NCBI GenBank assembly: GCA_039924845.1
Contig: JBDTAC010000004.1
Location: 1-59,825 of the forward strand
Origin: Bacteroidia bacterium
GTDB taxonomy: Bacteria; Bacteroidota; Bacteroidia; DATLTG01
Reading direction: 5' to 3'
Length of the DNA: 59,825 bases
The position numbers and the translations under genes were made by a program. Below are positions 1-59,825 of this stretch, in pieces. A model generated the notes under the pieces. The model saw nothing but the letters and a program-made list of their open reading frames with translations. It did no database searches and was not told the DNA's origin. Position 1 is the stretch's first letter; the number at the start of each line of letters is the position of its first letter.

Positions 1-206
1 AAAAATTCAAGGCTTGGATTCCTCATTTCATTTTAGCTTCCTGAAAGCTATTCATCGGGTGATTTTCTCGCATACGCTCGAAACTTCCCGAATTCATCAC
101 GCTTTCATTTTGCTAAAATTTTACTCGAAATCCGATGCCGTTGTTTTTCCTCAACCTCATCCCCAATCCTTCTTCAAAGGTGAAGGAGTTAATTGACAAT
201 GGAGAA
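1..206 (+). repeat. Dispersed repeat, copy A (truncated by window edge)
   Basis: First of three copies of an intergenic repeat of about 200 bp. It runs from AAAAATTCAAGGCTTGG through a conserved CATTTTAGCTTCCTGAAAGC block to a CCTTCTTCAAAGGTGAAGG hairpin at its right end. Copy B follows directly in the same orientation, and copy C lies inverted near 32.8 kb. A 60-codon open frame runs through copy A, but a one-base length difference breaks it in copy B, so I treat the element as non-coding. Confidence 0.85.
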
Positions 207-218
207 TTGAATAATTTT

Positions 219-455
219 CCTTACGTTCTTTTTTCTTGAAAAAAAAGAACCAAAAATTCAAGGCTTGGATTTCTTCTTTCATTTTAGCTTCCTGAAAGCT
301 ATTCATCGGGTGATTTTCTCGCATACGTTCGAAAATCCCGAATTCATCACGCTTTCATTTTGCTAAAATTTTACTCGGAATCCGATGCCGTTGTTTTTCC
401 TCAACCTCATCCCCAATCCTTCTCCAAAGGTGAAGGGGTTAATTTGATTATGGAG
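219..455 (+). repeat. Dispersed repeat, copy B
   Basis: Second copy, in tandem with copy A and nearly identical to it over about 190 bp. Its left end includes the palindrome GTTCTTTTTTC-TT-GAAAAAAAAGAAC (225-250), which is cut off in copy A by the window edge but present in the inverted copy near 32.95 kb. Its right end carries a CCTTCTCCAAAGGTGAAGG hairpin. Together with copy A it fills most of the 524 bases before the first gene. Confidence 0.85.
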
Positions 456-499
456 AGGAATTTGAAAGATTTGAAAATATACTGATTAAATAAAAATCA

Positions 500-507
500 T
501 ATCTTTG
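500..507 (+). promoter_or_regulatory. Bacteroidota -7 promoter element (TATCTTTG)
   Basis: TATCTTTG matches the TAnnTTTG -7 element of Bacteroidota primary-sigma promoters and lies 17 bases before the ATG at 525. No TTG was found at the usual 17-23 base spacing upstream, so only the -7 half is supported. Confidence 0.5.
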
Positions 508-524
508 GTACTTATTTACCACTA

Positions 525-1541
525 ATGAGAAAATTTATTTTTCTTGCTTTTTATTTTTGTATGTTTTCCTTTTCAGTGAAAATAAAAGCCCAAAACCTTG
601 TGCCTAATTATTCTTTTGAAAATATGATACAGTGTATTACTGGATATAACCAATTTACTGGCTATGTGAAGGATTGGACGGGACAAGCTGGTGGTGGTGG
701 GCTTTGCTATTTCACTTCCCAGTGCTCAGGGTATGAATCGGGCGTTCCTTCAAACATTTGCGGTCATCAATATGCACATACAGGGGTAGCCTATGCCGGC
801 ATATACACGTATTTTGATTCTGCTGCTTCTGGAGTAAGTAACTATAGAAATTATATACAGGACAGTCTGATAAATCCCTTAATAGAGGGCAAAAAGTATT
901 ATGTTACTTTTTACGTAAGTCTGGCAGATACATTCAATTTCTCTTGCAATAATTTAGGTGCTTATTTTTCAGATTCTGCCCTTATTTGGAGCGGAACCAA
1001 AGTAAAGTCTTATTTACATCCACAAGTAAGCAATGACATTGTCCATAACCCATTAACAGACAAAATAAACTGGATGCGTGTGAGTGGTAGTTTTACAGCT
1101 ACTGGAGGTGAGCAATACATAATTATCGGTAATTTTGTGGACGATGCGCATAGTGATGCGACTTATTTTAATGTACCGACACCTGGAGGTTTTGATGAGA
1201 GTGCCTATTATTACATAGACGATGTGATAGTAAGTACGGATAGCATTTATGCAGATAGTTTATTTACAGGAGTAAATGAAATAAAGCCTGTTAAGGCGAG
1301 TGTTAAAGTATATCCAAATCCTGCTAATTCATTAATAGATGTAGCAGTGGATATGCAACAACTCAAATCAGGAAGTATTTGTTTATACAACACCACTGGA
1401 CAAGTGGTGAAATGTGAGGAATTATCAGATAATATTACAAGTATTTCAATTAATAAATTATCAGCAGGTTTATATTATTACCGTATTTTAAATAGTAACG
1501 GAAGTCTTATAAAAGCTGATAAAATTATTATTGTGCATTAA
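525..1541 (+). CDS. T9SS-sorted secreted protein
   Basis: A 338-residue exported protein of unknown function. An N-terminal signal peptide ends near a KAQN site at about residue 22. The next segment begins NLVPNYSFE, a common start of the carbohydrate-binding-like domain in Bacteroidota surface proteins, and is rich in Cys, Gly and Tyr. The last 75 or so residues form a type A T9SS sorting domain (VYPNPA, then LYNTTGQVV, LSAGLYYYRI), so export is expected through Sec and then the T9SS outer-membrane translocon. The 3' end is nearly identical at DNA level to the next gene, even past the stop. The passenger domain's ligand cannot be told from the sequence. Confidence 0.88.
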   Translation: MRKFIFLAFYFCMFSFSVKIKAQNLVPNYSFENMIQCITGYNQFTGYVKDWTGQAGGGGLCYFTSQCSGYESGVPSNICGHQYAHTGVAYAGIYTYFDSAASGVSNYRNYIQDSLINPLIEGKKYYVTFYVSLADTFNFSCNNLGAYFSDSALIWSGTKVKSYLHPQVSNDIVHNPLTDKINWMRVSGSFTATGGEQYIIIGNFVDDAHSDATYFNVPTPGGFDESAYYYIDDVIVSTDSIYADSLFTGVNEIKPVKASVKVYPNPANSLIDVAVDMQQLKSGSICLYNTTGQVVKCEELSDNITSISINKLSAGLYYYRILNSNGSLIKADKIIIVH

Positions 1542-1552
1542 ACAGCCCCATT

Positions 1553-1603
1553 CCTTCTCCTTTGGAGAAGGGAGTGCAATACAATACCTCTCTTTTGGAG
1601 AGG
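1553..1603. repeat. Two short GGAGA-type hairpin repeats
   Basis: Two perfect small palindromes lie between the T9SS genes: CCTTCTCCTTTGGAGAAGG (1553-1571) and CCTCTCTTTTGGAGAGG (1587-1603). Related hairpins close repeat copies A and B, and a degenerate relative follows the next gene at about 3125-3150. They could fold in RNA, but no U-run follows, so they are called as repeats rather than terminators. Confidence 0.7.
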
Positions 1604-1634
1604 ATTTAGGTGAGGCTTTTAAATTATTGAAACT

Positions 1635-3113
1635 ATGAAACGCCTTTTGCTATTTACATTTTTCATCACCTCGTTTTTACCTTTTGTAAAAGCACAACAG
1701 CATTATGATTTGTATGGCTTAGCACAAGGAGGAGCTAAAGATATGGGCGTTATTTATCGTTATGATTTACAATCCAATACATTTGATACCGTAATGAGTT
1801 TTAATGGCATCAATGGAACATATGCTGTTATTATGGGAGAATTAGTTTTAGGTACTGATGACAATTTATACGGATTAACCGCACAAGGCGGTTTGTATCA
1901 TGACGGTGTGATGTATCGTTTTAATCCCCTTACCTTTAAAGATACTGTGCTTATCAATTTTGACAGTATCGTAAATGGCAGTTGTTATGATTATTCAAAC
2001 CAGGGTATTGGCGCTTATATCATGCAGGCAAAAAGTGGTTTGATTTATGGAACCACCGTTTCTGGCGGCAGTAAGGATTCGGGTGTTTTTTTTAGTTATA
2101 ATATTAATACCGGTAAGGACAGTGTATTGTTTAGTTTTAACAATGGCATTGGAGCCTATCCTATACAAGCAGTAACGGAAGATACATTAACAGGTATATT
2201 ATACGGTACAACTATTTATGGAGGGACCAATAACTTAGGTGTTATTTATTCTTACAATCCTTTTACAAACAGGGACAGTGTTATTTTTAATTTTGATTCA
2301 ATCGGAGAAAATGGTGCCTATCCCATAGGCATTAATTTTTGTCCTGCTTCAGACGGTTTGTTTTATGGTATGACAACTTATGGGGGTACTAACCCGGGCG
2401 ATGGCACTTTATACAGTTTTAATCCGGCAACCGGAAAAGACACTACGTTAATACACAACCTCTTTGGAGGCGGTCCTTGGCGAATGAGCCTGCTGGAAGC
2501 AAGCAACGATTTATTGTATGGCGTTTATGTTGCGGGGGCTGATATCAATGGATCTTTGTTCAGCTACGATAGAACAACTAATACCATAACAATAGTGCAT
2601 AATTTTACGGGAAGCGATGGCTCTTCTCCTTCAGGTGGTGTAACACAAAATCCTGATAATGGCTTATTATATGGGATAACTAATCAAGGAGGTACAAATA
2701 ACGGAGGTGTTTTGTATTCTTATAATATAACAAGCAATACCTACACCGTGTTACACAATTTTGACAGTCTTTCCACTCTCGGAGGGTCATTTGCTCCTTG
2801 GTTATGCCCAACCCTTGTACGTGTAAGTGATACAGGCACTTTTGTAAAAGAAATAAAGCCTGTTAAGACAAATGTTAAAGTATATCCAAATCCAGCAACA
2901 AATTTATTGAATGTAGCAGTAGATATGCAACAAATTAAATCAGGAAGTATATGTTTGTATAATACCACTGGGCAAGAAGTAGAATGCGAGGATTTATCGG
3001 GTAACATTACAAGCATTTCAATTAATAAATTATCAGCAGGTTTATATTATTACCGTATTTTAAATAGCAACGGAAGTCTTATAAAAGCTGATAAAATTAC
3101 GATTGTACATTAA
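1635..3113 (+). CDS. T9SS-sorted GloVer-repeat protein
   Basis: A 492-residue secreted protein with a signal peptide (residues 1-20, ending KAQQ). It has about seven to eight repeats of the form LxYGxTxxGGxxxxGVxYxYN, starting near residue 27 and running to about 375. These match the GloVer tandem repeat family (TIGR03803), which is thought to form a beta-propeller-like fold. A type A T9SS sorting domain follows (VYPNPATNLLNV to the C-terminus). The last 261 bp copy those of the upstream gene almost exactly, suggesting duplication or gene conversion of the sorting module. It is probably a cell-surface or released protein with no enzymatic motif visible. Confidence 0.88.
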   Translation: MKRLLLFTFFITSFLPFVKAQQHYDLYGLAQGGAKDMGVIYRYDLQSNTFDTVMSFNGINGTYAVIMGELVLGTDDNLYGLTAQGGLYHDGVMYRFNPLTFKDTVLINFDSIVNGSCYDYSNQGIGAYIMQAKSGLIYGTTVSGGSKDSGVFFSYNINTGKDSVLFSFNNGIGAYPIQAVTEDTLTGILYGTTIYGGTNNLGVIYSYNPFTNRDSVIFNFDSIGENGAYPIGINFCPASDGLFYGMTTYGGTNPGDGTLYSFNPATGKDTTLIHNLFGGGPWRMSLLEASNDLLYGVYVAGADINGSLFSYDRTTNTITIVHNFTGSDGSSPSGGVTQNPDNGLLYGITNQGGTNNGGVLYSYNITSNTYTVLHNFDSLSTLGGSFAPWLCPTLVRVSDTGTFVKEIKPVKTNVKVYPNPATNLLNVAVDMQQIKSGSICLYNTTGQEVECEDLSGNITSISINKLSAGLYYYRILNSNGSLIKADKITIVH

Positions 3114-3344
3114 GCAGCCCCAACCCTAACCCTCCCCAAAGGAGAGGAGATAAGTGAAAGAGGAGAATTGACAATGAAAAAGGCGGAGCGTCATTCTGAA
3201 ATGATTCAGAATCTGCGCGTAGGAAAACAATTGAGAATGCAAAATTATTTGAAGATGTCGCGATTGAAAAGAAAGAAGATGTAAATTTTAATTTCGTAAT
3301 TTCGCGCAAGTTCTAAAATCATTTTATCTCAAAAACATTATTTT
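3114..3344. repeat. Intergenic repeat mosaic with GTCATTCTGAA palindrome
   Basis: This gap holds a CCTAACCCTCCCCAAAGGAGAGG segment related to the hairpins upstream, then an AATTGACAATG phrase also present near 190. It also holds the imperfect palindrome GTCATTCTGAAATGATTCAG (from 3190), whose relative recurs at 39823. Two TAATTTCG sites (about 3288 and 3295) resemble -7 elements for the next gene. Confidence 0.6.
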
Positions 3345-4331
3345 ATGGAATACAGAAGATTAGGAAAATCGGGTTTACAAGTAAGTGCATTGTCCTTCGG
3401 ATCATGGGTTACTTTCGGCAGTCAAATTGGTGATGAAATAGCAGAGAATTGTATGAAAGCCGCTTACGATGCTGGCGTTAATTTTTTCGATAATGCGGAA
3501 GCTTATGCGAGTGGGAAATCCGAAATCGTGATGGGAAACATTCTCAAAAAAATGAATTGGGATAGAAGTACGTACATTGTTTCGAGTAAAGTTTTTTGGG
3601 GTGGAAAATTACCCAACCAAATGGGACTTTCGCGCAAACACATTATCGAAGCTTGCCACAGCGCACTAAAACGTTTGCAAGTAGATTATTTAGATTTGTT
3701 TTTCTGTCATCGCCCAGATAAAAATACACCTATAGAGGAAACGGTACGTGCCATGAATACTTTAATTGAACAAGGGAAAATTTTATATTGGGGAACTTCG
3801 GAATGGAGTGCGCAACAAATTATGGAAGCATACGGAATTGCGCGTCAATACCATTTAATTCCGCCAACCATGGAACAACCGCAATACAATATGTTTCATC
3901 GCGAGCGTTTTGAAAATGAATATGCTCGTTTATATACTGAAATTGGTTTGGGAACAACTATTTGGTCGCCATTGGCATCCGGATTATTAACTGGGAAATA
4001 CAACAAAACAATTCCTGAAAAAACACGTGTAAGTTTGCCAAATATGGAATGGCTGAAAGAAAAAACAGTGGGAGAAGAAGCCAAAGAAAAAATAAAAACG
4101 GTTGCTAATCTTGCTAAAATTGCGGACAAAGTAGGAACCAATATGCCGCGTTTGGCTTTGGCTTGGTGTTTAAAAAATCCGAATGTAAGTACTGTCATTA
4201 CAGGTGCTTCCAAAGTAGAACAAGTTATAGATAATATGAAAGCTTTAGATGTTGTTCCTTTGCTTACGCAAGAAATAATGGATGAAATAGATATTGTTTT
4301 AGGAAATAAACCAGTGCCTTCTGCTTTTTAA
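3345..4331 (+). CDS. Aldo/keto reductase
   Basis: A 328-residue NAD(P)H-dependent oxidoreductase of the aldo/keto reductase superfamily with a single (beta/alpha)8 barrel. The catalytic tetrad is visible: Asp49 and Tyr54 ([11 protein letters not shown]), Lys82 (SSKVFWGG) and His122 (FFCHRPD). The C-terminal cofactor-binding region ends [14 protein letters not shown]. The length and the [11 protein letters not shown] motif resemble the voltage-gated K+ channel beta-subunit and YghZ-like branch. The substrate cannot be inferred. It stands alone, with its own upstream TAATTTCG motifs. Confidence 0.93.
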
Positions 4332-4378
4332 CAAACGTCTGTTAAAAAAATAAATTTTCGAGGTTCGTTTTTTTAACT

Positions 4379-4386
4379 TAATTTTG
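4379..4386 (+). promoter_or_regulatory. Bacteroidota -7 promoter element (TAATTTTG)
   Basis: TAATTTTG matches TAnnTTTG exactly and lies 25 bases before the ATG at 4412. It is the likely promoter for the DUF6089 gene and hemH. Confidence 0.5.
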
Positions 4387-4411
4387 TTTTTTATTTGATA
4401 CAATTTTATTG

Positions 4412-5308
4412 ATGAAAAAAACATTTTTCTATCTACTCATTTTTAGTTTTATCGTTCCGGAGTTTGCGTCGGCGCAGTATTATAATCGTAACCGTTACGA
4501 ATGGGTTTTCGGTTTGGGTGCAACCAATTTTCTGGGAGATGTTGGTGGATCCAATTCCATCGGAACACATTTCATAAAAGATTTTAATTGGGGTGCTATT
4601 CGCGAAATGGGCAGTGTTGGAATGCGCTATCAATTAAGCGATTATATGGCAGTTAAAGGAGGTTTGTATTTAGCCATGGTAAGAGGAAATGATGCCTTTA
4701 CTTCTGAAAAATTTAGAGAAAATCGTAACATTAATTTCCGTTCTCCAATAGTCGAAGTGTCTGGTCAATACGAAGTTTATTTCAATAAACAACAAATAGG
4801 ACATCGTTACCATATCCGCCATGCACATGGCTTACGCTCGCTTAATCTGCAAGGATACGCATTTGTCGGAATTGGTGCTTTCTTTTTTAATCCTCAAGGA
4901 TATTACAATGGTAATTGGTACAATCTCCGCCCTTTAAGTACAGAAGGAGAAGGTTTACCAGGAGGTCCGAAAAAATATTCGCAATTTGGATTGTGTGTAC
5001 CTATCGGATTGGGATGTAAATATGCTCTTAACCGCCAATGGAGCATTGGATTGGAAATCAGTGAACGTTGGACAACCTCTGATTACATAGATGATACAAG
5101 CAATAAATATTATAATAACGATGCTATTTTAGCTGCGAAAGGTCCCATTGCAGCTTATTTTGCGGATCCTTCTTTAGGAAAAGTGCCCGGTCAAACCAAT
5201 ACTGGTCAGGAACGTGGCAATCCAACACACAACGACACGTATTTGTTTACAATGTTTACTGCTAATTACAAAATAGTTTACCACAGAAGAACGCGCTCTA
5301 AGTTCTGA
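4412..5308 (+). CDS. DUF6089-family outer-membrane barrel protein
   Basis: A 298-residue exported protein. The start is placed at ATG 4412 rather than the in-frame TTG one codon earlier. A signal peptide ends in ASAQYY at about residue 22. The mature part opens WVFGLGATNFLGDVGG and alternates aromatic and glycine residues, as outer-membrane beta-barrels do, and it fits the Bacteroidota DUF6089 family. The role is unknown, and the protein is probably an integral outer-membrane porin-like component. hemH starts 4 bases after its stop, so the two are co-transcribed, although a functional link is not evident. Confidence 0.85.
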   Translation: MKKTFFYLLIFSFIVPEFASAQYYNRNRYEWVFGLGATNFLGDVGGSNSIGTHFIKDFNWGAIREMGSVGMRYQLSDYMAVKGGLYLAMVRGNDAFTSEKFRENRNINFRSPIVEVSGQYEVYFNKQQIGHRYHIRHAHGLRSLNLQGYAFVGIGAFFFNPQGYYNGNWYNLRPLSTEGEGLPGGPKKYSQFGLCVPIGLGCKYALNRQWSIGLEISERWTTSDYIDDTSNKYYNNDAILAAKGPIAAYFADPSLGKVPGQTNTGQERGNPTHNDTYLFTMFTANYKIVYHRRTRSKF

Positions 5309-5312
5309 TTTT

Positions 5313-6341
5313 GTGCTGTCAAAAAAGAATATTTTGCCAAAAGGGATCCTGCTTATAAATTTAGGAACACCGGATAGCGCCTCTGTTTCGGATGTTAGAA
5401 AATATTTAACAGAATTTTTAAACGATCCGCGTGTCATTGACATTTCTCCGATTGGAAGATTCTTATTAGTCAATTTGCTTATCGTTCCATTTCGTGCATC
5501 AAAATCGGCTGCCATGTATCAAAAGATATGGACAAAAGAAGGCTCTCCTTTATTGATATATGGCAACGAAGTAAAACAACAATTGCAAGATCGTTTAGGC
5601 GAAAATTACGTGGTGGAATTAGGTATGCGCTACCAACAACCCAGCATTTCATCCGCTTTGGAAAAATTACGGAAAGCTCGCGTAAGTGATTTAACGGTGT
5701 TGCCTTTGTATCCTCAATATGCTTCCAGTAGTACGGGATCTTCCATCGAAAAGGTATTGGAAATTCTCCAAAAATGGGAAGTAAAACCAAGTTTGAAGAT
5801 TATTTCCAAATTTTACGATCAGCCTGATTTTATAGATGCTTGGGTAGAAGTAGCGAAAAAATATTTTTTGAACGACTATGATTATTTCCTTTTCAGTTAT
5901 CACGGTTTACCCGAAAGACACATCCAAAAAGCGGCTGCACATTACGGTAATAATACTTGCTTAACGGAAAATTGTTGCGATAAAATAACAAACAATAATG
6001 CGTATTGTTATCGTGCTGCATGTTATGAAACGACGCGACAATTGGTGAAAAAATTAAATCTTCCGGAAGGTAAATACAGCACTTCTTTTCAATCGCGATT
6101 AGATGACAAATGGCTAAAACCCTATTCCGACAAGGTAATTGAAGAAAAGGCAAAACAAGGAGTGAAGAAGATGTTGGTCTTTTCTCCTGCATTTGTAGCG
6201 GATTGTTTGGAAACGTTGTACGAAATTGGTTCAGAATACGATGCTATTTTTCGTAAACATGGAGGCGAAAAAATTCAATTGGTTAATAGTCTAAATAGCC
6301 ACGTTGCTTGGATAGAAGCAATAAAAAAAATAGTACAATAA
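5313..6341 (+). CDS. hemH: Ferrochelatase
   Basis: A 342-residue enzyme that inserts Fe2+ into protoporphyrin IX, the last step of protoporphyrin-dependent heme synthesis. It opens with GILLINLGTPDS, and the catalytic His197 lies in FSYHGLPERH. The conserved acidic residue is in SPAFVADCLETLYEI (Glu300). The start is a GTG at 5313, because no ATG is available in frame before the conserved N-terminus. Five cysteines cluster at residues 216-237 (CLTENCC, then CYRAAC). Such clusters occur in some bacterial ferrochelatases and can ligate a [2Fe-2S] centre, but whether that holds here is inference. It is translationally close to the barrel gene upstream. Confidence 0.96.
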   Translation: MLSKKNILPKGILLINLGTPDSASVSDVRKYLTEFLNDPRVIDISPIGRFLLVNLLIVPFRASKSAAMYQKIWTKEGSPLLIYGNEVKQQLQDRLGENYVVELGMRYQQPSISSALEKLRKARVSDLTVLPLYPQYASSSTGSSIEKVLEILQKWEVKPSLKIISKFYDQPDFIDAWVEVAKKYFLNDYDYFLFSYHGLPERHIQKAAAHYGNNTCLTENCCDKITNNNAYCYRAACYETTRQLVKKLNLPEGKYSTSFQSRLDDKWLKPYSDKVIEEKAKQGVKKMLVFSPAFVADCLETLYEIGSEYDAIFRKHGGEKIQLVNSLNSHVAWIEAIKKIVQ

Positions 6342-6381
6342 AAATGTATCTTCATTAATAATATCTCTACACAAAAAATAT

Positions 6382-6400
6382 TTGAAAAAAATATTTTTCC
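6382..6400. repeat. Iterated A/T quasi-palindrome (intergenic)
   Basis: TTGAAAAAAATATTTTTCC is one copy of the iterated A-tract/T-tract motif discussed in the findings. It lies 11 bases upstream of a TACCTTTG -7 element. Confidence 0.7.
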
Positions 6401-6411
6401 GAATAAAATAA

Positions 6412-6419
6412 TACCTTTG
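6412..6419 (+). promoter_or_regulatory. Bacteroidota -7 promoter element (TACCTTTG)
   Basis: TACCTTTG matches TAnnTTTG, 31 bases before the ATG at 6451. A copy of the iterated A/T motif covers the place where the -33 element would be. Confidence 0.5.
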
Positions 6420-6450
6420 ACGCACTAAGAAAAAAGATAATTATAATCGC

Positions 6451-7443
6451 ATGAAAAAAATATTTTTTGTATTCGCTTTTCTGAGCATTGCAGTATTGTT
6501 AAATTCTTGTAGCAACGATGTAAAGCTACTTGCACCTTACAAGGAAACAACGGTAGTTTATGGTTTGCTCAATCAATCTTTAGACACCAATTATATCCGT
6601 ATTGAAAAAGGATATCTCGGAAACGGAAATGCTTTAACGATGGCACAAGTGGCTGATTCTATTAATTATCCAGCAAATCAATTGACAGTTACGCTTACCG
6701 CATCCAACACTAGTTTAGGAACGTCAACTACCTATACTTTGACACCAACAAATAGCATTCAGAAAAATACAGGAACTTTTGCAGCACCTGCACAAACATT
6801 GTATCAGATGCCTGTAAAATTAGATTCCTCTAATCAATATAATTTAACGATAATAAACAACAAAACAGGGCATACGGTTACATCACAAACTAATTTGGTA
6901 AATGGGTTTACGCTGTTGTCTCCTTCTTCAGGAACCACTACTATTGCGCTAACAAACAATGTATATCCGTACCGAACAAAGTGGCTAACAGCGGCTAACG
7001 GTAGAGTATATCAGCTTTCTATTCGCTTTTATTATTCAGAAAAAAATATTTCATCAGGCGTTACTACTCAAAAATATGTAGACTGGAGTTTTGCTTCACA
7101 AACTTCTCAGGATTTAATTGGTGGAGAGCCTATGGAAACTGATTTTTTTGCCAATTCCTTTTTTCAATACTTAGGAAATGTAATTCCGGTAAATTCGAAT
7201 GTGCAAAGAACAGCAGGAGCTTTTGTTTTTAATTTTACCGTAGGCTCGGATGATTTTAATACCTATTTGGAAGTAACGGCTCCTTCTTTAGGTATAAACC
7301 AAGCAAAACCAACTTTTTCGGATTTAACCAATGGCTTGGGACTTTTCACCTCGCGTTATACAACCAGCATATCTGTAGAACTCACTACGGCAACGTTGGA
7401 TACGCTTTCATTGGGACAATATACCAAGAATTTGGGTTTTTAA
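6451..7443 (+). CDS. Lipoprotein, possibly DUF4249-like
   Basis: A 330-residue predicted lipoprotein with a hydrophobic signal and lipobox AVLLNSC, so Cys20 would be the lipidated residue. The mature region begins with KETTVVYGLLNQSLDTNYIRIEKGY, which recalls DUF4249 lipoproteins of Bacteroidota (a beta-sandwich near the N-terminus), but I cannot confirm the family. No catalytic motif is visible. The first codons (MKKIFF) are themselves written by the iterated A/T motif. It is monocistronic between hemH and dnaK. Confidence 0.75.
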   Translation: MKKIFFVFAFLSIAVLLNSCSNDVKLLAPYKETTVVYGLLNQSLDTNYIRIEKGYLGNGNALTMAQVADSINYPANQLTVTLTASNTSLGTSTTYTLTPTNSIQKNTGTFAAPAQTLYQMPVKLDSSNQYNLTIINNKTGHTVTSQTNLVNGFTLLSPSSGTTTIALTNNVYPYRTKWLTAANGRVYQLSIRFYYSEKNISSGVTTQKYVDWSFASQTSQDLIGGEPMETDFFANSFFQYLGNVIPVNSNVQRTAGAFVFNFTVGSDDFNTYLEVTAPSLGINQAKPTFSDLTNGLGLFTSRYTTSISVELTTATLDTLSLGQYTKNLGF

Positions 7444-7488
7444 ATCGCCCAATAAAGAATAAAAACTGTCTTTTTGTCATTAAATTGA

Positions 7489-7513
7489 TTTCGAAAAAAT
7501 ATTTTTTGAAACG
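7489..7513. repeat. Iterated A/T quasi-palindrome (intergenic)
   Basis: A6-TA-T6 core with TTTCG on the left and GAAACG on the right, a nearly symmetric copy of the iterated motif. It lies just upstream of the dnaK leader repeats. Confidence 0.7.
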
Positions 7514-7520
7514 AAGTTAT

Positions 7521-7569
7521 GCCATAATTTCCATAAACGGCATAATAGGGCACTTGGCATAATCATTGA
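7521..7569 (+). promoter_or_regulatory. Candidate dnaK control region: GCATAAT repeats and a sigma54-like box
   Basis: Three related octamers occur at 7521 (GCCATAAT), 7539 (GGCATAAT) and 7556 (GGCATAAT), spaced 17-18 bases apart. The last lies within TGGCAT-N5-TTGA (7555-7569), which resembles the sigma54 consensus TGGCAC-N5-TTGC but has T for the C at the sixth base and A for the C in the TTGC block. No TAnnTTTG element is seen before dnaK. The repeats are seen directly; any regulatory role is inference. Confidence 0.35.
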
Positions 7570-7618
7570 CAAACTCAAGCAATTAAAATTTATTGATACT
7601 AATATAAAATTAACAAAA

Positions 7619-9544
7619 ATGGGAAAAATAATAGGAATAGACTTAGGTACAACCAACTCTTGCGTAGCCGTAATGGAAGGCAACGAGCCAGTTGTAATAG
7701 CAAATAGTGAAGGACGCAGAACAACACCTTCTATTGTGGCTTTTGTTGAAAATGGAGAACGTAAAGTTGGAGATCCCGCTAAACGCCAAGCCATCACCAA
7801 TCCGAAAAAGACAATTTATTCGATTAAACGCTTTATGGGCGAGACGTTCGATAAAGTAACAAACGAAATAAAACGTGTTCCTTACACGGTTGTAAAAGGC
7901 GATAACAATACACCTCGTGTGGAAATTGACGACCGTAAATACAGTCCGCAAGAAATTTCGGCGATCATTCTTCAAAAAATGAAAAAAACGGCTGAAGATT
8001 ATCTCGGGCACGAAGTAACTGAAGCGGTTATTACAGTTCCTGCATATTTTAATGATTCGCAACGTCAGGCAACCAAAGAAGCTGGAGAAATTGCGGGTTT
8101 AAAAGTAAAACGGATTATCAACGAACCTACTGCTGCTGCCCTTGCTTATGGCTTGGACAAGAAAAACAAAGACATGAAAATTGTCGTTTTTGATTGTGGT
8201 GGTGGAACACATGATGTATCTGTATTAGAATTGGGTGATGGCGTGTTTGAAGTAAAATCTACGGATGGTGATACACACCTTGGCGGAGATGATTTCGACC
8301 ATAAAATTATTGATTGGTTAGTTGCTGAATTCAAATCAGAAAATGGAAATTTGGATTTGACAAAAGATCCAATGGCTTTGCAACGTTTGAAAGAAGCTGC
8401 TGAAAAAGCAAAAATCGAATTGTCAAGTTCCGCATCTACCGAAATTAATTTGCCTTACATTATGCCTGTGGATGGCATTCCAAAACACTTAGTAAGAACA
8501 TTGACACGTGCAAAATTTGAGCAATTGGTGGATGATTTGATTAAACGTACCATCGCTCCATGCCAATCTGCGCTTAAAAGTGCAGGTTTAAGTGTGAATG
8601 ATATTGATGAAGTAATTTTAGTTGGAGGTTCTACACGTATTCCAGCAATTGTAGATGCAGTTCAAAAGTTTTTCGGAAAAGCTCCTTCCAAAGGTGTTAA
8701 TCCGGATGAAGTTGTTGCGATTGGAGCAGCTATTCAAGGCGGAGTATTAACTGGCGAAGTGAAAGATGTATTGTTGTTGGATGTAACGCCACTTTCTTTA
8801 GGAATTGAAACAATGGGCGGTGTTTTGACAAAATTAATTGAAGCCAACACAACCATTCCGACTAAAAAATCAGAAACGTTTTCGACGGCATCCGATAATC
8901 AACCATCAGTAGAAATACACATTTTACAGGGTGAACGTCCGATGGCGAAAGACAATCGTACCATTGGGAAATTTCACTTAGATGGCATTCCTCCTGCACC
9001 GCGTGGCATTCCACAAGTAGAAGTAACATTTGACATTGATGCGAACGGAATTTTAAATGTATCGGCAAAAGATAAAGCGACCGGAAAATCACAAAATATT
9101 AGAATTGAAGCCAGTTCTGGATTGTCTGATGCTGAAATAAAACGCATGAAACAGGAAGCGGAAACCAATGCCGAATCTGATAAAAAAATAAAAGAAGAAA
9201 CCGAAAAAATAAATGCGGCAGACGGATTAATTTTCCAAACAGAAAAGCAATTGAAAGAATATGGGGATAAATTGCCTGCGGATAAAAAACAACCTGTCGA
9301 AACAGCTTTGGCTGCCTTGAAAACAGCGCATCAAGCAAAAGATTTGACTGGCATTACAACGGCAATGGATCAATTAAATGCTTCTTGGCAAGCAGCTTCG
9401 GAAGAAATGTACAAAGCATCGCAAAATGCAGGAGCGGATCCAAATGCAGGTCAGCAACAAGCTTCGGCGGATAAAAATGGAAAAGCAGATGGAGAAGTAA
9501 CAGATGTGGATTTTGAAGAAGTAAAAGAAGAAGAGAAAAAATAA
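7619..9544 (+). CDS. dnaK: Chaperone protein DnaK (Hsp70)
   Basis: A 641-residue cytosolic Hsp70 chaperone. The N-terminal ATPase domain opens [16 protein letters not shown] and includes [36 protein letters not shown] and [10 protein letters not shown]. The substrate-binding domain ([16 protein letters not shown]) follows from about residue 380, then an alpha-helical lid. The C-terminus ends in a conserved acidic tail ([11 protein letters not shown]). One oddity is DCGGGTHD, where most DnaK proteins have DLGGGTFD. The usual partners dnaJ and grpE are not adjacent. The 175-base upstream gap carries repeated GCATAAT octamers instead of a standard promoter. Confidence 0.98.
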
Positions 9545-9569
9545 TTTTCACGGAATCAAAAATAAAGCA

Positions 9570-9577
9570 TACCTTTG
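9570..9577 (+). promoter_or_regulatory. Bacteroidota -7 promoter element (TACCTTTG)
   Basis: TACCTTTG lies 36 bases before the cold shock gene start. The leader it would give is only about 30 bases, much shorter than the long thermosensing leader of E. coli cspA. Confidence 0.5.
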
Positions 9578-9613
9578 CAACTCAAATTAATTTTTTAACT
9601 TATATTATTTATA

Positions 9614-9805
9614 ATGAAAACAGGAACAGTAAAATTTTTTAATGTATCAAAAGGCTTTGGTTTTATCAAAGTTGACGATTCTGATCAAGAAATCTTTGTA
9701 CACGTAACCGGCTTGGTTGACCAAGTTCGCGAAGACGACAAAGTAACCTTCGAAGTAACCGAAGGAAGAAAAGGTTTAAATGCGATTAATGTGAAAAAAG
9801 CATAA
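9614..9805 (+). CDS. Cold shock domain protein (CspA family)
   Basis: A 63-residue single cold shock domain protein that binds single-stranded RNA or DNA and acts as an RNA chaperone. It opens MKTGTVKFFNVSKGFGFI, with RNP1 (KGFGFI) and RNP2 (IFVHVTG) both intact. The acidic loop DDSDQE follows RNP1. The length is typical of the shorter Bacteroidota members. It is monocistronic, with its own -7 element and a strong terminator straight after it. Expression may or may not be cold-induced; the sequence does not say. Confidence 0.95.
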   Translation: MKTGTVKFFNVSKGFGFIKVDDSDQEIFVHVTGLVDQVREDDKVTFEVTEGRKGLNAINVKKA

Positions 9806-9824
9806 TCATATACTTAGTACCTTT

Positions 9825-9854
9825 AAAAAGCCCCGAAATTTTCGGGGCTTTTTT
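9825..9854 (+). terminator. Rho-independent terminator after cold shock gene
   Basis: AAAAAGCCCCGAAA pairs with TTTCGGGGCTTTTTT. It is a GC-rich stem with flanking A and T runs, so it may act in both directions. Confidence 0.92.
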
Positions 9855-9871
9855 ATGCCTTTTATTTTAGG

Positions 9872-9895
9872 TTTGAAAAATTATTTTTTTGAAGC
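9872..9895. repeat. Iterated A/T quasi-palindrome (intergenic)
   Basis: A copy close to the consensus: TTTGAAAAA, then TTAT, then TTTTTTGAA. It lies between the cold shock terminator and the next gene's promoter. Confidence 0.75.
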
Positions 9896-9973
9896 TCTAT
9901 TTTTCAATATGTAATTAACAGTTGAATTGTTAGTATTTTTTAGAAACACTTTCTTTTTTGGGGAATTATCGCG

Positions 9974-9981
9974 TAATTTTG
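9974..9981 (+). promoter_or_regulatory. Bacteroidota -7 promoter element (TAATTTTG)
   Basis: TAATTTTG sits 15 bases before the ATG at 9997. It falls inside the longer open frame that begins with TTG at 9958, which argues for the later start. Confidence 0.45.
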
Positions 9982-9996
9982 TTTAGTGTTTTTGAG

Positions 9997-10893
9997 ATGA
10001 TGATGAAAAAGAATGAATTGACCGCACTTATTAGTTTGTTGGATGATCCGGATGAGGATATTTATTCGCACATCCGCGATCGATTATTATCCATCGGTTT
10101 TCCCGTTATTCCTGCTTTAGAAGGTGCTTGGGAACAATCTTTTGATACCTTAATTCAAAAACGTATTGAAGATATTATTCAGAAAATCCAATTCAATAAT
10201 TTGGCAATTGAAGTGGAGAAATGGATGACTTCCGAACAAGATTTATTGAAAGGCGCTTTGTTGATTGCGCGTTATCAATATCCTGATTTGAATGAAGATA
10301 CCATCAACAAACAAATTTCGCAGATGCGGCAAGATGTTTGGCTCGAATTGAACGACAATTTAACTGCGCTCGAAAAAGTAAAAGTGATTAATCATATTAT
10401 TTTTGATGTTCATAATTTTAGTGGAAACACTGCTAATTTTCACGCTCCGCAAAATTCCTATATCAATATTGTGATGGAAAGTAAAAAGGGAAACCCTCTT
10501 TCTCTTTCTATTTTGTACACAATTATCGCACAAAGCCTTGGTATTCCTATCTACGGAATTAATTTACCAGAACGTTTTATTGTTGCTTACAAAGATGAAT
10601 ATCCCTTTTCGCCTGTGTTTAAAGGTGGTTTCGGAGCAAATGTGTTGTTTTATATTAATCCATTTAACAAAGGCTCTGTTTTCAGTAAAAAAGAAGTGGC
10701 TGCTTTTCTGAAACAGTTGAATTTAGAACCACGCGCTTTGTATTACGAACCTTGTTCCAACGCAGAAATCATTAAACGATTGGTTAGAAATTTAATTTCT
10801 TCGTACGAAAAATTAGCGTATCCTGACAAAGTAAAAGAATTGAATTTATTGATGGAAGTGTTGGATGGCAAGCACTTCAAGCCAAAATCCTAA
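9997..10893 (+). CDS. SirB1-type transglutaminase-like protein
   Basis: A 298-residue protein of the SirB1/UPF0162 (Transglut_core2) family. The core is in the middle (HNFSGNTANFHAPQNSYINIVMESKKGNPLSLSILYTIIAQSLGIPIYGINLP split across the fold), including the family's GNPLSLS and LGIPIYGI motifs. The N-terminal third is alpha-helical (LLDDPDEDIYSHIRDRLL). The start was chosen among three consecutive ATG codons at 9997-10005, because a -7 promoter element lies just upstream and the longer frame begins only at a TTG. The biochemical role of the family is not established. Its end overlaps the convergent sugar transferase by 17 bases. Confidence 0.85.
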   Translation: MMMKKNELTALISLLDDPDEDIYSHIRDRLLSIGFPVIPALEGAWEQSFDTLIQKRIEDIIQKIQFNNLAIEVEKWMTSEQDLLKGALLIARYQYPDLNEDTINKQISQMRQDVWLELNDNLTALEKVKVINHIIFDVHNFSGNTANFHAPQNSYINIVMESKKGNPLSLSILYTIIAQSLGIPIYGINLPERFIVAYKDEYPFSPVFKGGFGANVLFYINPFNKGSVFSKKEVAAFLKQLNLEPRALYYEPCSNAEIIKRLVRNLISSYEKLAYPDKVKELNLLMEVLDGKHFKPKS

Positions 10894-11467
10894 AAATAGT
10901 TTTGAAAATTATTTTTACGTCTGTGAAAAAATTTTTTTCGCGGATGTATTTCAAATTCAAATTTAATTTTTCCGGCATCACTTCCTGAATGTATAGTTCT
11001 TCGGGATTCGAAACTTTTCCGAGTAATTCATTTTCGTTTGCAAATTTTATGGACGCGTAATCCGTAATTCCAGGTCGTACCGAAAGCACTTGCAATTGCT
11101 CGTTGTTGTAAAGATTGACGTATTTTCTGACTTCGGGACGCGGACCTACAAAACTCATATCTCCTTTGAAAACATTCGCCAATTGCGGTAATTCATCCAA
11201 TTTATATTTTCGTAAAAAATAACCCACGCGTGTAATTCGACTGTCTTTCGCGCCCACCGTAAGTAATCCTTTTTTATCGGCGTCGCTTACCATTGTTCGA
11301 AATTTAAAAAGAGAGAAATCGCTGCTGTTTTTTCCGACGCGTATTTGCTTGTAAATTATTTTTCCTTTTGAATCAACAACAATACACAACGCGATAATCA
11401 GAAAAAAAGGAATCAAAAAAAGTATTCCGATGAATGAGAAAAAGAGATCGAATGCGCGTTTTAACAT
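10877..11467 (-). CDS. Monotopic sugar-phosphate transferase (Bac_transf family)
   Basis: A 196-residue enzyme of the polyprenyl-phosphate phosphoglycosyl transferase family, which loads the first sugar phosphate onto undecaprenyl phosphate at the inner membrane. A re-entrant hydrophobic segment near the N-terminus ([20 protein letters not shown]) is followed by [21 protein letters not shown]. The core [23 protein letters not shown] follows at about residues 92-114. The length matches the small PglC-like single-domain class rather than the WcaJ or WbaP type. No polysaccharide cluster is adjacent, so its glycan is unknown. The 3' end overlaps the convergent SirB1-like gene by 17 bases. Confidence 0.93.
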
Positions 11468-11484
11468 ATCGCAAATCTACTCTT

Positions 11485-13923
11485 TTAAAACTTGAATGTT
11501 AACCCTGCAAAAAAATTAATTCCTGCTTGCGGATAATAACTGTTGTCGTTTACTACCGCTCCGTTGCTGTAATAACTGTTGGTGTATCCGTTAGAAATAT
11601 ATTGTACATTAAAAATATTATTCAGCATTCCGTTTATTTCAATAATCGGAATAAAGGAAGTTTTAAAACTCCACGAAATGCGGAAATCATTCAGTAAGTA
11701 AGCATTCAGCATACGCGCATTTTCCGAAGTATTGTCTAAAAATTGGCTACCAACATATTTTGTTAGAAAGCTAAACGATACATTTTTGATGGGTTGATAA
11801 GACAATTCGCTGCCCGAAATAATGTTAGGTGAAAACGCAATATTTGTTTCTCCGTGTGATATTGCGAATTGTTGCCCATTGTCATAATCTTGCAAATATT
11901 CGGTAAAATTTTTGATTTTATTTTGGCTTAAAGTGATATTGCCATTGAAAAATAATTTTTCAGTAAGCTTAATTTGTATCGTTGCTTCTGCACCTTCGCG
12001 ATAGCTGGAAGGCACGTTGGTTCTATTAAAAGCACCTACGTCGTTCACTTGCCCTGTAAGCACTAATTGATTAAGATAATTCATATAATATAAATTAAGG
12101 CTCCAAAAAATATTTTTTTGATGCTGCTTATAACCTAATTCAAAATCATCTAAATGTTCTGGCTTTGGACGACTTTCTGGCGATGATTGTGTATAATCAT
12201 CGTGGTTGGGTTCGTGATTTCCAGCACTGTAAGAAGCGTATAAAAACGCTGTCGGTTTTAATGTGTAAGTAAAACCAGCCTTCGGATTAAAGAAATCCAA
12301 ATGCACCACTTGTTGTACATTTTGCAATAAATAATTGTATCCTAAAAAAGAATAGCCAATGTTCCGTTCTTGCATGTCGGCAAACAAATTCAGTTTTTCG
12401 GTGATTTGATCATTGGCTCGCGCAAAAATATTAAAATCGGTTTTGAAAGAAGTATTGTCATAATAATGTTGATCAATATTCGAATTTAATGCATAACGCG
12501 CCCAAATAATTTGTCCGTAATGTTCTCCTTGATATTGATTCCATGCGCCTTCCAAGGAAGCCGAAATTTTTTTTCCATTTGTATAGTTGAGAGAATAAGT
12601 AGTGCCGTAAAAATAATTACTGAGCCATTGTTGTCGAATAATATCCGATGAAGAAATAGTATCGTTTCCGAGAATAATCGGATTTAGTCCGTAATTACTA
12701 AACAAATCATTCGGCTGATATTCCTCGTAATAACCTTGTCCGCGCGTATAATGAAACGCGCAATTTCCACTCCAATGAGTGTTAAATGTTTTCGCAAAAA
12801 GTAATTGATAATAATCTTGTTGGTAATTATCAGTTTCGTTGTTATAATACTGAACATTTCCATTGCTGTCGAAATACATTCCTGCTGGGTTAAATGTTCT
12901 GTTTGTTTTCAATGAATCTTGCGGAACACCATACCACGCTTGATATGTTTTCTCAACGCCCGAAAAAATAATTGCTTTCATAAACCATGTTTTTGCATAA
13001 TATCCTCCCGATAAATAATAAGATTTTAAATTGGAAAATGCTCGGTCAATGTATCCATCCGAATTTATTTTTGACAGTCGCACATCAAAATCCCATTTTC
13101 CATCAATCAATCCAGTACCAAGGCTTACCGTGTTTTTTAATGTGTTGAAAGATCCAAAAGAATTATCCACTTCTCCGTAAGGTTTTAGATTTAATTTAGT
13201 TGTTTCAATATTTAGGCTTCCGCCGAAAGCACCAGCACCATTGGTAGAAGTACCCACGCCACGTTGTAGTTGAATGTTATCTGTAGAAGAAGCGATGTCT
13301 GGCAAATCCACCCAATATGTTTGTTGTGATTCTGCATCGTTTACCGGCACACCATTAATAGTAACATTAACGCGTGTTGCATCGCTTCCGCGAATACGAA
13401 TGCCAGTATATCCAATACCTGTTCCTCCATCCGAAGTTACCACCATCGAAGGCGTATAATTCAGCAAATAAGGCATATCCTGCCCAATATTTTCTTTTTC
13501 TAAAACACTTTTATCTATATTGGTATAAGCCATAGCAGATTTATTGTTTGCATTTACAGCACTTATCACTACTTCGTCCGACAAAATGGCTTTTTTTACG
13601 AGCTGATAATGGATTGATACGTCAGAAGAAAGTGTCAGCGTATCCTGCAAAGTAGTATAACCTAAATAGGAAATCTCTACAATGTACTTTCCTTTTTTTA
13701 AATTTTCTATTTTGAAATTTCCGTTGAGGTCGGTTTCTGAAACAAGAAATGTGTTTTTTAAATTAATGGCAGCATTGGCAAGTGTTTCTCCACTTGTTTG
13801 GTCTGTAACGCTTCCGCTGAATGTTATTTGTGCCTTGCTGTAAAAGGCTACAGAGCAAAATGTTAGTGCTAAAATAATTTTTATTGCACGTTTCTTTTTG
13901 AAAAACTTTTTTTCACACTTCAT
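11485..13923 (-). CDS. TonB-dependent receptor, probably for thiamine
   Basis: An 812-residue outer-membrane receptor. A signal peptide ends near YSKAQ at about residue 31. A carboxypeptidase-regulatory-like domain follows (GSVTDQTSGETLANAAINL to about residue 115), then the plug domain (VLEKENIGQDMPYLLNYTPS, with IRIRGSDATRVNVTINGVPVND). A 22-strand-type barrel ends in the aromatic FFAGLTFKF. A clear TPP riboswitch lies in its leader, so expression is expected to fall when thiamine pyrophosphate is plentiful. Together with known TPP-controlled TonB receptors in Bacteroidota, this points to thiamine or a precursor as cargo. The substrate is inferred from regulation, not from binding residues. 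Confidence 0.9.
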   Translation of the reverse strand: MKCEKKFFKKKRAIKIILALTFCSVAFYSKAQITFSGSVTDQTSGETLANAAINLKNTFLVSETDLNGNFKIENLKKGKYIVEISYLGYTTLQDTLTLSSDVSIHYQLVKKAILSDEVVISAVNANNKSAMAYTNIDKSVLEKENIGQDMPYLLNYTPSMVVTSDGGTGIGYTGIRIRGSDATRVNVTINGVPVNDAESQQTYWVDLPDIASSTDNIQLQRGVGTSTNGAGAFGGSLNIETTKLNLKPYGEVDNSFGSFNTLKNTVSLGTGLIDGKWDFDVRLSKINSDGYIDRAFSNLKSYYLSGGYYAKTWFMKAIIFSGVEKTYQAWYGVPQDSLKTNRTFNPAGMYFDSNGNVQYYNNETDNYQQDYYQLLFAKTFNTHWSGNCAFHYTRGQGYYEEYQPNDLFSNYGLNPIILGNDTISSSDIIRQQWLSNYFYGTTYSLNYTNGKKISASLEGAWNQYQGEHYGQIIWARYALNSNIDQHYYDNTSFKTDFNIFARANDQITEKLNLFADMQERNIGYSFLGYNYLLQNVQQVVHLDFFNPKAGFTYTLKPTAFLYASYSAGNHEPNHDDYTQSSPESRPKPEHLDDFELGYKQHQKNIFWSLNLYYMNYLNQLVLTGQVNDVGAFNRTNVPSSYREGAEATIQIKLTEKLFFNGNITLSQNKIKNFTEYLQDYDNGQQFAISHGETNIAFSPNIISGSELSYQPIKNVSFSFLTKYVGSQFLDNTSENARMLNAYLLNDFRISWSFKTSFIPIIEINGMLNNIFNVQYISNGYTNSYYSNGAVVNDNSYYPQAGINFFAGLTFKF

Positions 13924-13992
13924 TTGATAAGTGATTTAATAAATAAATACACGTGAAAATAAAGGGTGATTTTCACTTTGATAATTTATTTT

Positions 13993-14107
13993 TCCATCCC
14001 TACGCCGGCATTATCCGGATCAGGTTCCTGTATGTTTTTGTTGTAAACGCCAACATACAATGGGTATAATCTCAGCCTGTGAATTAAAATAATTCGGAAG
14101 GCACCCC
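13993..14107 (-). promoter_or_regulatory. TPP riboswitch (THI element)
   Basis: Read on the minus strand, the element starts GGGGTGCC (14107-14100). It contains the conserved GGCTGAGA followed by ATACCC, a variable hairpin with complementary arms (CATTGTATGTTGG and CCAACATACAATG on the other strand), then GAACCTGATCCGGATAATGC and the closing GGCGTAGGGA. These are the conserved parts of the thiamine pyrophosphate aptamer. The TonB receptor starts 70 bases downstream, so control is probably at translation initiation or by transcription termination in that gap. No strong terminator was seen there. Confidence 0.96.
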
Positions 14108-14119
14108 TTAAAAGATGTG

Positions 14120-14127
14120 CAAATGTA
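14120..14127 (-). promoter_or_regulatory. Bacteroidota -7 element for riboswitch transcript
   Basis: On the minus strand this reads TACATTTG, an exact TAnnTTTG match, 12 bases before the riboswitch begins. A copy of the iterated A/T motif lies 16 bases further upstream (14144-14170). Confidence 0.6.
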
Positions 14128-14143
14128 AAAATATTATTTAAGT

Positions 14144-14170
14144 GTTTGAAAAATTATTTTTTTGAACGCT
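14144..14170. repeat. Iterated A/T quasi-palindrome (intergenic)
   Basis: GTTTGAAAAA, TTAT, TTTTTTGAACGC. It is identical in its core to the copies at 9872 and 26373, although the last of those lies inside a gene. Confidence 0.75.
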
Positions 14171-14199
14171 TAAATTTAACTAAAATATTAAACAGTTTC

Positions 14200-14658
14200 T
14201 CAATATCCCGAAGGCTCTGGCGCTTCTGCGTAAGGTTTTTTCTTCGCTTTTATTTTCTTGATAAACAACACATTTATCAATTCATCGTTTACGGTAATCG
14301 TTGTTTTAGACATTCCGTTTATAACGGTTAAAGGATAGTTGTATCTCAATTTTTTTTTCACTTGCTCATACGTTCCATCTACCAATCTTAAATCCATTTC
14401 CACTACAGCACCGTCTTTTACCAAAGCTTTTCCATCAAAACATTCAGCGGAACTTCCTGTTCGGAATGTAATAATTACGTCGTTGTGCCAACCATCTCCA
14501 ACAGTATCGGCACCACGCATTTCAAATATTTTTGCCCATTTAATATAGCAATTCGATTCTTCGGAAGAATCCGTTGCTGCAACCATTTTCACATCTTTCG
14601 CAAAAGCCGAAACACAAAAAAGAAAAGAGAATAAAACAAGTGTAGTAATTTTTTTCAT
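14200..14658 (-). CDS. Small exported protein of unknown function
   Basis: A 152-residue protein with a classical signal peptide (MKKITTLVLFSFLFCVSAFA, cut near residue 20). The mature part has two cysteines (NCYIKW and AECFDG) that could form a disulfide, and a lysine-rich C-terminal stretch (IKKIKAKKKPYAEAPEP). I do not recognise a family. It lies between the riboswitch and gmhA on the minus strand and reads towards the riboswitch promoter, with no obvious operon partner. A beta-rich periplasmic or surface protein is plausible. Confidence 0.65.
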   Translation of the reverse strand: MKKITTLVLFSFLFCVSAFAKDVKMVAATDSSEESNCYIKWAKIFEMRGADTVGDGWHNDVIITFRTGSSAECFDGKALVKDGAVVEMDLRLVDGTYEQVKKKLRYNYPLTVINGMSKTTITVNDELINVLFIKKIKAKKKPYAEAPEPSGY

Positions 14659-14747
14659 AGCGTTGTTCTGATAAAATAGTGTTTAAAAAAGAAAGGCTAA
14701 ATTTATAAAATAAATTTGATAAAGAATTTAAAAACAACGTTTTTTTG

Positions 14748-14755
14748 TATTTTTG
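14748..14755 (+). promoter_or_regulatory. Bacteroidota -7 promoter element (TATTTTTG)
   Basis: TATTTTTG fits TAnnTTTG, 23 bases before the ATG at 14779. It lies inside the longer open frame, supporting the later gmhA start. Confidence 0.5.
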
Positions 14756-14778
14756 AATCCCACACAAACGGAATAATT

Positions 14779-15351
14779 ATGAGTTTAAACATCATCAAAA
14801 ATAATTTTTTAGAAGCTCAACAAACGCTCGAAAAATTTATTTCGAACGAAGTGAATCTGAAAAATATCGAGCAAGCTGGAAATATTTTATCCGCTGCCAT
14901 TAAAAGCGGAAACAAGATTATTTCGTGTGGCAACGGCGGCTCTATGTGCGATGCCATGCACTTTGCAGAAGAATTAACGGGTCGCTTTCGCGAGAACAGA
15001 AAAGCAATTGCGGCACTTTCTATTTCCGATCCGTCTCATATTTCTTGCGTTGGAAATGATTACGGATACGAATTTATTTTTTCGCGTTACATCGAAGCCT
15101 TGGGTGCTAAAAATGATGTTTTACTTGCCATCAGCACCAGTGGAAATTCGCAAAATGTGCTTCACGCGATACATGCCGCCAAAGAAAAAGGAATGAAAGT
15201 TATCGGTTTAACCGGAAAAAATGGCGGAAAAATGGCTTCGCTTTGTGATATAGAAATCCGCGCACCACATTCTGAATTCGCTGATAGAGCACAAGAAATC
15301 CACATTAAAGTTATTCATTCGCTGATTCATTACATAGAAAAACAGGTTTGA
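14779..15351 (+). CDS. gmhA: Sedoheptulose-7-phosphate isomerase
   Basis: A 190-residue SIS-domain enzyme that converts sedoheptulose 7-phosphate to D-glycero-D-manno-heptose 7-phosphate, the first step of ADP-heptose synthesis for LPS inner core. Long blocks match the E. coli enzyme: [49 protein letters not shown] and [14 protein letters not shown]. The ATG at 14779 gives the family length (E. coli 192) and follows a -7 element, so the 21-residue upstream extension is not used. A GmhB-like phosphatase for a later step is encoded at 36679. Its TGA stop falls in the left arm of an A/T hairpin. Confidence 0.96.
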
Positions 15352-15371
15352 AAAAATAATTTTTCAAACTC
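15345..15371 (+). terminator. A/T hairpin overlapping the gmhA stop
   Basis: AGTTTGAAAAATTATTTTTT reads on the opposite strand. On the plus strand TTTGAAAAA pairs with TTTTTCAAA around a TAAT loop, with GG and CT beyond. It is a symmetric copy of the iterated motif with a weak all-A/T stem. It probably helps 3'-end formation, but lacks the GC stem of a strong terminator. Confidence 0.45.
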
Positions 15372-15440
15372 TTATTTCAAAATATTTTGTTTTTAAAAAT
15401 TCGTCTTCTTTCAGATAAGTAGAGTAGGGCGTATATTTTT

Positions 15441-15469
15441 TTGTGCTTTCCTGTTTTTTTATATCTTTA
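15441..15469 (+). promoter_or_regulatory. Promoter for amt (TTG-N18-TATCTTTA)
   Basis: A TTG at 15441 and TATCTTTA at 15462 are separated by 18 bases, within the 17-23 range of Bacteroidota promoters. The last base of the -7 element is A instead of G. The start codon is 21 bases further on. Confidence 0.5.
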
Positions 15470-15490
15470 TATTTCTAAAAACAAAAAAAC

Positions 15491-16726
15491 ATGAACACAG
15501 TTTTATTCGATACTGGCATAACAGGATTTATGCTATTGGCTACAAGCCTTGTAATGCTTATGACTCCGGGGCTTGCGTTTTTTTACGGCGGCTTGGCAGG
15601 TAAGAGAAACATTCTCGGAATTATGATTCAGAGTTTTGTTTCGATGGGAATAACGACTATTATTTGGGTAGTTTGTGGTTATTCACTTTGCTTTAGCGGA
15701 AATGCTTTGGGCGGAATTATTGGAAATCTCGACAAAGTATTTTTACACGGAGTTACACTAAACACGCCATTTCCAGGAAATCCAAAACTTCCGGAATTTG
15801 TTTTTATTGCTTACCAAATGATGTTCGCCATTATTACTCCTGCTTTAATTACTGGAGCTTTTATCAATCGAGTTACTTTTAAATCATACATTATATTTTT
15901 AGTGCTTTGGCAGTTGTTGGTGTATTATCCATTTGTACACATGGTTTGGGGCGGTGGGTTATTAGCACAATGGGGTGTTGAAGATTTTGCAGGCGGAATT
16001 GTGGTTCATGCAACAGCAGGTTTTGCAGCATTGGCTTCTGTTTTTTATGTCGGACACCGCAGAAACAAAGAATCAACGCCTAATAGTATTCCCTTGATTG
16101 CAATCGGAACCGGTTTACTTTGGTTTGGTTGGTACGGATTTAATGCAGGAAGTGAATTGAATGTAAATGCCATTACTGGTCTTGCATTTCTTAACACAGA
16201 TGTTGCTGCTTCCTTTGCTGCCATTACTTGGTTAATTATTGAATGGACGATGCAACGCAAACCAAAATTTGTCGGTTTACTTACCGGAGCAGTTGCCGGA
16301 CTTGCAACTATAACGCCTGCTGCAGGCTATGTTTCCTTGCCATCAGCAATTGTAATTGGAATTGCCGCAGGAATAATTTGTTATTTGGCAGTTCATTTGA
16401 AAAATAAAATGGGCTGGGATGATGCCTTAGATGTTTGGGGAGTTCACGGAATTGGCGGCTGCTTTGGTGTAGTAATGTTGGGTATTTTGGGCGAAAAAGC
16501 TGTAAACGCTTCTGGTTCGGATGGTTTATTATTTGGAGGAACACATTTTTTTATTAAAGAATGTATTGCTGTTACTGGAGCTTGTATTTATGCTTTTACT
16601 TTCACTTATGTTATGCTTGCTTTGATAAATAAAATTTCTAAAGTAAAAGTAAGCGAAGCCGATGAAGATTCTGGTTTAGACAATTCTATACATGGCGAAA
16701 AAGCGTATGACGAAGGTGTTTTGTAA
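15491..16726 (+). CDS. amt: Ammonium transporter
   Basis: A 411-residue Amt/MEP/Rh-family channel for ammonium uptake across the inner membrane, with about 11 membrane segments. Family signatures are GLAFFYGGLAGKRNILGIM near the N-terminus, GGGLLAQWGVEDFAGGIVVH (the DFAGG motif with the substrate-pore region) at about residues 155-175, WFGWYGFNAGSEL, and DVWGVHGIGGCFGVVMLGI carrying the second pore histidine. No signal peptide beyond the first membrane segment is needed. No glnK/PII gene is adjacent, unlike the usual arrangement, so its regulator must be elsewhere. A terminator follows. Confidence 0.97.
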   Translation: MNTVLFDTGITGFMLLATSLVMLMTPGLAFFYGGLAGKRNILGIMIQSFVSMGITTIIWVVCGYSLCFSGNALGGIIGNLDKVFLHGVTLNTPFPGNPKLPEFVFIAYQMMFAIITPALITGAFINRVTFKSYIIFLVLWQLLVYYPFVHMVWGGGLLAQWGVEDFAGGIVVHATAGFAALASVFYVGHRRNKESTPNSIPLIAIGTGLLWFGWYGFNAGSELNVNAITGLAFLNTDVAASFAAITWLIIEWTMQRKPKFVGLLTGAVAGLATITPAAGYVSLPSAIVIGIAAGIICYLAVHLKNKMGWDDALDVWGVHGIGGCFGVVMLGILGEKAVNASGSDGLLFGGTHFFIKECIAVTGACIYAFTFTYVMLALINKISKVKVSEADEDSGLDNSIHGEKAYDEGVL

Positions 16727-16758
16727 TACTCTTTTCAAAATAAAATAATCTCATTTTT

Positions 16759-16789
16759 AAAAGGATTCAATTTTTTTGAATTCTTTTTT
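16759..16789 (+). terminator. Rho-independent terminator after amt
   Basis: AAAAGGATTCAA pairs with TTGAATTCTTTTTT, allowing one G-U pair, around a T-rich loop. Confidence 0.65.
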
Positions 16790-16853
16790 CATTAAAACAA
16801 AAAGCGTGAAATAAATTTCCAAAGTCTGCGTTTTACAAGCTAAATTTCCACTT

Positions 16854-18392
16854 ATGCTTGTAAAAACGTACGGTAGTTCCGTTTACGGAATTAATGCTAC
16901 CACCATCACTGTCGAAGTAAATATTGGTCCGGGTGTCAATTTTTTTTTAGTCGGTTTGCCCGATAGCGCCGTGAAAGAAAGTCAGCAACGCATTGACGCT
17001 GCTTTAAAAAATAACGGATATAAAATTCCTGGAAAAAGTATTGTTGTAAATATGGCTCCTGCCGATATTCGCAAGGAAGGCTCTGCGTATGATTTAACCA
17101 TTGCCATTGGAATTTTAGCGGCTTCTGAACAAATAAAATCGGATAAAATTCATCAATATATTATTATGGGTGAGCTTTCGCTCGACGGCGGATTGCAGTC
17201 TATGAAAGGTGTATTGCCCATCGCTATCAAAGCGCGTGAAGAAGGTTTTAAAGGAATTATTTTACCGAAGCAAAATGCCAGAGAAGCCGCCATTGTGAGT
17301 GAATTAGAGGTTTTTGGAGTGGAAAATATCAAAGAAGTAATTGATTTTTTTAATGAAAAAATAATTCTCGAGCAAACAATTGTAAACACGCGCGAAGAAT
17401 TTTTTTCAAAAGTAAACGATTCAGAAGTGGATTTTTCGGATGTAAAAGGACAAGAAAATATCAAGCGTGCGCTCGAAATTGCAGCAGCCGGCGGACACAA
17501 TGTCATTTTAATCGGTCCGCCCGGATCTGGAAAAACAATGCTCGCCAAGCGTTTGCCCACTATTTTACCTCCAATGAATTTGCACGAAGCACTCGAAACC
17601 ACCAAAATACATAGCGTTGCCGGACGAATGGGAAAAAATACAGGATTGATTTCGGCACGTCCTTTTCGTTCTCCGCATCATACCATCAGCGACGTAGCGC
17701 TTGTTGGTGGAGGCGCAGCGCCACAGCCCGGAGAAATTTCTTTAGCACACAACGGCGTTTTATTTTTAGATGAATTGCCCGAATTTAAACGTACTGTTTT
17801 GGAAGTGATGCGTCAACCTTTGGAAGATCGCATTATCAATATTTCGCGCGCGCGTTTTTCGGTAGAATATCCCGCCAGTTTTATGCTCGTATCATCTATG
17901 AATCCTTGTCCTTGCGGCTATTACAATCATCCTGACAAAGAATGCGTTTGTGCTCCAGGTGTCGTTCAAAAATATTTGAATAAAATTTCCGGTCCATTGC
18001 TGGATAGAATTGATATTCATGTGGAAGTAACTCCCGTTTCCTTCAATGAATTATCTGGAAAAAGAATGTCGGAGAAAAGTGAAAATGTACGCGAACGTGT
18101 GGTAAAAGCACGCGAAATACAGCAACAACGTTATCTTACAAGCGAAGGCATTTATTGTAACGCGCAAATGAATACGAAACAATTACGCGAAATTTGTAAA
18201 ATTGACGCTGCTGGAAATGATTTATTGAAAACTGCGATGGATAAACTCGGACTTTCGGCACGCGCGTACGACCGTATTTTAAAAGTAGCGCGTACTATTG
18301 CCGATTTAGATAACAGCGAGAATATAGAAACGATGCACCTCGCAGAAGCTATTCAATACCGCAGTTTAGACAGAGAAAATTGGGCTGGTTAA
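16854..18392 (+). CDS. comM: YifB/ComM family Mg-chelatase-like AAA+ ATPase
   Basis: A 512-residue protein of the YifB/ComM family. The N-terminal ChlI-type domain begins YGSSVYGINATTITVEV, the AAA+ core has Walker A GPPGSGKT at about residues 221-228 and Walker B LFLDELPEF, and a C-terminal Mg_chelatase_C domain contains LSARAYDRILKVARTIADLD. A cysteine-rich stretch (NPCPCGYYNHPDKECVC) is typical. In Vibrio and Haemophilus ComM is a branch-migration helicase for natural transformation; in Bacteroidota the role is inferred. It stands alone with a terminator after it. Confidence 0.93.
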   Translation: MLVKTYGSSVYGINATTITVEVNIGPGVNFFLVGLPDSAVKESQQRIDAALKNNGYKIPGKSIVVNMAPADIRKEGSAYDLTIAIGILAASEQIKSDKIHQYIIMGELSLDGGLQSMKGVLPIAIKAREEGFKGIILPKQNAREAAIVSELEVFGVENIKEVIDFFNEKIILEQTIVNTREEFFSKVNDSEVDFSDVKGQENIKRALEIAAAGGHNVILIGPPGSGKTMLAKRLPTILPPMNLHEALETTKIHSVAGRMGKNTGLISARPFRSPHHTISDVALVGGGAAPQPGEISLAHNGVLFLDELPEFKRTVLEVMRQPLEDRIINISRARFSVEYPASFMLVSSMNPCPCGYYNHPDKECVCAPGVVQKYLNKISGPLLDRIDIHVEVTPVSFNELSGKRMSEKSENVRERVVKAREIQQQRYLTSEGIYCNAQMNTKQLREICKIDAAGNDLLKTAMDKLGLSARAYDRILKVARTIADLDNSENIETMHLAEAIQYRSLDRENWAG

Positions 18393-18398
18393 AACGCG

Positions 18399-18418
18399 GT
18401 TGAAAAAAATATTTTTGT
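18399..18418. repeat. Iterated A/T quasi-palindrome (intergenic)
   Basis: GTTGAAAAAAATATTTTTGT, about 70 bases before the terminator that carries a second copy. Confidence 0.6.
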
Positions 18419-18465
18419 CATAAATTATTTTTTCTGAATTGAAGTTTCAAAGGTAAACATTATCT

Positions 18466-18505
18466 AAAAAAGGATTGAAAAATTATTTTTTTCAATCCTT
18501 TTTTT
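18466..18505. terminator. Bidirectional terminator with A/T motif at its centre
   Basis: AAAAAAGGATTGAAAAA pairs with TTTTTCAATCCTTTTTTT around a short TTAT loop. It lies between convergent genes (comM and the nuclease/TPR fusion) and works equally well from both sides. The iterated motif forms the top half of the stem. Confidence 0.9.
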
Positions 18506-18523
18506 GCCATAGAAACAAATCTG

Positions 18524-19990
18524 TTACTTACAATATTTTTCTAATTCTTCCTTAGCATCTATATAACCTAATTCAAATGCTTTTTTCCAATCAATAAAAG
18601 CACCTTCTTTATCTTTCAATTCATATTTCGCCAAACCTCTTTTATAATAAGCTTCTTCATCTTCTGTGTCTAATTTAATAGCTTTAGTAAAATCATCAAT
18701 TGCACCTCTAAAGTCTTCTAATTCATATTTAGCACAACCTCTATTATGGTAAGCTTCTTCATCTTCTGTGTCTAATTTAATAGCTTTAGTATAATCTTCA
18801 ATTGCCCCTTTATAATCTTCTATATCAATTTTTACATTACCTCTATCTGTATAAAGATAATGCTCTTCTTCCATGCCTTGCTCATTTAGTATTTTAATTG
18901 CCTTTGTATAATCTTCTATCGCACCTTTATAATCTTCTAATTCATGTTTAGCTAGGCCTCTATTTTCATAAGCCTCGAAATCTTCAGGTAGTAGTTTAAT
19001 CGCAACGGTAAAGTCTTGAATAGACCCTTTATAATCTTCTAACTCATATTTAGCAAGCCCTCTTTGATTGTAACATAACCAGTCATCGCCAAAATCTTGA
19101 ATAAATCTTGTGTAATCTTGAATAGCACCTTTGTAATCTTGAATTTCAAATTTAATTTCTGCATTTTGAAGTAAGGGATAAGAATTACAATCATTTAATT
19201 CAAATGCCTTTGTATAATCCTTTATTGCGCCACGATAATCTTCTAATTGATTTTTTGCATCAGCTCTTTTAGAATAGGATTTGGCATCATTAGGCTTTAA
19301 TTCAATTGCTTTGGTATAATCCTCTATTGCACCTGCATAATCTTTCAATTTGATTTTTGCATGCCCACTTACATAATAATTGCGATGAGCTTCTTTGCTA
19401 TTGTTTTTTGATTCTTTATCAATAGGACTTTTTCTTTCTGTTATTTTTTCCTCAGATTTAACAATTTCTTTTGTAAAAAGAATTGTTTTAGTTTTTTTAG
19501 GAGTATTAAATTGCTCAAGTTCTTCGCTTTCTCTTATCATTGAAAGAGTGTCATTTTCATAGTAAGTATATTTCCATAGTTCGGCTCTCAACTTTGGAGC
19601 TAAATATTTATCATCCATATTATATTCTTGGGCAAAGCAAATAATCCTTGTATTAGCAAAATCAATATTTACTTTAATATTTAATTCATCTCTAACTAAA
19701 AGTTCAAATTCAGCTTTGTTTTTTTCAATCCAATCTATATATCTATGCGCCTGTACAAGTTGTCCTTTTTCCATTGTCTTTTTATATTCTACAACAACAG
19801 GTCTATTGTTATAGTCAAGTCCAAGGGTTTCTATTCTACCATGTTTATCTGTTCTATGTTCTTTTTTTATAAACCGCACTTCAAAAAGTTCTTCAAGATT
19901 ATTATCAATAAAGTCGTGCAGTTCTAATTCACTTTTGAATTCCTTTTGGGTTACTTTGCTCGCCTTACCATTTTTTATTTCAAATATCAT
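18524..19990 (-). CDS. PD-(D/E)XK nuclease-like domain fused to TPR repeats
   Basis: A 488-residue soluble protein. Residues 1-150 look like a PD-(D/E)XK nuclease fold of the NucS/DUF91-related kind: Asp59 in LGLDYNNRP, Glu68 and Lys70 in VVVEYKK, then GQLVQAHRYIDWI with the helix glutamines. After a charged linker (about 160-200), about eight TPR units follow, each built around DYxGAIxDYTKAIxL, and the C-terminus resembles a Sel1-type end. There is no signal peptide. It has its own promoter (20051-20081). The combination is unusual. DNA or RNA cleavage is possible but not shown; substrate and partners are unknown. Confidence 0.75.
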   Translation of the reverse strand: MIFEIKNGKASKVTQKEFKSELELHDFIDNNLEELFEVRFIKKEHRTDKHGRIETLGLDYNNRPVVVEYKKTMEKGQLVQAHRYIDWIEKNKAEFELLVRDELNIKVNIDFANTRIICFAQEYNMDDKYLAPKLRAELWKYTYYENDTLSMIRESEELEQFNTPKKTKTILFTKEIVKSEEKITERKSPIDKESKNNSKEAHRNYYVSGHAKIKLKDYAGAIEDYTKAIELKPNDAKSYSKRADAKNQLEDYRGAIKDYTKAFELNDCNSYPLLQNAEIKFEIQDYKGAIQDYTRFIQDFGDDWLCYNQRGLAKYELEDYKGSIQDFTVAIKLLPEDFEAYENRGLAKHELEDYKGAIEDYTKAIKILNEQGMEEEHYLYTDRGNVKIDIEDYKGAIEDYTKAIKLDTEDEEAYHNRGCAKYELEDFRGAIDDFTKAIKLDTEDEEAYYKRGLAKYELKDKEGAFIDWKKAFELGYIDAKEELEKYCK

Positions 19991-20050
19991 AGTCGTGTGT
20001 TATTATTTATGTGAGGTGGATTTGACAATGGAAATAAGTCCTTCGTTCAG

Positions 20051-20081
20051 CAAAATTACGCAATCGGACGTAACACACAAA
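20051..20081 (-). promoter_or_regulatory. Promoter for nuclease/TPR gene (TTTG-N19-TAATTTTG)
   Basis: On the minus strand TTTG (20081-20078) is followed after 19 bases by TAATTTTG (20058-20051). It is one of the best -33/-7 matches in the window and lies about 60 bases before the start at 19990. Confidence 0.65.
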
Positions 20082-20108
20082 TAATGTAACCATTATGTAA
20101 AAAATGAA

Positions 20109-20130
20109 AGGAAAAATTATTTTTTTGAAG
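20109..20130. repeat. Iterated A/T quasi-palindrome at end of operon
   Basis: AGGAAAAATTATTTTTTTGA overlaps the 3' end of the cyclase-like gene. It may help end the seven-gene transcript. Confidence 0.6.
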
Positions 20131-20932
20131 TTATCGAATCAAGCAAAATTATTTTTTTATTTTTTAAAGATTCTCTAAAAAAATCAATCGTATTGTCAAT
20201 GTATTTTCTTGGGGAACCAGTAGTTGTATATTTAAAATCAGTAATTATTTCTTCAATATGTTTTATGATGTCTTCCTCTTTCATATTTGAAATTTCAATT
20301 TGTTTATATCTTCCAGCAAGTTCGAACCAGTTTAGATTCAAATGATTAACATATCCTGATTTAAGTGGTGTTTTTTCTTCGAAGAAATGAGCTTCGAAAT
20401 TTATAGATTTTGATATCTCTGCTAAGTTATTTTTCAAAAAAACATCAATACTATGATGCGCTACAATACCTATATAATTTACATCTTCTTGCAATAGAAA
20501 TGCATCTATAATTGGCTGTCCAAAATATATATTTTTACTTTTATCTATACTAATTTCACCATGAGCAAAACCTCCTTTTAGAGGGATTTTGAATTTAAGC
20601 GCATTTGCATAAAAATTATTTACAATACTTGTAAAGATTTTGTAATTGCGAATGCTGTCATTATTTGAAAAAATAATAAATGAATCTGAAAATGTCGCAA
20701 TCTCAATAAAGTCCTTGTAATATACGATTTGATCAATTTTATTATCCACAATATTATACCTTGGAATATTCGCTAAGAATTCTGTAAGATTTGAAATTTT
20801 AGTTAACTGTTCATAAACTTCATCATGAGAATTTCTCATAATAAATTCTTTGAAGCCCAAAATATCTAAAAAAGCTACGAATCTATTGTCTTTGATTTTC
20901 CACTCTGAATTTTCTTCCATAATATCTGTCAT
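20117..20932 (-). CDS. Class III nucleotide-cyclase-like protein
   Basis: A 271-residue soluble protein. Its layout recalls the class III adenylate/guanylate cyclase catalytic fold: RFVAFLDILGFKEF (Asp23 at the first metal position), IATFSDSFIIFSN (Asp83 at the second), then LKGGFAHGEI (about 118-127) and YFGQPIIDAFLLQED (136-150). Both metal aspartates appear to be kept, although overall similarity is remote. It starts 5 bases after mltG and is the last gene of the dapF-mltG operon. It could be an active cyclase, a degenerate nucleotide-binding relative, or part of a signalling or defence pair with the nuclease/TPR gene next door. I cannot decide between these from sequence. Confidence 0.6.
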   Translation of the reverse strand: MTDIMEENSEWKIKDNRFVAFLDILGFKEFIMRNSHDEVYEQLTKISNLTEFLANIPRYNIVDNKIDQIVYYKDFIEIATFSDSFIIFSNNDSIRNYKIFTSIVNNFYANALKFKIPLKGGFAHGEISIDKSKNIYFGQPIIDAFLLQEDVNYIGIVAHHSIDVFLKNNLAEISKSINFEAHFFEEKTPLKSGYVNHLNLNWFELAGRYKQIEISNMKEEDIIKHIEEIITDFKYTTTGSPRKYIDNTIDFFRESLKNKKIILLDSITSKK

Positions 20933-20937
20933 TATAA

Positions 20938-21993
20938 TTACCTCATAATATTATTTTTATCCAATGCTTTCCTGAATTTTTGAGCATTGGCGGTTTGTTC
21001 TACCATGTTAGTCGAAAAATTATGTTTCCCACATCCGTATTCGGCACACATATAAATGTAATTATTTTTATCGTAATTTAAAACGGCATCAATAGAAGAA
21101 ATTTCTGGCAATAAAATCGGTCCGGGCGGCAAACCTTTGTACATATAAGTATTGTAAGGCGAATCAATGGTTTTGTATTTATCCCAAACGCGCGCAATGG
21201 AAAAATCTCCAGAAGCATAAATAAGTGTTGGGTCCGACTGCAAAGGCATTCCGCGTTTTAAACGATTGATATACAAACCTGCAATAATTCTTTTCTCCTC
21301 GTTATTTTGCGATTGTTCCGCTTGCACAATGGAAGCCAAAATGGAAATTTGTGTCTGAGAAAAATTAATTTTTTGAGCCTCATTTTTCCGATCACTATTC
21401 CACACCTTTTTGTATGCTGCTGCCATTTTTCCCATCCATTCATCTACGGAAGTATTCCAGTAAAATTGGTACGTTCCAGGAATAAACAATGCCATAATAT
21501 TATTTTTGTTCATGCCGTATTTCTGTAAAAAATCATTGTCGTTTAAAGCATTCAAAATACTTATGGAATCCGCTTCAATTTTATTGGAAACGCGAGATGC
21601 CAATTGTTCTTTTGTCCTGACATCGTTCAGCGTAAAATCAATCGGTTCTTGTTTTCCAGAACGCAATAAATTAATTAATGCATCATTACCCATATTCGCT
21701 AAGATCCTATATCTGCCTGGTTTTACGTTGTTCAGATAATGTTTCTTTTTCGCAAGCCATTCAAAAGTTGTTCGGTTAATAATGATGTTTTTTTCGCTCA
21801 ACATATTCAGCACATTGTCAAATGTAGAACCTGTGTGAATGTAAATAAATTGCGATTTTTTTCCGTTCAAAGAAACGTTGGATTGATACACTGTTTTGTA
21901 ACCAATGTATCCGCCAATAAGCGCAATAATTGCGATTATTAAAAGGAGTGATATGAAAATTTTTTTTCCAAAACTTGTTTTTTTCTTTGCCAA
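20938..21993 (-). CDS. mltG: Endolytic murein transglycosylase MltG
   Basis: A 351-residue inner-membrane lytic transglycosylase that cuts nascent peptidoglycan strands and sets glycan length. One N-terminal membrane segment (FISLLLIIAIIALIGGYIGY) is followed by a LysM-like region and the YceG domain. The catalytic glutamate lies in SIVQAEQSQNNEEKRIIAGLY, followed by NRLKRGMPLQSDPTLIYA and the family's PYNTYMYKGLPPGPI. The start is a TTG at 21993, because no ATG precedes the conserved lysine-rich start (AKKKTSFGKK). It lies 3 bases after the cytochrome gene and 5 before the cyclase-like gene. Confidence 0.95.
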   Translation of the reverse strand: MAKKKTSFGKKIFISLLLIIAIIALIGGYIGYKTVYQSNVSLNGKKSQFIYIHTGSTFDNVLNMLSEKNIIINRTTFEWLAKKKHYLNNVKPGRYRILANMGNDALINLLRSGKQEPIDFTLNDVRTKEQLASRVSNKIEADSISILNALNDNDFLQKYGMNKNNIMALFIPGTYQFYWNTSVDEWMGKMAAAYKKVWNSDRKNEAQKINFSQTQISILASIVQAEQSQNNEEKRIIAGLYINRLKRGMPLQSDPTLIYASGDFSIARVWDKYKTIDSPYNTYMYKGLPPGPILLPEISSIDAVLNYDKNNYIYMCAEYGCGKHNFSTNMVEQTANAQKFRKALDKNNIMR

Positions 21994-21996
21994 ATT

Positions 21997-24045
21997 TTAT
22001 ACGTTTTTTAATTTTTGTAAAATAGTTGTTGCCTGATTATTTGTCGGATTCTTTTTCAACACTTCGTGCAAAATAATTTTCGCTTTTGCATAATTTTTTT
22101 GATAGATAAATAATCCTGCTTGGTTCATTAACAAAGGCTCATAATCCGGATTTAAAGCAAATGCTTTTGTGTATAAATGTTGCGCTTTATCGGCATCGCC
22201 TTGCAATAAAGTTAAATATCCCAAATTAGTTAATGCGGAAACGTTGTCTGGATTTTCTTTTAAAATTTCTGAAAAAACGGTACTCGCACCGTCGGTATTT
22301 CCAATCGCGACAAGCGCTGCGCCGTATTTGTTTTTAAATTCAGGAACAAAAGGTGCGAGTGTTGTTGCTTTTTTATAAAAAAGATACGCTTGTTCCGGAT
22401 CATTTTCATTAGAAAAAGCTTCGCCAATCCGATAAGCCGTCCAAGCATTATCGTTGCTGTAAGATGTTGTTGTTAAGTGTTTATTCAGAATTAAATTCGC
22501 GCCTAAATTGTTCACGTAAAAAATAATTTTTTGATAGTCCTTTTTCAGGAAATATAGGTGCACCAAACTCGGAAAGCTTTTTTCAATGTCCGTTGAATTA
22601 GCATCTGGTAAATATTTTTTTGCAGAATCCAATAACATCGGATTGGCATCAAATTTTTCGAACTGATTGATGTATGCTTTCGCTTTCATTTCTGCCGAGG
22701 GATGATCGTCGTTTACGGCATACAATCCCAAAAATGTTTTAATTTTTACGAGTTGATTTTTCGGAATGGGAATGTGGATGTAATGATCGGTTGTAACTAC
22801 GTGCGGAATATCAATGGTTCCGCCTTTCGGCATGTGACATTCCACGCAATTATTATTTGATTTTGCACGATCTGCGATGTCATCTGTACAAATTTCTTTT
22901 ACTTTTTTACCATGACAATTTTCGCAAACTGCATTGAAAATATTGTTGTTTACTTGTCGCACATCCTTGTGCGGATCGTGGCAAGTAACGCAAGTTAAGG
23001 CGTCTTTATAAGGTTTTAGCGCTTTGTCATTCACTTCATTTTTCATGCTATACATATAGCATTTGCTCATTTTCAAACGCGCAATGTGTGATGCCATAAT
23101 AAATTCATCTTCCATGCCTTTGTATTTGGGCGTAAATACGTCCATCACATCCGATAATTTCATTCCAGGTTTAAAATCATAAAATGATTTTCCATCTTTT
23201 AATACAGTATTTCCTTGCAAATGGCAACGCTCACAAACATCTACTTGCAAAGCCAAGGAAAGTTTTGCCGGATTTACAATCGTATAATCAATCGCTTTTG
23301 TAGTATCCACAATATGTCCAGCTTGAATTGATTTTACGTGCAATTCGCCTGGACCGTGACAACGTTCGCAGGTAATTCCGCTTGGAATACTTGTAAATTT
23401 ATTTTCGGAACCTTTCACAAAATTAGGATACGAATTGTGGCAACTCATACATTCCAAACCAATTTCTCGGCTGAACCGCGAATTATAACCATCTGCAAAA
23501 CCCGGAGGGAAATCCCAAATTCCTTTTTGCGTATAAAAGGTCATCGGCGCTTGATATACATATCCGTTTACCTCGTACATGTGCGAATTGGTGTGCATTC
23601 CGGAGCCTACAATGTAATTTACATGCACCACGTTTTTATACGTTGTGTCCTTTCCGGAAAGCCGAAATTCCCGAATCATCAAACTGTCTTTGTCCCAAAA
23701 AGGATAGTAATAAAAATCCTTGTATTTATCGTAAATCACTTCGTGTTTATCAAATCGCGCGGCACTTTTTTGTTCGGTTGCATGATCGAAGGATTCACCC
23801 ATTCCAGTTTTTATAAAGGAATGATAAATGCTTTGGTGACAGGTTTTGCAGGTTTGCATGCCCACATATTTTACACTGTCGTTGATGTTTAAATAAACGT
23901 GATTTTCATTTTCTGGAACAATGTTTTTTTTAGTTCCGCTGTTGCAATAAATCGTGGAAAGCGCCATCAATACAAACAATATGAATAAAAGTATTGTTCG
24001 TTTGTAATTATTTATTTGCAAGGAATTTTTTTTCGAAGAATACAT
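21997..24045 (-). CDS. Multiheme cytochrome c lipoprotein with TPR domain
   Basis: A 682-residue envelope protein. A membrane-type signal ends in the lipobox LSTIYC (Cys34). Seven CxxCH heme motifs are visible: CKTCH, CMSCH, CERCH (twice), CVTCH, CENCH and CVECH, the first near residue 66. Conserved partner phrases such as GITCERCHGPGELH and CVTCHDPH resemble cytochrome c554-type proteins. From about residue 480 the protein changes to TPR repeats (AYLFYKKATTLAP, GYLTLLQGDADKAQHLYTKAF). It is probably an electron-transfer or binding protein on the periplasmic side. The redox partner is unknown. Being between a GNAT gene and mltG in an operon is unusual for a cytochrome. Confidence 0.88.
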   Translation of the reverse strand: MYSSKKNSLQINNYKRTILLFILFVLMALSTIYCNSGTKKNIVPENENHVYLNINDSVKYVGMQTCKTCHQSIYHSFIKTGMGESFDHATEQKSAARFDKHEVIYDKYKDFYYYPFWDKDSLMIREFRLSGKDTTYKNVVHVNYIVGSGMHTNSHMYEVNGYVYQAPMTFYTQKGIWDFPPGFADGYNSRFSREIGLECMSCHNSYPNFVKGSENKFTSIPSGITCERCHGPGELHVKSIQAGHIVDTTKAIDYTIVNPAKLSLALQVDVCERCHLQGNTVLKDGKSFYDFKPGMKLSDVMDVFTPKYKGMEDEFIMASHIARLKMSKCYMYSMKNEVNDKALKPYKDALTCVTCHDPHKDVRQVNNNIFNAVCENCHGKKVKEICTDDIADRAKSNNNCVECHMPKGGTIDIPHVVTTDHYIHIPIPKNQLVKIKTFLGLYAVNDDHPSAEMKAKAYINQFEKFDANPMLLDSAKKYLPDANSTDIEKSFPSLVHLYFLKKDYQKIIFYVNNLGANLILNKHLTTTSYSNDNAWTAYRIGEAFSNENDPEQAYLFYKKATTLAPFVPEFKNKYGAALVAIGNTDGASTVFSEILKENPDNVSALTNLGYLTLLQGDADKAQHLYTKAFALNPDYEPLLMNQAGLFIYQKNYAKAKIILHEVLKKNPTNNQATTILQKLKNV

Positions 24046-24056
24046 CTTTCAAAAAA

Positions 24057-24578
24057 TTATTTTTTGATGAGCTGTAAAAAATATTCGTCTTTCCAGCCGG
24101 AAACAGAGGCAACCCATGATTTTTTAATTCCCGTAATCGAAAAATCGTGTTTTTTGAAAAGCAATAAACTATCTTCATTTTCAATCGTGATGTTGCAAAA
24201 CAATTGATGCAGTTTTAAAATTCCAAAAGCGTAATTGATGAATAATTTCAAGGCTTCGGAAGCATATCCGTGTTTTCTGTTTTCTTCTGAAGCAATTAAA
24301 ACTCCTACGCCGGCTCTACTATTTATCGGATCAAAATCAAATAAATCAATGGTTCCGATTGCCTCGTTATTACTAACTAAACAAATCATTAAACGCAATT
24401 GTTTTGTCGTGTAAATATCTTGATGCGCTTGTTCGATGTAACGTTCTAATGTGTATTTCGAAAAAGGAGTGATAGTATCACTTACTTTCCAGGTGTTAGC
24501 ATCGTTTTCCCAGCGATAAAGCATTTGCAAATCGTCCGGTTCCAAGGCTCTCAAAAAAATATTTTTTCCGTTCAACAT
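24057..24578 (-). CDS. GNAT-family N-acetyltransferase
   Basis: A 173-residue cytosolic acetyltransferase of the RimJ/RimL type (Acetyltransf_3). It begins MLNGKNIFLRALEPDDLQML. The acetyl-CoA region lies around VGVLIASEENRKHGYASEAL (residues about 91-110), with the Q/RxxGxG/A-type loop written as NRKHGYA. The C-terminal half has LHQLFCNITIENEDSLLLFKKHDF. The substrate is unknown. Its start codon directly abuts the stop of the preceding gene (TAAATG), so the two are translationally coupled. The residues KNIF at 5-8 are written by the iterated A/T motif. Confidence 0.88.
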   Translation of the reverse strand: MLNGKNIFLRALEPDDLQMLYRWENDANTWKVSDTITPFSKYTLERYIEQAHQDIYTTKQLRLMICLVSNNEAIGTIDLFDFDPINSRAGVGVLIASEENRKHGYASEALKLFINYAFGILKLHQLFCNITIENEDSLLLFKKHDFSITGIKKSWVASVSGWKDEYFLQLIKK

Positions 24579-25148
24579 TTAAACAAAATTAGCAGATTGA
24601 ATACTTTCGTAAATATCGTGCATTGTATATTTTTTCAGTGTAAACGTATTGTTTACAAGGTGTTTTTCCAAATTAAAATGATAGGTATTTTGAATTTTTT
24701 TTTGCTTTTCCAATTCGGGCAATAAATCAAAAACGAAATTTATTTTCTTTGTTTCTAATTGATAAATCGATCCGCAAAAATCTTTTATCGGCGTTAAACA
24801 CGTGGCATTTTCTACATCCACTTTCGGATGCACGAGCAAACATTTTTTAATTTCTTCACGCAATTGTTCCATTGTAAAAAGAGTAGGAACAGTCAGCTTT
24901 ACAAATAAAGTTTCTATCCTTTTTTGATGAATTAATTTGATGAAACTTCCTATTTCTCCGTCCATCGAAATTCCTTTTACGCTCAAGGAAAATAATTTTC
25001 CGTTGAGTGCGAGCGCCAGATGCGGTGGAATTTTTGTAGCGTTAATAATCACCAAAAATACATCGTTCAAAAAAAAGTTTTCCGTAGCCGGAAAAACTTC
25101 TGTAACCAAACAATCAGTTGAATTTATATGGCTTTTATTTTCAAACAT
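24579..25148 (-). CDS. Conserved-looking protein of unknown function in dapF operon
   Basis: A 189-residue cytosolic protein with no signal peptide or membrane segment. I do not recognise a family. The sequence mixes beta and alpha predictions (HLALALNGKLFSLSVKG, then LREEIKKCLLVHPKVDVENA) and has three cysteines. Its ATG overlaps the dapF stop by 8 bases, and its stop abuts the GNAT start, so it is translated together with both neighbours. This tight coupling supports a real gene, possibly linked to amino acid or cell wall metabolism. Confidence 0.6.
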   Translation of the reverse strand: MFENKSHINSTDCLVTEVFPATENFFLNDVFLVIINATKIPPHLALALNGKLFSLSVKGISMDGEIGSFIKLIHQKRIETLFVKLTVPTLFTMEQLREEIKKCLLVHPKVDVENATCLTPIKDFCGSIYQLETKKINFVFDLLPELEKQKKIQNTYHFNLEKHLVNNTFTLKKYTMHDIYESIQSANFV

Positions 25149-25923
25149 TTATTTCTCCTTTATAGACGAAATCGGCTGCACCTTCCAACCAAATATCAGT
25201 AAATGAATTATCTTTATTTTTCTTGAAATACACGCGCAACTTGCCGCCCAAAGTTTTTACATCGCAATAATTGGCGTTCGAAAAAATATTTTTTTGAGCA
25301 GCCACCAACGCCGCTGCCGTTACGCCTGTTCCGCAAGAAAAAGTTTCGTCTTCCACGCCGCGCTCGTAAGTACGCACAAAAAGTTCTTCGTTTTGTTTTT
25401 CTAAAAAATTAACATTCGTTCCTTCTTTCTTAAATGCGTCACTATTGCGAATTTTATTCCCATTTTCATAGACGTCAAAATGCGCTACATCCTTTACAAA
25501 TTTTACATAATGAGGCGATCCTGTATTTAAAAAACAATAGTTTTCGTTTTCTTCAATGTTCAAGACATCGTTCATTTTTAAACGAATTTTATCTTCTAAA
25601 ATTATCGATTCATGCGCACCATCAATTGCGTGAAAATGTACGCTTTCCTTTACCAATCCAAGCTTTTTAGCAAAAGCAGAAATACATCTTCCGCCATTTC
25701 CACACATCGAACTTTCGTTTCCATCGGCATTGTAATACACCATTTCGAAATCGTAATTCAGTTTATTTTGTAGTAACATCAAGCCGTCTGCGCCAATTCC
25801 AAATCTTCTGTCGCATAATTTTTTTACCAATAAATTATTTTTACGACTGAACAATAATTCTCGGTTGTCAATCAAAATAAAATCGTTTCCAGTACCTTGA
25901 TATTTATAAAAAATAATTTTCAT
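25141..25923 (-). CDS. dapF: Diaminopimelate epimerase
   Basis: A 260-residue enzyme that turns LL-diaminopimelate into the meso form for lysine and peptidoglycan synthesis. It acts without cofactor using two cysteines: Cys74 in MCGNGGRC and Cys197 in ETFSCGTGVTAA. The N-terminus FYKYQGTGNDFILIDN and the segment RRFGIGADGLMLL are also diagnostic. Seven bases separate it from the upstream membrane protein, and it overlaps the next gene by 8. Co-transcription with mltG fits a shared cell-wall theme. The iterated A/T motif lies inside the coding region at 25275-25299. Confidence 0.97.
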   Translation of the reverse strand: MKIIFYKYQGTGNDFILIDNRELLFSRKNNLLVKKLCDRRFGIGADGLMLLQNKLNYDFEMVYYNADGNESSMCGNGGRCISAFAKKLGLVKESVHFHAIDGAHESIILEDKIRLKMNDVLNIEENENYCFLNTGSPHYVKFVKDVAHFDVYENGNKIRNSDAFKKEGTNVNFLEKQNEELFVRTYERGVEDETFSCGTGVTAAALVAAQKNIFSNANYCDVKTLGGKLRVYFKKNKDNSFTDIWLEGAADFVYKGEINV

Positions 25924-25929
25924 AAAGCC

Positions 25930-26664
25930 TTATTTTAATTGCGCCAAAAAATCTTTATCTGTTACTTTTTCGTATTGACGAAAATCATCGGTATAAGCCA
26001 ATTTATAAGTAAAAATAGGTGTTTTGAGATAAATAAATCCATCCTTCTGAAATAATTTTACATCCGTAGAAGAATCAATTCCGTACAACAAAATTTTATT
26101 TTTCGACATTTTATATCCTTTATAATTAAGCGGCGAGGACCAATATTCTACCCGGAAATACGACAAAGCAACATCCTCATTTTTTGTGTCGCTTACTTTT
26201 GCCAGCAAAGAATCTGCCTTGATTTGTGTTTTACTTAAAGGCGCGTCTAAAATTTTTACGAGTACTGTTTTTGATGTAATAAGTTGATCTGTTTTTACAA
26301 CGATATCATCTGTATTTTCCGCTTTATTAGTGGTATTCGGCAAAGAATCTGTTTTTATAGGATCAGAATTATCGTTTGAAAAATTATTTTTTTGAACGGT
26401 CGAATCTGCTATTTTTTTGGGAGTAGTTTTTTGTGTCGCCGGAAAAATATTTTTTTGTTTTTTCTCAACCAATAAATTATTGTTTTGAGCAGGAATAATG
26501 GTTACAACGGTATCTTTACGACTGTGCATCAACATTTTTATGGATTTAAAATCGCTGAAATAATCATTTAATTTCAGAAAGAAAAAACCACCGCCAATGA
26601 GCAGACCAAATAATAATCCGAGCAAAAAAGTATTGAATTTTTCTTTGTAAAAATGCTCTGCCAT
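25930..26664 (-). CDS. Single-pass membrane protein with long low-complexity linker
   Basis: A 244-residue protein, with the start placed at ATG 26664. A -7 element lies 24 bases before it, inside the longer frame that begins at 26709. One membrane segment (FNTFLLGLLFGLLIGGGFFF) is near the N-terminus, followed by a Ser/Thr/Asn/Lys-rich linker that contains two copies of the iterated motif (KNIF, KNNF). The C-terminal 90 residues fold as a small domain (ALSYFRVEYWSSPLNYKGYKMS). I recognise no family. It is the first gene of the seven-gene dapF-mltG operon, so a role in the envelope is plausible. Confidence 0.65.
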   Translation of the reverse strand: MAEHFYKEKFNTFLLGLLFGLLIGGGFFFLKLNDYFSDFKSIKMLMHSRKDTVVTIIPAQNNNLLVEKKQKNIFPATQKTTPKKIADSTVQKNNFSNDNSDPIKTDSLPNTTNKAENTDDIVVKTDQLITSKTVLVKILDAPLSKTQIKADSLLAKVSDTKNEDVALSYFRVEYWSSPLNYKGYKMSKNKILLYGIDSSTDVKLFQKDGFIYLKTPIFTYKLAYTDDFRQYEKVTDKDFLAQLK

Positions 26665-26687
26665 AAAAATTATTTTTTTTATCTCTG

Positions 26688-26695
26688 CAAAGTTA
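26688..26695 (-). promoter_or_regulatory. Bacteroidota -7 element for the seven-gene operon
   Basis: On the minus strand this reads TAACTTTG. It is the only clear promoter before the chain 26664 to 20117 and lies upstream of the preferred start. Confidence 0.6.
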
Positions 26696-26767
26696 CAAAC
26701 CTCCCGCAAATGGCGTTAATTATTGTTAAAAATAATATTTCGTAAAATAATGCTTTCGCTTTTGAGT

Positions 26768-26775
26768 TAATTTTG
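26768..26775 (+). promoter_or_regulatory. Bacteroidota -7 promoter element (TAATTTTG)
   Basis: TAATTTTG lies 62 bases before the protease start at 26838. It is divergent to the operon promoter at 26688, and both sit within 88 bases. Confidence 0.5.
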
Positions 26776-26837
26776 TCGAATAAAAATCGTTTGATTTTTT
26801 CAGTTTTCAATTATTGTTTCACTAAATAATTTTAGTC

Positions 26838-28313
26838 ATGAAAAAAATAATAAATGTTTTCGCTGTTGCATTTTTAGGTGGAATTACCGCTTTAAGCGCC
26901 AATTATTTGATGGAGCGATCATTTGCTCGAAACAATTCTCACAATCAATTATTAAATCCGATTTCGGTAAAAATGGTCAATTTGCCTTCGGCTGCGCCCG
27001 AAGTAAATTTAGATTTTACAAAAGCTGCTGCCATGTCGGTAGAAGAAGTGGTGCATATCAATACAACGTATCCTACAGAAAGCGCGCAAGGCAATTGGTT
27101 TTATGATCCTTTTCATAATTTTATTTATGGAGGAGGAGATCAAGGTCAACAAATGCCTCAAATGGCAAGTGGTTCAGGAGTTATTATTTCCAGTGATGGA
27201 TATATTGTAACCAATAATCACGTGGTGGATAAAGCCAATAAAATTGAAGTAACCTTGAATGATAAACGCACGTATGAGGCGAAAGTAATCGGAAAAGATC
27301 CAACGACGGATTTGGCTTTATTAAAAGTGGACGATCAAAATTTACCTTTTATGACTTATGGAAATTCGGACGAAGTGAAAGTAGGGCAGTGGGTATTGGC
27401 AGTTGGAAATCCGTTTAATTTAACTTCCACCGTAACAGCGGGAATTATCAGCGCAAAAGGTAGAAACATTAATATTTTGCCCACCGATCCTGCTAAAGGT
27501 ATCTATCCAATAGAAGCCTATTTGCAAACAGATGCCGCTGTAAACCCTGGAAATAGTGGAGGGGCACTAGTAAACACTTCTGGACAATTAGTCGGAATAA
27601 ATTCTGCGATTGCCTCCAATACTGGCTCTTATACTGGATATTCGTTTGCAGTTCCTGTAAATATTGTTAAAAAAGTAGTAGCTGATTTATTGGAATATGG
27701 TACAGTTCAGCGCGCTTATTTGGGAGTTAGCATTAAAAATTTAGATGCGAATTTGGCGAAACAAAAAAATATTTCCAATCTGCAAGGCGTTTATGTAAGT
27801 GCGGTTACTCAAGGAGGAGCTGCCGAAAATGCAGGAATAAAAGCAGGCGATGTAATTACAAAAGTAGGCGATGAATTGGTGAACGAAGTATCTGAATTGG
27901 AAGAACAAATCAGTAAGTTTAGACCTGGCGACAAAGTGGTGATTTCCTTACGGAGAGACAATCAAGAGATGAGTATTCCACTGATTTTAAAAAATTCGGA
28001 AGGCACTACGAGTATCGTAAAAACAGAAACTCCAGAAAGTATTTCCGTGCTTGGCGCAAGTTTTCAGCCTGCATCAAAAGAAGAAAAACAAAATCTAAAC
28101 ATTGAAAACGGATTGAAAATTACGAGTTTGGACGGTGGGAAATTGAGGAGTGCCGGAATTCAACAAGGTTTTATCATTACGCGTGTGGATAAACAAAAAA
28201 TAAATTCGGTAAACGATTTAAAATTGGCCTTAGACAAAAAGCAAGGCGGCGGCGTATTGATAGAAGGCGTTTATCCAAACGGAATGCGAGCGTATTACGG
28301 CTTTGGTTTGTAA
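26838..28313 (+). CDS. HtrA/Deg-family periplasmic serine protease
   Basis: A 491-residue envelope protease and chaperone. An N-terminal signal or membrane segment (residues 5-25) is followed by a trypsin-like domain with the triad His128 (TNNHVVD), Asp158 (TTDLAL) and Ser240 (NPGNSGGAL). Two PDZ domains follow, with AYLGVSIKNLDANLA and the second near INSVNDLKLALDKK. It degrades or refolds misfolded envelope proteins, usually as an oligomer. The gene is monocistronic, with a -7 element upstream and a strong terminator at 28335. Confidence 0.95.
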   Translation: MKKIINVFAVAFLGGITALSANYLMERSFARNNSHNQLLNPISVKMVNLPSAAPEVNLDFTKAAAMSVEEVVHINTTYPTESAQGNWFYDPFHNFIYGGGDQGQQMPQMASGSGVIISSDGYIVTNNHVVDKANKIEVTLNDKRTYEAKVIGKDPTTDLALLKVDDQNLPFMTYGNSDEVKVGQWVLAVGNPFNLTSTVTAGIISAKGRNINILPTDPAKGIYPIEAYLQTDAAVNPGNSGGALVNTSGQLVGINSAIASNTGSYTGYSFAVPVNIVKKVVADLLEYGTVQRAYLGVSIKNLDANLAKQKNISNLQGVYVSAVTQGGAAENAGIKAGDVITKVGDELVNEVSELEEQISKFRPGDKVVISLRRDNQEMSIPLILKNSEGTTSIVKTETPESISVLGASFQPASKEEKQNLNIENGLKITSLDGGKLRSAGIQQGFIITRVDKQKINSVNDLKLALDKKQGGGVLIEGVYPNGMRAYYGFGL

Positions 28314-28334
28314 ATTATTTTTTTATTCGTCGTT

Positions 28335-28366
28335 AAAAAGTCTTCTTTCGCAGAAGACTTTTTTTT
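28335..28366 (+). terminator. Rho-independent terminator after Deg protease
   Basis: AAAAAGTCTTCT pairs with AGAAGACTTTTTTT around a TTCGC loop. Confidence 0.92.
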
Positions 28367-28440
28367 AATTTTATCTATTTAAGTTATTAAAAATCAATAT
28401 ATTATATTCTTTCGCTGAAAAATATATTTTACAGGTTTGC

Positions 28441-28471
28441 TTGCATTTCATTTTCAAATAGAGTACATTTG
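28441..28471 (+). promoter_or_regulatory. Promoter for primary sigma factor gene (TTG-N20-TACATTTG)
   Basis: TTG at 28441 and an exact -7 element TACATTTG at 28464 are 20 bases apart, with a second TTTG at 28436. The roughly 80-base leader carries an iterated A/T motif copy at 28478-28501. Confidence 0.65.
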
Positions 28472-28477
28472 CACCGC

Positions 28478-28501
28478 GTTGAAAAATTATTTTTTTCAAA
28501 C
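28478..28501. repeat. Iterated A/T quasi-palindrome in leader
   Basis: GTTGAAAAA, TTAT, TTTTTTCAAAC. It is a nearly symmetric copy lying just downstream of the -7 element, so it is transcribed into the sigma factor mRNA. Confidence 0.7.
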
Positions 28502-28557
28502 TGAAACAAAAGCGTGATTTATACGTTCATCTAAATAAAGAAAGAAAAAACGAAAAC

Positions 28558-29421
28558 ATGAGACAGCTAAAAATCACCAAATCCATTACCAATAGAGAAA
28601 GTGCTTCGCTTGATAAATACCTTCAAGAGATTGGTCGTGAAGAATTAATTACCGCAGAAGAGGAAGTCGTTTTAGCGAAAAAAATTCGCGATGGGGATCA
28701 AGGTGCGCTTGAGAAATTAACAAAAGCCAATTTGCGTTTTGTGGTTTCTGTAGCAAAACAATATCAAAATCAAGGACTTAGTTTACCCGATTTAATTAAT
28801 GAAGGAAATTTGGGTTTGATAAAAGCAGCGAAAAGATTTGACGAAACAAGGGGTTTTAAATTTATTTCGTACGCTGTTTGGTGGATTCGTCAATCCATAT
28901 TACAAGCTTTGGCTGAACAATCTAGAATTGTGCGTTTACCGCTGAATCAGGTTGGTTCTTTAAATAAAATTAACAAAGCTTTTTCGAAATTAGAACAAGA
29001 ATTTGAGAGAGAACCAAGTGCGGAAGAACTTTCTGAATTATTAGAATTGCCACAAGATAAAGTGGCTGATACCATGCGCGTTTCTGGTAGACACGTCTCT
29101 ATGGATGCTCCATTTATTAACGGAGAAGAAAATAGTTTGTTGGATGTATTGATTAATCACGATTCTCCGAGAGCAGATACGAGTTTGATGGCTGAATCCT
29201 TACAAAAGGAAATTGACCGTTCACTTTCTACACTTACAGAAAGAGAAAGAGATGTTATTCGTTTGTTTTTCGGAATCGGTTTAAATCACGGATTAACATT
29301 AGAAGAAATAGGTGCAAAATTCGACTTAACTCGTGAACGAGTGAGACAAATAAAAGAAAAAGCGATTAGAAGATTGCGCCATAATTCTAGAAGCAAATTA
29401 TTAAAGGCATATTTAGGTTAA
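28558..29421 (+). CDS. rpoD: Primary sigma factor (Bacteroidota RpoD type)
   Basis: A 287-residue housekeeping sigma factor, which directs RNA polymerase to TAnnTTTG promoters. It lacks the long region 1.1 of E. coli RpoD, as usual in this phylum. Region 1.2 begins [16 protein letters not shown], region 2 has [37 protein letters not shown] and [13 protein letters not shown], region 3 has [13 protein letters not shown], and region 4 has [16 protein letters not shown] and the helix-turn-helix [19 protein letters not shown]. It has its own promoter. Confidence 0.97.
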
Positions 29422-29435
29422 TACTTTAAATTATT

Positions 29436-29502
29436 AAAAGCCGCAAAAAAACGAGCCAAATGCGAAACATTTTCCTCCACGTTTTTTGCGGTTTATTTTT
29501 TT
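29436..29502 (+). terminator. Probable terminator after primary sigma gene
   Basis: CCGCAAAAAAACG pairs with CGTTTTTTGCGG with one bulge, but the loop is about 26 bases. A T-run follows, with AAAAG before. It is probably an attenuating or partial terminator ahead of GAPDH. Confidence 0.6.
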
Positions 29503-29527
29503 ACTAAAACTCAAGCATTAAATACCT

Positions 29528-30994
29528 ATGAAATCAGAAACTTTGCAAAAAAAAGGTTACGAAAACGAATTAAAGGATTGGATTGATCACGAAAGAGCTG
29601 CCATTGAATTGATTGGTGTTGTAGGTAATTTATGGTTCGAGAAATCAGTGGAGTTGGTTATTTTTCGTAATCAATTGGTGGACAGAAGTGCGAGTGAAAT
29701 AATGAATTTACATCAATACGCCAAGGACTTTGTAAAACAACCTATTACAATTAAAGACACCTTGTTGCTTGCCAAAGAAATAGTGAATTTAGACATGGCA
29801 GCATCGCGTATAGATATTGGACGATTGGCTTCTGAGTGGATTCAAGAAAAAAATAATTTCAAAACCGCTCAGGAGTTTATTGCTAATAAATTAAACGAAT
29901 ACATTGGAAAAGAAAAGCGAAGTCTGGAGCCGAAAGATGTGGTATTGTACGGTTTCGGTCGTATTGGACGTTTGGCTGCGCGCGAGTTAATTGCACAAGC
30001 TGGTAAAGGCGATCAATTACGTTTGCGTGCCATCGTAACGCGCAGTAACTCGAATGATGACATTATAAAGAGAGCGGATTTGTTGAGAACAGATTCTGTT
30101 CACGGTCCGTTTCCTGGTACTATTATTGAAGATTTTGAAAACAAAGCACTCATCATCAACGGACATACAATTGAAATGATTGCTGCCAAAAATCCGGATG
30201 AAATTGATTACGAAGCTTACAATATTAAAGATGCGCTGTTGATTGATAACACAGGCGTTGCAAGAGATCGTGATGGATTAGCTAAACATTTAAAATCAAA
30301 AGGAATTAGTAAAGTATTATTGACCGCGCCCGGAAAAGGAAATATTCCGAACATCGTTTATGGTGTGAATCATCAAAGTATTGTTCCTGAAAAAGAAACT
30401 GTTTTTTCAGCTGCTTCTTGTACCACAAACGCTATTATTCCCGTGCTTCAAGTAATTGAAACCAAGCTGGGAATTATTCACGGACACATCGAAACAATTC
30501 ACTCATATACAAACGATCAAAATTTATTGGATAATTATCATCCGAAATACAGAAGAGGTCGTTCTGCCGCGTTAAATATGGTGATTACCGAAACAGGTGC
30601 TGGAAGTGCGGTAACAAAAGTGCTGCCCGTTTTAGCCGGAAAATTAACTGCGAATTCAGTGCGTGTTCCTACGCCTGACGCATCTTTGGCCATTTTAAGT
30701 TTAAATCTTCACAAAGAAACGACGAAGGAAATGGTGAATGAAATTATGAAAGATGCCGCATTAAAAGGCGAATTGGTGGAGCAAATTCAATATTGTTATT
30801 CCAACGAATTGGTTTCGACTGATGTGGTTGGGAACCCTTGCGCTTCGGTATTTGATAGCCAAGCGACTTTGGTTGCTGACGACAAAAAAAATATTGTATT
30901 GTATGTTTGGTACGACAATGAATATGGTTACACGCGCCAAGTAATCCGTTTGGCAAAATATTTAGCCGAAGTAATACGTTTACGTTATTATTAA
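29528..30994 (+). CDS. gap: Glyceraldehyde-3-phosphate dehydrogenase (long form)
   Basis: A 488-residue NAD(P)-dependent dehydrogenase of glycolysis and gluconeogenesis. The Rossmann domain begins at about residue 140 (VVLYGFGRIGRLAARELI), and the catalytic Cys298 is in SAASCTTNAI. The C-terminus has WYDNEYGYTRQVIRLAKYL. About 135 residues precede the Rossmann domain and are absent from the classic 330-residue enzyme. They are helical, with no signal peptide. Similar long forms are known in Bacteroidota, and the extension's role is not established. A terminator lies 8 bases after the stop. Confidence 0.95.
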   Translation: MKSETLQKKGYENELKDWIDHERAAIELIGVVGNLWFEKSVELVIFRNQLVDRSASEIMNLHQYAKDFVKQPITIKDTLLLAKEIVNLDMAASRIDIGRLASEWIQEKNNFKTAQEFIANKLNEYIGKEKRSLEPKDVVLYGFGRIGRLAARELIAQAGKGDQLRLRAIVTRSNSNDDIIKRADLLRTDSVHGPFPGTIIEDFENKALIINGHTIEMIAAKNPDEIDYEAYNIKDALLIDNTGVARDRDGLAKHLKSKGISKVLLTAPGKGNIPNIVYGVNHQSIVPEKETVFSAASCTTNAIIPVLQVIETKLGIIHGHIETIHSYTNDQNLLDNYHPKYRRGRSAALNMVITETGAGSAVTKVLPVLAGKLTANSVRVPTPDASLAILSLNLHKETTKEMVNEIMKDAALKGELVEQIQYCYSNELVSTDVVGNPCASVFDSQATLVADDKKNIVLYVWYDNEYGYTRQVIRLAKYLAEVIRLRYY

Positions 30995-31001
30995 TCGAAT
31001 T

Positions 31002-31030
31002 AAAAGGCATCTTTTTAGATGCCTTTTTTT
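31002..31030 (+). terminator. Rho-independent terminator after GAPDH
   Basis: AAAAGGCATC pairs with GATGCCTTTTTTT around a TTTTTA loop. Confidence 0.92.
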
Positions 31031-31033
31031 ATG

Positions 31034-31057
31034 CTTCGAAAAAATAATTTTTTGAAG
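31034..31057. repeat. Iterated A/T quasi-palindrome (intergenic)
   Basis: CTTCGAAAAAATAATTTTTT followed by GAAG gives a nearly symmetric copy. It sits 11 bases before a TATCTTTA -7-like element (31068-31075) for the small membrane protein. Confidence 0.7.
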
Positions 31058-31079
31058 AGTATTAGTTTATCTTTAATAA

Positions 31080-31550
31080 ATGAAAAATCTATTGAAATGT
31101 AAAAAAAATATTGCTCGTGAATTTTTAATTTTATTATTAATTGTCATAGCTTCCTTGTTATCAATCTTTGTTTTTTATGCTATTTCAAAATTTGAAGATG
31201 CTAAATGCAAAAAAAATTATTCTGAATTGTCAAAATACAACAATCAATTAGATAGTTTAGAAAAAGGTGTTGTTTCACTTAAATACGATACAATTGGATT
31301 ACCACGACTACCGAAAGGAGTTACTGTTTTGCCAGATACTATTATAGTTAGAAATTCATTAGCTATCAATAGGGTAAATGGAAAAATAAATGAACTTTTA
31401 AATCAAAATGCGGAAATACAAACTAATCCAATTGATTTAAATCAGTCTGCAAAATTTGTGTTTTATATTTTATTGGGATTAGCTTATCCAGTTAGAGGAT
31501 TGTTTTTGATGACAGTTTGGTCAGTCAAAACAATGAGGAAGAAAGAATAA
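31080..31550 (+). CDS. Small membrane protein of unknown function
   Basis: A 156-residue protein with two membrane segments: FLILLLIVIASLLSIFVFYA (about 16-35) and FVFYILLGLAYPVRGLFLMT (about 126-145). A charged extramembrane domain of about 85 residues lies between them and includes a coiled-coil-like stretch (NYSELSKYNNQLDSLEKG). I recognise no family. It faces a DUF2971 gene with a short convergent gap, and both lie in an accessory-looking stretch between GAPDH and the helicase. A toxin, immunity or signalling role cannot be judged. Confidence 0.55.
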   Translation: MKNLLKCKKNIAREFLILLLIVIASLLSIFVFYAISKFEDAKCKKNYSELSKYNNQLDSLEKGVVSLKYDTIGLPRLPKGVTVLPDTIIVRNSLAINRVNGKINELLNQNAEIQTNPIDLNQSAKFVFYILLGLAYPVRGLFLMTVWSVKTMRKKE

Positions 31551-31559
31551 AGTGTTTTT

Positions 31560-32558
31560 TTAACAAGCGTCAATTTTGTTTATTTCATATTCATAAGTAT
31601 TAATAAACTTAATATCCCACCTTTCACATTCAAGTTCAAAGTTTTTTACATTTTGTATAATACTATAACAGTTCATTTCTTGCGTTATAATTGAATCTAG
31701 TAATCTTTTTTTTAAGTCTTTTTTTTCTGAAATAAATTCTATTCGATATGGATTTCCAGTATCTAATATTTTCTCTCCTTTTAAGAAATTAAATCCTAAA
31801 TAAATAGCTTTAATTGATTTACTAGAATAAGGCATTATTCTCTCTTTAAAAGAGATATTTTGTTCTATACGAAGTCTGTCTAATTCCGAATCCTCCCAAA
31901 TTCCTCGTACTTTCAAATATTCCGAATCACTTTCTACAAGAAATCTATACTCATTTTCATGTTTCCATATATCTTTTTTAATATTTGATTGAAGTAAAAA
32001 GGTAAGATGGTCGATATTATTTGTTTTAATTTTATCAATTGTTTTTACATAATTAATAGGAAAAGGTCCATGGAAATTCTTTGGAAACTCTTTATAATTA
32101 AATTCTAAAAGAAATCCCTCGTTATTATTATAATATCCCCACATTAGTTCATTAAGTTTATTCTCAGTAGTACATAAAATACCAAATCTTGCCAAAAGAG
32201 CGCGATAAGAATCTTTTTTTATTGAATTAATAAAGAACTCTTTATGTGTTTCCCAATGATGTCTAATATTTTCTTCTTGATTTTTTGGAGATAAAGATAA
32301 AATGCAATTTAAATATAGTTGATTAAAATCTAAGATATTATATGCCGTATCAAATAAGTCATTGAAATCTTCTGGTTGCGACACATAAAAATTATTGTTT
32401 TCTATAGATTCAATGCTACATTCATTTATAGAATAATATTTGCTTAATGTATCTGGGTCTAATTTCTTATTGGGATAATTTATTTCAAATTTATTCACGT
32501 CTTTTGAAAAATTTATTTTGTACTCCCAATTTTTATATTTTTCAACTCTGTTTTCCAT
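31560..32558 (-). CDS. DUF2971 family protein
   Basis: A 332-residue soluble protein. Motifs fit DUF2971: LSKYYSINECSIESIENNNF near residue 38, FYVSQPEDFNDLFDTA at about 55-70, and FGILCTTENKLNELMWGYYN followed by NEGFLLEFNY. The biochemical function of the family is unknown, and members often sit in variable genome regions. Codons are more A/T-rich than in neighbouring housekeeping genes, and many Asn, Lys and Ile residues occur, consistent with an accessory gene. A TAAATTTG -7-like element lies at 32588-32595 on the minus strand. Confidence 0.8.
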   Translation of the reverse strand: MENRVEKYKNWEYKINFSKDVNKFEINYPNKKLDPDTLSKYYSINECSIESIENNNFYVSQPEDFNDLFDTAYNILDFNQLYLNCILSLSPKNQEENIRHHWETHKEFFINSIKKDSYRALLARFGILCTTENKLNELMWGYYNNNEGFLLEFNYKEFPKNFHGPFPINYVKTIDKIKTNNIDHLTFLLQSNIKKDIWKHENEYRFLVESDSEYLKVRGIWEDSELDRLRIEQNISFKERIMPYSSKSIKAIYLGFNFLKGEKILDTGNPYRIEFISEKKDLKKRLLDSIITQEMNCYSIIQNVKNFELECERWDIKFINTYEYEINKIDAC

Positions 32559-32675
32559 CCTCTTTTATTTGTAATTATTACCATAAACAAATTTACGCAA
32601 ATACTATTCGCAAAGCATAAAAAACGTATAACAAAAAGTTGCACTTAATAAGAGTGGAAATTTATTTCTTATTAT

Positions 32676-32717
32676 CTTTTTGGCTTGACCCAAAAAGAAA
32701 GAAAAAACTCAAGAAAA
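32676..32717 (+). repeat. Second dispersed repeat family (TTTTTGGCTT...CTCAAG), copy 1
   Basis: CTTTTTGG and CCAAAAAG arms around CTTGAC are followed by AAGAAAGAAAAAACTCAAGA. An inverted copy lies at 39971-40013. In both places an iterated A/T motif follows about 55-60 bases further on. Confidence 0.8.
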
Positions 32718-32771
32718 CATAATTGCTATTGCACAAGCAACACGGCATCGTATGTTTTCACTGCCAACCCG

Positions 32772-32794
32772 CGTTAAAAAATAATTTTTTGGAA
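32772..32794. repeat. Iterated A/T quasi-palindrome (intergenic)
   Basis: GTTAAAAAATAATTTTTTGG followed by AAC. It sits at the junction between the TTTTTGGCTT repeat and repeat copy C. Confidence 0.65.
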
Positions 32795-32804
32795 CAGTAA
32801 AAAA

Positions 32805-32975
32805 TCGGCATCGGATTGCGAATAAAATTTTAGCAAATTGAAAGTGTGATGAGATTGGGAAGTCCCGAACGGATGTTCGGAAATCACCCAACGAATAGCT
32901 TTCAGGAAGCTAAAATGAAATGAGGAATCCAAGCCTTGAATTTTTGGTTCTTTTCTTTCAAGAAAAAAGAACGTA
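32805..32975 (-). repeat. Dispersed repeat, copy C (inverted)
   Basis: On the minus strand this matches copies A and B, from the GTTCTTTTTTC palindrome (32947-32972) through AAAATTCAAGGCTTGG and the CATTTTAGCTTCCTGAAAGC block to CCGATGCCG. It then departs from them and runs into an iterated A/T motif. Identity to A and B is lower in the middle (about the TTCGGGACTTCCC region). It fills much of the 620-base gap between DUF2971 and the helicase. Confidence 0.85.
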
Positions 32976-33026
32976 AAAAAAATAGAACATACTTCGCAAA
33001 GTTTTTTAAAAAAAGCGAAACCAGAT

Positions 33027-33099
33027 GCTTCGAAAAAATAATTTTTCAAACTCGTTTTGAAGCAAGAAAAAAAGCCTTCAAAAAAATAATTTTCCAAAG
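33027..33099. repeat. Two iterated A/T quasi-palindromes upstream of helicase
   Basis: Copies at 33027-33053 (CTTCGAAAAAATAATTTTTC plus AAACTC) and 33075-33099 (CTTCAAAAAAATAATTTTCC plus AAAG) lie 22 bases apart, before a -7 element at 33148. Confidence 0.75.
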
Positions 33100-33147
33100 C
33101 TCTTTTTCATCCCAAATCAAATAAAAAAATATCCCGAAAATAAAGAC

Positions 33148-33155
33148 TACTTTTG
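33148..33155 (+). promoter_or_regulatory. Bacteroidota -7 promoter element (TACTTTTG)
   Basis: TACTTTTG lies 23 bases before the TTG start of the helicase gene. Confidence 0.5.
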
Positions 33156-33178
33156 TATTTCATAAATAAAACAATACA

Positions 33179-34396
33179 TTGATTTTTAGTGATTTCGGAT
33201 TTCTTCCGGCAATTGAGGAAGGATTAACATCGATGGGTTTTCAGAAACCCACACCCATTCAGGAACAAGCCATCCCTGTAATTTTACAAAACAAAGATTT
33301 AATTGCTTGCGCACAAACTGGCACAGGCAAAACTGGCGCGTATTTGTTGCCCATTATGCACAAAGCGGAACAAGATAAAAGTGCGGGCGTAAATACATTA
33401 ATTATTGTGCCCACGCGCGAATTGGCGGTACAAATTGATCAGATGTTAGAAGGTTTTGCGTATTATACTTCGCTCAGTTCCATTGCTGTTTACGGTGGTG
33501 GAGACGGATTGTCGTTTGAACGCGAAAAAAAAGCACTTATAAAAGGCGCGGATATTATTATTGCAACGCCTGGTAGATTAATTGCGCATTTGGGTTTGGG
33601 TTATACCAAATTTGATACGCTGAAACAATTGGTATTGGACGAAGCCGACAGAATGTTGGATATGGGTTTCCACGATGACATTATGAAAATTGTGAGTTAT
33701 ATTCCGAAAGAGCGGCAAACATTGCTTTTTTCAGCTACTTTTCCACCAAAAATAAGGCAATTAGCGACTAAATTATTGCACGAACCGGAACAAATAAATA
33801 TTGCCGTTTCAAAACCTGCCGAAGGTATTTTACAAACGGCTTATTTGGCGTACGATGCGCAAAAAACAGCTTTGTTAAAGGATTTATTGAATGGAAAAAA
33901 AATAGACAGTGTAATTATTTTTTCTTCTACAAAAAGTAACGTAAAACAATTGGAAAAAGAATTGCAGAAATTAAATTTTTCCTGCAAAGCCATTCATTCT
34001 GATTTAGAGCAAAACGAGCGCGAATCGGTGATGCGGCAGTTTAAAAGTCGCCAAATTCAAGTTTTGGTTGCCACCGATATTGTATCGCGCGGAATTGATA
34101 TTGACGGAATTGGTTTAGTCGTAAATTACGATGTTCCGGGAGATGCGGAAGATTATATCCATCGCATCGGTCGAACAGCAAGAGCTGATTCTACGGGCGT
34201 TGCCATTACTTTTATCAATGAAAAAGATCAACAAAAGTTTCACAACATTGAAACGCTCATCGAAAAAATAATTTTCAAAACGCCTTTGCCGGCTCATTTA
34301 GGAGCGGCTCCGATTTACGACCCTTCGAAAAAAGTTTTTTCAGATCATAAAAAACATTTTCAAAAACGACCTCAAAAAACGGGTTTGAAAAAATAA
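33179..34396 (+). CDS. DEAD-box RNA helicase
   Basis: A 405-residue ATP-dependent RNA helicase (RhlE/DeaD-like). The Q motif is in GFQKPTPIQEQAIP, Walker A is AQTGTGKT, motif II is VLDEADRMLDMG, motif III is SAT and the C-terminal motifs are ATDIVSRGIDIDG and YIHRIGRTARA. The start is a TTG at 33179, because no ATG precedes the conserved IFSDFGFLPAI. The C-terminal extension is short. The stop codon TAA (34394-34396) lies in the loop of the hairpin after the gene. The iterated motif also occurs in the coding region (EKIIFK, 34258-34282). Confidence 0.95.
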   Translation: MIFSDFGFLPAIEEGLTSMGFQKPTPIQEQAIPVILQNKDLIACAQTGTGKTGAYLLPIMHKAEQDKSAGVNTLIIVPTRELAVQIDQMLEGFAYYTSLSSIAVYGGGDGLSFEREKKALIKGADIIIATPGRLIAHLGLGYTKFDTLKQLVLDEADRMLDMGFHDDIMKIVSYIPKERQTLLFSATFPPKIRQLATKLLHEPEQINIAVSKPAEGILQTAYLAYDAQKTALLKDLLNGKKIDSVIIFSSTKSNVKQLEKELQKLNFSCKAIHSDLEQNERESVMRQFKSRQIQVLVATDIVSRGIDIDGIGLVVNYDVPGDAEDYIHRIGRTARADSTGVAITFINEKDQQKFHNIETLIEKIIFKTPLPAHLGAAPIYDPSKKVFSDHKKHFQKRPQKTGLKK

Positions 34397-34415
34397 TTTT
34401 TCAAACCCGTTTTTT
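34374..34415 (+). terminator. Terminator overlapping helicase stop codon, built on the A/T motif
   Basis: AAAAAACGGGTTTGAAAAA pairs with TTTTTCAAACCCGTTTTTT, a 19-bp perfect stem around an ATAA loop. The helicase stop TAA is in that loop. The core is the iterated motif extended by a CGGG/CCCG clamp. Confidence 0.85.
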
Positions 34416-34443
34416 CAAACTAAGATTAAGAATACTTTTATCT

Positions 34444-34451
34444 TATATTTG
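34444..34451 (+). promoter_or_regulatory. Bacteroidota -7 promoter element (TATATTTG)
   Basis: TATATTTG lies 20 bases before the ATG at 34472. It is the likely promoter of the four-gene operon 34472-38005. Confidence 0.55.
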
Positions 34452-34471
34452 TATTTCAAAACGCTATTGAA

Positions 34472-36049
34472 ATGACAAAAAAAACGCTACTTCTATTATT
34501 TATTTTTTTAGGGACACATCAATTTGTTTTTTCTCAAGAGAAAATGAAAATAACTCCTAAAAAAGCGAATGAATATTTCGACAATGGAGATTTTGAAGAT
34601 GCGTTGGATGCCTATATTTCATTATTGGATAAAGATCCTAAAAATGAAAAATACAATTATCGAATTGCAGTGTGTTACCTCAATACAAACATTGATAAAT
34701 CGAAAGCGATTCCGTATTTAGAAATTGTAACGCGCATGGAAAAATACGATCCTGACGCCGAATATTTATTAGGAAGAGCGTATCATTTTGCTTATCGTTT
34801 TGACGATGCCATCAAAGCATACAATGCGTATAAAAAAGAAGGAAAAGGAACTCCTGATAATTTGAATGATGTGGACAGGGAAATTCAATATTGCTTGAAT
34901 GCGAAGGAGCTCATAAAGTTTCCAGTGGATGTAAGTTTTGAAAATTTAGGTCCGAATGTCAATTCCGCTTATGCCGATTATTATCCTTTCATTCCTGGTA
35001 ACGAATCTTTTTTGGTATTTAATTCAAAACGCCCGAATGAAAACGAAAACCGTTCTGCCAACGGACTGTATATTCCAAAAATTTGCATTTCAAAAGTTAC
35101 GAAAGGACAATTCAGTACCTCGGAAATTATGCCTGCACCACTCAATAATGACGATGGAAATAACGAAGTGATTGGTTTGTCAAGTTCAGGAAATACAATG
35201 CTTTTATACCATATTAATTTGAAAGGAGAAGGAGATATTTTTGTTTCGGGAAGTGATGTCAACCGACAATTTTCAAAGCCAGAAAAATTGAATGAAAATA
35301 TTAATTCGAAAAGCGGAGATGAAATTGCTGCTTCTGTAACCGCTGATGGACAAAAAATATTTTTTGCGAGCAATCGTACTGGCGGATTTGGCGGAACGGA
35401 TATTTACATGTCGCAAAAATTACCTACTGGAATTTGGGGTCCTGCCATTAATTTAGGAGCGGATATAAATACCACATTTGACGAAGATTTTCCGAATATT
35501 TCTCCCGACGGAAAAACACTTTATTTCAGTTCAAAAGGACATACCGGAATGGGCGGATACGATATTTTTAAAGCCATTTGGGATGAAGATCAAAAAAAAT
35601 GGACGGATGTTACAAATGTCGGTTATCCGATTAATACGCCCGAAGACAATATGAATTTGCGCGTTTCTGAAACTGGAAGATATGGTTATATCGCGGCTCT
35701 GCGTAAAGGAGGTTACGGCGATTTGGATATTTATCGTGTTACATTTAATAATGTAGAACCCAAATATTCCGTCATAAAAGGAGAAATTGCAAGCAGTGAT
35801 GCTACCAAAAAAGTTTCTTATTCGGATGTTTTCATAACTGTTACCAATAAAAAAACACAGGAAGTTTATGGAAATTATGTGCCCAATTCAAATAATGGAA
35901 AATATGTGATTATAGTTCCTCCGGGAAACTATCATGTAGATATACAAGCTCAAGGATTTACTGATCTTTCAGAGGATGTAGATGTGTTGGATAAAAATTC
36001 TTTTCAAACAGAAATCACTAAAAACGTCGTGCTTAGTCCTGCAAAATAA
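34472..36049 (+). CDS. TPR and PD40 repeat envelope protein
   Basis: A 525-residue exported protein. A signal peptide ends FVFSQEK at about residue 22. TPR-like repeats follow (ANEYFDNGDFEDALDAYISLL), then PD40/WD40-like beta-propeller units (KIFFASNRTGGFGGTDIYMS, TLYFSSKGHTGMGGYDIFKA, YGYIAALRKGGYGDLDIYRV). A carboxypeptidase-regulatory-like end (KYVIIVPPGNYHVDIQAQGF) closes the protein. The architecture resembles PorE and related T9SS-associated proteins, but the C-terminal OmpA domain that anchors those to peptidoglycan is absent. Its stop abuts the rhomboid start (TAAATG), so it heads an operon of four genes. Confidence 0.88.
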   Translation: MTKKTLLLLFIFLGTHQFVFSQEKMKITPKKANEYFDNGDFEDALDAYISLLDKDPKNEKYNYRIAVCYLNTNIDKSKAIPYLEIVTRMEKYDPDAEYLLGRAYHFAYRFDDAIKAYNAYKKEGKGTPDNLNDVDREIQYCLNAKELIKFPVDVSFENLGPNVNSAYADYYPFIPGNESFLVFNSKRPNENENRSANGLYIPKICISKVTKGQFSTSEIMPAPLNNDDGNNEVIGLSSSGNTMLLYHINLKGEGDIFVSGSDVNRQFSKPEKLNENINSKSGDEIAASVTADGQKIFFASNRTGGFGGTDIYMSQKLPTGIWGPAINLGADINTTFDEDFPNISPDGKTLYFSSKGHTGMGGYDIFKAIWDEDQKKWTDVTNVGYPINTPEDNMNLRVSETGRYGYIAALRKGGYGDLDIYRVTFNNVEPKYSVIKGEIASSDATKKVSYSDVFITVTNKKTQEVYGNYVPNSNNGKYVIIVPPGNYHVDIQAQGFTDLSEDVDVLDKNSFQTEITKNVVLSPAK

Positions 36050-36682
36050 ATGGAATCCAACATTGCCATCGTTACCTTTCTCATCATTGGTATCACGTGT
36101 ATTTTCTCCATTTTGGCATTTAATAATCGCGCTATTTTCCAGAAATATATATTCAATGCCTATGCGTTAAATCACGATAAAAAGCAATGGTACCGCTTTT
36201 TTACACACGCTTTTTTACATGCCGATTACATGCACTTGTTTTTTAACATGTTCGTGTTGTATTCCTTCGGAAGCATCCTTGAAAATTATTTTTTCAAAAT
36301 GTATTTTGGAGAAAAAAGTGAATTTTATTTTATTCTTTTATACGTTGGAGGCATTATGATTTCTACCTTTCCTTCGTTTGAAAAAAATAAAAATAACCCT
36401 AATTATAATTCTGTTGGAGCATCGGGAGCTGTTTCTGCAATTGTGTTTTCGTCCATTTTAATGGGACCGAAAATGCCGCTCAATATTTTATTTTTACCGA
36501 TTGATATTCCGGCTTATATTTTTGGTGTATTTTATCTGGCATACGAGTGGTATATGGATCGGCGGAAAAGCGATAACATTGGTCACGATGCGCATTTTTG
36601 GGGCGCTGTTTTCGGATTTGTGTTTACGATAATTCTGAAACCAAGTTTATTTCTCGCTTTTATTCAACAAATTATCGGATGA
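36050..36682 (+). CDS. Rhomboid-family intramembrane serine protease
   Basis: A 210-residue inner-membrane protein with about six membrane segments. The HAFLHADYMHLFFNMFVLYSFG stretch carries the family's loop and asparagine. The catalytic serine is in SVGASGAVSAIV (about residue 126) and the catalytic histidine in IGHDAHFWGAVFGF (about 179). The substrate is unknown. It follows its neighbour with no gap and its stop overlaps the next ATG by 4 bases, so translation is coupled. The iterated motif lies inside the coding region (LENYFF, 36277-36301). Confidence 0.92.
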   Translation: MESNIAIVTFLIIGITCIFSILAFNNRAIFQKYIFNAYALNHDKKQWYRFFTHAFLHADYMHLFFNMFVLYSFGSILENYFFKMYFGEKSEFYFILLYVGGIMISTFPSFEKNKNNPNYNSVGASGAVSAIVFSSILMGPKMPLNILFLPIDIPAYIFGVFYLAYEWYMDRRKSDNIGHDAHFWGAVFGFVFTIILKPSLFLAFIQQIIG

Positions 36683-37164
36683 AAAATAAAGCAGTTTTTT
36701 TAGATCGTGACGGTGTTTTAAATCGTGAAAAAGGCGATTACATCTACGCATTAGAAGAGTTTGAAATTTTACCAGAAGTTTTGGAAACCTTACTTTTTTG
36801 GCAGGAAAAAAAATATATTTTTGTGGTGATAACCAACCAAGGCGGCATCAACAAAGGAATTTACGGGCACGAAGACGTTGAAAAATTACATGACTTTTTG
36901 AAAAATAAATTAGCCGAAAAAAACATTTTCATTCACGAAATTTATTATTGTCCACATCATCCCGATCAAACCAACTGTATTTGTCGCAAACCAGATTCTT
37001 TATTGGTGGAAAAAGGCTTGGCGCGATTTAATATTGACGCATCAAAATCTTTTTTTATTGGCGATAAATTGCGCGATGTACAAGCTGCTGAAAAGGCAGG
37101 CGTCAAAGGAATTTTAATCGAAGCGAATAGTCCTTTATCGGAAGTCAAAAAAATAATTTTCTAA
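36679..37164 (+). CDS. gmhB: HAD phosphatase, GmhB-type
   Basis: A 161-residue HAD-family phosphatase. It begins AVFLDRDGVLNREKGDY with the nucleophile Asp, followed by VVITNQGGINKG. The zinc loop is CPHHPDQTNCICRKPDS, and motif III/IV is FFIGDKLRDVQAAEKAGVKG. This pattern fits D-glycero-beta-D-manno-heptose 1,7-bisphosphate 7-phosphatase; histidinol phosphatase is a less likely alternative. The ATG at 36679 overlaps the rhomboid stop and gives a normal N-terminus, so the 27-residue upstream extension is rejected. gmhA lies at 14779, so both steps of heptose synthesis are encoded in this window but not together. Confidence 0.85.
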   Translation: MKNKAVFLDRDGVLNREKGDYIYALEEFEILPEVLETLLFWQEKKYIFVVITNQGGINKGIYGHEDVEKLHDFLKNKLAEKNIFIHEIYYCPHHPDQTNCICRKPDSLLVEKGLARFNIDASKSFFIGDKLRDVQAAEKAGVKGILIEANSPLSEVKKIIF

Positions 37165-37171
37165 TCCAAAT

Positions 37172-38005
37172 ATGACTTACGTTAATTTCAACGGAAAAAT
37201 AATTTCTCAAAAAAAACTTTCTCTGACTTCTGAAAACAGAGCTTTTCGCTACGGAGATGCCATTTTCGAAAGTATTCGAATGTTTGACGGAAACATTCCA
37301 TTTATAAAGAAACATTTTCTGCGTTTAAAAAAATCAATGAAAATTTTGCAAATGCTTCCGAAAAAAAATTTTTCAGCAAGCTATTTTGAAGAACAATTAA
37401 AAACACTTGCTCAAAAAAATAATTTTTCAAATGCTCGTTTCCGACTCAGTATTTTCAGGAACGACGGCGGCTTTTATACTCCCGAAACGAATGAAATTTC
37501 TTTTTTGATGGAGGCATTTCCGCTTTCAGAAAATAAATTTAAACTAAATTCTGTTGGATATAAAATTGGATTATTCGATGAAATACAAAAAATAAATTCT
37601 TCTATTTCATCCATAAAATCAGCTAACGCATTGCTTTTTGTAATGGCGTCTATTTATAAAACAAAACACGGATTGGATGAATGTTTTATTTTAAATGACA
37701 AAAAAAATATTTCAGAAAGCATTACGTCCAATGTCTTTATAGTGAAGAATGGAAAAATCCTGACACCCTCTATAAACGAAGCTTGCGTATCTGGAATTAT
37801 GCGAGATAAACTTATTGAAATCGCTAAAAAAAACAAATTAATCGTACTCGAAAAAAAAATTTCCGAACAAGATATTTTAAAAGCTGATGAAGTTTTTCTG
37901 ACAAATTCTATCAACGGAATTCGTTGGGTTTCTGCTTATAAAAACAAGCGCTATAACAATAAAATATCTTTTTTTTTGACCGAAAAACTGAACGACAGTT
38001 TATAG
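37172..38005 (+). CDS. Class IV aminotransferase
   Basis: A 277-residue PLP enzyme of fold type IV, related to branched-chain aminotransferase and aminodeoxychorismate lyase (PabC). The N-terminus FNGKIISQKKLSLTSENRAFRYGDAIFESIRM is typical. The PLP lysine is in SSIKSANALL (about residue 149), then ECFILNDKKNISESITSNVF follows and VSGIMRDKLIEIA closes the phosphate-binding region. Substrate choice among branched-chain, D-amino or aminodeoxychorismate cannot be made. It is the last gene of the operon, ending 12 bases before the convergent esterase. Confidence 0.85.
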   Translation: MTYVNFNGKIISQKKLSLTSENRAFRYGDAIFESIRMFDGNIPFIKKHFLRLKKSMKILQMLPKKNFSASYFEEQLKTLAQKNNFSNARFRLSIFRNDGGFYTPETNEISFLMEAFPLSENKFKLNSVGYKIGLFDEIQKINSSISSIKSANALLFVMASIYKTKHGLDECFILNDKKNISESITSNVFIVKNGKILTPSINEACVSGIMRDKLIEIAKKNKLIVLEKKISEQDILKADEVFLTNSINGIRWVSAYKNKRYNNKISFFLTEKLNDSL

Positions 38006-38017
38006 TTTAATCTTATT

Positions 38018-39493
38018 TTATTGAGTAGGCAAAACAAGCATTTTGCAATTTCCCTGACCAAACTCTCCAATTAAATCAGCAAAATAAATACCTGTTGAAA
38101 ATTTATTTTTCAAGAAAATTTTATTCCCAATTACATTATAAGAAACAGACATTTTTTCTCCAACAGAATTATAAATAACAATACTTTTTAATTCGCTCAA
38201 ATTAAAATTAGTCATCAGCAAACTATTGTCGGCACTACAAAAAACAATCTTACCATTTTGTTTCGCAATATTAACAACACCATTTGTACTATTTACCAAA
38301 ACATACAACGAAGCCTCATCATTAATACAGCCAGCAGCAGTAGTTTCAGTAACGGAAACGTTTCCACTAATGGTATCAAAATTTACAGTTATGCTGTTAG
38401 TTCCTTGTCCGCCCACAATTTGCGCATGCGTTGGAACTGTCCAATTATAGGTTGATCCAATAGTATTGGGAACTGAATAAACAATATTTGCAGCATATTG
38501 ATTCACCAAAATAGAACCTGTAATAATATAAGGTTGTTTCAAAATTCCGAAGAAATCGGCAGCCCAATAAGTAGAATGGAATTTATGTTCTTCAATGGAA
38601 TACGTTGCTATGGCACCACCTTGTCGCGGACAACTTCCAGTATCAATAGCAATTCCGTGCGGCATTCCAGTAATTTTATAATAATACACCACCGGATTAT
38701 TGGAGCTGTCATTATAAATAGTTTGCTCCACATTTGCATTTCCTTGAAATGAATTATAAGTTGAATCTACTATTTGATCCGCATGATTTAGATTCGTCCA
38801 TTGTTTAATTAATTCTGTTGCATTATTAATATTCACAACGAAATCAGCTGTTCCGTGAAAGATAGCCAGCTTCGGAAAAGGACCAGTATACGTCGGATTT
38901 TGCGCTCTTACTAATGCTCTCCATTGCGAAGGTATATTGGTTACTAAGCCATCTTCTGCATACGTTGTAGTCAAAACGGAAGTAGCCGCTTTGTAAGGCA
39001 AACCGCTCATTTCGGCACCTTTATGAAACAATTCAGGGTAAGCAGCAAGCATCGCCACCGTCATCGCTGCTCCAGCAGAAAGTCCGGTTACAAAAATTCG
39101 AGTTGTATCAATATCATAATTAGCTACCATATAATCGCGCATTTGCTTTATCGAAAGCGCTTCGCCCATGTTACGATTCACATCCGTTGTGTCAAACCAA
39201 TTAAAACAAAGACTACTGTTATTTGCAATTACTTGTTCGGGATAAATCACATAAAATAGATGTCTGTCTGCTAATTTATCCCAGCCTGTTTCGTGTGCAT
39301 ATTCCAAAGCCGTTTCGGTACAACCGTGCAATGCAATCACAAGTGGAGCTGGACCTGTAATTCCGGAAGGAACATATTTATACATATTCAAATTTCCAGG
39401 ATTAGAACCGAAACCAAGCACCTGCGCTTGCGCATTCAGATAAAAAATACCGCAACAAATAAAAAGAAGAGTGATGTATGTTTTTAATTTCAT
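38018..39493 (-). CDS. T9SS-sorted PHB-depolymerase-type esterase
   Basis: A 491-residue secreted hydrolase. A signal peptide ends LNAQAQ at about residue 24. The esterase domain (Esterase_PHB/feruloyl-esterase type) begins PLVIALHGCTETALEYA. The lipase box is TGLSAGAAM with the nucleophile serine, and the His region is AIDTGSCPRQGG or similar near residue 284. A PKD/Ig-like domain follows (YNWTVPTHAQIVGGQG to VTETTAAGC), and the C-terminus is a T9SS type A sorting signal ending in a lysine-rich LVLPTQ. The substrate could be a polyester or a feruloyl-like ester. The gene is monocistronic and flanked by repeats upstream. Confidence 0.9.
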   Translation of the reverse strand: MKLKTYITLLFICCGIFYLNAQAQVLGFGSNPGNLNMYKYVPSGITGPAPLVIALHGCTETALEYAHETGWDKLADRHLFYVIYPEQVIANNSSLCFNWFDTTDVNRNMGEALSIKQMRDYMVANYDIDTTRIFVTGLSAGAAMTVAMLAAYPELFHKGAEMSGLPYKAATSVLTTTYAEDGLVTNIPSQWRALVRAQNPTYTGPFPKLAIFHGTADFVVNINNATELIKQWTNLNHADQIVDSTYNSFQGNANVEQTIYNDSSNNPVVYYYKITGMPHGIAIDTGSCPRQGGAIATYSIEEHKFHSTYWAADFFGILKQPYIITGSILVNQYAANIVYSVPNTIGSTYNWTVPTHAQIVGGQGTNSITVNFDTISGNVSVTETTAAGCINDEASLYVLVNSTNGVVNIAKQNGKIVFCSADNSLLMTNFNLSELKSIVIYNSVGEKMSVSYNVIGNKIFLKNKFSTGIYFADLIGEFGQGNCKMLVLPTQ

Positions 39494-39528
39494 GGAAAAA
39501 TATAATTTGATGCTAAATTAAGAAATAA

Positions 39529-39771
39529 ATTAAACGGGGTAACTTACCTTTTAGCGCGGATGCGTGTTCACCTGACGAAATTGCAGCTCACGCTATAGCG
39601 GACGAGAGGGAACATAAAGAAATTGATACGGCAAGTGTCGCGAACGATAGTTCGAGTTCGGAAATCAATGCTCCTACTCTGGCGGACGACACTCAGGATG
39701 CGGAAATTGAATTACAATTGGGTCTGTTCATTAAACTGTGTCAGTCACCTCCTCAAGCGAGGAACTAACAA
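39529..39771 (+). other. GC-richer fragment with an uninterrupted frame, no start codon
   Basis: This stretch is richer in G and C than its surroundings. One frame stays open for about 80 codons, from a stop at 39526 to the TAA at 39769, and would read with acidic stretches (PDEIAAHAIADE, TLADDTQDAEIE), but contains no ATG. GCGGACGA-N13-GAAATTGA appears twice (39598 and 39682), so the segment includes an internal repeat of 84-base period. It may be a decayed gene piece or an intergenic repeat element. The sequence near 39729-39750 (TTCATTAAACTGTGTCAGTC) resembles an insertion-sequence end, but I could not confirm one. Confidence 0.35.
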
Positions 39772-39822
39772 TTTATCCCCATCATGGAGGGAGCGGGGGG
39801 GAGGAAAAAAGAAAACAGAGCC

Positions 39823-39847
39823 GTCATTCTGAACTTGATTCAGAATC
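39823..39847. repeat. GTCATTCTGAA palindrome, second copy
   Basis: GTCATTCTGAACTTGATTCAG and following bases form an imperfect palindrome related to the one at 3190-3215. Both are followed by a GCG-rich stretch. Confidence 0.65.
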
Positions 39848-39891
39848 AGAGCGAAGGATTTAAATAATGGAGAATTGAAAAATCCAATATC

Positions 39892-39913
39892 AGAAAAATA
39901 TTTTTTCAAAGCG
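39892..39913. repeat. Iterated A/T quasi-palindrome (intergenic)
   Basis: CAGAAAAATATTTTTTCAAA, located between the GTCATTCTGAA palindrome and the inverted TTTTTGGCTT repeat, mirroring the order found near 32.7 kb. Confidence 0.65.
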
Positions 39914-39970
39914 GAGCGCGAGCCGGAAAAGGTAGCGGGGGTTGAGCCAGCTTGTGCGTGAGCCGATAGC

Positions 39971-40013
39971 CTTTTCTTGAGTTTTTTGTTTCTTTTTGGG
40001 TTAAGCCAAAAAG
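39971..40013 (-). repeat. Second dispersed repeat family, copy 2 (inverted)
   Basis: On the minus strand this reads CTTTTTGGCTTAACCCAAAAAG, then AAACAAAAAACTCAAGAAAAG. It matches the 32676-32717 copy over about 42 bases with two or three differences. The 39494-40154 gap therefore contains four elements: GC-richer fragment, GTCATTCTGAA palindrome, A/T motif and this repeat. Confidence 0.8.
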
Positions 40014-40154
40014 ACAATTTTCAAACAGGAAAAAAGGAAATCGGATTATAAGCGCGGATTTAGTGTCAGATTGGCGACGAGCAAATTTTTAATCCAAAAA
40101 TCAAAACCATTTATTTTTAGCATTTTTGAAAACAAATTACCATTGATAAATACT

Positions 40155-41204
40155 ATGACAACGGATCCATTTCAAAAAATAATTTTCGGAATCCTTATTT
40201 TGACAAGTATTTTATCCTGTCAAAAACCTTCCAAAAAAGTAATTACGCACGGATTTTATTATTGGAAAACCGATTTCAAAATTTCGTCCAACGAGCGAGA
40301 AATGCTGCATCAATGCGATGTAAAAAAGTTATACGTACGCTTTTTTGATGTGAATTTGGATGCGGAAACAAATCTCGCAAAACCAATTCAGCCAATTGTT
40401 TTTAGCGATCATTTTCCTGCCGGAATACAAATCATTCCTGTTGTATTTATTACCAACGAAACACTTTTAAAAACAGACAGCTCGCAAATAGAAACACTTG
40501 GAAAAAACATTGCGGATAAATTAGAGGAGATGATTAAACAGTCTGTAAATACTGGAGTTTCCGAAATTCAATTGGATTGTGATTGGAGCGCATTAACCAA
40601 AAATAAATACTTTAATTTAATTCGAAATATCCGCCCGATTGCAGAACAAAATCATTGGAAAATTTCAGCCACGATTCGTTTGTATCAAGAAAAATATTTT
40701 ACAATTACAGGTGTTCCGCCTGTGGACAGAGGCACTTTGATGGCTTACAATATGCAACCTTTAACCAATCCGAAAATAGAAAATTCCATTTTAGATGTGG
40801 AAGAAGAAAAAAAATACATCGGAAATTTAGCCAATTATCCTTTAAAATTAGATGTTGTTTTACCCATTTTTTACTGGGGCGTTTTGTTCCGAAACAACCA
40901 TTTCTACGGCATTTTAAATAACCTTTCAGATTCGGTTTTGAAAAATAATTTTTCGTTTAATAAAATTGCTGAAAACGTGTACGAAGCAAAAACAGATGTC
41001 GATTTGAATACTTTTCATTTGTATCAACACGATCAAATTCGATTAGAAAATTGTTCGGAAGAGGCACTCGAAAAAAGTATTTCTATGATCGCATCAAAAA
41101 ACAAAACAGATTCGCTTAGCTTTAGCTTTTTTAGTTTAGACTCGCTGTTAATTAAACCTTTTGGATATGAAAAAATTAATTCTTTGTTCGCTCGCTATCG
41201 TTAG
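40155..41204 (+). CDS. Lipoprotein with TIM-barrel-like domain, unknown function
   Basis: A 349-residue predicted lipoprotein. The ATG at 40155 is preferred, because it places a signal and lipobox (ILTSILSC) correctly. The 28-residue upstream extension opens only at a TTG. The mature domain contains THGFYYWKTDF, KLYVRFFDVN, GVSEIQLDCDWSALTKNKYF and KISATIRLYQEKYF. This pattern of beta strands ending in acidic and aromatic residues recalls a TIM barrel of glycosidase type, possibly like DUF3142. No catalytic pair is certain. Its end overlaps the next gene by 38 bases. Confidence 0.7.
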   Translation: MTTDPFQKIIFGILILTSILSCQKPSKKVITHGFYYWKTDFKISSNEREMLHQCDVKKLYVRFFDVNLDAETNLAKPIQPIVFSDHFPAGIQIIPVVFITNETLLKTDSSQIETLGKNIADKLEEMIKQSVNTGVSEIQLDCDWSALTKNKYFNLIRNIRPIAEQNHWKISATIRLYQEKYFTITGVPPVDRGTLMAYNMQPLTNPKIENSILDVEEEKKYIGNLANYPLKLDVVLPIFYWGVLFRNNHFYGILNNLSDSVLKNNFSFNKIAENVYEAKTDVDLNTFHLYQHDQIRLENCSEEALEKSISMIASKNKTDSLSFSFFSLDSLLIKPFGYEKINSLFARYR

Positions 41205-43512
41205 TATTCTGGCTATTTGTTTTCGTAAAAATATTTTGAAAGCTTGTACAGAAATGACCGACCCAGGAATTTTCCGCGTTATTTTTTTTAGCCCAGATTT
41301 ACAAAGTGATAAAAGCAATTATCCTTTTTTTTATAGCTACCAATCCGTTTATCAAAGAGACGAACCTTCAAATCCTGTGGACACGAATATCGGTGAATGG
41401 GAAAATTATTTCCAACATCAAGCTCCGAAAAAAGACATACAAAAAGTGGTGTACAATTTAAAGGTTTCAGTACTCGAAAGCATTCAACAAAATAAAACCG
41501 TTCCTGATTCTTTATCCAATAATAAATGTCTCGTTTTACTCAATCAAGCAAAATACAAAGAAGCACTCGCCTATCTTATTTTCGCCAAAAACTGCGAACC
41601 ATTTGTAACATTTCCAGCTGATCCTTGGGATCCATTACCAAGAGATACCGCTAAAATGCCGGCTCTTATCACTTTGGGAGAAAGTGATTATAAAAAAACA
41701 AAAGATGCATATCTGAAACTACGTTATGCCTATCAGATAGTCCGCTTGGCGGGTTATAGCGGTGATAATGCATTATGTATAAAATTGTACGATGAAGATG
41801 TTGTACATTCAAAAGTAAAAAGCACCATTCAAAACTGGGCATTGTTGATTAAAGCTGTTGCCCTCATCAACACAGGAAAAACAGACGAGGGAGATTATTT
41901 ATTATCGCACGTTTTTGATAATTGTGCTGAAAAAAAAATTGTCGTATTCCAATATTTTCATGAATCCAGAATAGCTGAAAACAACATAGAATCCTTACTG
42001 GCATTGTGTAAAAACAATCACGAAAAAGCGGTAATCATGGCAATGCAAGCAACAGGAAATAACTATTTTTCTCCGCAAGCATTAATGAGCGTTTATCAAT
42101 ACGAACCCAATTCTCCATTACTCGAAAATTTATTAATTCGAGAAATAGGTAAAATAGAAGACGTGATTATGACACGAAAAATTTATGCTTCTGCTGCTAA
42201 TGAAGGCGAAGTATACGAACAAGATTCCACAACTATAGATCCGAAAAATTTAACAAAAGATACGCAAACAAGTTTGAACCAACTCCAAATCATTGTCCAA
42301 AATTTTATTGATGAAAATAAAATAAAAAACAAGGCGTTGCTGTATTTATCAAAAAGCTACCTTTCTTTATTAGAGGGTAATACCGGCGATTGCAACAAAG
42401 CATTGGATACTGCAAAATCTTTTTGCGAAGGCAATGTAAAAATGGAAGAGGAACGCCATTTTCTACTTATTTTAAATCGAATTAATTCGTACAAAATTCT
42501 TACTCCTAAAATTGAAAATGAAATGGTTCCCGATTTGCTTTGGCTTTCAAAATGCAAACCTATCAATACTTCTATTCAGCCAGAACCTTCGCTTTATGCG
42601 AATATTATGCGCATATTAGCCTATAAATACGAAGTACAAAAAGATTTACCGAAAGCAATCGTGTGCTTTAATAAAAGTGGGGTTATTTATTTAAATTTAG
42701 GCGAACCTTACGATTTAATTTCAAGATGTACTAATCACCATACATTGGCTGATTTACACGAATTACTTTTCAAGAAAAACAAAAATGAGTACGAAACTTT
42801 AATTACAGACAGTTTTCAATTCAATAAAAATAGGATGCTTGACTTTGAAGGTACTTTGTATTTGAAAGAATATAATTTTGCTGCTGCTGCTGAAAAATAT
42901 GCACAAATCACAAACGATTATTGGAAAAAAGATCCTTTTAAAACGTATTTAGCAGCTAATTCATTTGCTGTGCAAATAATAGACACACATGCTAAGACAA
43001 AGGCAGACACTGTTATTTACAACAAATACACTTTTTGTGAAAAAATGTTGAATTTACTGAAAAAGAAGGATGCAAATTCTTTATACGAAGCTGCTAATGG
43101 TTATTACAATATGACTTATTACGGAAATTCTTGGTTGCTGGTAGAAGACGAATGGAGTGGCGCCGACTTGGAACTTTTTAATGACACAACATTTGATGCT
43201 ACTATGCCCGAATACGATAAAAATCCTCAAAATAAGATTTTTATAAAAGATTATTTTCATTGTACCACTGCAAAAGAATATTATTTAAAAGCGATGAATG
43301 CCTCTAAAGACAATGAGTTTAAAGCGCAATGTTGTTTTATGGCAGCAAAATGTGAGCAAGCAGAAAAAAATACTTATGATTCAACGAATGTTCAAAAATC
43401 AGAACAATTTGAATTGTTAAAAAAGGATTTCAGCAATACAATTTATTATAAAAACAGGCTGCAAGAATGTGCTTTGTTGAAAGATTTTGTGGCATATAAA
43501 AACATGCATTAA
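41167..43512 (+). CDS. Large exported protein with TPR-like helical repeats, unknown function
   Basis: A 781-residue protein, start placed at ATG 41167, since the frame's earlier TTG is less likely. A signal-type hydrophobic segment (KKLILCSLAIVSILAICF) is at the N-terminus. A compact region follows with PADPWDPLPRDTAKMPALIT near 156-176. Most of the rest looks helical with repeated LLxLAxxxxxY spacing and several AEKYAxI units, similar to TPR folds, and one stretch near 640 lists polar contacts (YGNSWLLVEDEWSGADLELF). I know no family. The 38-base overlap with the preceding lipoprotein implies translational coupling, so the two probably work together at the envelope. Confidence 0.65.
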   Translation: MKKLILCSLAIVSILAICFRKNILKACTEMTDPGIFRVIFFSPDLQSDKSNYPFFYSYQSVYQRDEPSNPVDTNIGEWENYFQHQAPKKDIQKVVYNLKVSVLESIQQNKTVPDSLSNNKCLVLLNQAKYKEALAYLIFAKNCEPFVTFPADPWDPLPRDTAKMPALITLGESDYKKTKDAYLKLRYAYQIVRLAGYSGDNALCIKLYDEDVVHSKVKSTIQNWALLIKAVALINTGKTDEGDYLLSHVFDNCAEKKIVVFQYFHESRIAENNIESLLALCKNNHEKAVIMAMQATGNNYFSPQALMSVYQYEPNSPLLENLLIREIGKIEDVIMTRKIYASAANEGEVYEQDSTTIDPKNLTKDTQTSLNQLQIIVQNFIDENKIKNKALLYLSKSYLSLLEGNTGDCNKALDTAKSFCEGNVKMEEERHFLLILNRINSYKILTPKIENEMVPDLLWLSKCKPINTSIQPEPSLYANIMRILAYKYEVQKDLPKAIVCFNKSGVIYLNLGEPYDLISRCTNHHTLADLHELLFKKNKNEYETLITDSFQFNKNRMLDFEGTLYLKEYNFAAAAEKYAQITNDYWKKDPFKTYLAANSFAVQIIDTHAKTKADTVIYNKYTFCEKMLNLLKKKDANSLYEAANGYYNMTYYGNSWLLVEDEWSGADLELFNDTTFDATMPEYDKNPQNKIFIKDYFHCTTAKEYYLKAMNASKDNEFKAQCCFMAAKCEQAEKNTYDSTNVQKSEQFELLKKDFSNTIYYKNRLQECALLKDFVAYKNMH

Positions 43513-43515
43513 AAA

Positions 43516-44556
43516 TTAAATAGAAGGATATTTTTTCTTCAGATAATCTAAATAATTGCGCAAATTATTTCCAAATTTTTGATGCAATTCTTGATCGAAA
43601 AAATCATATTGCGAATCGTACATTTTAAAGGAAACAAAAAAAGCATTTTTTGAAATCAATGCCTCTTTGCTAAACTTGATATACTTGGCTTTATTGTATA
43701 AATTAAGGTTGGAAACATTCGCTATAATTTGCTGAATTAAATTCATTTTTTCTTGCTCTTTTTGAGAATCAGATTCGTTCGGCTTAAATTGTTTGTACAA
43801 ACTATCCAAACGCGCAGCACTTTTCAAAATATAATCGGCATACATTTTTCGATCAGATTTGTGATGCACATAACGCAAATATTCTTCGGAATCCTTTCCA
43901 TATTTGTGTTGCAGAAATTTCAATGCTCCTTTATCACCAATAAAACTGGCTAAATTTTCATTAAAATCTACATTGTTTTTAACGTACAAAGTACCGTGCG
44001 TTAATTCATGAATGATAAGATTGGAAAGGTCTCCAACGTGATATGAAAGCGTATTTGATAAAATCGGGTCGTTTAACCAACCCAACGTTGACCAATCCGA
44101 AACCATTCCTAAATCCGTGTCGTAGCCTTCGTTTTCCAATATTATTTTCGCGCGTTTTCCTTTTGTTAAATCAAAAAAGCCTTTGTAAGAAACGTTTCCC
44201 AGAAAAGGAAAATTCCATGCTTTGGCACGCAACGAAAATTTTTCAGCAGCCGTAAGCACCCACAGCGAAGGCTTTCCGTGTTGATTGTAAACAGAAGTAA
44301 AATTTTTAGAATCATTTATTCCAAGGCTGTCAATTGCATATTGACGAATTTCTTGTACTAAATTCAATTTGTTTTTGATAGAATCCGGCACATTTTTATC
44401 GTTCATCATTTCCGAAACCGGCTTTGCCTGAAAATAAATCTCCAACTGTCCTTCGCCTTGCATCCAGCCATATTCAACCAAATCGCGATATACTAACGAA
44501 AAAATGACAAGTATCAGAAACAGTATTTCAACAATCAGAAAAATTATTTTTTTCAT
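43516..44556 (-). CDS. Zinc aminopeptidase (PF10023 family)
   Basis: A 346-residue predicted aminopeptidase. One N-terminal membrane segment (IIFLIVEILFLILVIFSLVY) is followed by GWMQGEGQLEIYFQAKPV, which opens the family. The zinc motif is LIIHELTHGTLY (HExxH, around residue 186), followed by ENLASFIGDKGA with the third ligand glutamate. DWSTLGWLNDPILSNTL is another family block. It is probably a periplasm-facing, membrane-anchored metallopeptidase whose physiological substrate is unknown. The first codons (KKIIF) are written by an iterated A/T motif copy (44533-44555). Confidence 0.9.
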   Translation of the reverse strand: MKKIIFLIVEILFLILVIFSLVYRDLVEYGWMQGEGQLEIYFQAKPVSEMMNDKNVPDSIKNKLNLVQEIRQYAIDSLGINDSKNFTSVYNQHGKPSLWVLTAAEKFSLRAKAWNFPFLGNVSYKGFFDLTKGKRAKIILENEGYDTDLGMVSDWSTLGWLNDPILSNTLSYHVGDLSNLIIHELTHGTLYVKNNVDFNENLASFIGDKGALKFLQHKYGKDSEEYLRYVHHKSDRKMYADYILKSAARLDSLYKQFKPNESDSQKEQEKMNLIQQIIANVSNLNLYNKAKYIKFSKEALISKNAFFVSFKMYDSQYDFFDQELHQKFGNNLRNYLDYLKKKYPSI

Positions 44557-44597
44557 CGTCTTTTTTTACGTAACAAAATTGGGAAAGATTTTTGAAT

Positions 44598-44605
44598 TAC
44601 ATTTG
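44598..44605 (+). promoter_or_regulatory. Promoter for YdcF-like gene (TTG-N16-TACATTTG)
   Basis: TACATTTG matches exactly, and a TTG at 44579-44581 lies 16 bases upstream, just short of the usual range. The gene starts 18 bases after the -7 element. Confidence 0.5.
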
Positions 44606-44622
44606 AATTCTAATTTTAGTGT

Positions 44623-45384
44623 ATGTTTTTCATCCTTTCGAAAATCCTTTCTTTTTGCATCACGCCCATTATCTGGGTAATCGCTTTATTTTTAATTGCA
44701 TTATTTTCTAAAAATGCGCGACGAAAAAAATATTTTTTCATCGCAGGAATTATCACATTATTATTTTTTTCCAATTCATTTATATTGGATGAAACAATGC
44801 GTTTATGGGAAATCCCAGCCACTCCTTCTGAAAAACTTGACAAATACGACGTCGGAATTGTATTAGGCGGCATGACTGATTACGATATTAAATTAAAACG
44901 TTTGCAATTTCAGCGCAGTGGAGATCGTCTTTTTCAAGCAATAGAACTCTATAAAAAAGGCATCATTCAGAAAATTTTAATTTCGGGTGGTTCCGGCAGT
45001 ATTTTGCATCCAGATATTTTGGAAGCTTCTTTATTAAAAAATTATTTGGTCGAAATCGGTATTCCGCAAGCGGATATTTTAGTAGAAGACAAATCGAAAA
45101 ACACGCATGAAAATGCGCTGTTTTCAAAAGCAATTTTAGAACAAAATTCTGTTGGTAAGAAATATTTACTCATCACATCTGCCTTTCACATGCGCAGGGC
45201 TTTGGGTTGTTTTCAGAAACAAGGAATCAGCGTTGTGCCATACAGTACCGACAGATACAGCGGTCCGATAAAATGGGAATTTGACTACCTTTTTATTCCC
45301 GACGCTTCTACCTTCAACAATTGGAATGTTTTACTCCACGAAATGGTCGGATTTTTTACCTATAAAATAGTTGGCTACGATTAA
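44623..45384 (+). CDS. YdcF/SanA-like DUF218 membrane protein
   Basis: A 253-residue inner-membrane protein with two N-terminal membrane segments (IISLFxxIxW-type near 10-30 and YFFIAGIITLLFFSNSFI at 37-55). The DUF218 domain follows: VGIVLGGMTDYDIKLKRLQFQRSGDR, then ISGGSGSILHPDILEA, EDKSKNTHENALFSKAIL and LITSAFHMRRALGCFQKQG. The family includes ElyC and SanA, linked to envelope biogenesis. The pyrR promoter lies 94 bases downstream, so they are separate transcripts. The iterated motif lies in the coding region at 44716-44744 (RRKKYFF). Confidence 0.9.
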   Translation: MFFILSKILSFCITPIIWVIALFLIALFSKNARRKKYFFIAGIITLLFFSNSFILDETMRLWEIPATPSEKLDKYDVGIVLGGMTDYDIKLKRLQFQRSGDRLFQAIELYKKGIIQKILISGGSGSILHPDILEASLLKNYLVEIGIPQADILVEDKSKNTHENALFSKAILEQNSVGKKYLLITSAFHMRRALGCFQKQGISVVPYSTDRYSGPIKWEFDYLFIPDASTFNNWNVLLHEMVGFFTYKIVGYD

Positions 45385-45406
45385 TTTTTTAATCCTGATT
45401 TTTGTG

Positions 45407-45468
45407 CTTTGAAAAATTAATTTTTCAAACGAGTTTTCTATACGTTCAAAAAAATATTTTTTCAAACC
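45407..45468. repeat. Two iterated A/T quasi-palindromes upstream of pyrR
   Basis: Copies at 45407-45432 (CTTTGAAAAATTAATTTTTC plus AAACG) and 45443-45468 (CGTTCAAAAAAATATTTTTT plus CAAACC) lie 10 bases apart. The second is 11 bases from the pyrR -7 element. Confidence 0.75.
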
Positions 45469-45478
45469 ACATTTTTGT

Positions 45479-45486
45479 TACCTTTG
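45479..45486 (+). promoter_or_regulatory. Bacteroidota -7 promoter element (TACCTTTG)
   Basis: TACCTTTG lies 15 bases before the pyrR ATG at 45501. The leader would be about 10 bases, too short for a PyrR-bound attenuator. Confidence 0.55.
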
Positions 45487-45500
45487 TCGCAACTGACATT

Positions 45501-46040
45501 ATGAAGCCAAGAATCATTTTTAACAGTCGGGCGTTTGAACTCACCATTAACAGGCTTTGTTATCAATTAATTGAAAACCACAATGATTTTTCGGATGCTG
45601 TTTTAATCGGTTTGCAACCGCGTGGAATCTTTTTAGCGAAACGCATTCATCAACAACTCGGAATTTTACTTCCCAAAAAAAATATTTTGTGCGGTGCTTT
45701 GGATGTTACCTTTCACAGGGATGATTTCAGGAAGCAAGAAAGTCCGCTTATCCCAAAATCTACACAAATAGATTTTATCATCGAAGATAAAAATGTGATT
45801 TTGATGGATGATGTGTTGTATACAGGCCGTACCATACGTGCTGGATTGGATGCCATGCTTGCTTTCGGGCGACCGAGAAAAGTAGAATTGATGGTATTAA
45901 TAGATCGACGTTACAGCCGACATCTGCCAATTCAGCCCGATTATGTTGGCTCAACGGTTGATTCGATTGCGTCGGAGCGCGTAAAAGTAGAATGGAAAGA
46001 ATCGGAAGGAGAAGATAAAGTAGCCTTAATTTATAAATAA
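45501..46040 (+). CDS. pyrR: PyrR-type uracil phosphoribosyltransferase/regulator
   Basis: A 179-residue phosphoribosyltransferase-fold protein. In Bacillus PyrR binds pyr mRNA and also converts uracil to UMP. It begins with RIIFNSRAFELTINRLCYQLIENH, the PRPP loop is VILMDDVLYTGRTIRAGLDAML, and DRRYSRHLPIQPDYVGSTVDS is diagnostic. The ATG at 45501 was chosen over the 33-residue longer frame, because a -7 element lies 15 bases upstream and the family starts here. pyrB follows after 4 bases. No attenuator-like leader precedes it, so control of this operon by PyrR binding to its own leader looks unlikely. Confidence 0.93.
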   Translation: MKPRIIFNSRAFELTINRLCYQLIENHNDFSDAVLIGLQPRGIFLAKRIHQQLGILLPKKNILCGALDVTFHRDDFRKQESPLIPKSTQIDFIIEDKNVILMDDVLYTGRTIRAGLDAMLAFGRPRKVELMVLIDRRYSRHLPIQPDYVGSTVDSIASERVKVEWKESEGEDKVALIYK

Positions 46041-46044
46041 AACG

Positions 46045-46977
46045 ATGAATTCGAAGCTAAGCGTAAAGCATCTTTTAGGAATAAAACAGCTCACAAAAGA
46101 GGACATTGAGTTGATTTTTAAGACAGCGGATCATTTTAAAGAAGTTATTAATCGTCCGATAAAAAAAGTTCCTTCGCTCAGAGACATTACCATTGCCAAT
46201 CTTTTTTTTGAAAATTCTACCCGAACAAAATTATCATTCGAGCTGGCTGAAAAGCGCCTTTCGGCGGATGTGCTCAATTTTGCGGCATCTTCCTCTTCCG
46301 TAAAAAAAGGCGAAACGCTGATTGATACCGTCAATAATATTTTAGCGATGAAAGTGGACATGGTGGTGATGCGTCATCCCAATCCTGGTGCGGCCGTTTT
46401 TTTAGCCAAAAATGTGAATGCGAAAATTATCAATGCAGGTGATGGCGCGCACGAACATCCTACGCAAGCTTTATTGGATGCGTATTCCATTCGCGAAAAA
46501 TACGGAGAAGTAAAAAAGAAAAAAATAGTGATTGTCGGCGATATTCTTCATTCACGCGTGGCTTTATCCAATATATTTTGTCTCCAAAAATTAGGTGCAG
46601 AAGTAATGGTGTGTGGTCCGGCAACTTTGATTCCGAAATACATTTCAGAATTGGGAGTAAAAGTGGAATATAATCTGCGAAAAGCCCTTGAATGGTGCGA
46701 TGTTGCAAATATGTTGCGCATCCAATTAGAGCGTCAGGAAATCAATTATTTTCCTTCCTTGCGCGAATACACAATGCTTTACGGATTGGATAAAAAAATA
46801 CTCGATTCGCTCGATAAAAAAATAAGCATTATGCATCCAGGACCCATCAATAGAGGCGTTGAAATAACGAGCGATGTAGCGGATTCCAAGCAAAGTTTGA
46901 TTTTAGAACAAGTAGAAAATGGAGTGGCGATAAGAATGGCGGTGTTATATCTTTTAGCCGGAAGAGTGGAAATGTAA
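46045..46977 (+). CDS. pyrB: Aspartate carbamoyltransferase catalytic subunit
   Basis: A 310-residue enzyme that makes carbamoyl aspartate from carbamoyl phosphate and aspartate, the committed step in pyrimidine synthesis. The carbamoyl-phosphate loop is FENSTRTKLSFELAEKR (about residues 53-69), with the second loop KKGETL. HPNPGAA, INAGDGAHEHPTQALLDAY, and the ending HPGPINRGVEI complete the site. No regulatory subunit gene (pyrI) is adjacent. It follows pyrR with a 4-base gap, so both are in one transcript. Confidence 0.96.
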   Translation: MNSKLSVKHLLGIKQLTKEDIELIFKTADHFKEVINRPIKKVPSLRDITIANLFFENSTRTKLSFELAEKRLSADVLNFAASSSSVKKGETLIDTVNNILAMKVDMVVMRHPNPGAAVFLAKNVNAKIINAGDGAHEHPTQALLDAYSIREKYGEVKKKKIVIVGDILHSRVALSNIFCLQKLGAEVMVCGPATLIPKYISELGVKVEYNLRKALEWCDVANMLRIQLERQEINYFPSLREYTMLYGLDKKILDSLDKKISIMHPGPINRGVEITSDVADSKQSLILEQVENGVAIRMAVLYLLAGRVEM

Positions 46978-46989
46978 TTTATTTCTACA

Positions 46990-46997
46990 TATATTTG
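46990..46997 (+). promoter_or_regulatory. Bacteroidota -7 promoter element (TATATTTG)
   Basis: TATATTTG lies 32 bases before the STAS gene. An iterated A/T motif (47001-47022) and a strong AGGAGG ribosome site (about 47021-47026) follow it in the leader. Confidence 0.5.
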
Positions 46998-47000
46998 TTT

Positions 47001-47022
47001 CGTAAAAATAATTTTTTCAGGA
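47001..47022. repeat. Iterated A/T quasi-palindrome in STAS leader
   Basis: CGTAAAAATAATTTTTTCAG, directly followed by the AGGAGG sequence. It is transcribed as part of the 5' leader. Confidence 0.6.
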
Positions 47023-47029
47023 GGGATTT

Positions 47030-47377
47030 ATGAGTTTTCAGGTAAACAAAAAGGACGGATACACCTTGATAAGTGTAAGTGCCGATAAGTTAGACAGCAA
47101 TATTGCGCCTTCTTTAAAGTCGGAGTTGGTGTTGATAAATTCCGATGGTGTGAAAAACATTATTATCGATCTTTCGGCTGCTCGCTATTGCGATTCTTCT
47201 GGATTGAGTGCCATTTTGGTTGCCAATCGTTTGTGCAAAAATTCGCAAGGAACATTTGTATTGACAGGCTTACAAGATGCTGTGAAAAAATTAATTGCTA
47301 TTTCTCAATTGGATACTATTTTAAATATTGCTTCCAATGTAGAAGAAGGTGCAGACATGGTTTCTAACCAAAAATAA
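47030..47377 (+). CDS. STAS-domain anti-sigma-factor antagonist
   Basis: A 115-residue single STAS domain of the SpoIIAA/RsbV type. The phosphorylatable serine lies in YCDSSGLSAILVANRL (the DSSG motif), and IIIDLSAARYCD precedes it. Such proteins bind an anti-sigma kinase when unphosphorylated. No kinase or phosphatase gene is adjacent, so the partner is elsewhere. The ribosome site AGGAGG with near-ideal spacing is unusual for this phylum, where strong Shine-Dalgarno sequences are rare, and suggests high translation. Confidence 0.88.
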   Translation: MSFQVNKKDGYTLISVSADKLDSNIAPSLKSELVLINSDGVKNIIIDLSAARYCDSSGLSAILVANRLCKNSQGTFVLTGLQDAVKKLIAISQLDTILNIASNVEEGADMVSNQK

Positions 47378-47460
47378 CATTCAAATAGTTCCATTCAACT
47401 TTTCCATTTCTGCTATTCTTTTTTCATAAAGAAAAAGTTTAGATTGGAATTTAAAATCGT

Positions 47461-48633
47461 TCAGCTAAAAAATTTCTTCCCTTCTTTTGCCATTTGTTTT
47501 AGCAAAATACTTGGGCGATAACGATCTTCTCCGTAATCGTTTTGCAAATCGGAAAGCGTTTTCAAACAATTTTCCAAGCCAATTTCATCCGCCCATTTTA
47601 ATAATCCTTTCGGATAATTGACACCTTTTGTCATCGCTAAATCAATATCTTCCTTGCTTGCTAATTGCAAATACAAGGAATCGACAGCTTCATTTATCAA
47701 CATAGAAATAACGCGTTGAAAAATTATTTTTCCGAGCGCTAAATCCTTTAAAGGATTTGGTAACGTAGCGTTCGGCGAATAATCATAATATCCTCTTCCT
47801 GATTTTTTACCGAAAAATTTTGCTTCGAATAAACGCTTTTGAGTAAACGAAGGTTTGAAGCGCGGTTCGTAAAAAAATTGTTCCCAAACAGTTTCGGTAA
47901 CTTTATAATTAATGTCGTTTCCGATAAAATCCATCAATTCAAAAGGACCCATTTTAAACCCGCCAATTTCTTTCATTGCCCAATCAATCGTAGCAAAATC
48001 AGCAATTTCTTCTTCGTAAATCCGAATGGATTCTCCGTAAAAATTTCGCGCTACGCGATTAACAATAAATCCAGGCGTATCTTTCGCCAGCACCGTTATT
48101 TTTTTCCAAGTGTCAATTAATTTTCGAGTATTTTCTGTAACAACGAGATTTGTAGTAAGCGCCGGAATAATTTCGACCAAAGGCATTAATGGCGCAGGAT
48201 TAAAAAAATGAATTCCAATAACTCTTTCTGGCTTATTGCAAGCAGCCGCAATGGAAGTAATAGAAAGCGAAGATGTGTTAGAAGCCAAAACACAGGTGTC
48301 CGAAACTTTTTTTTCTAATTCTGAAAATACACTTTGTTTAATCTGCAAATTTTCAACAATCGCCTCAATAACTAAATCACAGCCTTTGAAAGCTTCCATA
48401 TCATTAACATATAGCGTTCTCGAAGTGATGGCTTCTGCTTCGGATTTCGTAATTTTCGTCTTTTCTACTAATCTGAAAAGAATTGTTTCTAAATTATTTT
48501 TCGCCTTTTCAAGCGCATTTGCATTGCTGTCATAAACAATAACATGATGTCCCGCACTTGCTGCCACTTGCGCAATTCCACTTCCCATAGCACCCGAACC
48601 GATGATGCCTATTTTTGATGTTTTCGAAAACAT
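47461..48633 (-). CDS. 3-hydroxyacyl-CoA dehydrogenase
   Basis: A 390-residue NAD-dependent enzyme of acyl-CoA oxidation or butyrate-type pathways. The Rossmann motif is GSGAMGSGIAQVAASAGH at the N-terminus, followed by VIEAIVENLQIKQSVF and CVLASNTSSLSITSIA, with GIHFFNPAPLMPLVEI carrying the catalytic His. Two C-terminal 3HCDH domains follow, with TPGFIVNRVARNFYGE and KLFEAKFFGKKSGRGYYDYS-type blocks. The second domain contains a KGVNYPKGLLKWAD motif typical of PaaH-like enzymes. etfBA are divergent upstream, so a shared fatty-acid oxidation role is plausible. An iterated motif lies within it (47713-47735). Confidence 0.93.
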   Translation of the reverse strand: MFSKTSKIGIIGSGAMGSGIAQVAASAGHHVIVYDSNANALEKAKNNLETILFRLVEKTKITKSEAEAITSRTLYVNDMEAFKGCDLVIEAIVENLQIKQSVFSELEKKVSDTCVLASNTSSLSITSIAAACNKPERVIGIHFFNPAPLMPLVEIIPALTTNLVVTENTRKLIDTWKKITVLAKDTPGFIVNRVARNFYGESIRIYEEEIADFATIDWAMKEIGGFKMGPFELMDFIGNDINYKVTETVWEQFFYEPRFKPSFTQKRLFEAKFFGKKSGRGYYDYSPNATLPNPLKDLALGKIIFQRVISMLINEAVDSLYLQLASKEDIDLAMTKGVNYPKGLLKWADEIGLENCLKTLSDLQNDYGEDRYRPSILLKQMAKEGKKFFS

Positions 48634-48734
48634 ATTTTTTGATTTTTAAGAACTATTTATTTTAAAATGTTTTTGCTAAATTCGCATTTTTATTTTTAAT
48701 ACGAGTTGAATCGAAAAATAATATTTAGACGAAT

Positions 48735-49472
48735 ATGAAAATTTTAGTTTGCATCAGCAACGTTCCTGACACCACTACAAAAATTACTTTTTCTGCCGAT
48801 AATAAGTCGTTTAACAGCGCAGGCGTTCAGTATATCATTAATCCTTATGATGAAATTGCGCTGACACGTGCCTTGGAATTAAAGGAAAGTTTGGGTGGAA
48901 CTGTTACCGTTATTAATGTAGGAATAGCAACTACCGAAGCCAACATCCGTAAAGCACTTGCCATTGGCGCAGATGATGCCATTCGTATAAATGCGGAACC
49001 TTTAGACGCTTTTTTTGTTGCTTCTCAAATCGCAGAAATCGCGAAAAAAAATCAATACGATATTATTTTAACTGGTCGTGAATCTATTGATTACAACAGT
49101 GGATTGGTTGCTGGAATGATTGGAGAATTATTGGAAATTCCTTCTGTTTCTGTTGCCGTAAAATTAGATGTAAACGGAACAGAAGCTTTATTAGAAAGAG
49201 AAATTGACGGAGGAAAAGAAGTAATAAGTACATCGCTTCCATTTGTGGCAAGTGCACAAAAAGGAATGGCAGAACCTCGCATTCCGAATATGCGCGGCAT
49301 TATGACAGCACGAACAAAACCATTACAAGTAGTTGAACCGACAGGAAATACAGCAACAACTTCTTTTGTAAATTATTCTGTTCCTCCTGCAAAATCAGCT
49401 TGTAAAATGATTTCCGCAGATCATCCAGAAGAATTAATCAACTTATTACACAACGAAGCAAAAGTCATTTAA
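48735..49472 (+). CDS. etfB: Electron transfer flavoprotein beta subunit
   Basis: A 245-residue subunit of the ETF heterodimer, which carries electrons from acyl-CoA dehydrogenases to the quinone pool. It begins MKILVCISNVPDTTTKI. An AMP-site region includes AIGADDAIRI and DIILTGRESIDYNSGLVAGM, and the C-terminal part has LPFVASAQKGMAEPRIPNMRGIMTA. etfA follows after 31 bases, where an iterated A/T motif fills the gap. A TAnnTTCG-like element lies upstream. Confidence 0.96.
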   Translation: MKILVCISNVPDTTTKITFSADNKSFNSAGVQYIINPYDEIALTRALELKESLGGTVTVINVGIATTEANIRKALAIGADDAIRINAEPLDAFFVASQIAEIAKKNQYDIILTGRESIDYNSGLVAGMIGELLEIPSVSVAVKLDVNGTEALLEREIDGGKEVISTSLPFVASAQKGMAEPRIPNMRGIMTARTKPLQVVEPTGNTATTSFVNYSVPPAKSACKMISADHPEELINLLHNEAKVI

Positions 49473-49490
49473 AAAAATATTTTTTCAATC
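49468..49490. repeat. Iterated A/T quasi-palindrome between etfB and etfA
   Basis: CATTTAAAAAAATATTTTTT followed by CAA. It overlaps the etfB stop and fills most of the gap to etfA. Confidence 0.65.
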
Positions 49491-49503
49491 TAAAAAACTC
49501 ATT

Positions 49504-50481
49504 ATGTCAGTAATTGTATTCTCCGAAAATTGGGAAGGAAAATTTAAAAAATCAACCTTTGAAGCCGTTTCGTACGCACACGAAATTGCGAAACAACTTA
49601 GCACCAACGTAACGGCTGTAAGTATTGGTAATGTGAGCGATGTCGACTTACAATTATTGGGAAAATACGGAGCTTCAAAAATTTTATCCGTAAAAAACGA
49701 TAAATTAAATACATTAATTCCCGCCGCTTATACTGCTGTTTTAACAGAAGCAGCAAAAAAAGAAAGTGCACACGTAATTATTATTTCTAACACATACAGC
49801 GGAAAATCAATTGCAGCAAGAGTTGCCGTAAAATTAAATGCAGGAATCGTTTCAGGAGTTGTTGATTTGCCAAGTTCTACAAATCCCTTCACCATCCGAA
49901 AAAAATGTTTTTCAGGAAAAGGTTTGGTAGATGTAACTATTGCAACTGATGTAAAAGTTATTTCGATTACGCCTAATTCTTATAAAGTAATTGAGAATGC
50001 AACAACGCCAACCATAGAAGCGTTTTCGCCAACATTAAACGAAAACGTTTTTCGTTCTGTATCCAAAGAAGTGAAAAAAACTTCTGGTAAAATTGCCTTA
50101 ACAGAAGCCGAAATAGTTGTTTCCGCAGGTCGTGGATTAAAAGGTCCGGAAAATTGGGGAATGATTGAACAATTGGCAGAAGTTTTGGGTGCTGCCACTG
50201 CTTGTTCCAAACCCGTTGCCGACATGGACTGGAGACCACATTACGAGCACGTTGGACAAACTGGAATCACCATCGGTCCTAACTTATATATTGCCATCGG
50301 AATTTCCGGTGCTATTCAGCATTTGGCGGGCGTTAGTTCATCAAAAGTAATTGTTGTTATTAATATTGATCCCGAAGCTCCTTTCTTTAAAGCTGCGGAT
50401 TACGGAATTGTTGGTGATGCGTTTCAAGTAGTACCGAAATTGATTGAGGAGGTAAAGCAAATGAAAATCGCTCATGGATAA
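49504..50481 (+). CDS. etfA: Electron transfer flavoprotein alpha subunit
   Basis: A 325-residue FAD-binding subunit of ETF. The N-terminal domain begins MSVIVFSENWEGKFKKSTFE, and the C-terminal FAD domain has VVSAGRGLKGPENWGMIEQL and GQTGITIGPNLYIAIGISGAIQHLAGV. The closing D-rich motif includes NIDPEAPFFKAADYGIVGDAF. It pairs with etfB immediately upstream. The next gene starts 68 bases after it, probably in the same transcript. Confidence 0.97.
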   Translation: MSVIVFSENWEGKFKKSTFEAVSYAHEIAKQLSTNVTAVSIGNVSDVDLQLLGKYGASKILSVKNDKLNTLIPAAYTAVLTEAAKKESAHVIIISNTYSGKSIAARVAVKLNAGIVSGVVDLPSSTNPFTIRKKCFSGKGLVDVTIATDVKVISITPNSYKVIENATTPTIEAFSPTLNENVFRSVSKEVKKTSGKIALTEAEIVVSAGRGLKGPENWGMIEQLAEVLGAATACSKPVADMDWRPHYEHVGQTGITIGPNLYIAIGISGAIQHLAGVSSSKVIVVINIDPEAPFFKAADYGIVGDAFQVVPKLIEEVKQMKIAHG

Positions 50482-50549
50482 TTCAAAATTATTTCATTAA
50501 ATTTAATCATTAGAAAACAGCGTGCGAGAATTTTTTTTTCGAAGAATAA

Positions 50550-51146
50550 ATGAAAAAAATAAAAATTGATATTGTCGGATTATCTTATAGCCAAACACAA
50601 TCTGGGGCTTACGCTTTAGTACTTGGCGAAGCAAAAGGCAAAAGAAGATTGCCTATTATTATCGGTGCTTTTGAAGCACAAGCCATTGCTATTGAATTGG
50701 AAAAAATGACACCCAGTCGCCCGTTGACGCATGATTTATTTAAAAGTTTTGCCGATACCTTTGAAATTCAATTGAAAGAAGTCGTTATTTATAATTTAGT
50801 AGAAGGTATTTTTTTCGCTAAATTAATTTGCCAGAATGCTGAAAAAGAAGTAGAAATAGATGCACGTACATCCGATGCAATTGCTTTAGCAGTAAGGTTT
50901 TTGTGCCCTATTTACACGTATGAATTTATTTTAGCAACTGCAGGGATTTTATTGGATGATGAAGCAGGAACAGTTCAAAAAGAAGAACCTGAAAAAGAAA
51001 AAGCGCCGAAGGTAAAAGAGGAAAATGATTTGAAGAAAAAAACTTCCGAAGAGTTGCAAATCCTTCTTACCAAAGCACTTTCTGAAGAAGCCTACGAAAA
51101 AGCATCGCGTATTCGCGATGAAATGAGCAACCGAAAAAAATCTTAA
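50550..51146 (+). CDS. Bifunctional nuclease (DUF151) with UVR motif
   Basis: A 198-residue protein. The BFN/DUF151 domain spans about residues 1-135 with [32 protein letters not shown] and [14 protein letters not shown], a family that has RNase and DNase activity in plants. A lysine- and glutamate-rich linker follows, then a UVR-type helical motif at the C-terminus ([22 protein letters not shown]). Fusion of the two is common in Bacteroidota. It lies between etfA and thyA, an arrangement often seen in this phylum. Confidence 0.88.
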
Positions 51147-51150
51147 TTCG

Positions 51151-51945
51151 ATGAAACAGTACCACGATTTGATGCGCCACGTGCTCGAAAACGGCACTGT
51201 AAAAAATGATCGTACAGGAACTGGGACCGTGAGTGTTTTCGGGCATCAAATGCGTTTTGATTTACAAAAAGGATTTCCGCTCCTCACCACAAAAAAAGTT
51301 CACATTCGTTCAATTATTTATGAATTGCTTTGGTTTTTAAAAGGTGAAACGAATATTCAATTTTTAAAAGACAATGGAGTTTCCATTTGGGATGAATGGG
51401 CAGATAAAAATGGAAATTTAGGTCCTGTTTACGGCTATCAATGGCGTTCTTGGAATGCAGCAGACGGAAAACACATTGATCAAATTTCGCAAGTTGTTAA
51501 TCAATTAAAAACAAATCCTGATTCTCGACGCATGATTGTAAGTGCTTGGAACGTAGGCGAAATCGAGAAAATGGCTTTGCCACCTTGCCACGCTTTTTTT
51601 CAGTTTTATGTAGCGGATGGAAAATTATCGTGTCAGTTATATCAACGCAGTGCCGATATTTTTCTGGGAGTTCCTTTCAACATTGCGTCTTACGCGCTTT
51701 TCACGATGATGATGGCGCAAGTTTGTGGTTTAAAAGTTGGCGATTTTATTCACACATTTGGCGATGCACATTTGTATTCCAACCACATCGAACAAACAAA
51801 ATTGCAATTAAGTCGTGATTTTAGAGCGCTTCCGACATTAAAAATAAATCCTTCGGTTACCAATATTTTTGATTTTAAGTTTGAAGATTTTACGTTAGAA
51901 GGCTACGATCCGCATCCTCACATCAAAGCAGCCGTAGCCATTTAA
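51151..51945 (+). CDS. thyA: Thymidylate synthase
   Basis: A 264-residue enzyme that methylates dUMP to dTMP using methylene-THF. The catalytic cysteine is Cys146 in [12 protein letters not shown], the same position as in E. coli (264 residues). [31 protein letters not shown] and [13 protein letters not shown] are further diagnostic blocks. It starts 5 bases after the nuclease gene. folA follows at 36 bases, so the enzyme that regenerates THF is co-expressed with the one that spends it. An iterated A/T motif fills that gap. Confidence 0.98.
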
Positions 51946-51956
51946 TTTCTTTTTTT

Positions 51957-51983
51957 CGTTTCAAAAAAATAATTTTTCAAATG
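51957..51983. repeat. Iterated A/T quasi-palindrome between thyA and folA
   Basis: GTTTCAAAAAAATAATTTTT then CAAATG. The last ATG of the copy is the folA start codon. Confidence 0.7.
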
Positions 51984-52466
51984 CCTATTTCCATCATCGT
52001 TGCAGCAGCCGAAAATAACGTGATTGGAAAAAACAATCAATTGATTTGGCATTTATCTGCGGACTTACAACATTTCAAAAAAATTACGATGGGACATACC
52101 ATTGTGATGGGACGAAAAACATTTGAATCCATTGGAAAGCCTTTGCCAGGAAGAGTTTCCATTATCATCACTCGAAATAAAAATTACACTGCGGAAGGTT
52201 GCATCGTTGTAAATTCATTGGAAGAAGCCTTACAAAAAAACACTTCCGAAAAAGATTTTTTCATTATTGGCGGAGCTGAAATTTTCAATCAATCCATGCA
52301 CCTTGCACAAAAAATTTATTTTACTAAAATTTTTCATGCTTTTGAAGGCGATTGCTTTTTTCCGAAAATAGATGAAAAAATTTGGGAACTCCGACAAGAA
52401 GAGCGCTTTGAACCAACTGAAAAAAATAATTTTTCGTACGCTTTTTGCGAATATGAAAAGATATAA
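51981..52466 (+). CDS. folA: Dihydrofolate reductase
   Basis: A 161-residue NADPH-dependent enzyme that reduces dihydrofolate to THF. It begins SIIVAAAENNVIGKNNQLIWHLSADLQHFK with the acidic/tryptophan substrate site. GHTIVMGRKTFESIGKPLPGR and FIIGGAEIFNQSM form the cofactor sites. It pairs with thyA. An iterated motif copy lies in the coding region (KNNFSYAF, 52416-52438). Confidence 0.97.
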   Translation: MPISIIVAAAENNVIGKNNQLIWHLSADLQHFKKITMGHTIVMGRKTFESIGKPLPGRVSIIITRNKNYTAEGCIVVNSLEEALQKNTSEKDFFIIGGAEIFNQSMHLAQKIYFTKIFHAFEGDCFFPKIDEKIWELRQEERFEPTEKNNFSYAFCEYEKI

Positions 52467-52506
52467 GTAATTTTCGTTATTCTTATCTGTAAAACAAATA
52501 TAAAAT

Positions 52507-53358
52507 ATGATTAAAAATTTATTTTTCAAAACCGTTTTTTTGACTTCTTTAGTCGCATGTTTTTATTTTATTTCCTGCAATAAATCAGTTCGCGACAACG
52601 ATAACGAAACACAATCTTCTCAAGATTTTACTACTGCCGAATTTATGTTTGGTGATTTATTTACACAAATGGACGTAGTTTCCAGTGTTCAAGCAGATGT
52701 TAATCGCCCAAATCCGCCTGCCAATACAGTGGCTTCATCTTGCGCCACCGTTACTGTAAATCCAGCACTTCCGAATCCTACATATCCAAAAACAATGACT
52801 TTAAATTTCGGAACAACAGATTGTATTGGACCCGATGGCGTGAAAAGAAGAGGTATTTTGACGATCGTTTTTAGTGGGAAATATCGAACTGCTGGAACTG
52901 TTATTACTATTAGTACTAACAATTATCACATAAACGATTACAGCGTACAAGGCACGGAAACGCTTACCAATATGGGATTAAATTCAAATAATAACCCCTA
53001 TTACACAGAAAATATTTCAAACGGAATTATTACAACACCCACTGGCGGAATCATCGATTGGCAAGCGCAATGTACGCGCGAATGGACTGCAGGAAGCGCT
53101 ACGCCAATAGTGATTACAGACGATGTTTATTTAATACGCGGAAACATAACTGGTTCCAGTACAACAGGAAATACTTTTTCCGCAAGTATTTTAAACCCAC
53201 TTCAACTCACAAATGGTTGTCGTTATGTAGAAAGTGGAATTGTGCAGATGACACCTTTGCATCTTTCTACGCGCAATATTGACTATGGCAGTGGAGCGTG
53301 TGACAACCTTGCTACCGTTACTATCAACGGCGTTAATTACAACATTACGTTGAACTAA
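52507..53358 (+). CDS. Lipoprotein of unknown function
   Basis: A 283-residue predicted lipoprotein with a signal and lipobox (ACFYFISC, Cys25). The mature region is beta-rich, with Thr, Asn and Gly repeats and three or four more cysteines (ASSCATVTV, TDCIGPDG, NGCRYVE, SGACDN). The order CATVTVNPALPNPTYPKTMTLNFGTTDC recurs in related proteins from this phylum that I cannot name. No enzyme motif is visible. A bidirectional terminator separates it from the convergent clpC. Confidence 0.7.
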   Translation: MIKNLFFKTVFLTSLVACFYFISCNKSVRDNDNETQSSQDFTTAEFMFGDLFTQMDVVSSVQADVNRPNPPANTVASSCATVTVNPALPNPTYPKTMTLNFGTTDCIGPDGVKRRGILTIVFSGKYRTAGTVITISTNNYHINDYSVQGTETLTNMGLNSNNNPYYTENISNGIITTPTGGIIDWQAQCTREWTAGSATPIVITDDVYLIRGNITGSSTTGNTFSASILNPLQLTNGCRYVESGIVQMTPLHLSTRNIDYGSGACDNLATVTINGVNYNITLN

Positions 53359-53362
53359 AAAA

Positions 53363-53396
53363 AAGCCTCTCAAAAAAATAATTTTCTGAGAGGCTT
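53363..53396. terminator. Bidirectional terminator between lipoprotein and clpC
   Basis: AAGCCTCTCA pairs with TGAGAGGCTT around a loop that is an iterated A/T motif. A-runs on the left and the AAAA on the right make it usable from both sides. Confidence 0.88.
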
Positions 53397-53414
53397 AAAA
53401 CCATGACGGATTTT

Positions 53415-55955
53415 TCAATCTTCTTTTTTACTTTTCTTTTTCGGTTTGGAAATTTTAATTTTGATTTCTGATTTTTCTTTATCCAAATCTACTTCAATCG
53501 TATCTCCCTCTGATAACGTGGATTTGATGATTTCTTCCGCCAAAGGATCTTCCACATATTTTTGAATGGCACGTTTTAACGGACGCGCACCAAATTGCGT
53601 ATCAAAACCTTTATCGGCAATAAAATCTTTCGCTTCTTTACTGATTTTGATATTGTATCCTAAACCATTTATTCTGCCGTACAAACTCGCCAATTCAATG
53701 TCGATGATTTTGTGAATATCACCACTGCTCAATGAATTGAATACAATTACGTCATCAATACGATTTAAAAATTCGGGCGCAAATGCTTTTTTCAAAGCAC
53801 TTTCAATCACACCTTTCGAATGTTCATCCACCGTGCTTGTTTTTGCAGAAGTTGCGAAACCAACACCTTGTCCGAAATCCTTTAATTGGCGTGAACCAAT
53901 GTTGGAAGTCATGATAATAATGGTGTTTTTGAAATCTACTTTTCTACCTAAACTATCTGTCAACTGACCGTCGTCTAAGGCTTGCAGCAATAAATTAAAA
54001 ACATCCGGATGTGCTTTTTCGATTTCGTCTAACAATATTACCGAGTACGGTTTTCTTCTTACTTTTTCGGTTAATTGTCCGCCTTCTTCGTAACCAACAT
54101 ATCCCGGAGGTGCACCCACCAAGCGCGATACAGAAAATTTTTCCATGTATTCGCTCATGTCAATTCGGATCAGTGCATCGTCACTATCAAATAAATAATG
54201 AGATAAAATTTTTGCCAATTGTGTTTTTCCAACTCCTGTAGGACCAAGGAAAATAAAGGATCCAATTGGTTTATTCGGATCTTTCAATCCAGCACGATTG
54301 CGTTGAATTGCTTTCACCACTTTTTTAATTGCTTCGTCTTGGCCGATTACTTTTCCTTTTAATTCATCGCCCATTTTCACCAATCGAGAACCTTCGTTTT
54401 GCGCAATTCTTTGCACCGGAACGCCTGTCATCATTGCTACAACTTCTGCAACATTGTCTTCTGTAACGGTTTCTTTATGTCCTTTGGTGTCTTCTTCCCA
54501 ATGCTTTTTAGCGATTTCTAATTGCTCGAGCAATTGTCGTTCGGTATCTCTGAGTTTCGCAGCCTCTTCGTACTTCTGACTTCTCACCACTTTATTTTTT
54601 TCTTCTTTAATCCCTTCCAATTTTTTCTCGATATCGATGATATCTTTCGGAACGTTGATGTGTGTGATGTGAACACGAGAACCCGCTTCGTCCAAGGCAT
54701 CAATCGCTTTATCCGGCAAATGGCGATCACTGATATATCTTGCCGTCAGCAACACACATGCTTTAATCGCTTCGTCTGTATAAGTAACATTGTGATGATC
54801 TTCGTATTTCGATTTTATATTGTGAAGAATTTGCAACGTTTCATCAATCGTAGCAGGCTCTATCAATACTTTTTGAAAACGTCTTTCCAAAGCGCCATCT
54901 TTCTCAATGTATTGACGATATTCATCTAAAGTTGTAGCACCGATACATTGTATTTCGCCTCTTGCCAAAGCTGGTTTAAACATATTGGAGGCATCCAAAG
55001 AACCGGATGCGCCGCCCGCACCAATAATGGTATGGATTTCATCAATAAATAAAATAACGTCTGGAGATTTTTCCAATTCGTTCATCACCGCTTTCATGCG
55101 TTCTTCAAATTGACCGCGGTATTTTGTACCTGCTACAAGCGAAGCTAAATCAAGCGTTACCACGCGTTTATTAAACAATACGCGAGATACTTTTCGTTGA
55201 ACGATACGAAGTGCTAATCCTTCTGCAATTGCAGATTTACCAACACCTGGCTCGCCAATCAAAATAGGATTGTTCTTTTTTCTTCTACTTAATATTTGAG
55301 ATACGCGTTCAATTTCTTTATCGCGACCAACAATCGGATCTAATTTTCCGTCTTCTGCAGATTTAGTAAGGTCTCTACCGAAATTATCCAATACAGGCGT
55401 TTTGGATTTTGAATCGCTCGGTTTTTTAGTGCTGCTTCCAAATGTGGCAGAATCTTCATCTCCGTCATCATCCGTAGGACTTCCTGGAAATTCTGCTTTT
55501 GGATCAAGCGGACTAGCATTGTTATTGTATACGTCTAATTCTTGTTTGATCAATTCGTAATCAATATGAAAGCGGTGCAGGGCTTTTGTTGCTACATTGT
55601 CTTCGTCCTTTAAGATAGACAACAACAAATGTTCCGTTCCGATAATCGGACTTTTAAAAAGCTTTGCTTCTAAATAGGTTATTTTCAAAGCTCTTTCCGC
55701 TTGCTTTACCAAAGGAATATTGGTGAGCGCATTTATTTTTTTTGTGGGCACGGCAATGGATTGTTCAATGGTTTTGCGCAATTCGTTTAAATCCACTTTT
55801 AACCCTTTTAAAAGTTTAATGGCAACGCCTTCGCCTTCGCGGATAATACCAAGTAACAAATGTTCCGTACCAATGTAATCATTTCCCAAACGCAGCGCTT
55901 CCTCACGGCTATAGCTGATTACGTCTTTTACTCGAGGTGAAAATTTCGCTTCCAT
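53415..55955 (-). CDS. clpC: ClpC-type AAA+ protease subunit
   Basis: An 846-residue Hsp100 ATPase that unfolds proteins and feeds them to ClpP. A Clp_N double repeat (residues 1-150) includes [20 protein letters not shown] and [20 protein letters not shown]1 has Walker [10 protein letters not shown], and a UVR-like middle domain is [33 protein letters not shown]2 has GPTGVGKTQ and [14 protein letters not shown]. The length and middle domain fit ClpC rather than ClpB. clpP is not adjacent. A -7 element and the iterated motif lie upstream. Confidence 0.96.
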
Positions 55956-56261
55956 AAAAATATTTTTTTGATAGGTTTACTCTTTAGTCTCTGAAAAACC
56001 GCTGAAATTTAGGGCTTTTTTTAATTTTTTCAAAGGTACGTTGCTATTTATATTTCGATATTGTTAATATCTTTCTTTTTTCAACTAAAAAATGTTAATA
56101 ATTAAACATTTTTTGAGTAGCATTTTTTCGGCAAATTACAATACCTTCGAACTCCATTTACAGCATAGCAATTTCTATGCAATTTTTTGTTTGTATGACA
56201 AAAATACAGTATAATGGTTTAATACAAATCATCAATAAATAGTAATAAAAATAAGCGATTT
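55955..56261. promoter_or_regulatory. Divergent gap between clpC and gyrA
   Basis: This 306-base gap holds the clpC promoter (TACCTTTG on the minus strand, 56038-56031), an iterated A/T motif copy next to the clpC start (55955-55976), and A/T-rich sequence before gyrA. A TATAAT (56212-56217) lies 44-49 bases upstream of gyrA and resembles a classic sigma70 -10, but without a convincing -35. No gene or hairpin was seen in it. Confidence 0.5.
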
Positions 56262-58793
56262 ATGGCATCAGGCGAAAAGATTATTTTAATTAACATCGAA
56301 GAAGAAATGAAATCCGCTTACATTGATTATTCAATGTCGGTAATTGTATCAAGGGCTTTGCCAGATGTGCGCGACGGATTAAAACCAGTTCACCGCAGGG
56401 TATTATACGGAATGCTTGATTTGGGCGTTTTTTCCAATCGTCCGTATAAAAAATCAGCAAGGATTGTCGGTGAAGTAATGGGTAAATACCATCCACACGG
56501 TGATGCGTCAATTTACGATACGATGGTGCGTATGGCGCAAGATTGGTCTTTGCGTTATCCATTGGTGGACGGGCAAGGAAATTTTGGTTCGATTGATGGA
56601 GATAGTCCTGCTGCGATGCGTTATACAGAGGCACGGTTGAAAAAAATTGGCGAAGAAATGATTAGCGATATCGAAAAAGATACCGTTGATTTCAGACCCA
56701 ATTTCGATGATTCTTTAACAGAGCCAACTGTGCTTCCGACACGTATCCCAAATTTATTAATCAATGGAGCGTCCGGTATTGCTGTGGGTATGGCAACCAA
56801 TATGCCACCACATAATTTAACGGAAATAATTGATGCCACAATGGCATACATTGACAATAGAGACATTGATATTGCTGGATTGATGCAATATGTGAAAGCA
56901 CCTGATTTTCCTACAGGAGCAATTATTTATGGATATGAAGGTGTAAAAGAAGCGTTTGAAACAGGGAGAGGTAGAATTGTGATGCGCGCGCAAACATCTG
57001 TGGAAACAGAAGAAAACGGGCGAGAAAGAATCATTGTTACGGAAATCCCATACATGGTTAATAAAGCCGAAATGATTAAGAGGACGGCGGATTTAATCAA
57101 TGAAAAAAAGATAGAAGGAATCTCTGATATTCGCGATGAGTCCGACAGAGACGGGATGCGCATTGTATATGAATTGAAACGCGATTCTATCACGAATGTG
57201 GTGTTGAATAATTTATTCAAATACACTTCGTTGCAATCGTCTTTCAGCGTAAATAATATTGCCTTGGTTGGTGGCCGACCGATGATGTTGAATATTAAAG
57301 ACATGATCGGACATTTCGTAAATCACCGTCACGATGTAATTGTTCGCAGAACAAAATTTGAATTGAATCAAGCCGAAAAAAGAGCGCATATCTTGGAAGG
57401 CTATTTAATTGCGCTGGATCATTTAGATGCCGTTATCAAACTAATTCGTGAATCTGTAACTCCGGATGAAGCGAAGGATGGTTTGATGAAAAATTTCGGA
57501 TTGAGTGAAATTCAATCAAAAGCAATACTTGAAATGAGATTGCGTGCGCTGACTGGTTTAGAGAGAGATAAGATAAAGAGCGAGTACGACGAGTTGATGA
57601 AATTAATTACGTATTTGAGAAGTATTTTGAACGATGAAGCGTTGAGAATGAAAATCATCAAAGAGGAACTTGCCGAAATAAAAACGAAATACGGAGATGC
57701 TCGCAGAAGTGAAATTGTGTACGCTGCTGGAGATTTCAAAATAGAAGATATGATTGCCGATGAAGATGTGGTGATTACTATTTCTCATTTAGGTTATGTA
57801 AAACGTACGGCTCTTGCCGAATATAAAACACAAAATAGAGGCGGAAGAGGTTCTAAAGGCACAGCTACAAGAGACGAAGATTTCTTAGAACATTTATTTA
57901 TTGCTTCTACACACAATTACATTTTGTTTTTTACAGAACAAGGTAAATGTTATTGGATGCGCGCTTTCGAAGTTCCGGAAGGTTCGAAAACATCGAAAGG
58001 TAGAGCCATTCAAAATCTCGTAAACATTGCTCCAGATGATAAAGTGAGAGCGTTTATCAATGTGAAGAATTTCACGGACATCGAGTATTTGAAAAACAAC
58101 TACATTATTATGTGTACCAAAAAAGGTACGATTAAGAAAACAACTTTGGAAGCTTATTCTCGCCCGCGCCAAAATGGTATCAACGCTATTACCGTGAAAG
58201 ATGGAGATACATTGTTGGAAGCTAAATTGACCAACGGTAAAAATGAAATTATGCTTGGATTAAGATGCGGAAAAGTGGTGCGTTTTAACGAAACAAAAGT
58301 ACGTCCGATGGGCAGAAATGCTTCGGGAGTACGCGGAATCACACTTAGCAGCAAAAAAGATGAAGTAATCGGAATGGTGTGTATTGATGATCCACTAACA
58401 AACGTAATGGTGGTGGCTGAAAAAGGATATGGAAAACGTTCCAGCATTGATGAATATAGAGTTACCAATAGAGGCGGAAAAGGTGTAAAAACAATCAATA
58501 TCACCGAAAAAACCGGACAATTAATTGCTATAAAAAGTGTAACGGATAAAAATGATTTGATGATTATCAACAAATCCGGTCTCACCATTCGTTTAAAAGT
58601 GTCTGATTTACGCGTTATTGGCAGAGCAACGCAAGGCGTACGATTGATTAATTTAAAAGACGATGATGAAATTGCAGCCGTAACAAAAATAGAAGTAGAG
58701 GACGATGAAATAATTGTTTTGGATGAAAATGAGATTCAAAATGATACACCTGCGGACGATGCCGAACAAACGGAAACTCCTACGGAAGAATAA
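56262..58793 (+). CDS. gyrA: DNA gyrase subunit A
   Basis: An 843-residue topoisomerase subunit that breaks and rejoins DNA. The catalytic tyrosine is Tyr121 in [10 protein letters not shown]. The quinolone region reads [19 protein letters not shown] (residues 75-93), with Ala82 at the position equivalent to E. coli Ser83 and Asp86 at that of Asp87. The C-terminal DNA-wrapping domain starts near residue 500 and includes the GyrA box as [10 protein letters not shown]. The protein ends in a 40-residue acidic tail. gyrB is not in this window. Confidence 0.98.
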
Positions 58794-58806
58794 ATTATAA
58801 AAAGCA

Positions 58807-58830
58807 CATCAAAAAAAATAATTTTTTAAA
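58807..58830. repeat. Iterated A/T quasi-palindrome after gyrA
   Basis: ACATCAAAAAAAATAATTTT then TTAAAA. It lies in the 69-base gap before the TPR gene. Confidence 0.55.
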
Positions 58831-58862
58831 ATCATTTTAAGAAACAAAAATAGGAAATTTTT

Positions 58863-59825
58863 ATGAAAAAAATAATCGTATTAGCACTTGCCATGGCAGC
58901 TTCTCAGTATGGATTTTCACAAGCCAAAAACGTAGTAAGTGCATGGAAATATTTGGATGATTATCAAAAAGAACAAGATGCAACTTCCTTGCTAAAAGCA
59001 AGAGCCAGAATAGACACTGCCGCTAAAGATCCTGATACAAAAGAAGAAGCTAAAACATGGTTTTATAGAGGCGAAATCTATTTAACTATTTTCGATAAAA
59101 ATTTTATCGAACAAAAAGAAAAACACAAAGATGTTGCCGATATGAATCAACGTATTTTAGCCGCTTATGGTTCAACTGATGCCAACGATGTTGTTCAAGC
59201 TTACGTGTCTTTGAAAAGAGCGCGCGAATTAGATGTCAAAAAGATATACATCGATGACATCGATCCGAAATTAAAAGAGTGCATCGTTCACCTTGGTAAT
59301 AAAGGAATTGCTTTCAATACGGCTAAAGATTATCCAAACGCCTTACTGATGTTTGAAAATGCCATTGAAGATGCGGCTATTTTTCATGTTACCGATACCA
59401 ATGACATACGCAGTGCAGCTTTAGAAGCAGAAAAGGCAAAAAATTACGACAAAGCCAAAACCTATTATCAACAATTAATAGATTTGAAATATGGAAAAGC
59501 ACGACCGTATTCTTATCTCTCTAATATGTATTTACAAAAAGGAGATTCGGCTAATGCTCTTGCTACTGTTGAAAAAGGCAGACAGGCATATCCTGATGAT
59601 GTCAATTTAATGATTGAACAAGTCAATTTTTATATGCACAAACCTGATAAAAAACAAGAAGCCATCAATAATTTGGAAATGGCTGTGCAAAAACAACCCA
59701 CAAATGCCGATTGGCAATTGGCACTTGCCAGTTTGTATGATAATCTTGCGAATCCTCCCGTAGGGCAAGATCAACCTAAAAATTACGACGATTTATTTAC
59801 CAAAGCTGCCGATCATTACAAAAAA
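58863..59825 (+). CDS. TPR-repeat exported protein (cut by window edge)
   Basis: At least 321 residues, continuing past the window end. A signal peptide (MKKIIVLALAMAASQYGFS) ends near residue 20. Helical TPR-like units follow, for example WFYRGEIYLTIFDKNFIEQ, GIAFNTAKDYPNALLMFENA and SYLSNMYLQKGDSANALATV, spaced at about 34 residues. The protein is probably periplasmic, and the family is not recognised. It lies 69 bases after gyrA, so it may share its transcript. The lack of a stop before 59825 shows that it is partial. Confidence 0.75.
   Translation, partial: MKKIIVLALAMAASQYGFSQAKNVVSAWKYLDDYQKEQDATSLLKARARIDTAAKDPDTKEEAKTWFYRGEIYLTIFDKNFIEQKEKHKDVADMNQRILAAYGSTDANDVVQAYVSLKRARELDVKKIYIDDIDPKLKECIVHLGNKGIAFNTAKDYPNALLMFENAIEDAAIFHVTDTNDIRSAALEAEKAKNYDKAKTYYQQLIDLKYGKARPYSYLSNMYLQKGDSANALATVEKGRQAYPDDVNLMIEQVNFYMHKPDKKQEAINNLEMAVQKQPTNADWQLALASLYDNLANPPVGQDQPKNYDDLFTKAADHYKK

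Follow-up and report, generated by a model that had tools for sequence, protein, structure and literature searches.

A lineage-private A/T dyad iterated across a Bacteroidia genome as the possible site of an architectural DNA-bending protein

Results

Copies of the motif in the window

The window, a stretch of 59,825 nucleotides from one contig of a Bacteroidia genome, carries genes including dnaK, clpC (53415-55955) and gyrA (56262-58793). Dispersed over genes and gaps alike are copies of a short A/T quasi-palindrome, which a sequence-only reading of this DNA had described as highly iterated. We located its cores by a pattern scan and graded them by run length. A strict core consists of A5+, then TA, TAA or TTA, then T5+; a relaxed core has runs of 4+. 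The window holds 39 strict cores and 56 with runs of 4+, or 41 and 58, respectively, when TTAA centres are included. They are listed here by position, with no strand assigned.

5856-5869, strict, in CDS 5514-6341, AAAAAATATTTTTT; absent from the sequence-only reading
6385-6398, strict, intergenic
6454-6468, strict, at a start codon, ATG-AAAAAAATATTTTTT, MKKIFF
7494-7507, strict, intergenic
9536-9548, relaxed, 3' end of dnaK
9876-9890, strict, intergenic
10905-10916, relaxed, CDS
11948-11960, strict, CDS
12105-12119, strict, CDS
13871-13882, relaxed, CDS
14149-14163, strict, intergenic
14797-14810, strict, CDS
15351-15364, strict, intergenic
15379-15388, relaxed, intergenic
18403-18416, strict, intergenic
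18478-18492, strict, intergenic, within a longer inverted repeat (arms AAAAAAGGATTG.../...CAATCCTTTTTTT); may double as a terminator
20112-20126, strict, at a CDS end
20145-20158, relaxed, CDS
21360-21374, strict (TTAA centre), CDS
22070-22080, relaxed, CDS
22518-22532, strict, CDS
24051-24065, strict, border of 24057-24578
24553-24567, strict, CDS
24989-24999, relaxed, CDS
25281-25295, strict, CDS
25908-25920, relaxed, CDS
26379-26393, strict, CDS
26443-26456, strict, CDS
26665-26680, strict, intergenic
28482-28496, strict, intergenic
31039-31053, strict, intergenic
32776-32790, strict, intergenic
33033-33046, strict, first of a pair about 47 bp apart
33080-33093, relaxed, second of that pair
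34263-34275, relaxed, CDS
34388-34401, strict, CDS end, within a long inverted repeat (ACGGGTTTG.../...CAAACCCGTTTTTT); may double as a terminator
35352-35365, strict, CDS
36282-36294, relaxed, CDS
37147-37160, relaxed, CDS
37413-37427, strict, CDS
39894-39906, strict, intergenic
40174-40186, relaxed, CDS
40690-40700, relaxed, CDS
40941-40953, strict, CDS
41227-41237, relaxed, CDS
44539-44553, strict, CDS
44724-44738, strict, intergenic by the gene call, CDS in the longer ORF 44623-45384
45412-45425, strict (TTAA centre), first of a pair 36.5 bp apart
45448-45462, strict, second of that pair
45675-45688, relaxed, CDS
47004-47017, strict, intergenic
47719-47731, strict, CDS
49471-49485, strict, intergenic
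51963-51977, strict, intergenic
52420-52434, strict, CDS
53372-53385, relaxed, intergenic, in a GC-armed inverted repeat (GCCTCTC.../...GAGAGGC); may double as a terminator
55956-55969, strict, intergenic
58811-58827, strict, intergenic

All 38 positions listed in the sequence-only reading have a core within a few bases. Its statement that the first 6.3 kb is free of copies is wrong by one, the core at 5856-5869. It was right that copies fall both inside and between genes, with a coding share somewhat larger than it suggested (about 20 of the 41 strict copies lie in predicted CDS), and that the long conserved genes are sparse in them: clpC and gyrA have none, and dnaK has a single relaxed core at its end.

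Abundance relative to controls

The iteration proves stronger than was claimed. Against the 39 strict cores observed, shuffles of the window by a third-order Markov model yield 1.3 ± 1.3 (60 shuffles, maximum 5) and a fifth-order model 2.1 ± 1.6, so that the count lies far above what base composition provides. Fully flanked copies number 14, with 0.07 expected; plain A5+T5+ shows, if anything, a deficit (2 observed, 6 expected). The motif recurs about two thousand times in the genome as a whole, both between and within genes: 1535 strict copies (708 coding and 827 intergenic) and 2133 relaxed copies in 2.0 Mb. The pattern AAAAAWTAWTTTTTYR occurs 1272/1256 times in the whole genome versus 4/0 for its mirror control.

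Within 1.02 Mb, 307 cores lie in coding sequence, compared with 108 ± 9 after synonymous shuffling and 6 ± 3 after shuffling of codon order, and the excess thus also survives codon-preserving controls. It is true that the genome is 65% A+T and that lysine-rich N-termini (MKKIIF) supply some copies. Nonetheless, enrichment is 30-fold over Markov expectation, 50-fold over codon-order shuffling and 75- to 300-fold over the mirror control, and no comparable excess occurs in other sampled genomes of the class or phylum. The Markov, mirror-pattern, synonymous and codon-order controls refute chance, base composition and codon usage, and the probability that the motif is a by-product of these or of proteins rich in K, N, I and F is negligible.

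Architecture of the motif

Aligned on their centres over 2.01 Mb of the genome, the copies form an 18-bp dyad, TT-YR-AAAAA-W-TA-W-TTTTT-YR-AA, with a strong flank consensus and one common logo for coding and intergenic copies. The dyad point is a TpA step, a sharpening of the earlier description, and rigid A5 and T5 tracts lie on either side of it. This central TpA is kinkable, and flexible CA, TG or CG steps stand 8 bp to either side: 61% of half-sites have one at +8/+9, compared with 6-15% at +7/+8, +9/+10 and +10/+11. The flanks are therefore conserved beyond the A/T runs, as had been proposed, but as a YR step at a fixed distance of 8 bp and not as paired G/C.

Beyond the core, A/T tracts recur in phase, approximately once per helical turn, as far as about ±55 bp from the dyad. 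The W/S oscillation peaks at 18, 32, 43 and 53 bp, with valleys at 13, 24, 39 and 48 bp, and is alike in coding DNA, in intergenic DNA and at sites without a neighbour. At such isolated sites the phasing intervals are 14, 11 and 10 bp, with a best fit of 11.6 bp. An exact period of 12.6 bp was dropped, as that estimate is partly an effect of neighbouring sites. A stronger A-tract phasing genome-wide was likewise considered, and after GC matching and normalisation it is ordinary background (period 11.0, amplitude 0.055 versus 0.041 in relatives).

The consensus is relaxed, with 53 perfect, 86 one-mismatch and 141 two-mismatch copies of a 21-mer, and 115, 166 and 352 copies, respectively, of a 17-mer. 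Information content is ~20 bits per site over some 1500-2100 sites. The two ends of the motif vary independently, and base-pairing between the flanks is near expectation overall, which indicates that most copies are not hairpins and argues for readout as DNA rather than RNA.

Spacing, gene context and terminators

Sites or clusters of sites occur about once per 1.6 kb. Distances between nearest neighbours cluster at 33-38 and 47-50 bp, and pairs 30-55 bp apart, almost all of them intergenic, number 137 against about 62 expected. The preferred doublet spacings are 36 and 48 bp, values that differ by 12. Deserts of 3-6 kb are under-represented, with 105 gaps longer than 3 kb between sites where chance predicts 153 (z -5.3). 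An AT-rich PHB island (C14), which was probably acquired to judge from its gene content, has only 2 copies in 18.7 kb.

Bidirectional transcription terminators, or some other RNA hairpin, could account for part of this distribution. Density is 3.0 per kb in divergent, 3.5 in tandem and 4.4 in convergent gaps, and within long tandem and convergent gaps the copies tend to lie nearer gene 3' ends. Stems of at least 8 pairs beyond the core are found at 13% of the sites in convergent gaps and at 8% of those in both tandem and divergent gaps, compared with 3-5% by re-pairing, and the window copies beginning at 18478, 34388 and 53372 are embedded in long inverted repeats that have GC arms and T tracts. 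However, most sites lack a GC-bearing stem that could pair over the loop. In the commonest core, A7TAAT5, both ends are C and so unable to pair, and the two ends of the motif do not co-vary. Divergent gaps are almost as dense in copies as the others, and the 708 of 1535 copies in coding sequence share the intergenic logo, with stems of 8+ pairs at 3% of coding sites. The lack of co-variation and the coding copies refute a hairpin as the general explanation, which we rate as very unlikely, although a minority of copies probably serve as terminators as well, which may be the case for about one in ten of the intergenic sites.

Copies inside genes

The motif dictates amino acids in genes. Protein identity to homologues is 0.37 at sites versus 0.59 elsewhere; the core at 25281-25295, for example, encodes QKNIFS where a homologue has SAGKTH. 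Alignment gaps accompany 14% of sites and 7% of random positions (35 sites). In these alignments copies in genes arise by substitution, mostly ungapped, at variable amino-acid positions. Of the 307 coding cores, 73 lie in the first tenth of their genes. Coding copies are slightly more frequent at 2-5 kb from intergenic ones (0.39 versus 0.28 per kb), an effect too weak to lean on as a sign that they compensate for distant intergenic copies.

High copy number and private occurrence would also suit dispersed copies of a small mobile element such as a MITE or REP. Such copies would be insertions with alignable bodies, yet core length and flanks vary continuously here, the copies share no alignable sequence beyond the logo, and the mostly ungapped substitution relative to homologues leads us to reject mobile repeats, whose involvement is highly improbable.

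Taxonomic range

No comparable excess is present in about 650 other genomes sampled from the phylum Bacteroidota, none of which belongs to the family or order of the source genome; the highest counts among them are 15 for the AAAAAWTAWTTTTTYR pattern and 157 for a looser one. Among 2.9 million viral contigs, none has the full 22-bp consensus, and a looser 20-mer gives 25 single matches with no contig containing two. Loci of 12-22 kb from relatives, a small sample, revealed no analogous over-represented 11-mer (“dialect”). Within this sampling the motif is confined to one lineage. The suggestion that no described element matches it also holds for the literature searched, mostly open-access papers.

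Discussion

A putative architectural protein

We tentatively favour, at slightly below an even chance, the interpretation that the motif is the lineage-private site of a putative architectural protein. The sequence features suggest an abundant, sequence-selective protein that bends or wraps DNA, within a nucleoid-architecture system private to this lineage. Such a protein would be symmetric and would read the shape of narrow minor grooves, kink the three flexible steps and hold 50-110 bp of phased DNA. Complexes spaced at 36/48 bp would cooperate with their neighbours, sites far apart from one another might constrain loops or supercoils, and selection for the ensemble of sites would override tolerant amino-acid positions.

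Several observations are consistent with this proposal. The dyad, the bend-prone steps and the phased A/T tracts are those expected of a nucleoid-protein site, and the doublet pile-up at two spacings is expected for cooperative binding. Sites are not concentrated in any one gene-orientation class to the degree expected of a terminator or promoter element, which also supports a protein site. Mismatched copies that outnumber perfect ones are typical of sites for regulatory DNA-binding proteins (PMC1626085), a pattern that the relaxed consensus fits. An H-NS-like xenogeneic silencer is probably ruled out, since the AT-rich and probably acquired PHB island is almost bare of sites.

Other observations weigh against a protein site. 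No candidate protein stands out: the three HU-family genes of the genome are of an ordinary kind in bacteria, and a crude motif scan of the genome for AT-hook proteins gave nothing convincing. Known nucleoid proteins accept looser sites, and 1500-2100 amino-acid-changing sites of ~20 bits are a heavy cost for a nucleoid protein. The kilobase-scale distribution, moreover, fits uptake sequences equally well. A bolder version of the proposal, drawn likewise from sequence patterns, is that the whole chromosome has been rewritten for a sequence-specific packaging code, in which a protein or filament on a helically phased A/T dyad roughly every kilobase, cooperating at 36/48 bp, would dictate amino acids in hundreds of genes within one bacterial order. 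This we consider doubtful, but a serious candidate.

To our knowledge, well-described highly iterated genome-wide signals are few, namely uptake sequences (two families), HIP1 of cyanobacteria and Chi, and none was found for Bacteroidota in the literature searched, mostly open-access papers. A motif about as abundant as USS or DUS, restricted to one lineage and able to override protein sequence, raises the question of whether a packaging protein, biased repair or sexual self-recognition is the force that writes thousands of sites. Should it be a binding site, it would be a candidate sequence-specific packaging code in bacteria; should it be an uptake signal, it would imply that DNA is taken up sequence-selectively by a route that needs no type IV pili. 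The rules of dyad, phasing and doublets are concrete enough to fish for the putative binding protein.

Comparison with known systems

Like the USS of Haemophilus and the DUS of Neisseria, the motif could be a self-recognition sequence that a competence machinery prefers during DNA uptake and that molecular drive multiplies. The USS of Pasteurellaceae shares its density of about one copy per kilobase, preferentially outside but often inside genes, its origin by substitution at variable protein positions, its rare deserts and close pairs, and A/T tracts flanking the core, there 12 bp apart (PMC1626085). The DUS of Neisseriaceae has a similar density, sits in permissive core regions and is absent from recent acquisitions (PMC2397512), matching the low identity to homologues at our sites and their scarcity in the probably acquired PHB island. 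ComEC is present in the genome but is also matched in 10 of 14 control genomes, and its presence therefore proves little. On the other hand, USS has a strict, non-palindromic, GC-containing 9-bp core, DUS has a 10-bp non-palindromic core without flanking tracts, and perfect copies of both outnumber one-off copies, whereas our motif is palindromic and relaxed (53/86/141). Both also depend on a type IV pilus or a similar machine, and no T2SSE/PilB/PilT-family ATPase (PF00437) was found in this 99.1% complete genome, which argues against type IV pilus uptake of known kind. Nor is it obvious what the 36/48-bp doublets would do in uptake. We judge this alternative unlikely, though it is the main rival.

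A HIP1-like element, a palindrome spread by biased repair or replication rather than by selection for binding, would likewise be high-copy throughout the genome, lineage-restricted, present in genes and gaps and scarce in probably acquired DNA. HIP1, however, is a fixed GC-rich 8-mer, and HIPs are GC-rich palindromes linked to the methyltransferases that recognise them (PMC4390886). The core of our motif is A/T-only with degenerate YR ends, and repair bias predicts neither flanks phased to about 55 bp nor the doublet spacings. Such an origin seems quite improbable, though less so than the hairpin, mobile-element and composition accounts.

The favoured reading, a site for a DNA-bending protein, finds its parallels in the sites of Fis, IHF/HU and Lrp/FFRP. 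These too are dyads whose A/T centre has a narrow minor groove, with flexible YR steps nearer the ends and A tracts in the flanks. The motif differs from their consensus sites in the 16-bp distance between its YR steps, centred on a TpA, and it far exceeds them in copy number and information content.

Abundance and restriction to one genome

The window is one contig (C4) of a 2.66-Mb genome (101 contigs, 99.1% complete) from an uncultured member of the Bacteroidota. Its gyrA product is most similar (80-82% protein identity) to those of MAGs of uncultured Bacteroidota, several of which bear freshwater names, and two of the window's proteins have T9SS sorting tails. No Rfam family was found in the window. 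Tandem repeats are also present:

1-456: 250-bp unit, ~1.8 tandem copies (94% match), at the extreme start of the contig, with a gene downstream of it whose product has a T9SS sorting tail; possibly an assembly end or a tandem duplication.
18611-18846: 102-bp unit, ~2.2 copies, within gene 18524-19990 (minus strand); probably protein-domain repeats.

The strict core (A5+, then TA, TAA or TTA, then T5+) occurs 39 times in the window, compared with 1.3 copies expected from a third-order and 2.1 from a fifth-order Markov model; plain A5+T5+ runs occur twice against six expected (Markov). A core is present at every position listed by eye in the sequence-only reading, which described the first 6.3 kb as core-free and overlooked one copy there, at 5856-5869.

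The entire genome was counted by pattern and 2.01 Mb of it was read, the remaining ~0.65 Mb contributing pattern counts only; contigs C3, C29, C33, C71 and C87 (~2.7-2.9 kb each) read as N throughout. The pattern AAAAAWWWWTTTTT has 2388 genome matches (overlapping counted) versus 32 for its mirrored version. Its maximum across 394 further genomes of the class is 157, and their counts typically stay within a few-fold of those for the mirrored version; the nearest gyrA relatives have 1-141. For the sharper pattern AAAAAWTAWTTTTTYR, counts on the two strands are 1272 and 1256 versus 4 and 0 for the control, and at most 15 in 296 other genomes across the phylum. These samples overlap and together comprise ~650 other genomes, all from outside the host's own family and order; within this set the excess is confined to the one genome. 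In phages the motif was not seen: none of 2.9 million viral contigs has the full 22-bp consensus, and a looser 20-mer gave 25 single hits with no contig carrying two.

The 2.01 Mb contain 1535 strict copies and 2133 relaxed ones (runs of 4+), or 0.76 and 1.05 per kb. A simple purpose-made gene caller, which makes class counts approximate, puts 827 of the strict copies in intergenic DNA (3.2 per kb) and 708 in coding sequence (0.40 per kb).

Anatomy of the motif

Alignment of 1794 anchored sites yields the TpA-centred consensus TT-Y-R-A5-W-T|A-W-T5-Y-R-AA, with 20.8 bits of information within 9 positions of the centre and 24.2 bits within 22, a large share of which is due to the anchor pattern AAAAWTAWTTTT. 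Independently of the anchor, a non-TA YR step occupies +8/+9 in 61% of half-sites (15% at +7/+8, 10% at +9/+10, 6% at +10/+11), followed by A at +10/+11, G/C enrichment at 12-14 and an A/T tract at 16-21. The core words A7TAAT5, A6TAAT5, A6TAT6, A5TTAAT5 and others are one dyad, with CA, TG or CG filling a fixed YR slot; centres of the TATA, TAAA or pure A-T type seldom occur. The outer A/T tracts form a damped wave peaking at 18, 32, 43 and 53 bp. Coding and intergenic DNA both show this wave, and it persists at isolated sites (no neighbour within 130 bp). A background phasing effect was rejected as the source of the motif.

Doublets, clusters and deserts

Nearest-neighbour distances pile up at 33-38 bp and 47-50 bp, with 59 pairs at 30-42 bp and 78 at 42-55 bp versus ~31 expected in each bin. 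Such pairs are almost all intergenic. In 36-bp pairs the cores share one intervening A/T tract (36 = 18 + 18), and in 48-bp pairs two tracts ~12 bp apart intervene. Triplets and bigger clusters were also found, as was a recurrent doublet:

C24:4836-5063: five copies in 230 bp, directly upstream of a gene reading as ribosomal protein S12 (rpsL).
C68:38813-39056: seven copies in 250 bp, spaced 33, 55, 33, 33, 56 and 33, with partly repeated flanks; suggests local duplication of a motif array.
C41:27186, C52:2399 and C94:12647: three near-identical intergenic doublets (AAATGTCG/CTTAATTTATAGTTCGAAAAATATTTTTT...ACCAATTTGAAGTA); a longer dispersed repeat containing the doublet.

Gaps of more than 3 kb between copies are rarer than in a gap-matched null (105 versus 153, z -5.3), and deserts of more than 6 kb are as numerous as expected. 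By gene names read directly off the sequences, deserts hold a PHB/polyester operon (contig C14), stress-protein-like clusters (C88, C48, C23) and also genes that are long or conserved, nuo among them. The whole of C14 (18.7 kb, ordinary GC) has only two relaxed copies; its polyhydroxybutyrate-type cluster encodes two PhaC-like synthases, thiolases, reductases, phasin-like proteins and a duplicated 197-aa protein. Judged by gene content, the PHB and stress clusters look like acquired DNA.

The motif within coding sequences

A codon-preserving shuffle had been proposed in the sequence-only reading as a check on the motif. In 870 CDS (0.88 Mb) we count 307 cores, far above both the 6 ± 3 left when codon order is shuffled inside each gene and the 108 ± 9 left by synonymous shuffling. 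The motif therefore overrides protein sequence, shaping codons and residues alike. Cores start in each of the three reading frames and encode peptides such as KNNF, KNIF, KIIF and KKYF. Relative to homologues of at least 45% identity, site residues are less conserved than those elsewhere (0.37 versus 0.59) and alignment gaps occur at 5 of 35 coding sites, which indicates that most coding sites were born by substitution at tolerant positions rather than by insertion; at one site, KNNFS stands in place of the QVELG found in a 69%-identical homologue.

Possible functions

A hairpin was rejected as a general explanation: the flanks pair about as often as expected, the commonest core is bordered by C on either side, the two YR ends do not co-vary, and the motif is nearly as dense in divergent as in convergent gaps. 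Nonetheless, a minority could double as terminators: stems of eight or more pairs beyond the core occur at 8-13% of intergenic sites versus 3-5% by chance re-pairing. The genome distribution matches published descriptions of DNA uptake sequences of the USS/DUS type (PMC1626085; PMC2397512), but two hallmarks of such sequences failed when tested here, namely a consensus stricter than that of a binding site and, in the genome, a type IV pilus/T2SS ATPase. Since to our knowledge the route of DNA across the outer membrane in known competent Bacteroidota is not settled, we retain uptake as an unlikely explanation rather than discard it.

We favor instead the reading that a symmetric protein binds the motif cooperatively and bends or wraps the DNA. 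The dyad would reflect the symmetry of that protein; rigid tracts, phased outer tracts and three steps able to kink, set 8 bp from one another, would suit bending or wrapping; and the preferred doublet spacings might reflect cooperative binding. No candidate binding protein for the motif was found in the genome, where the three HU-family genes are ordinary for bacteria and a crude scan gave no obvious AT-hook protein.

Among known systems, the USS core is adjoined by A/T tracts spaced 12 bp (PMC1626085), an arrangement that this motif matches. The nearest palindromic precedent is HIP1, which differs in being GC-rich and methyltransferase-linked (PMC4390886).
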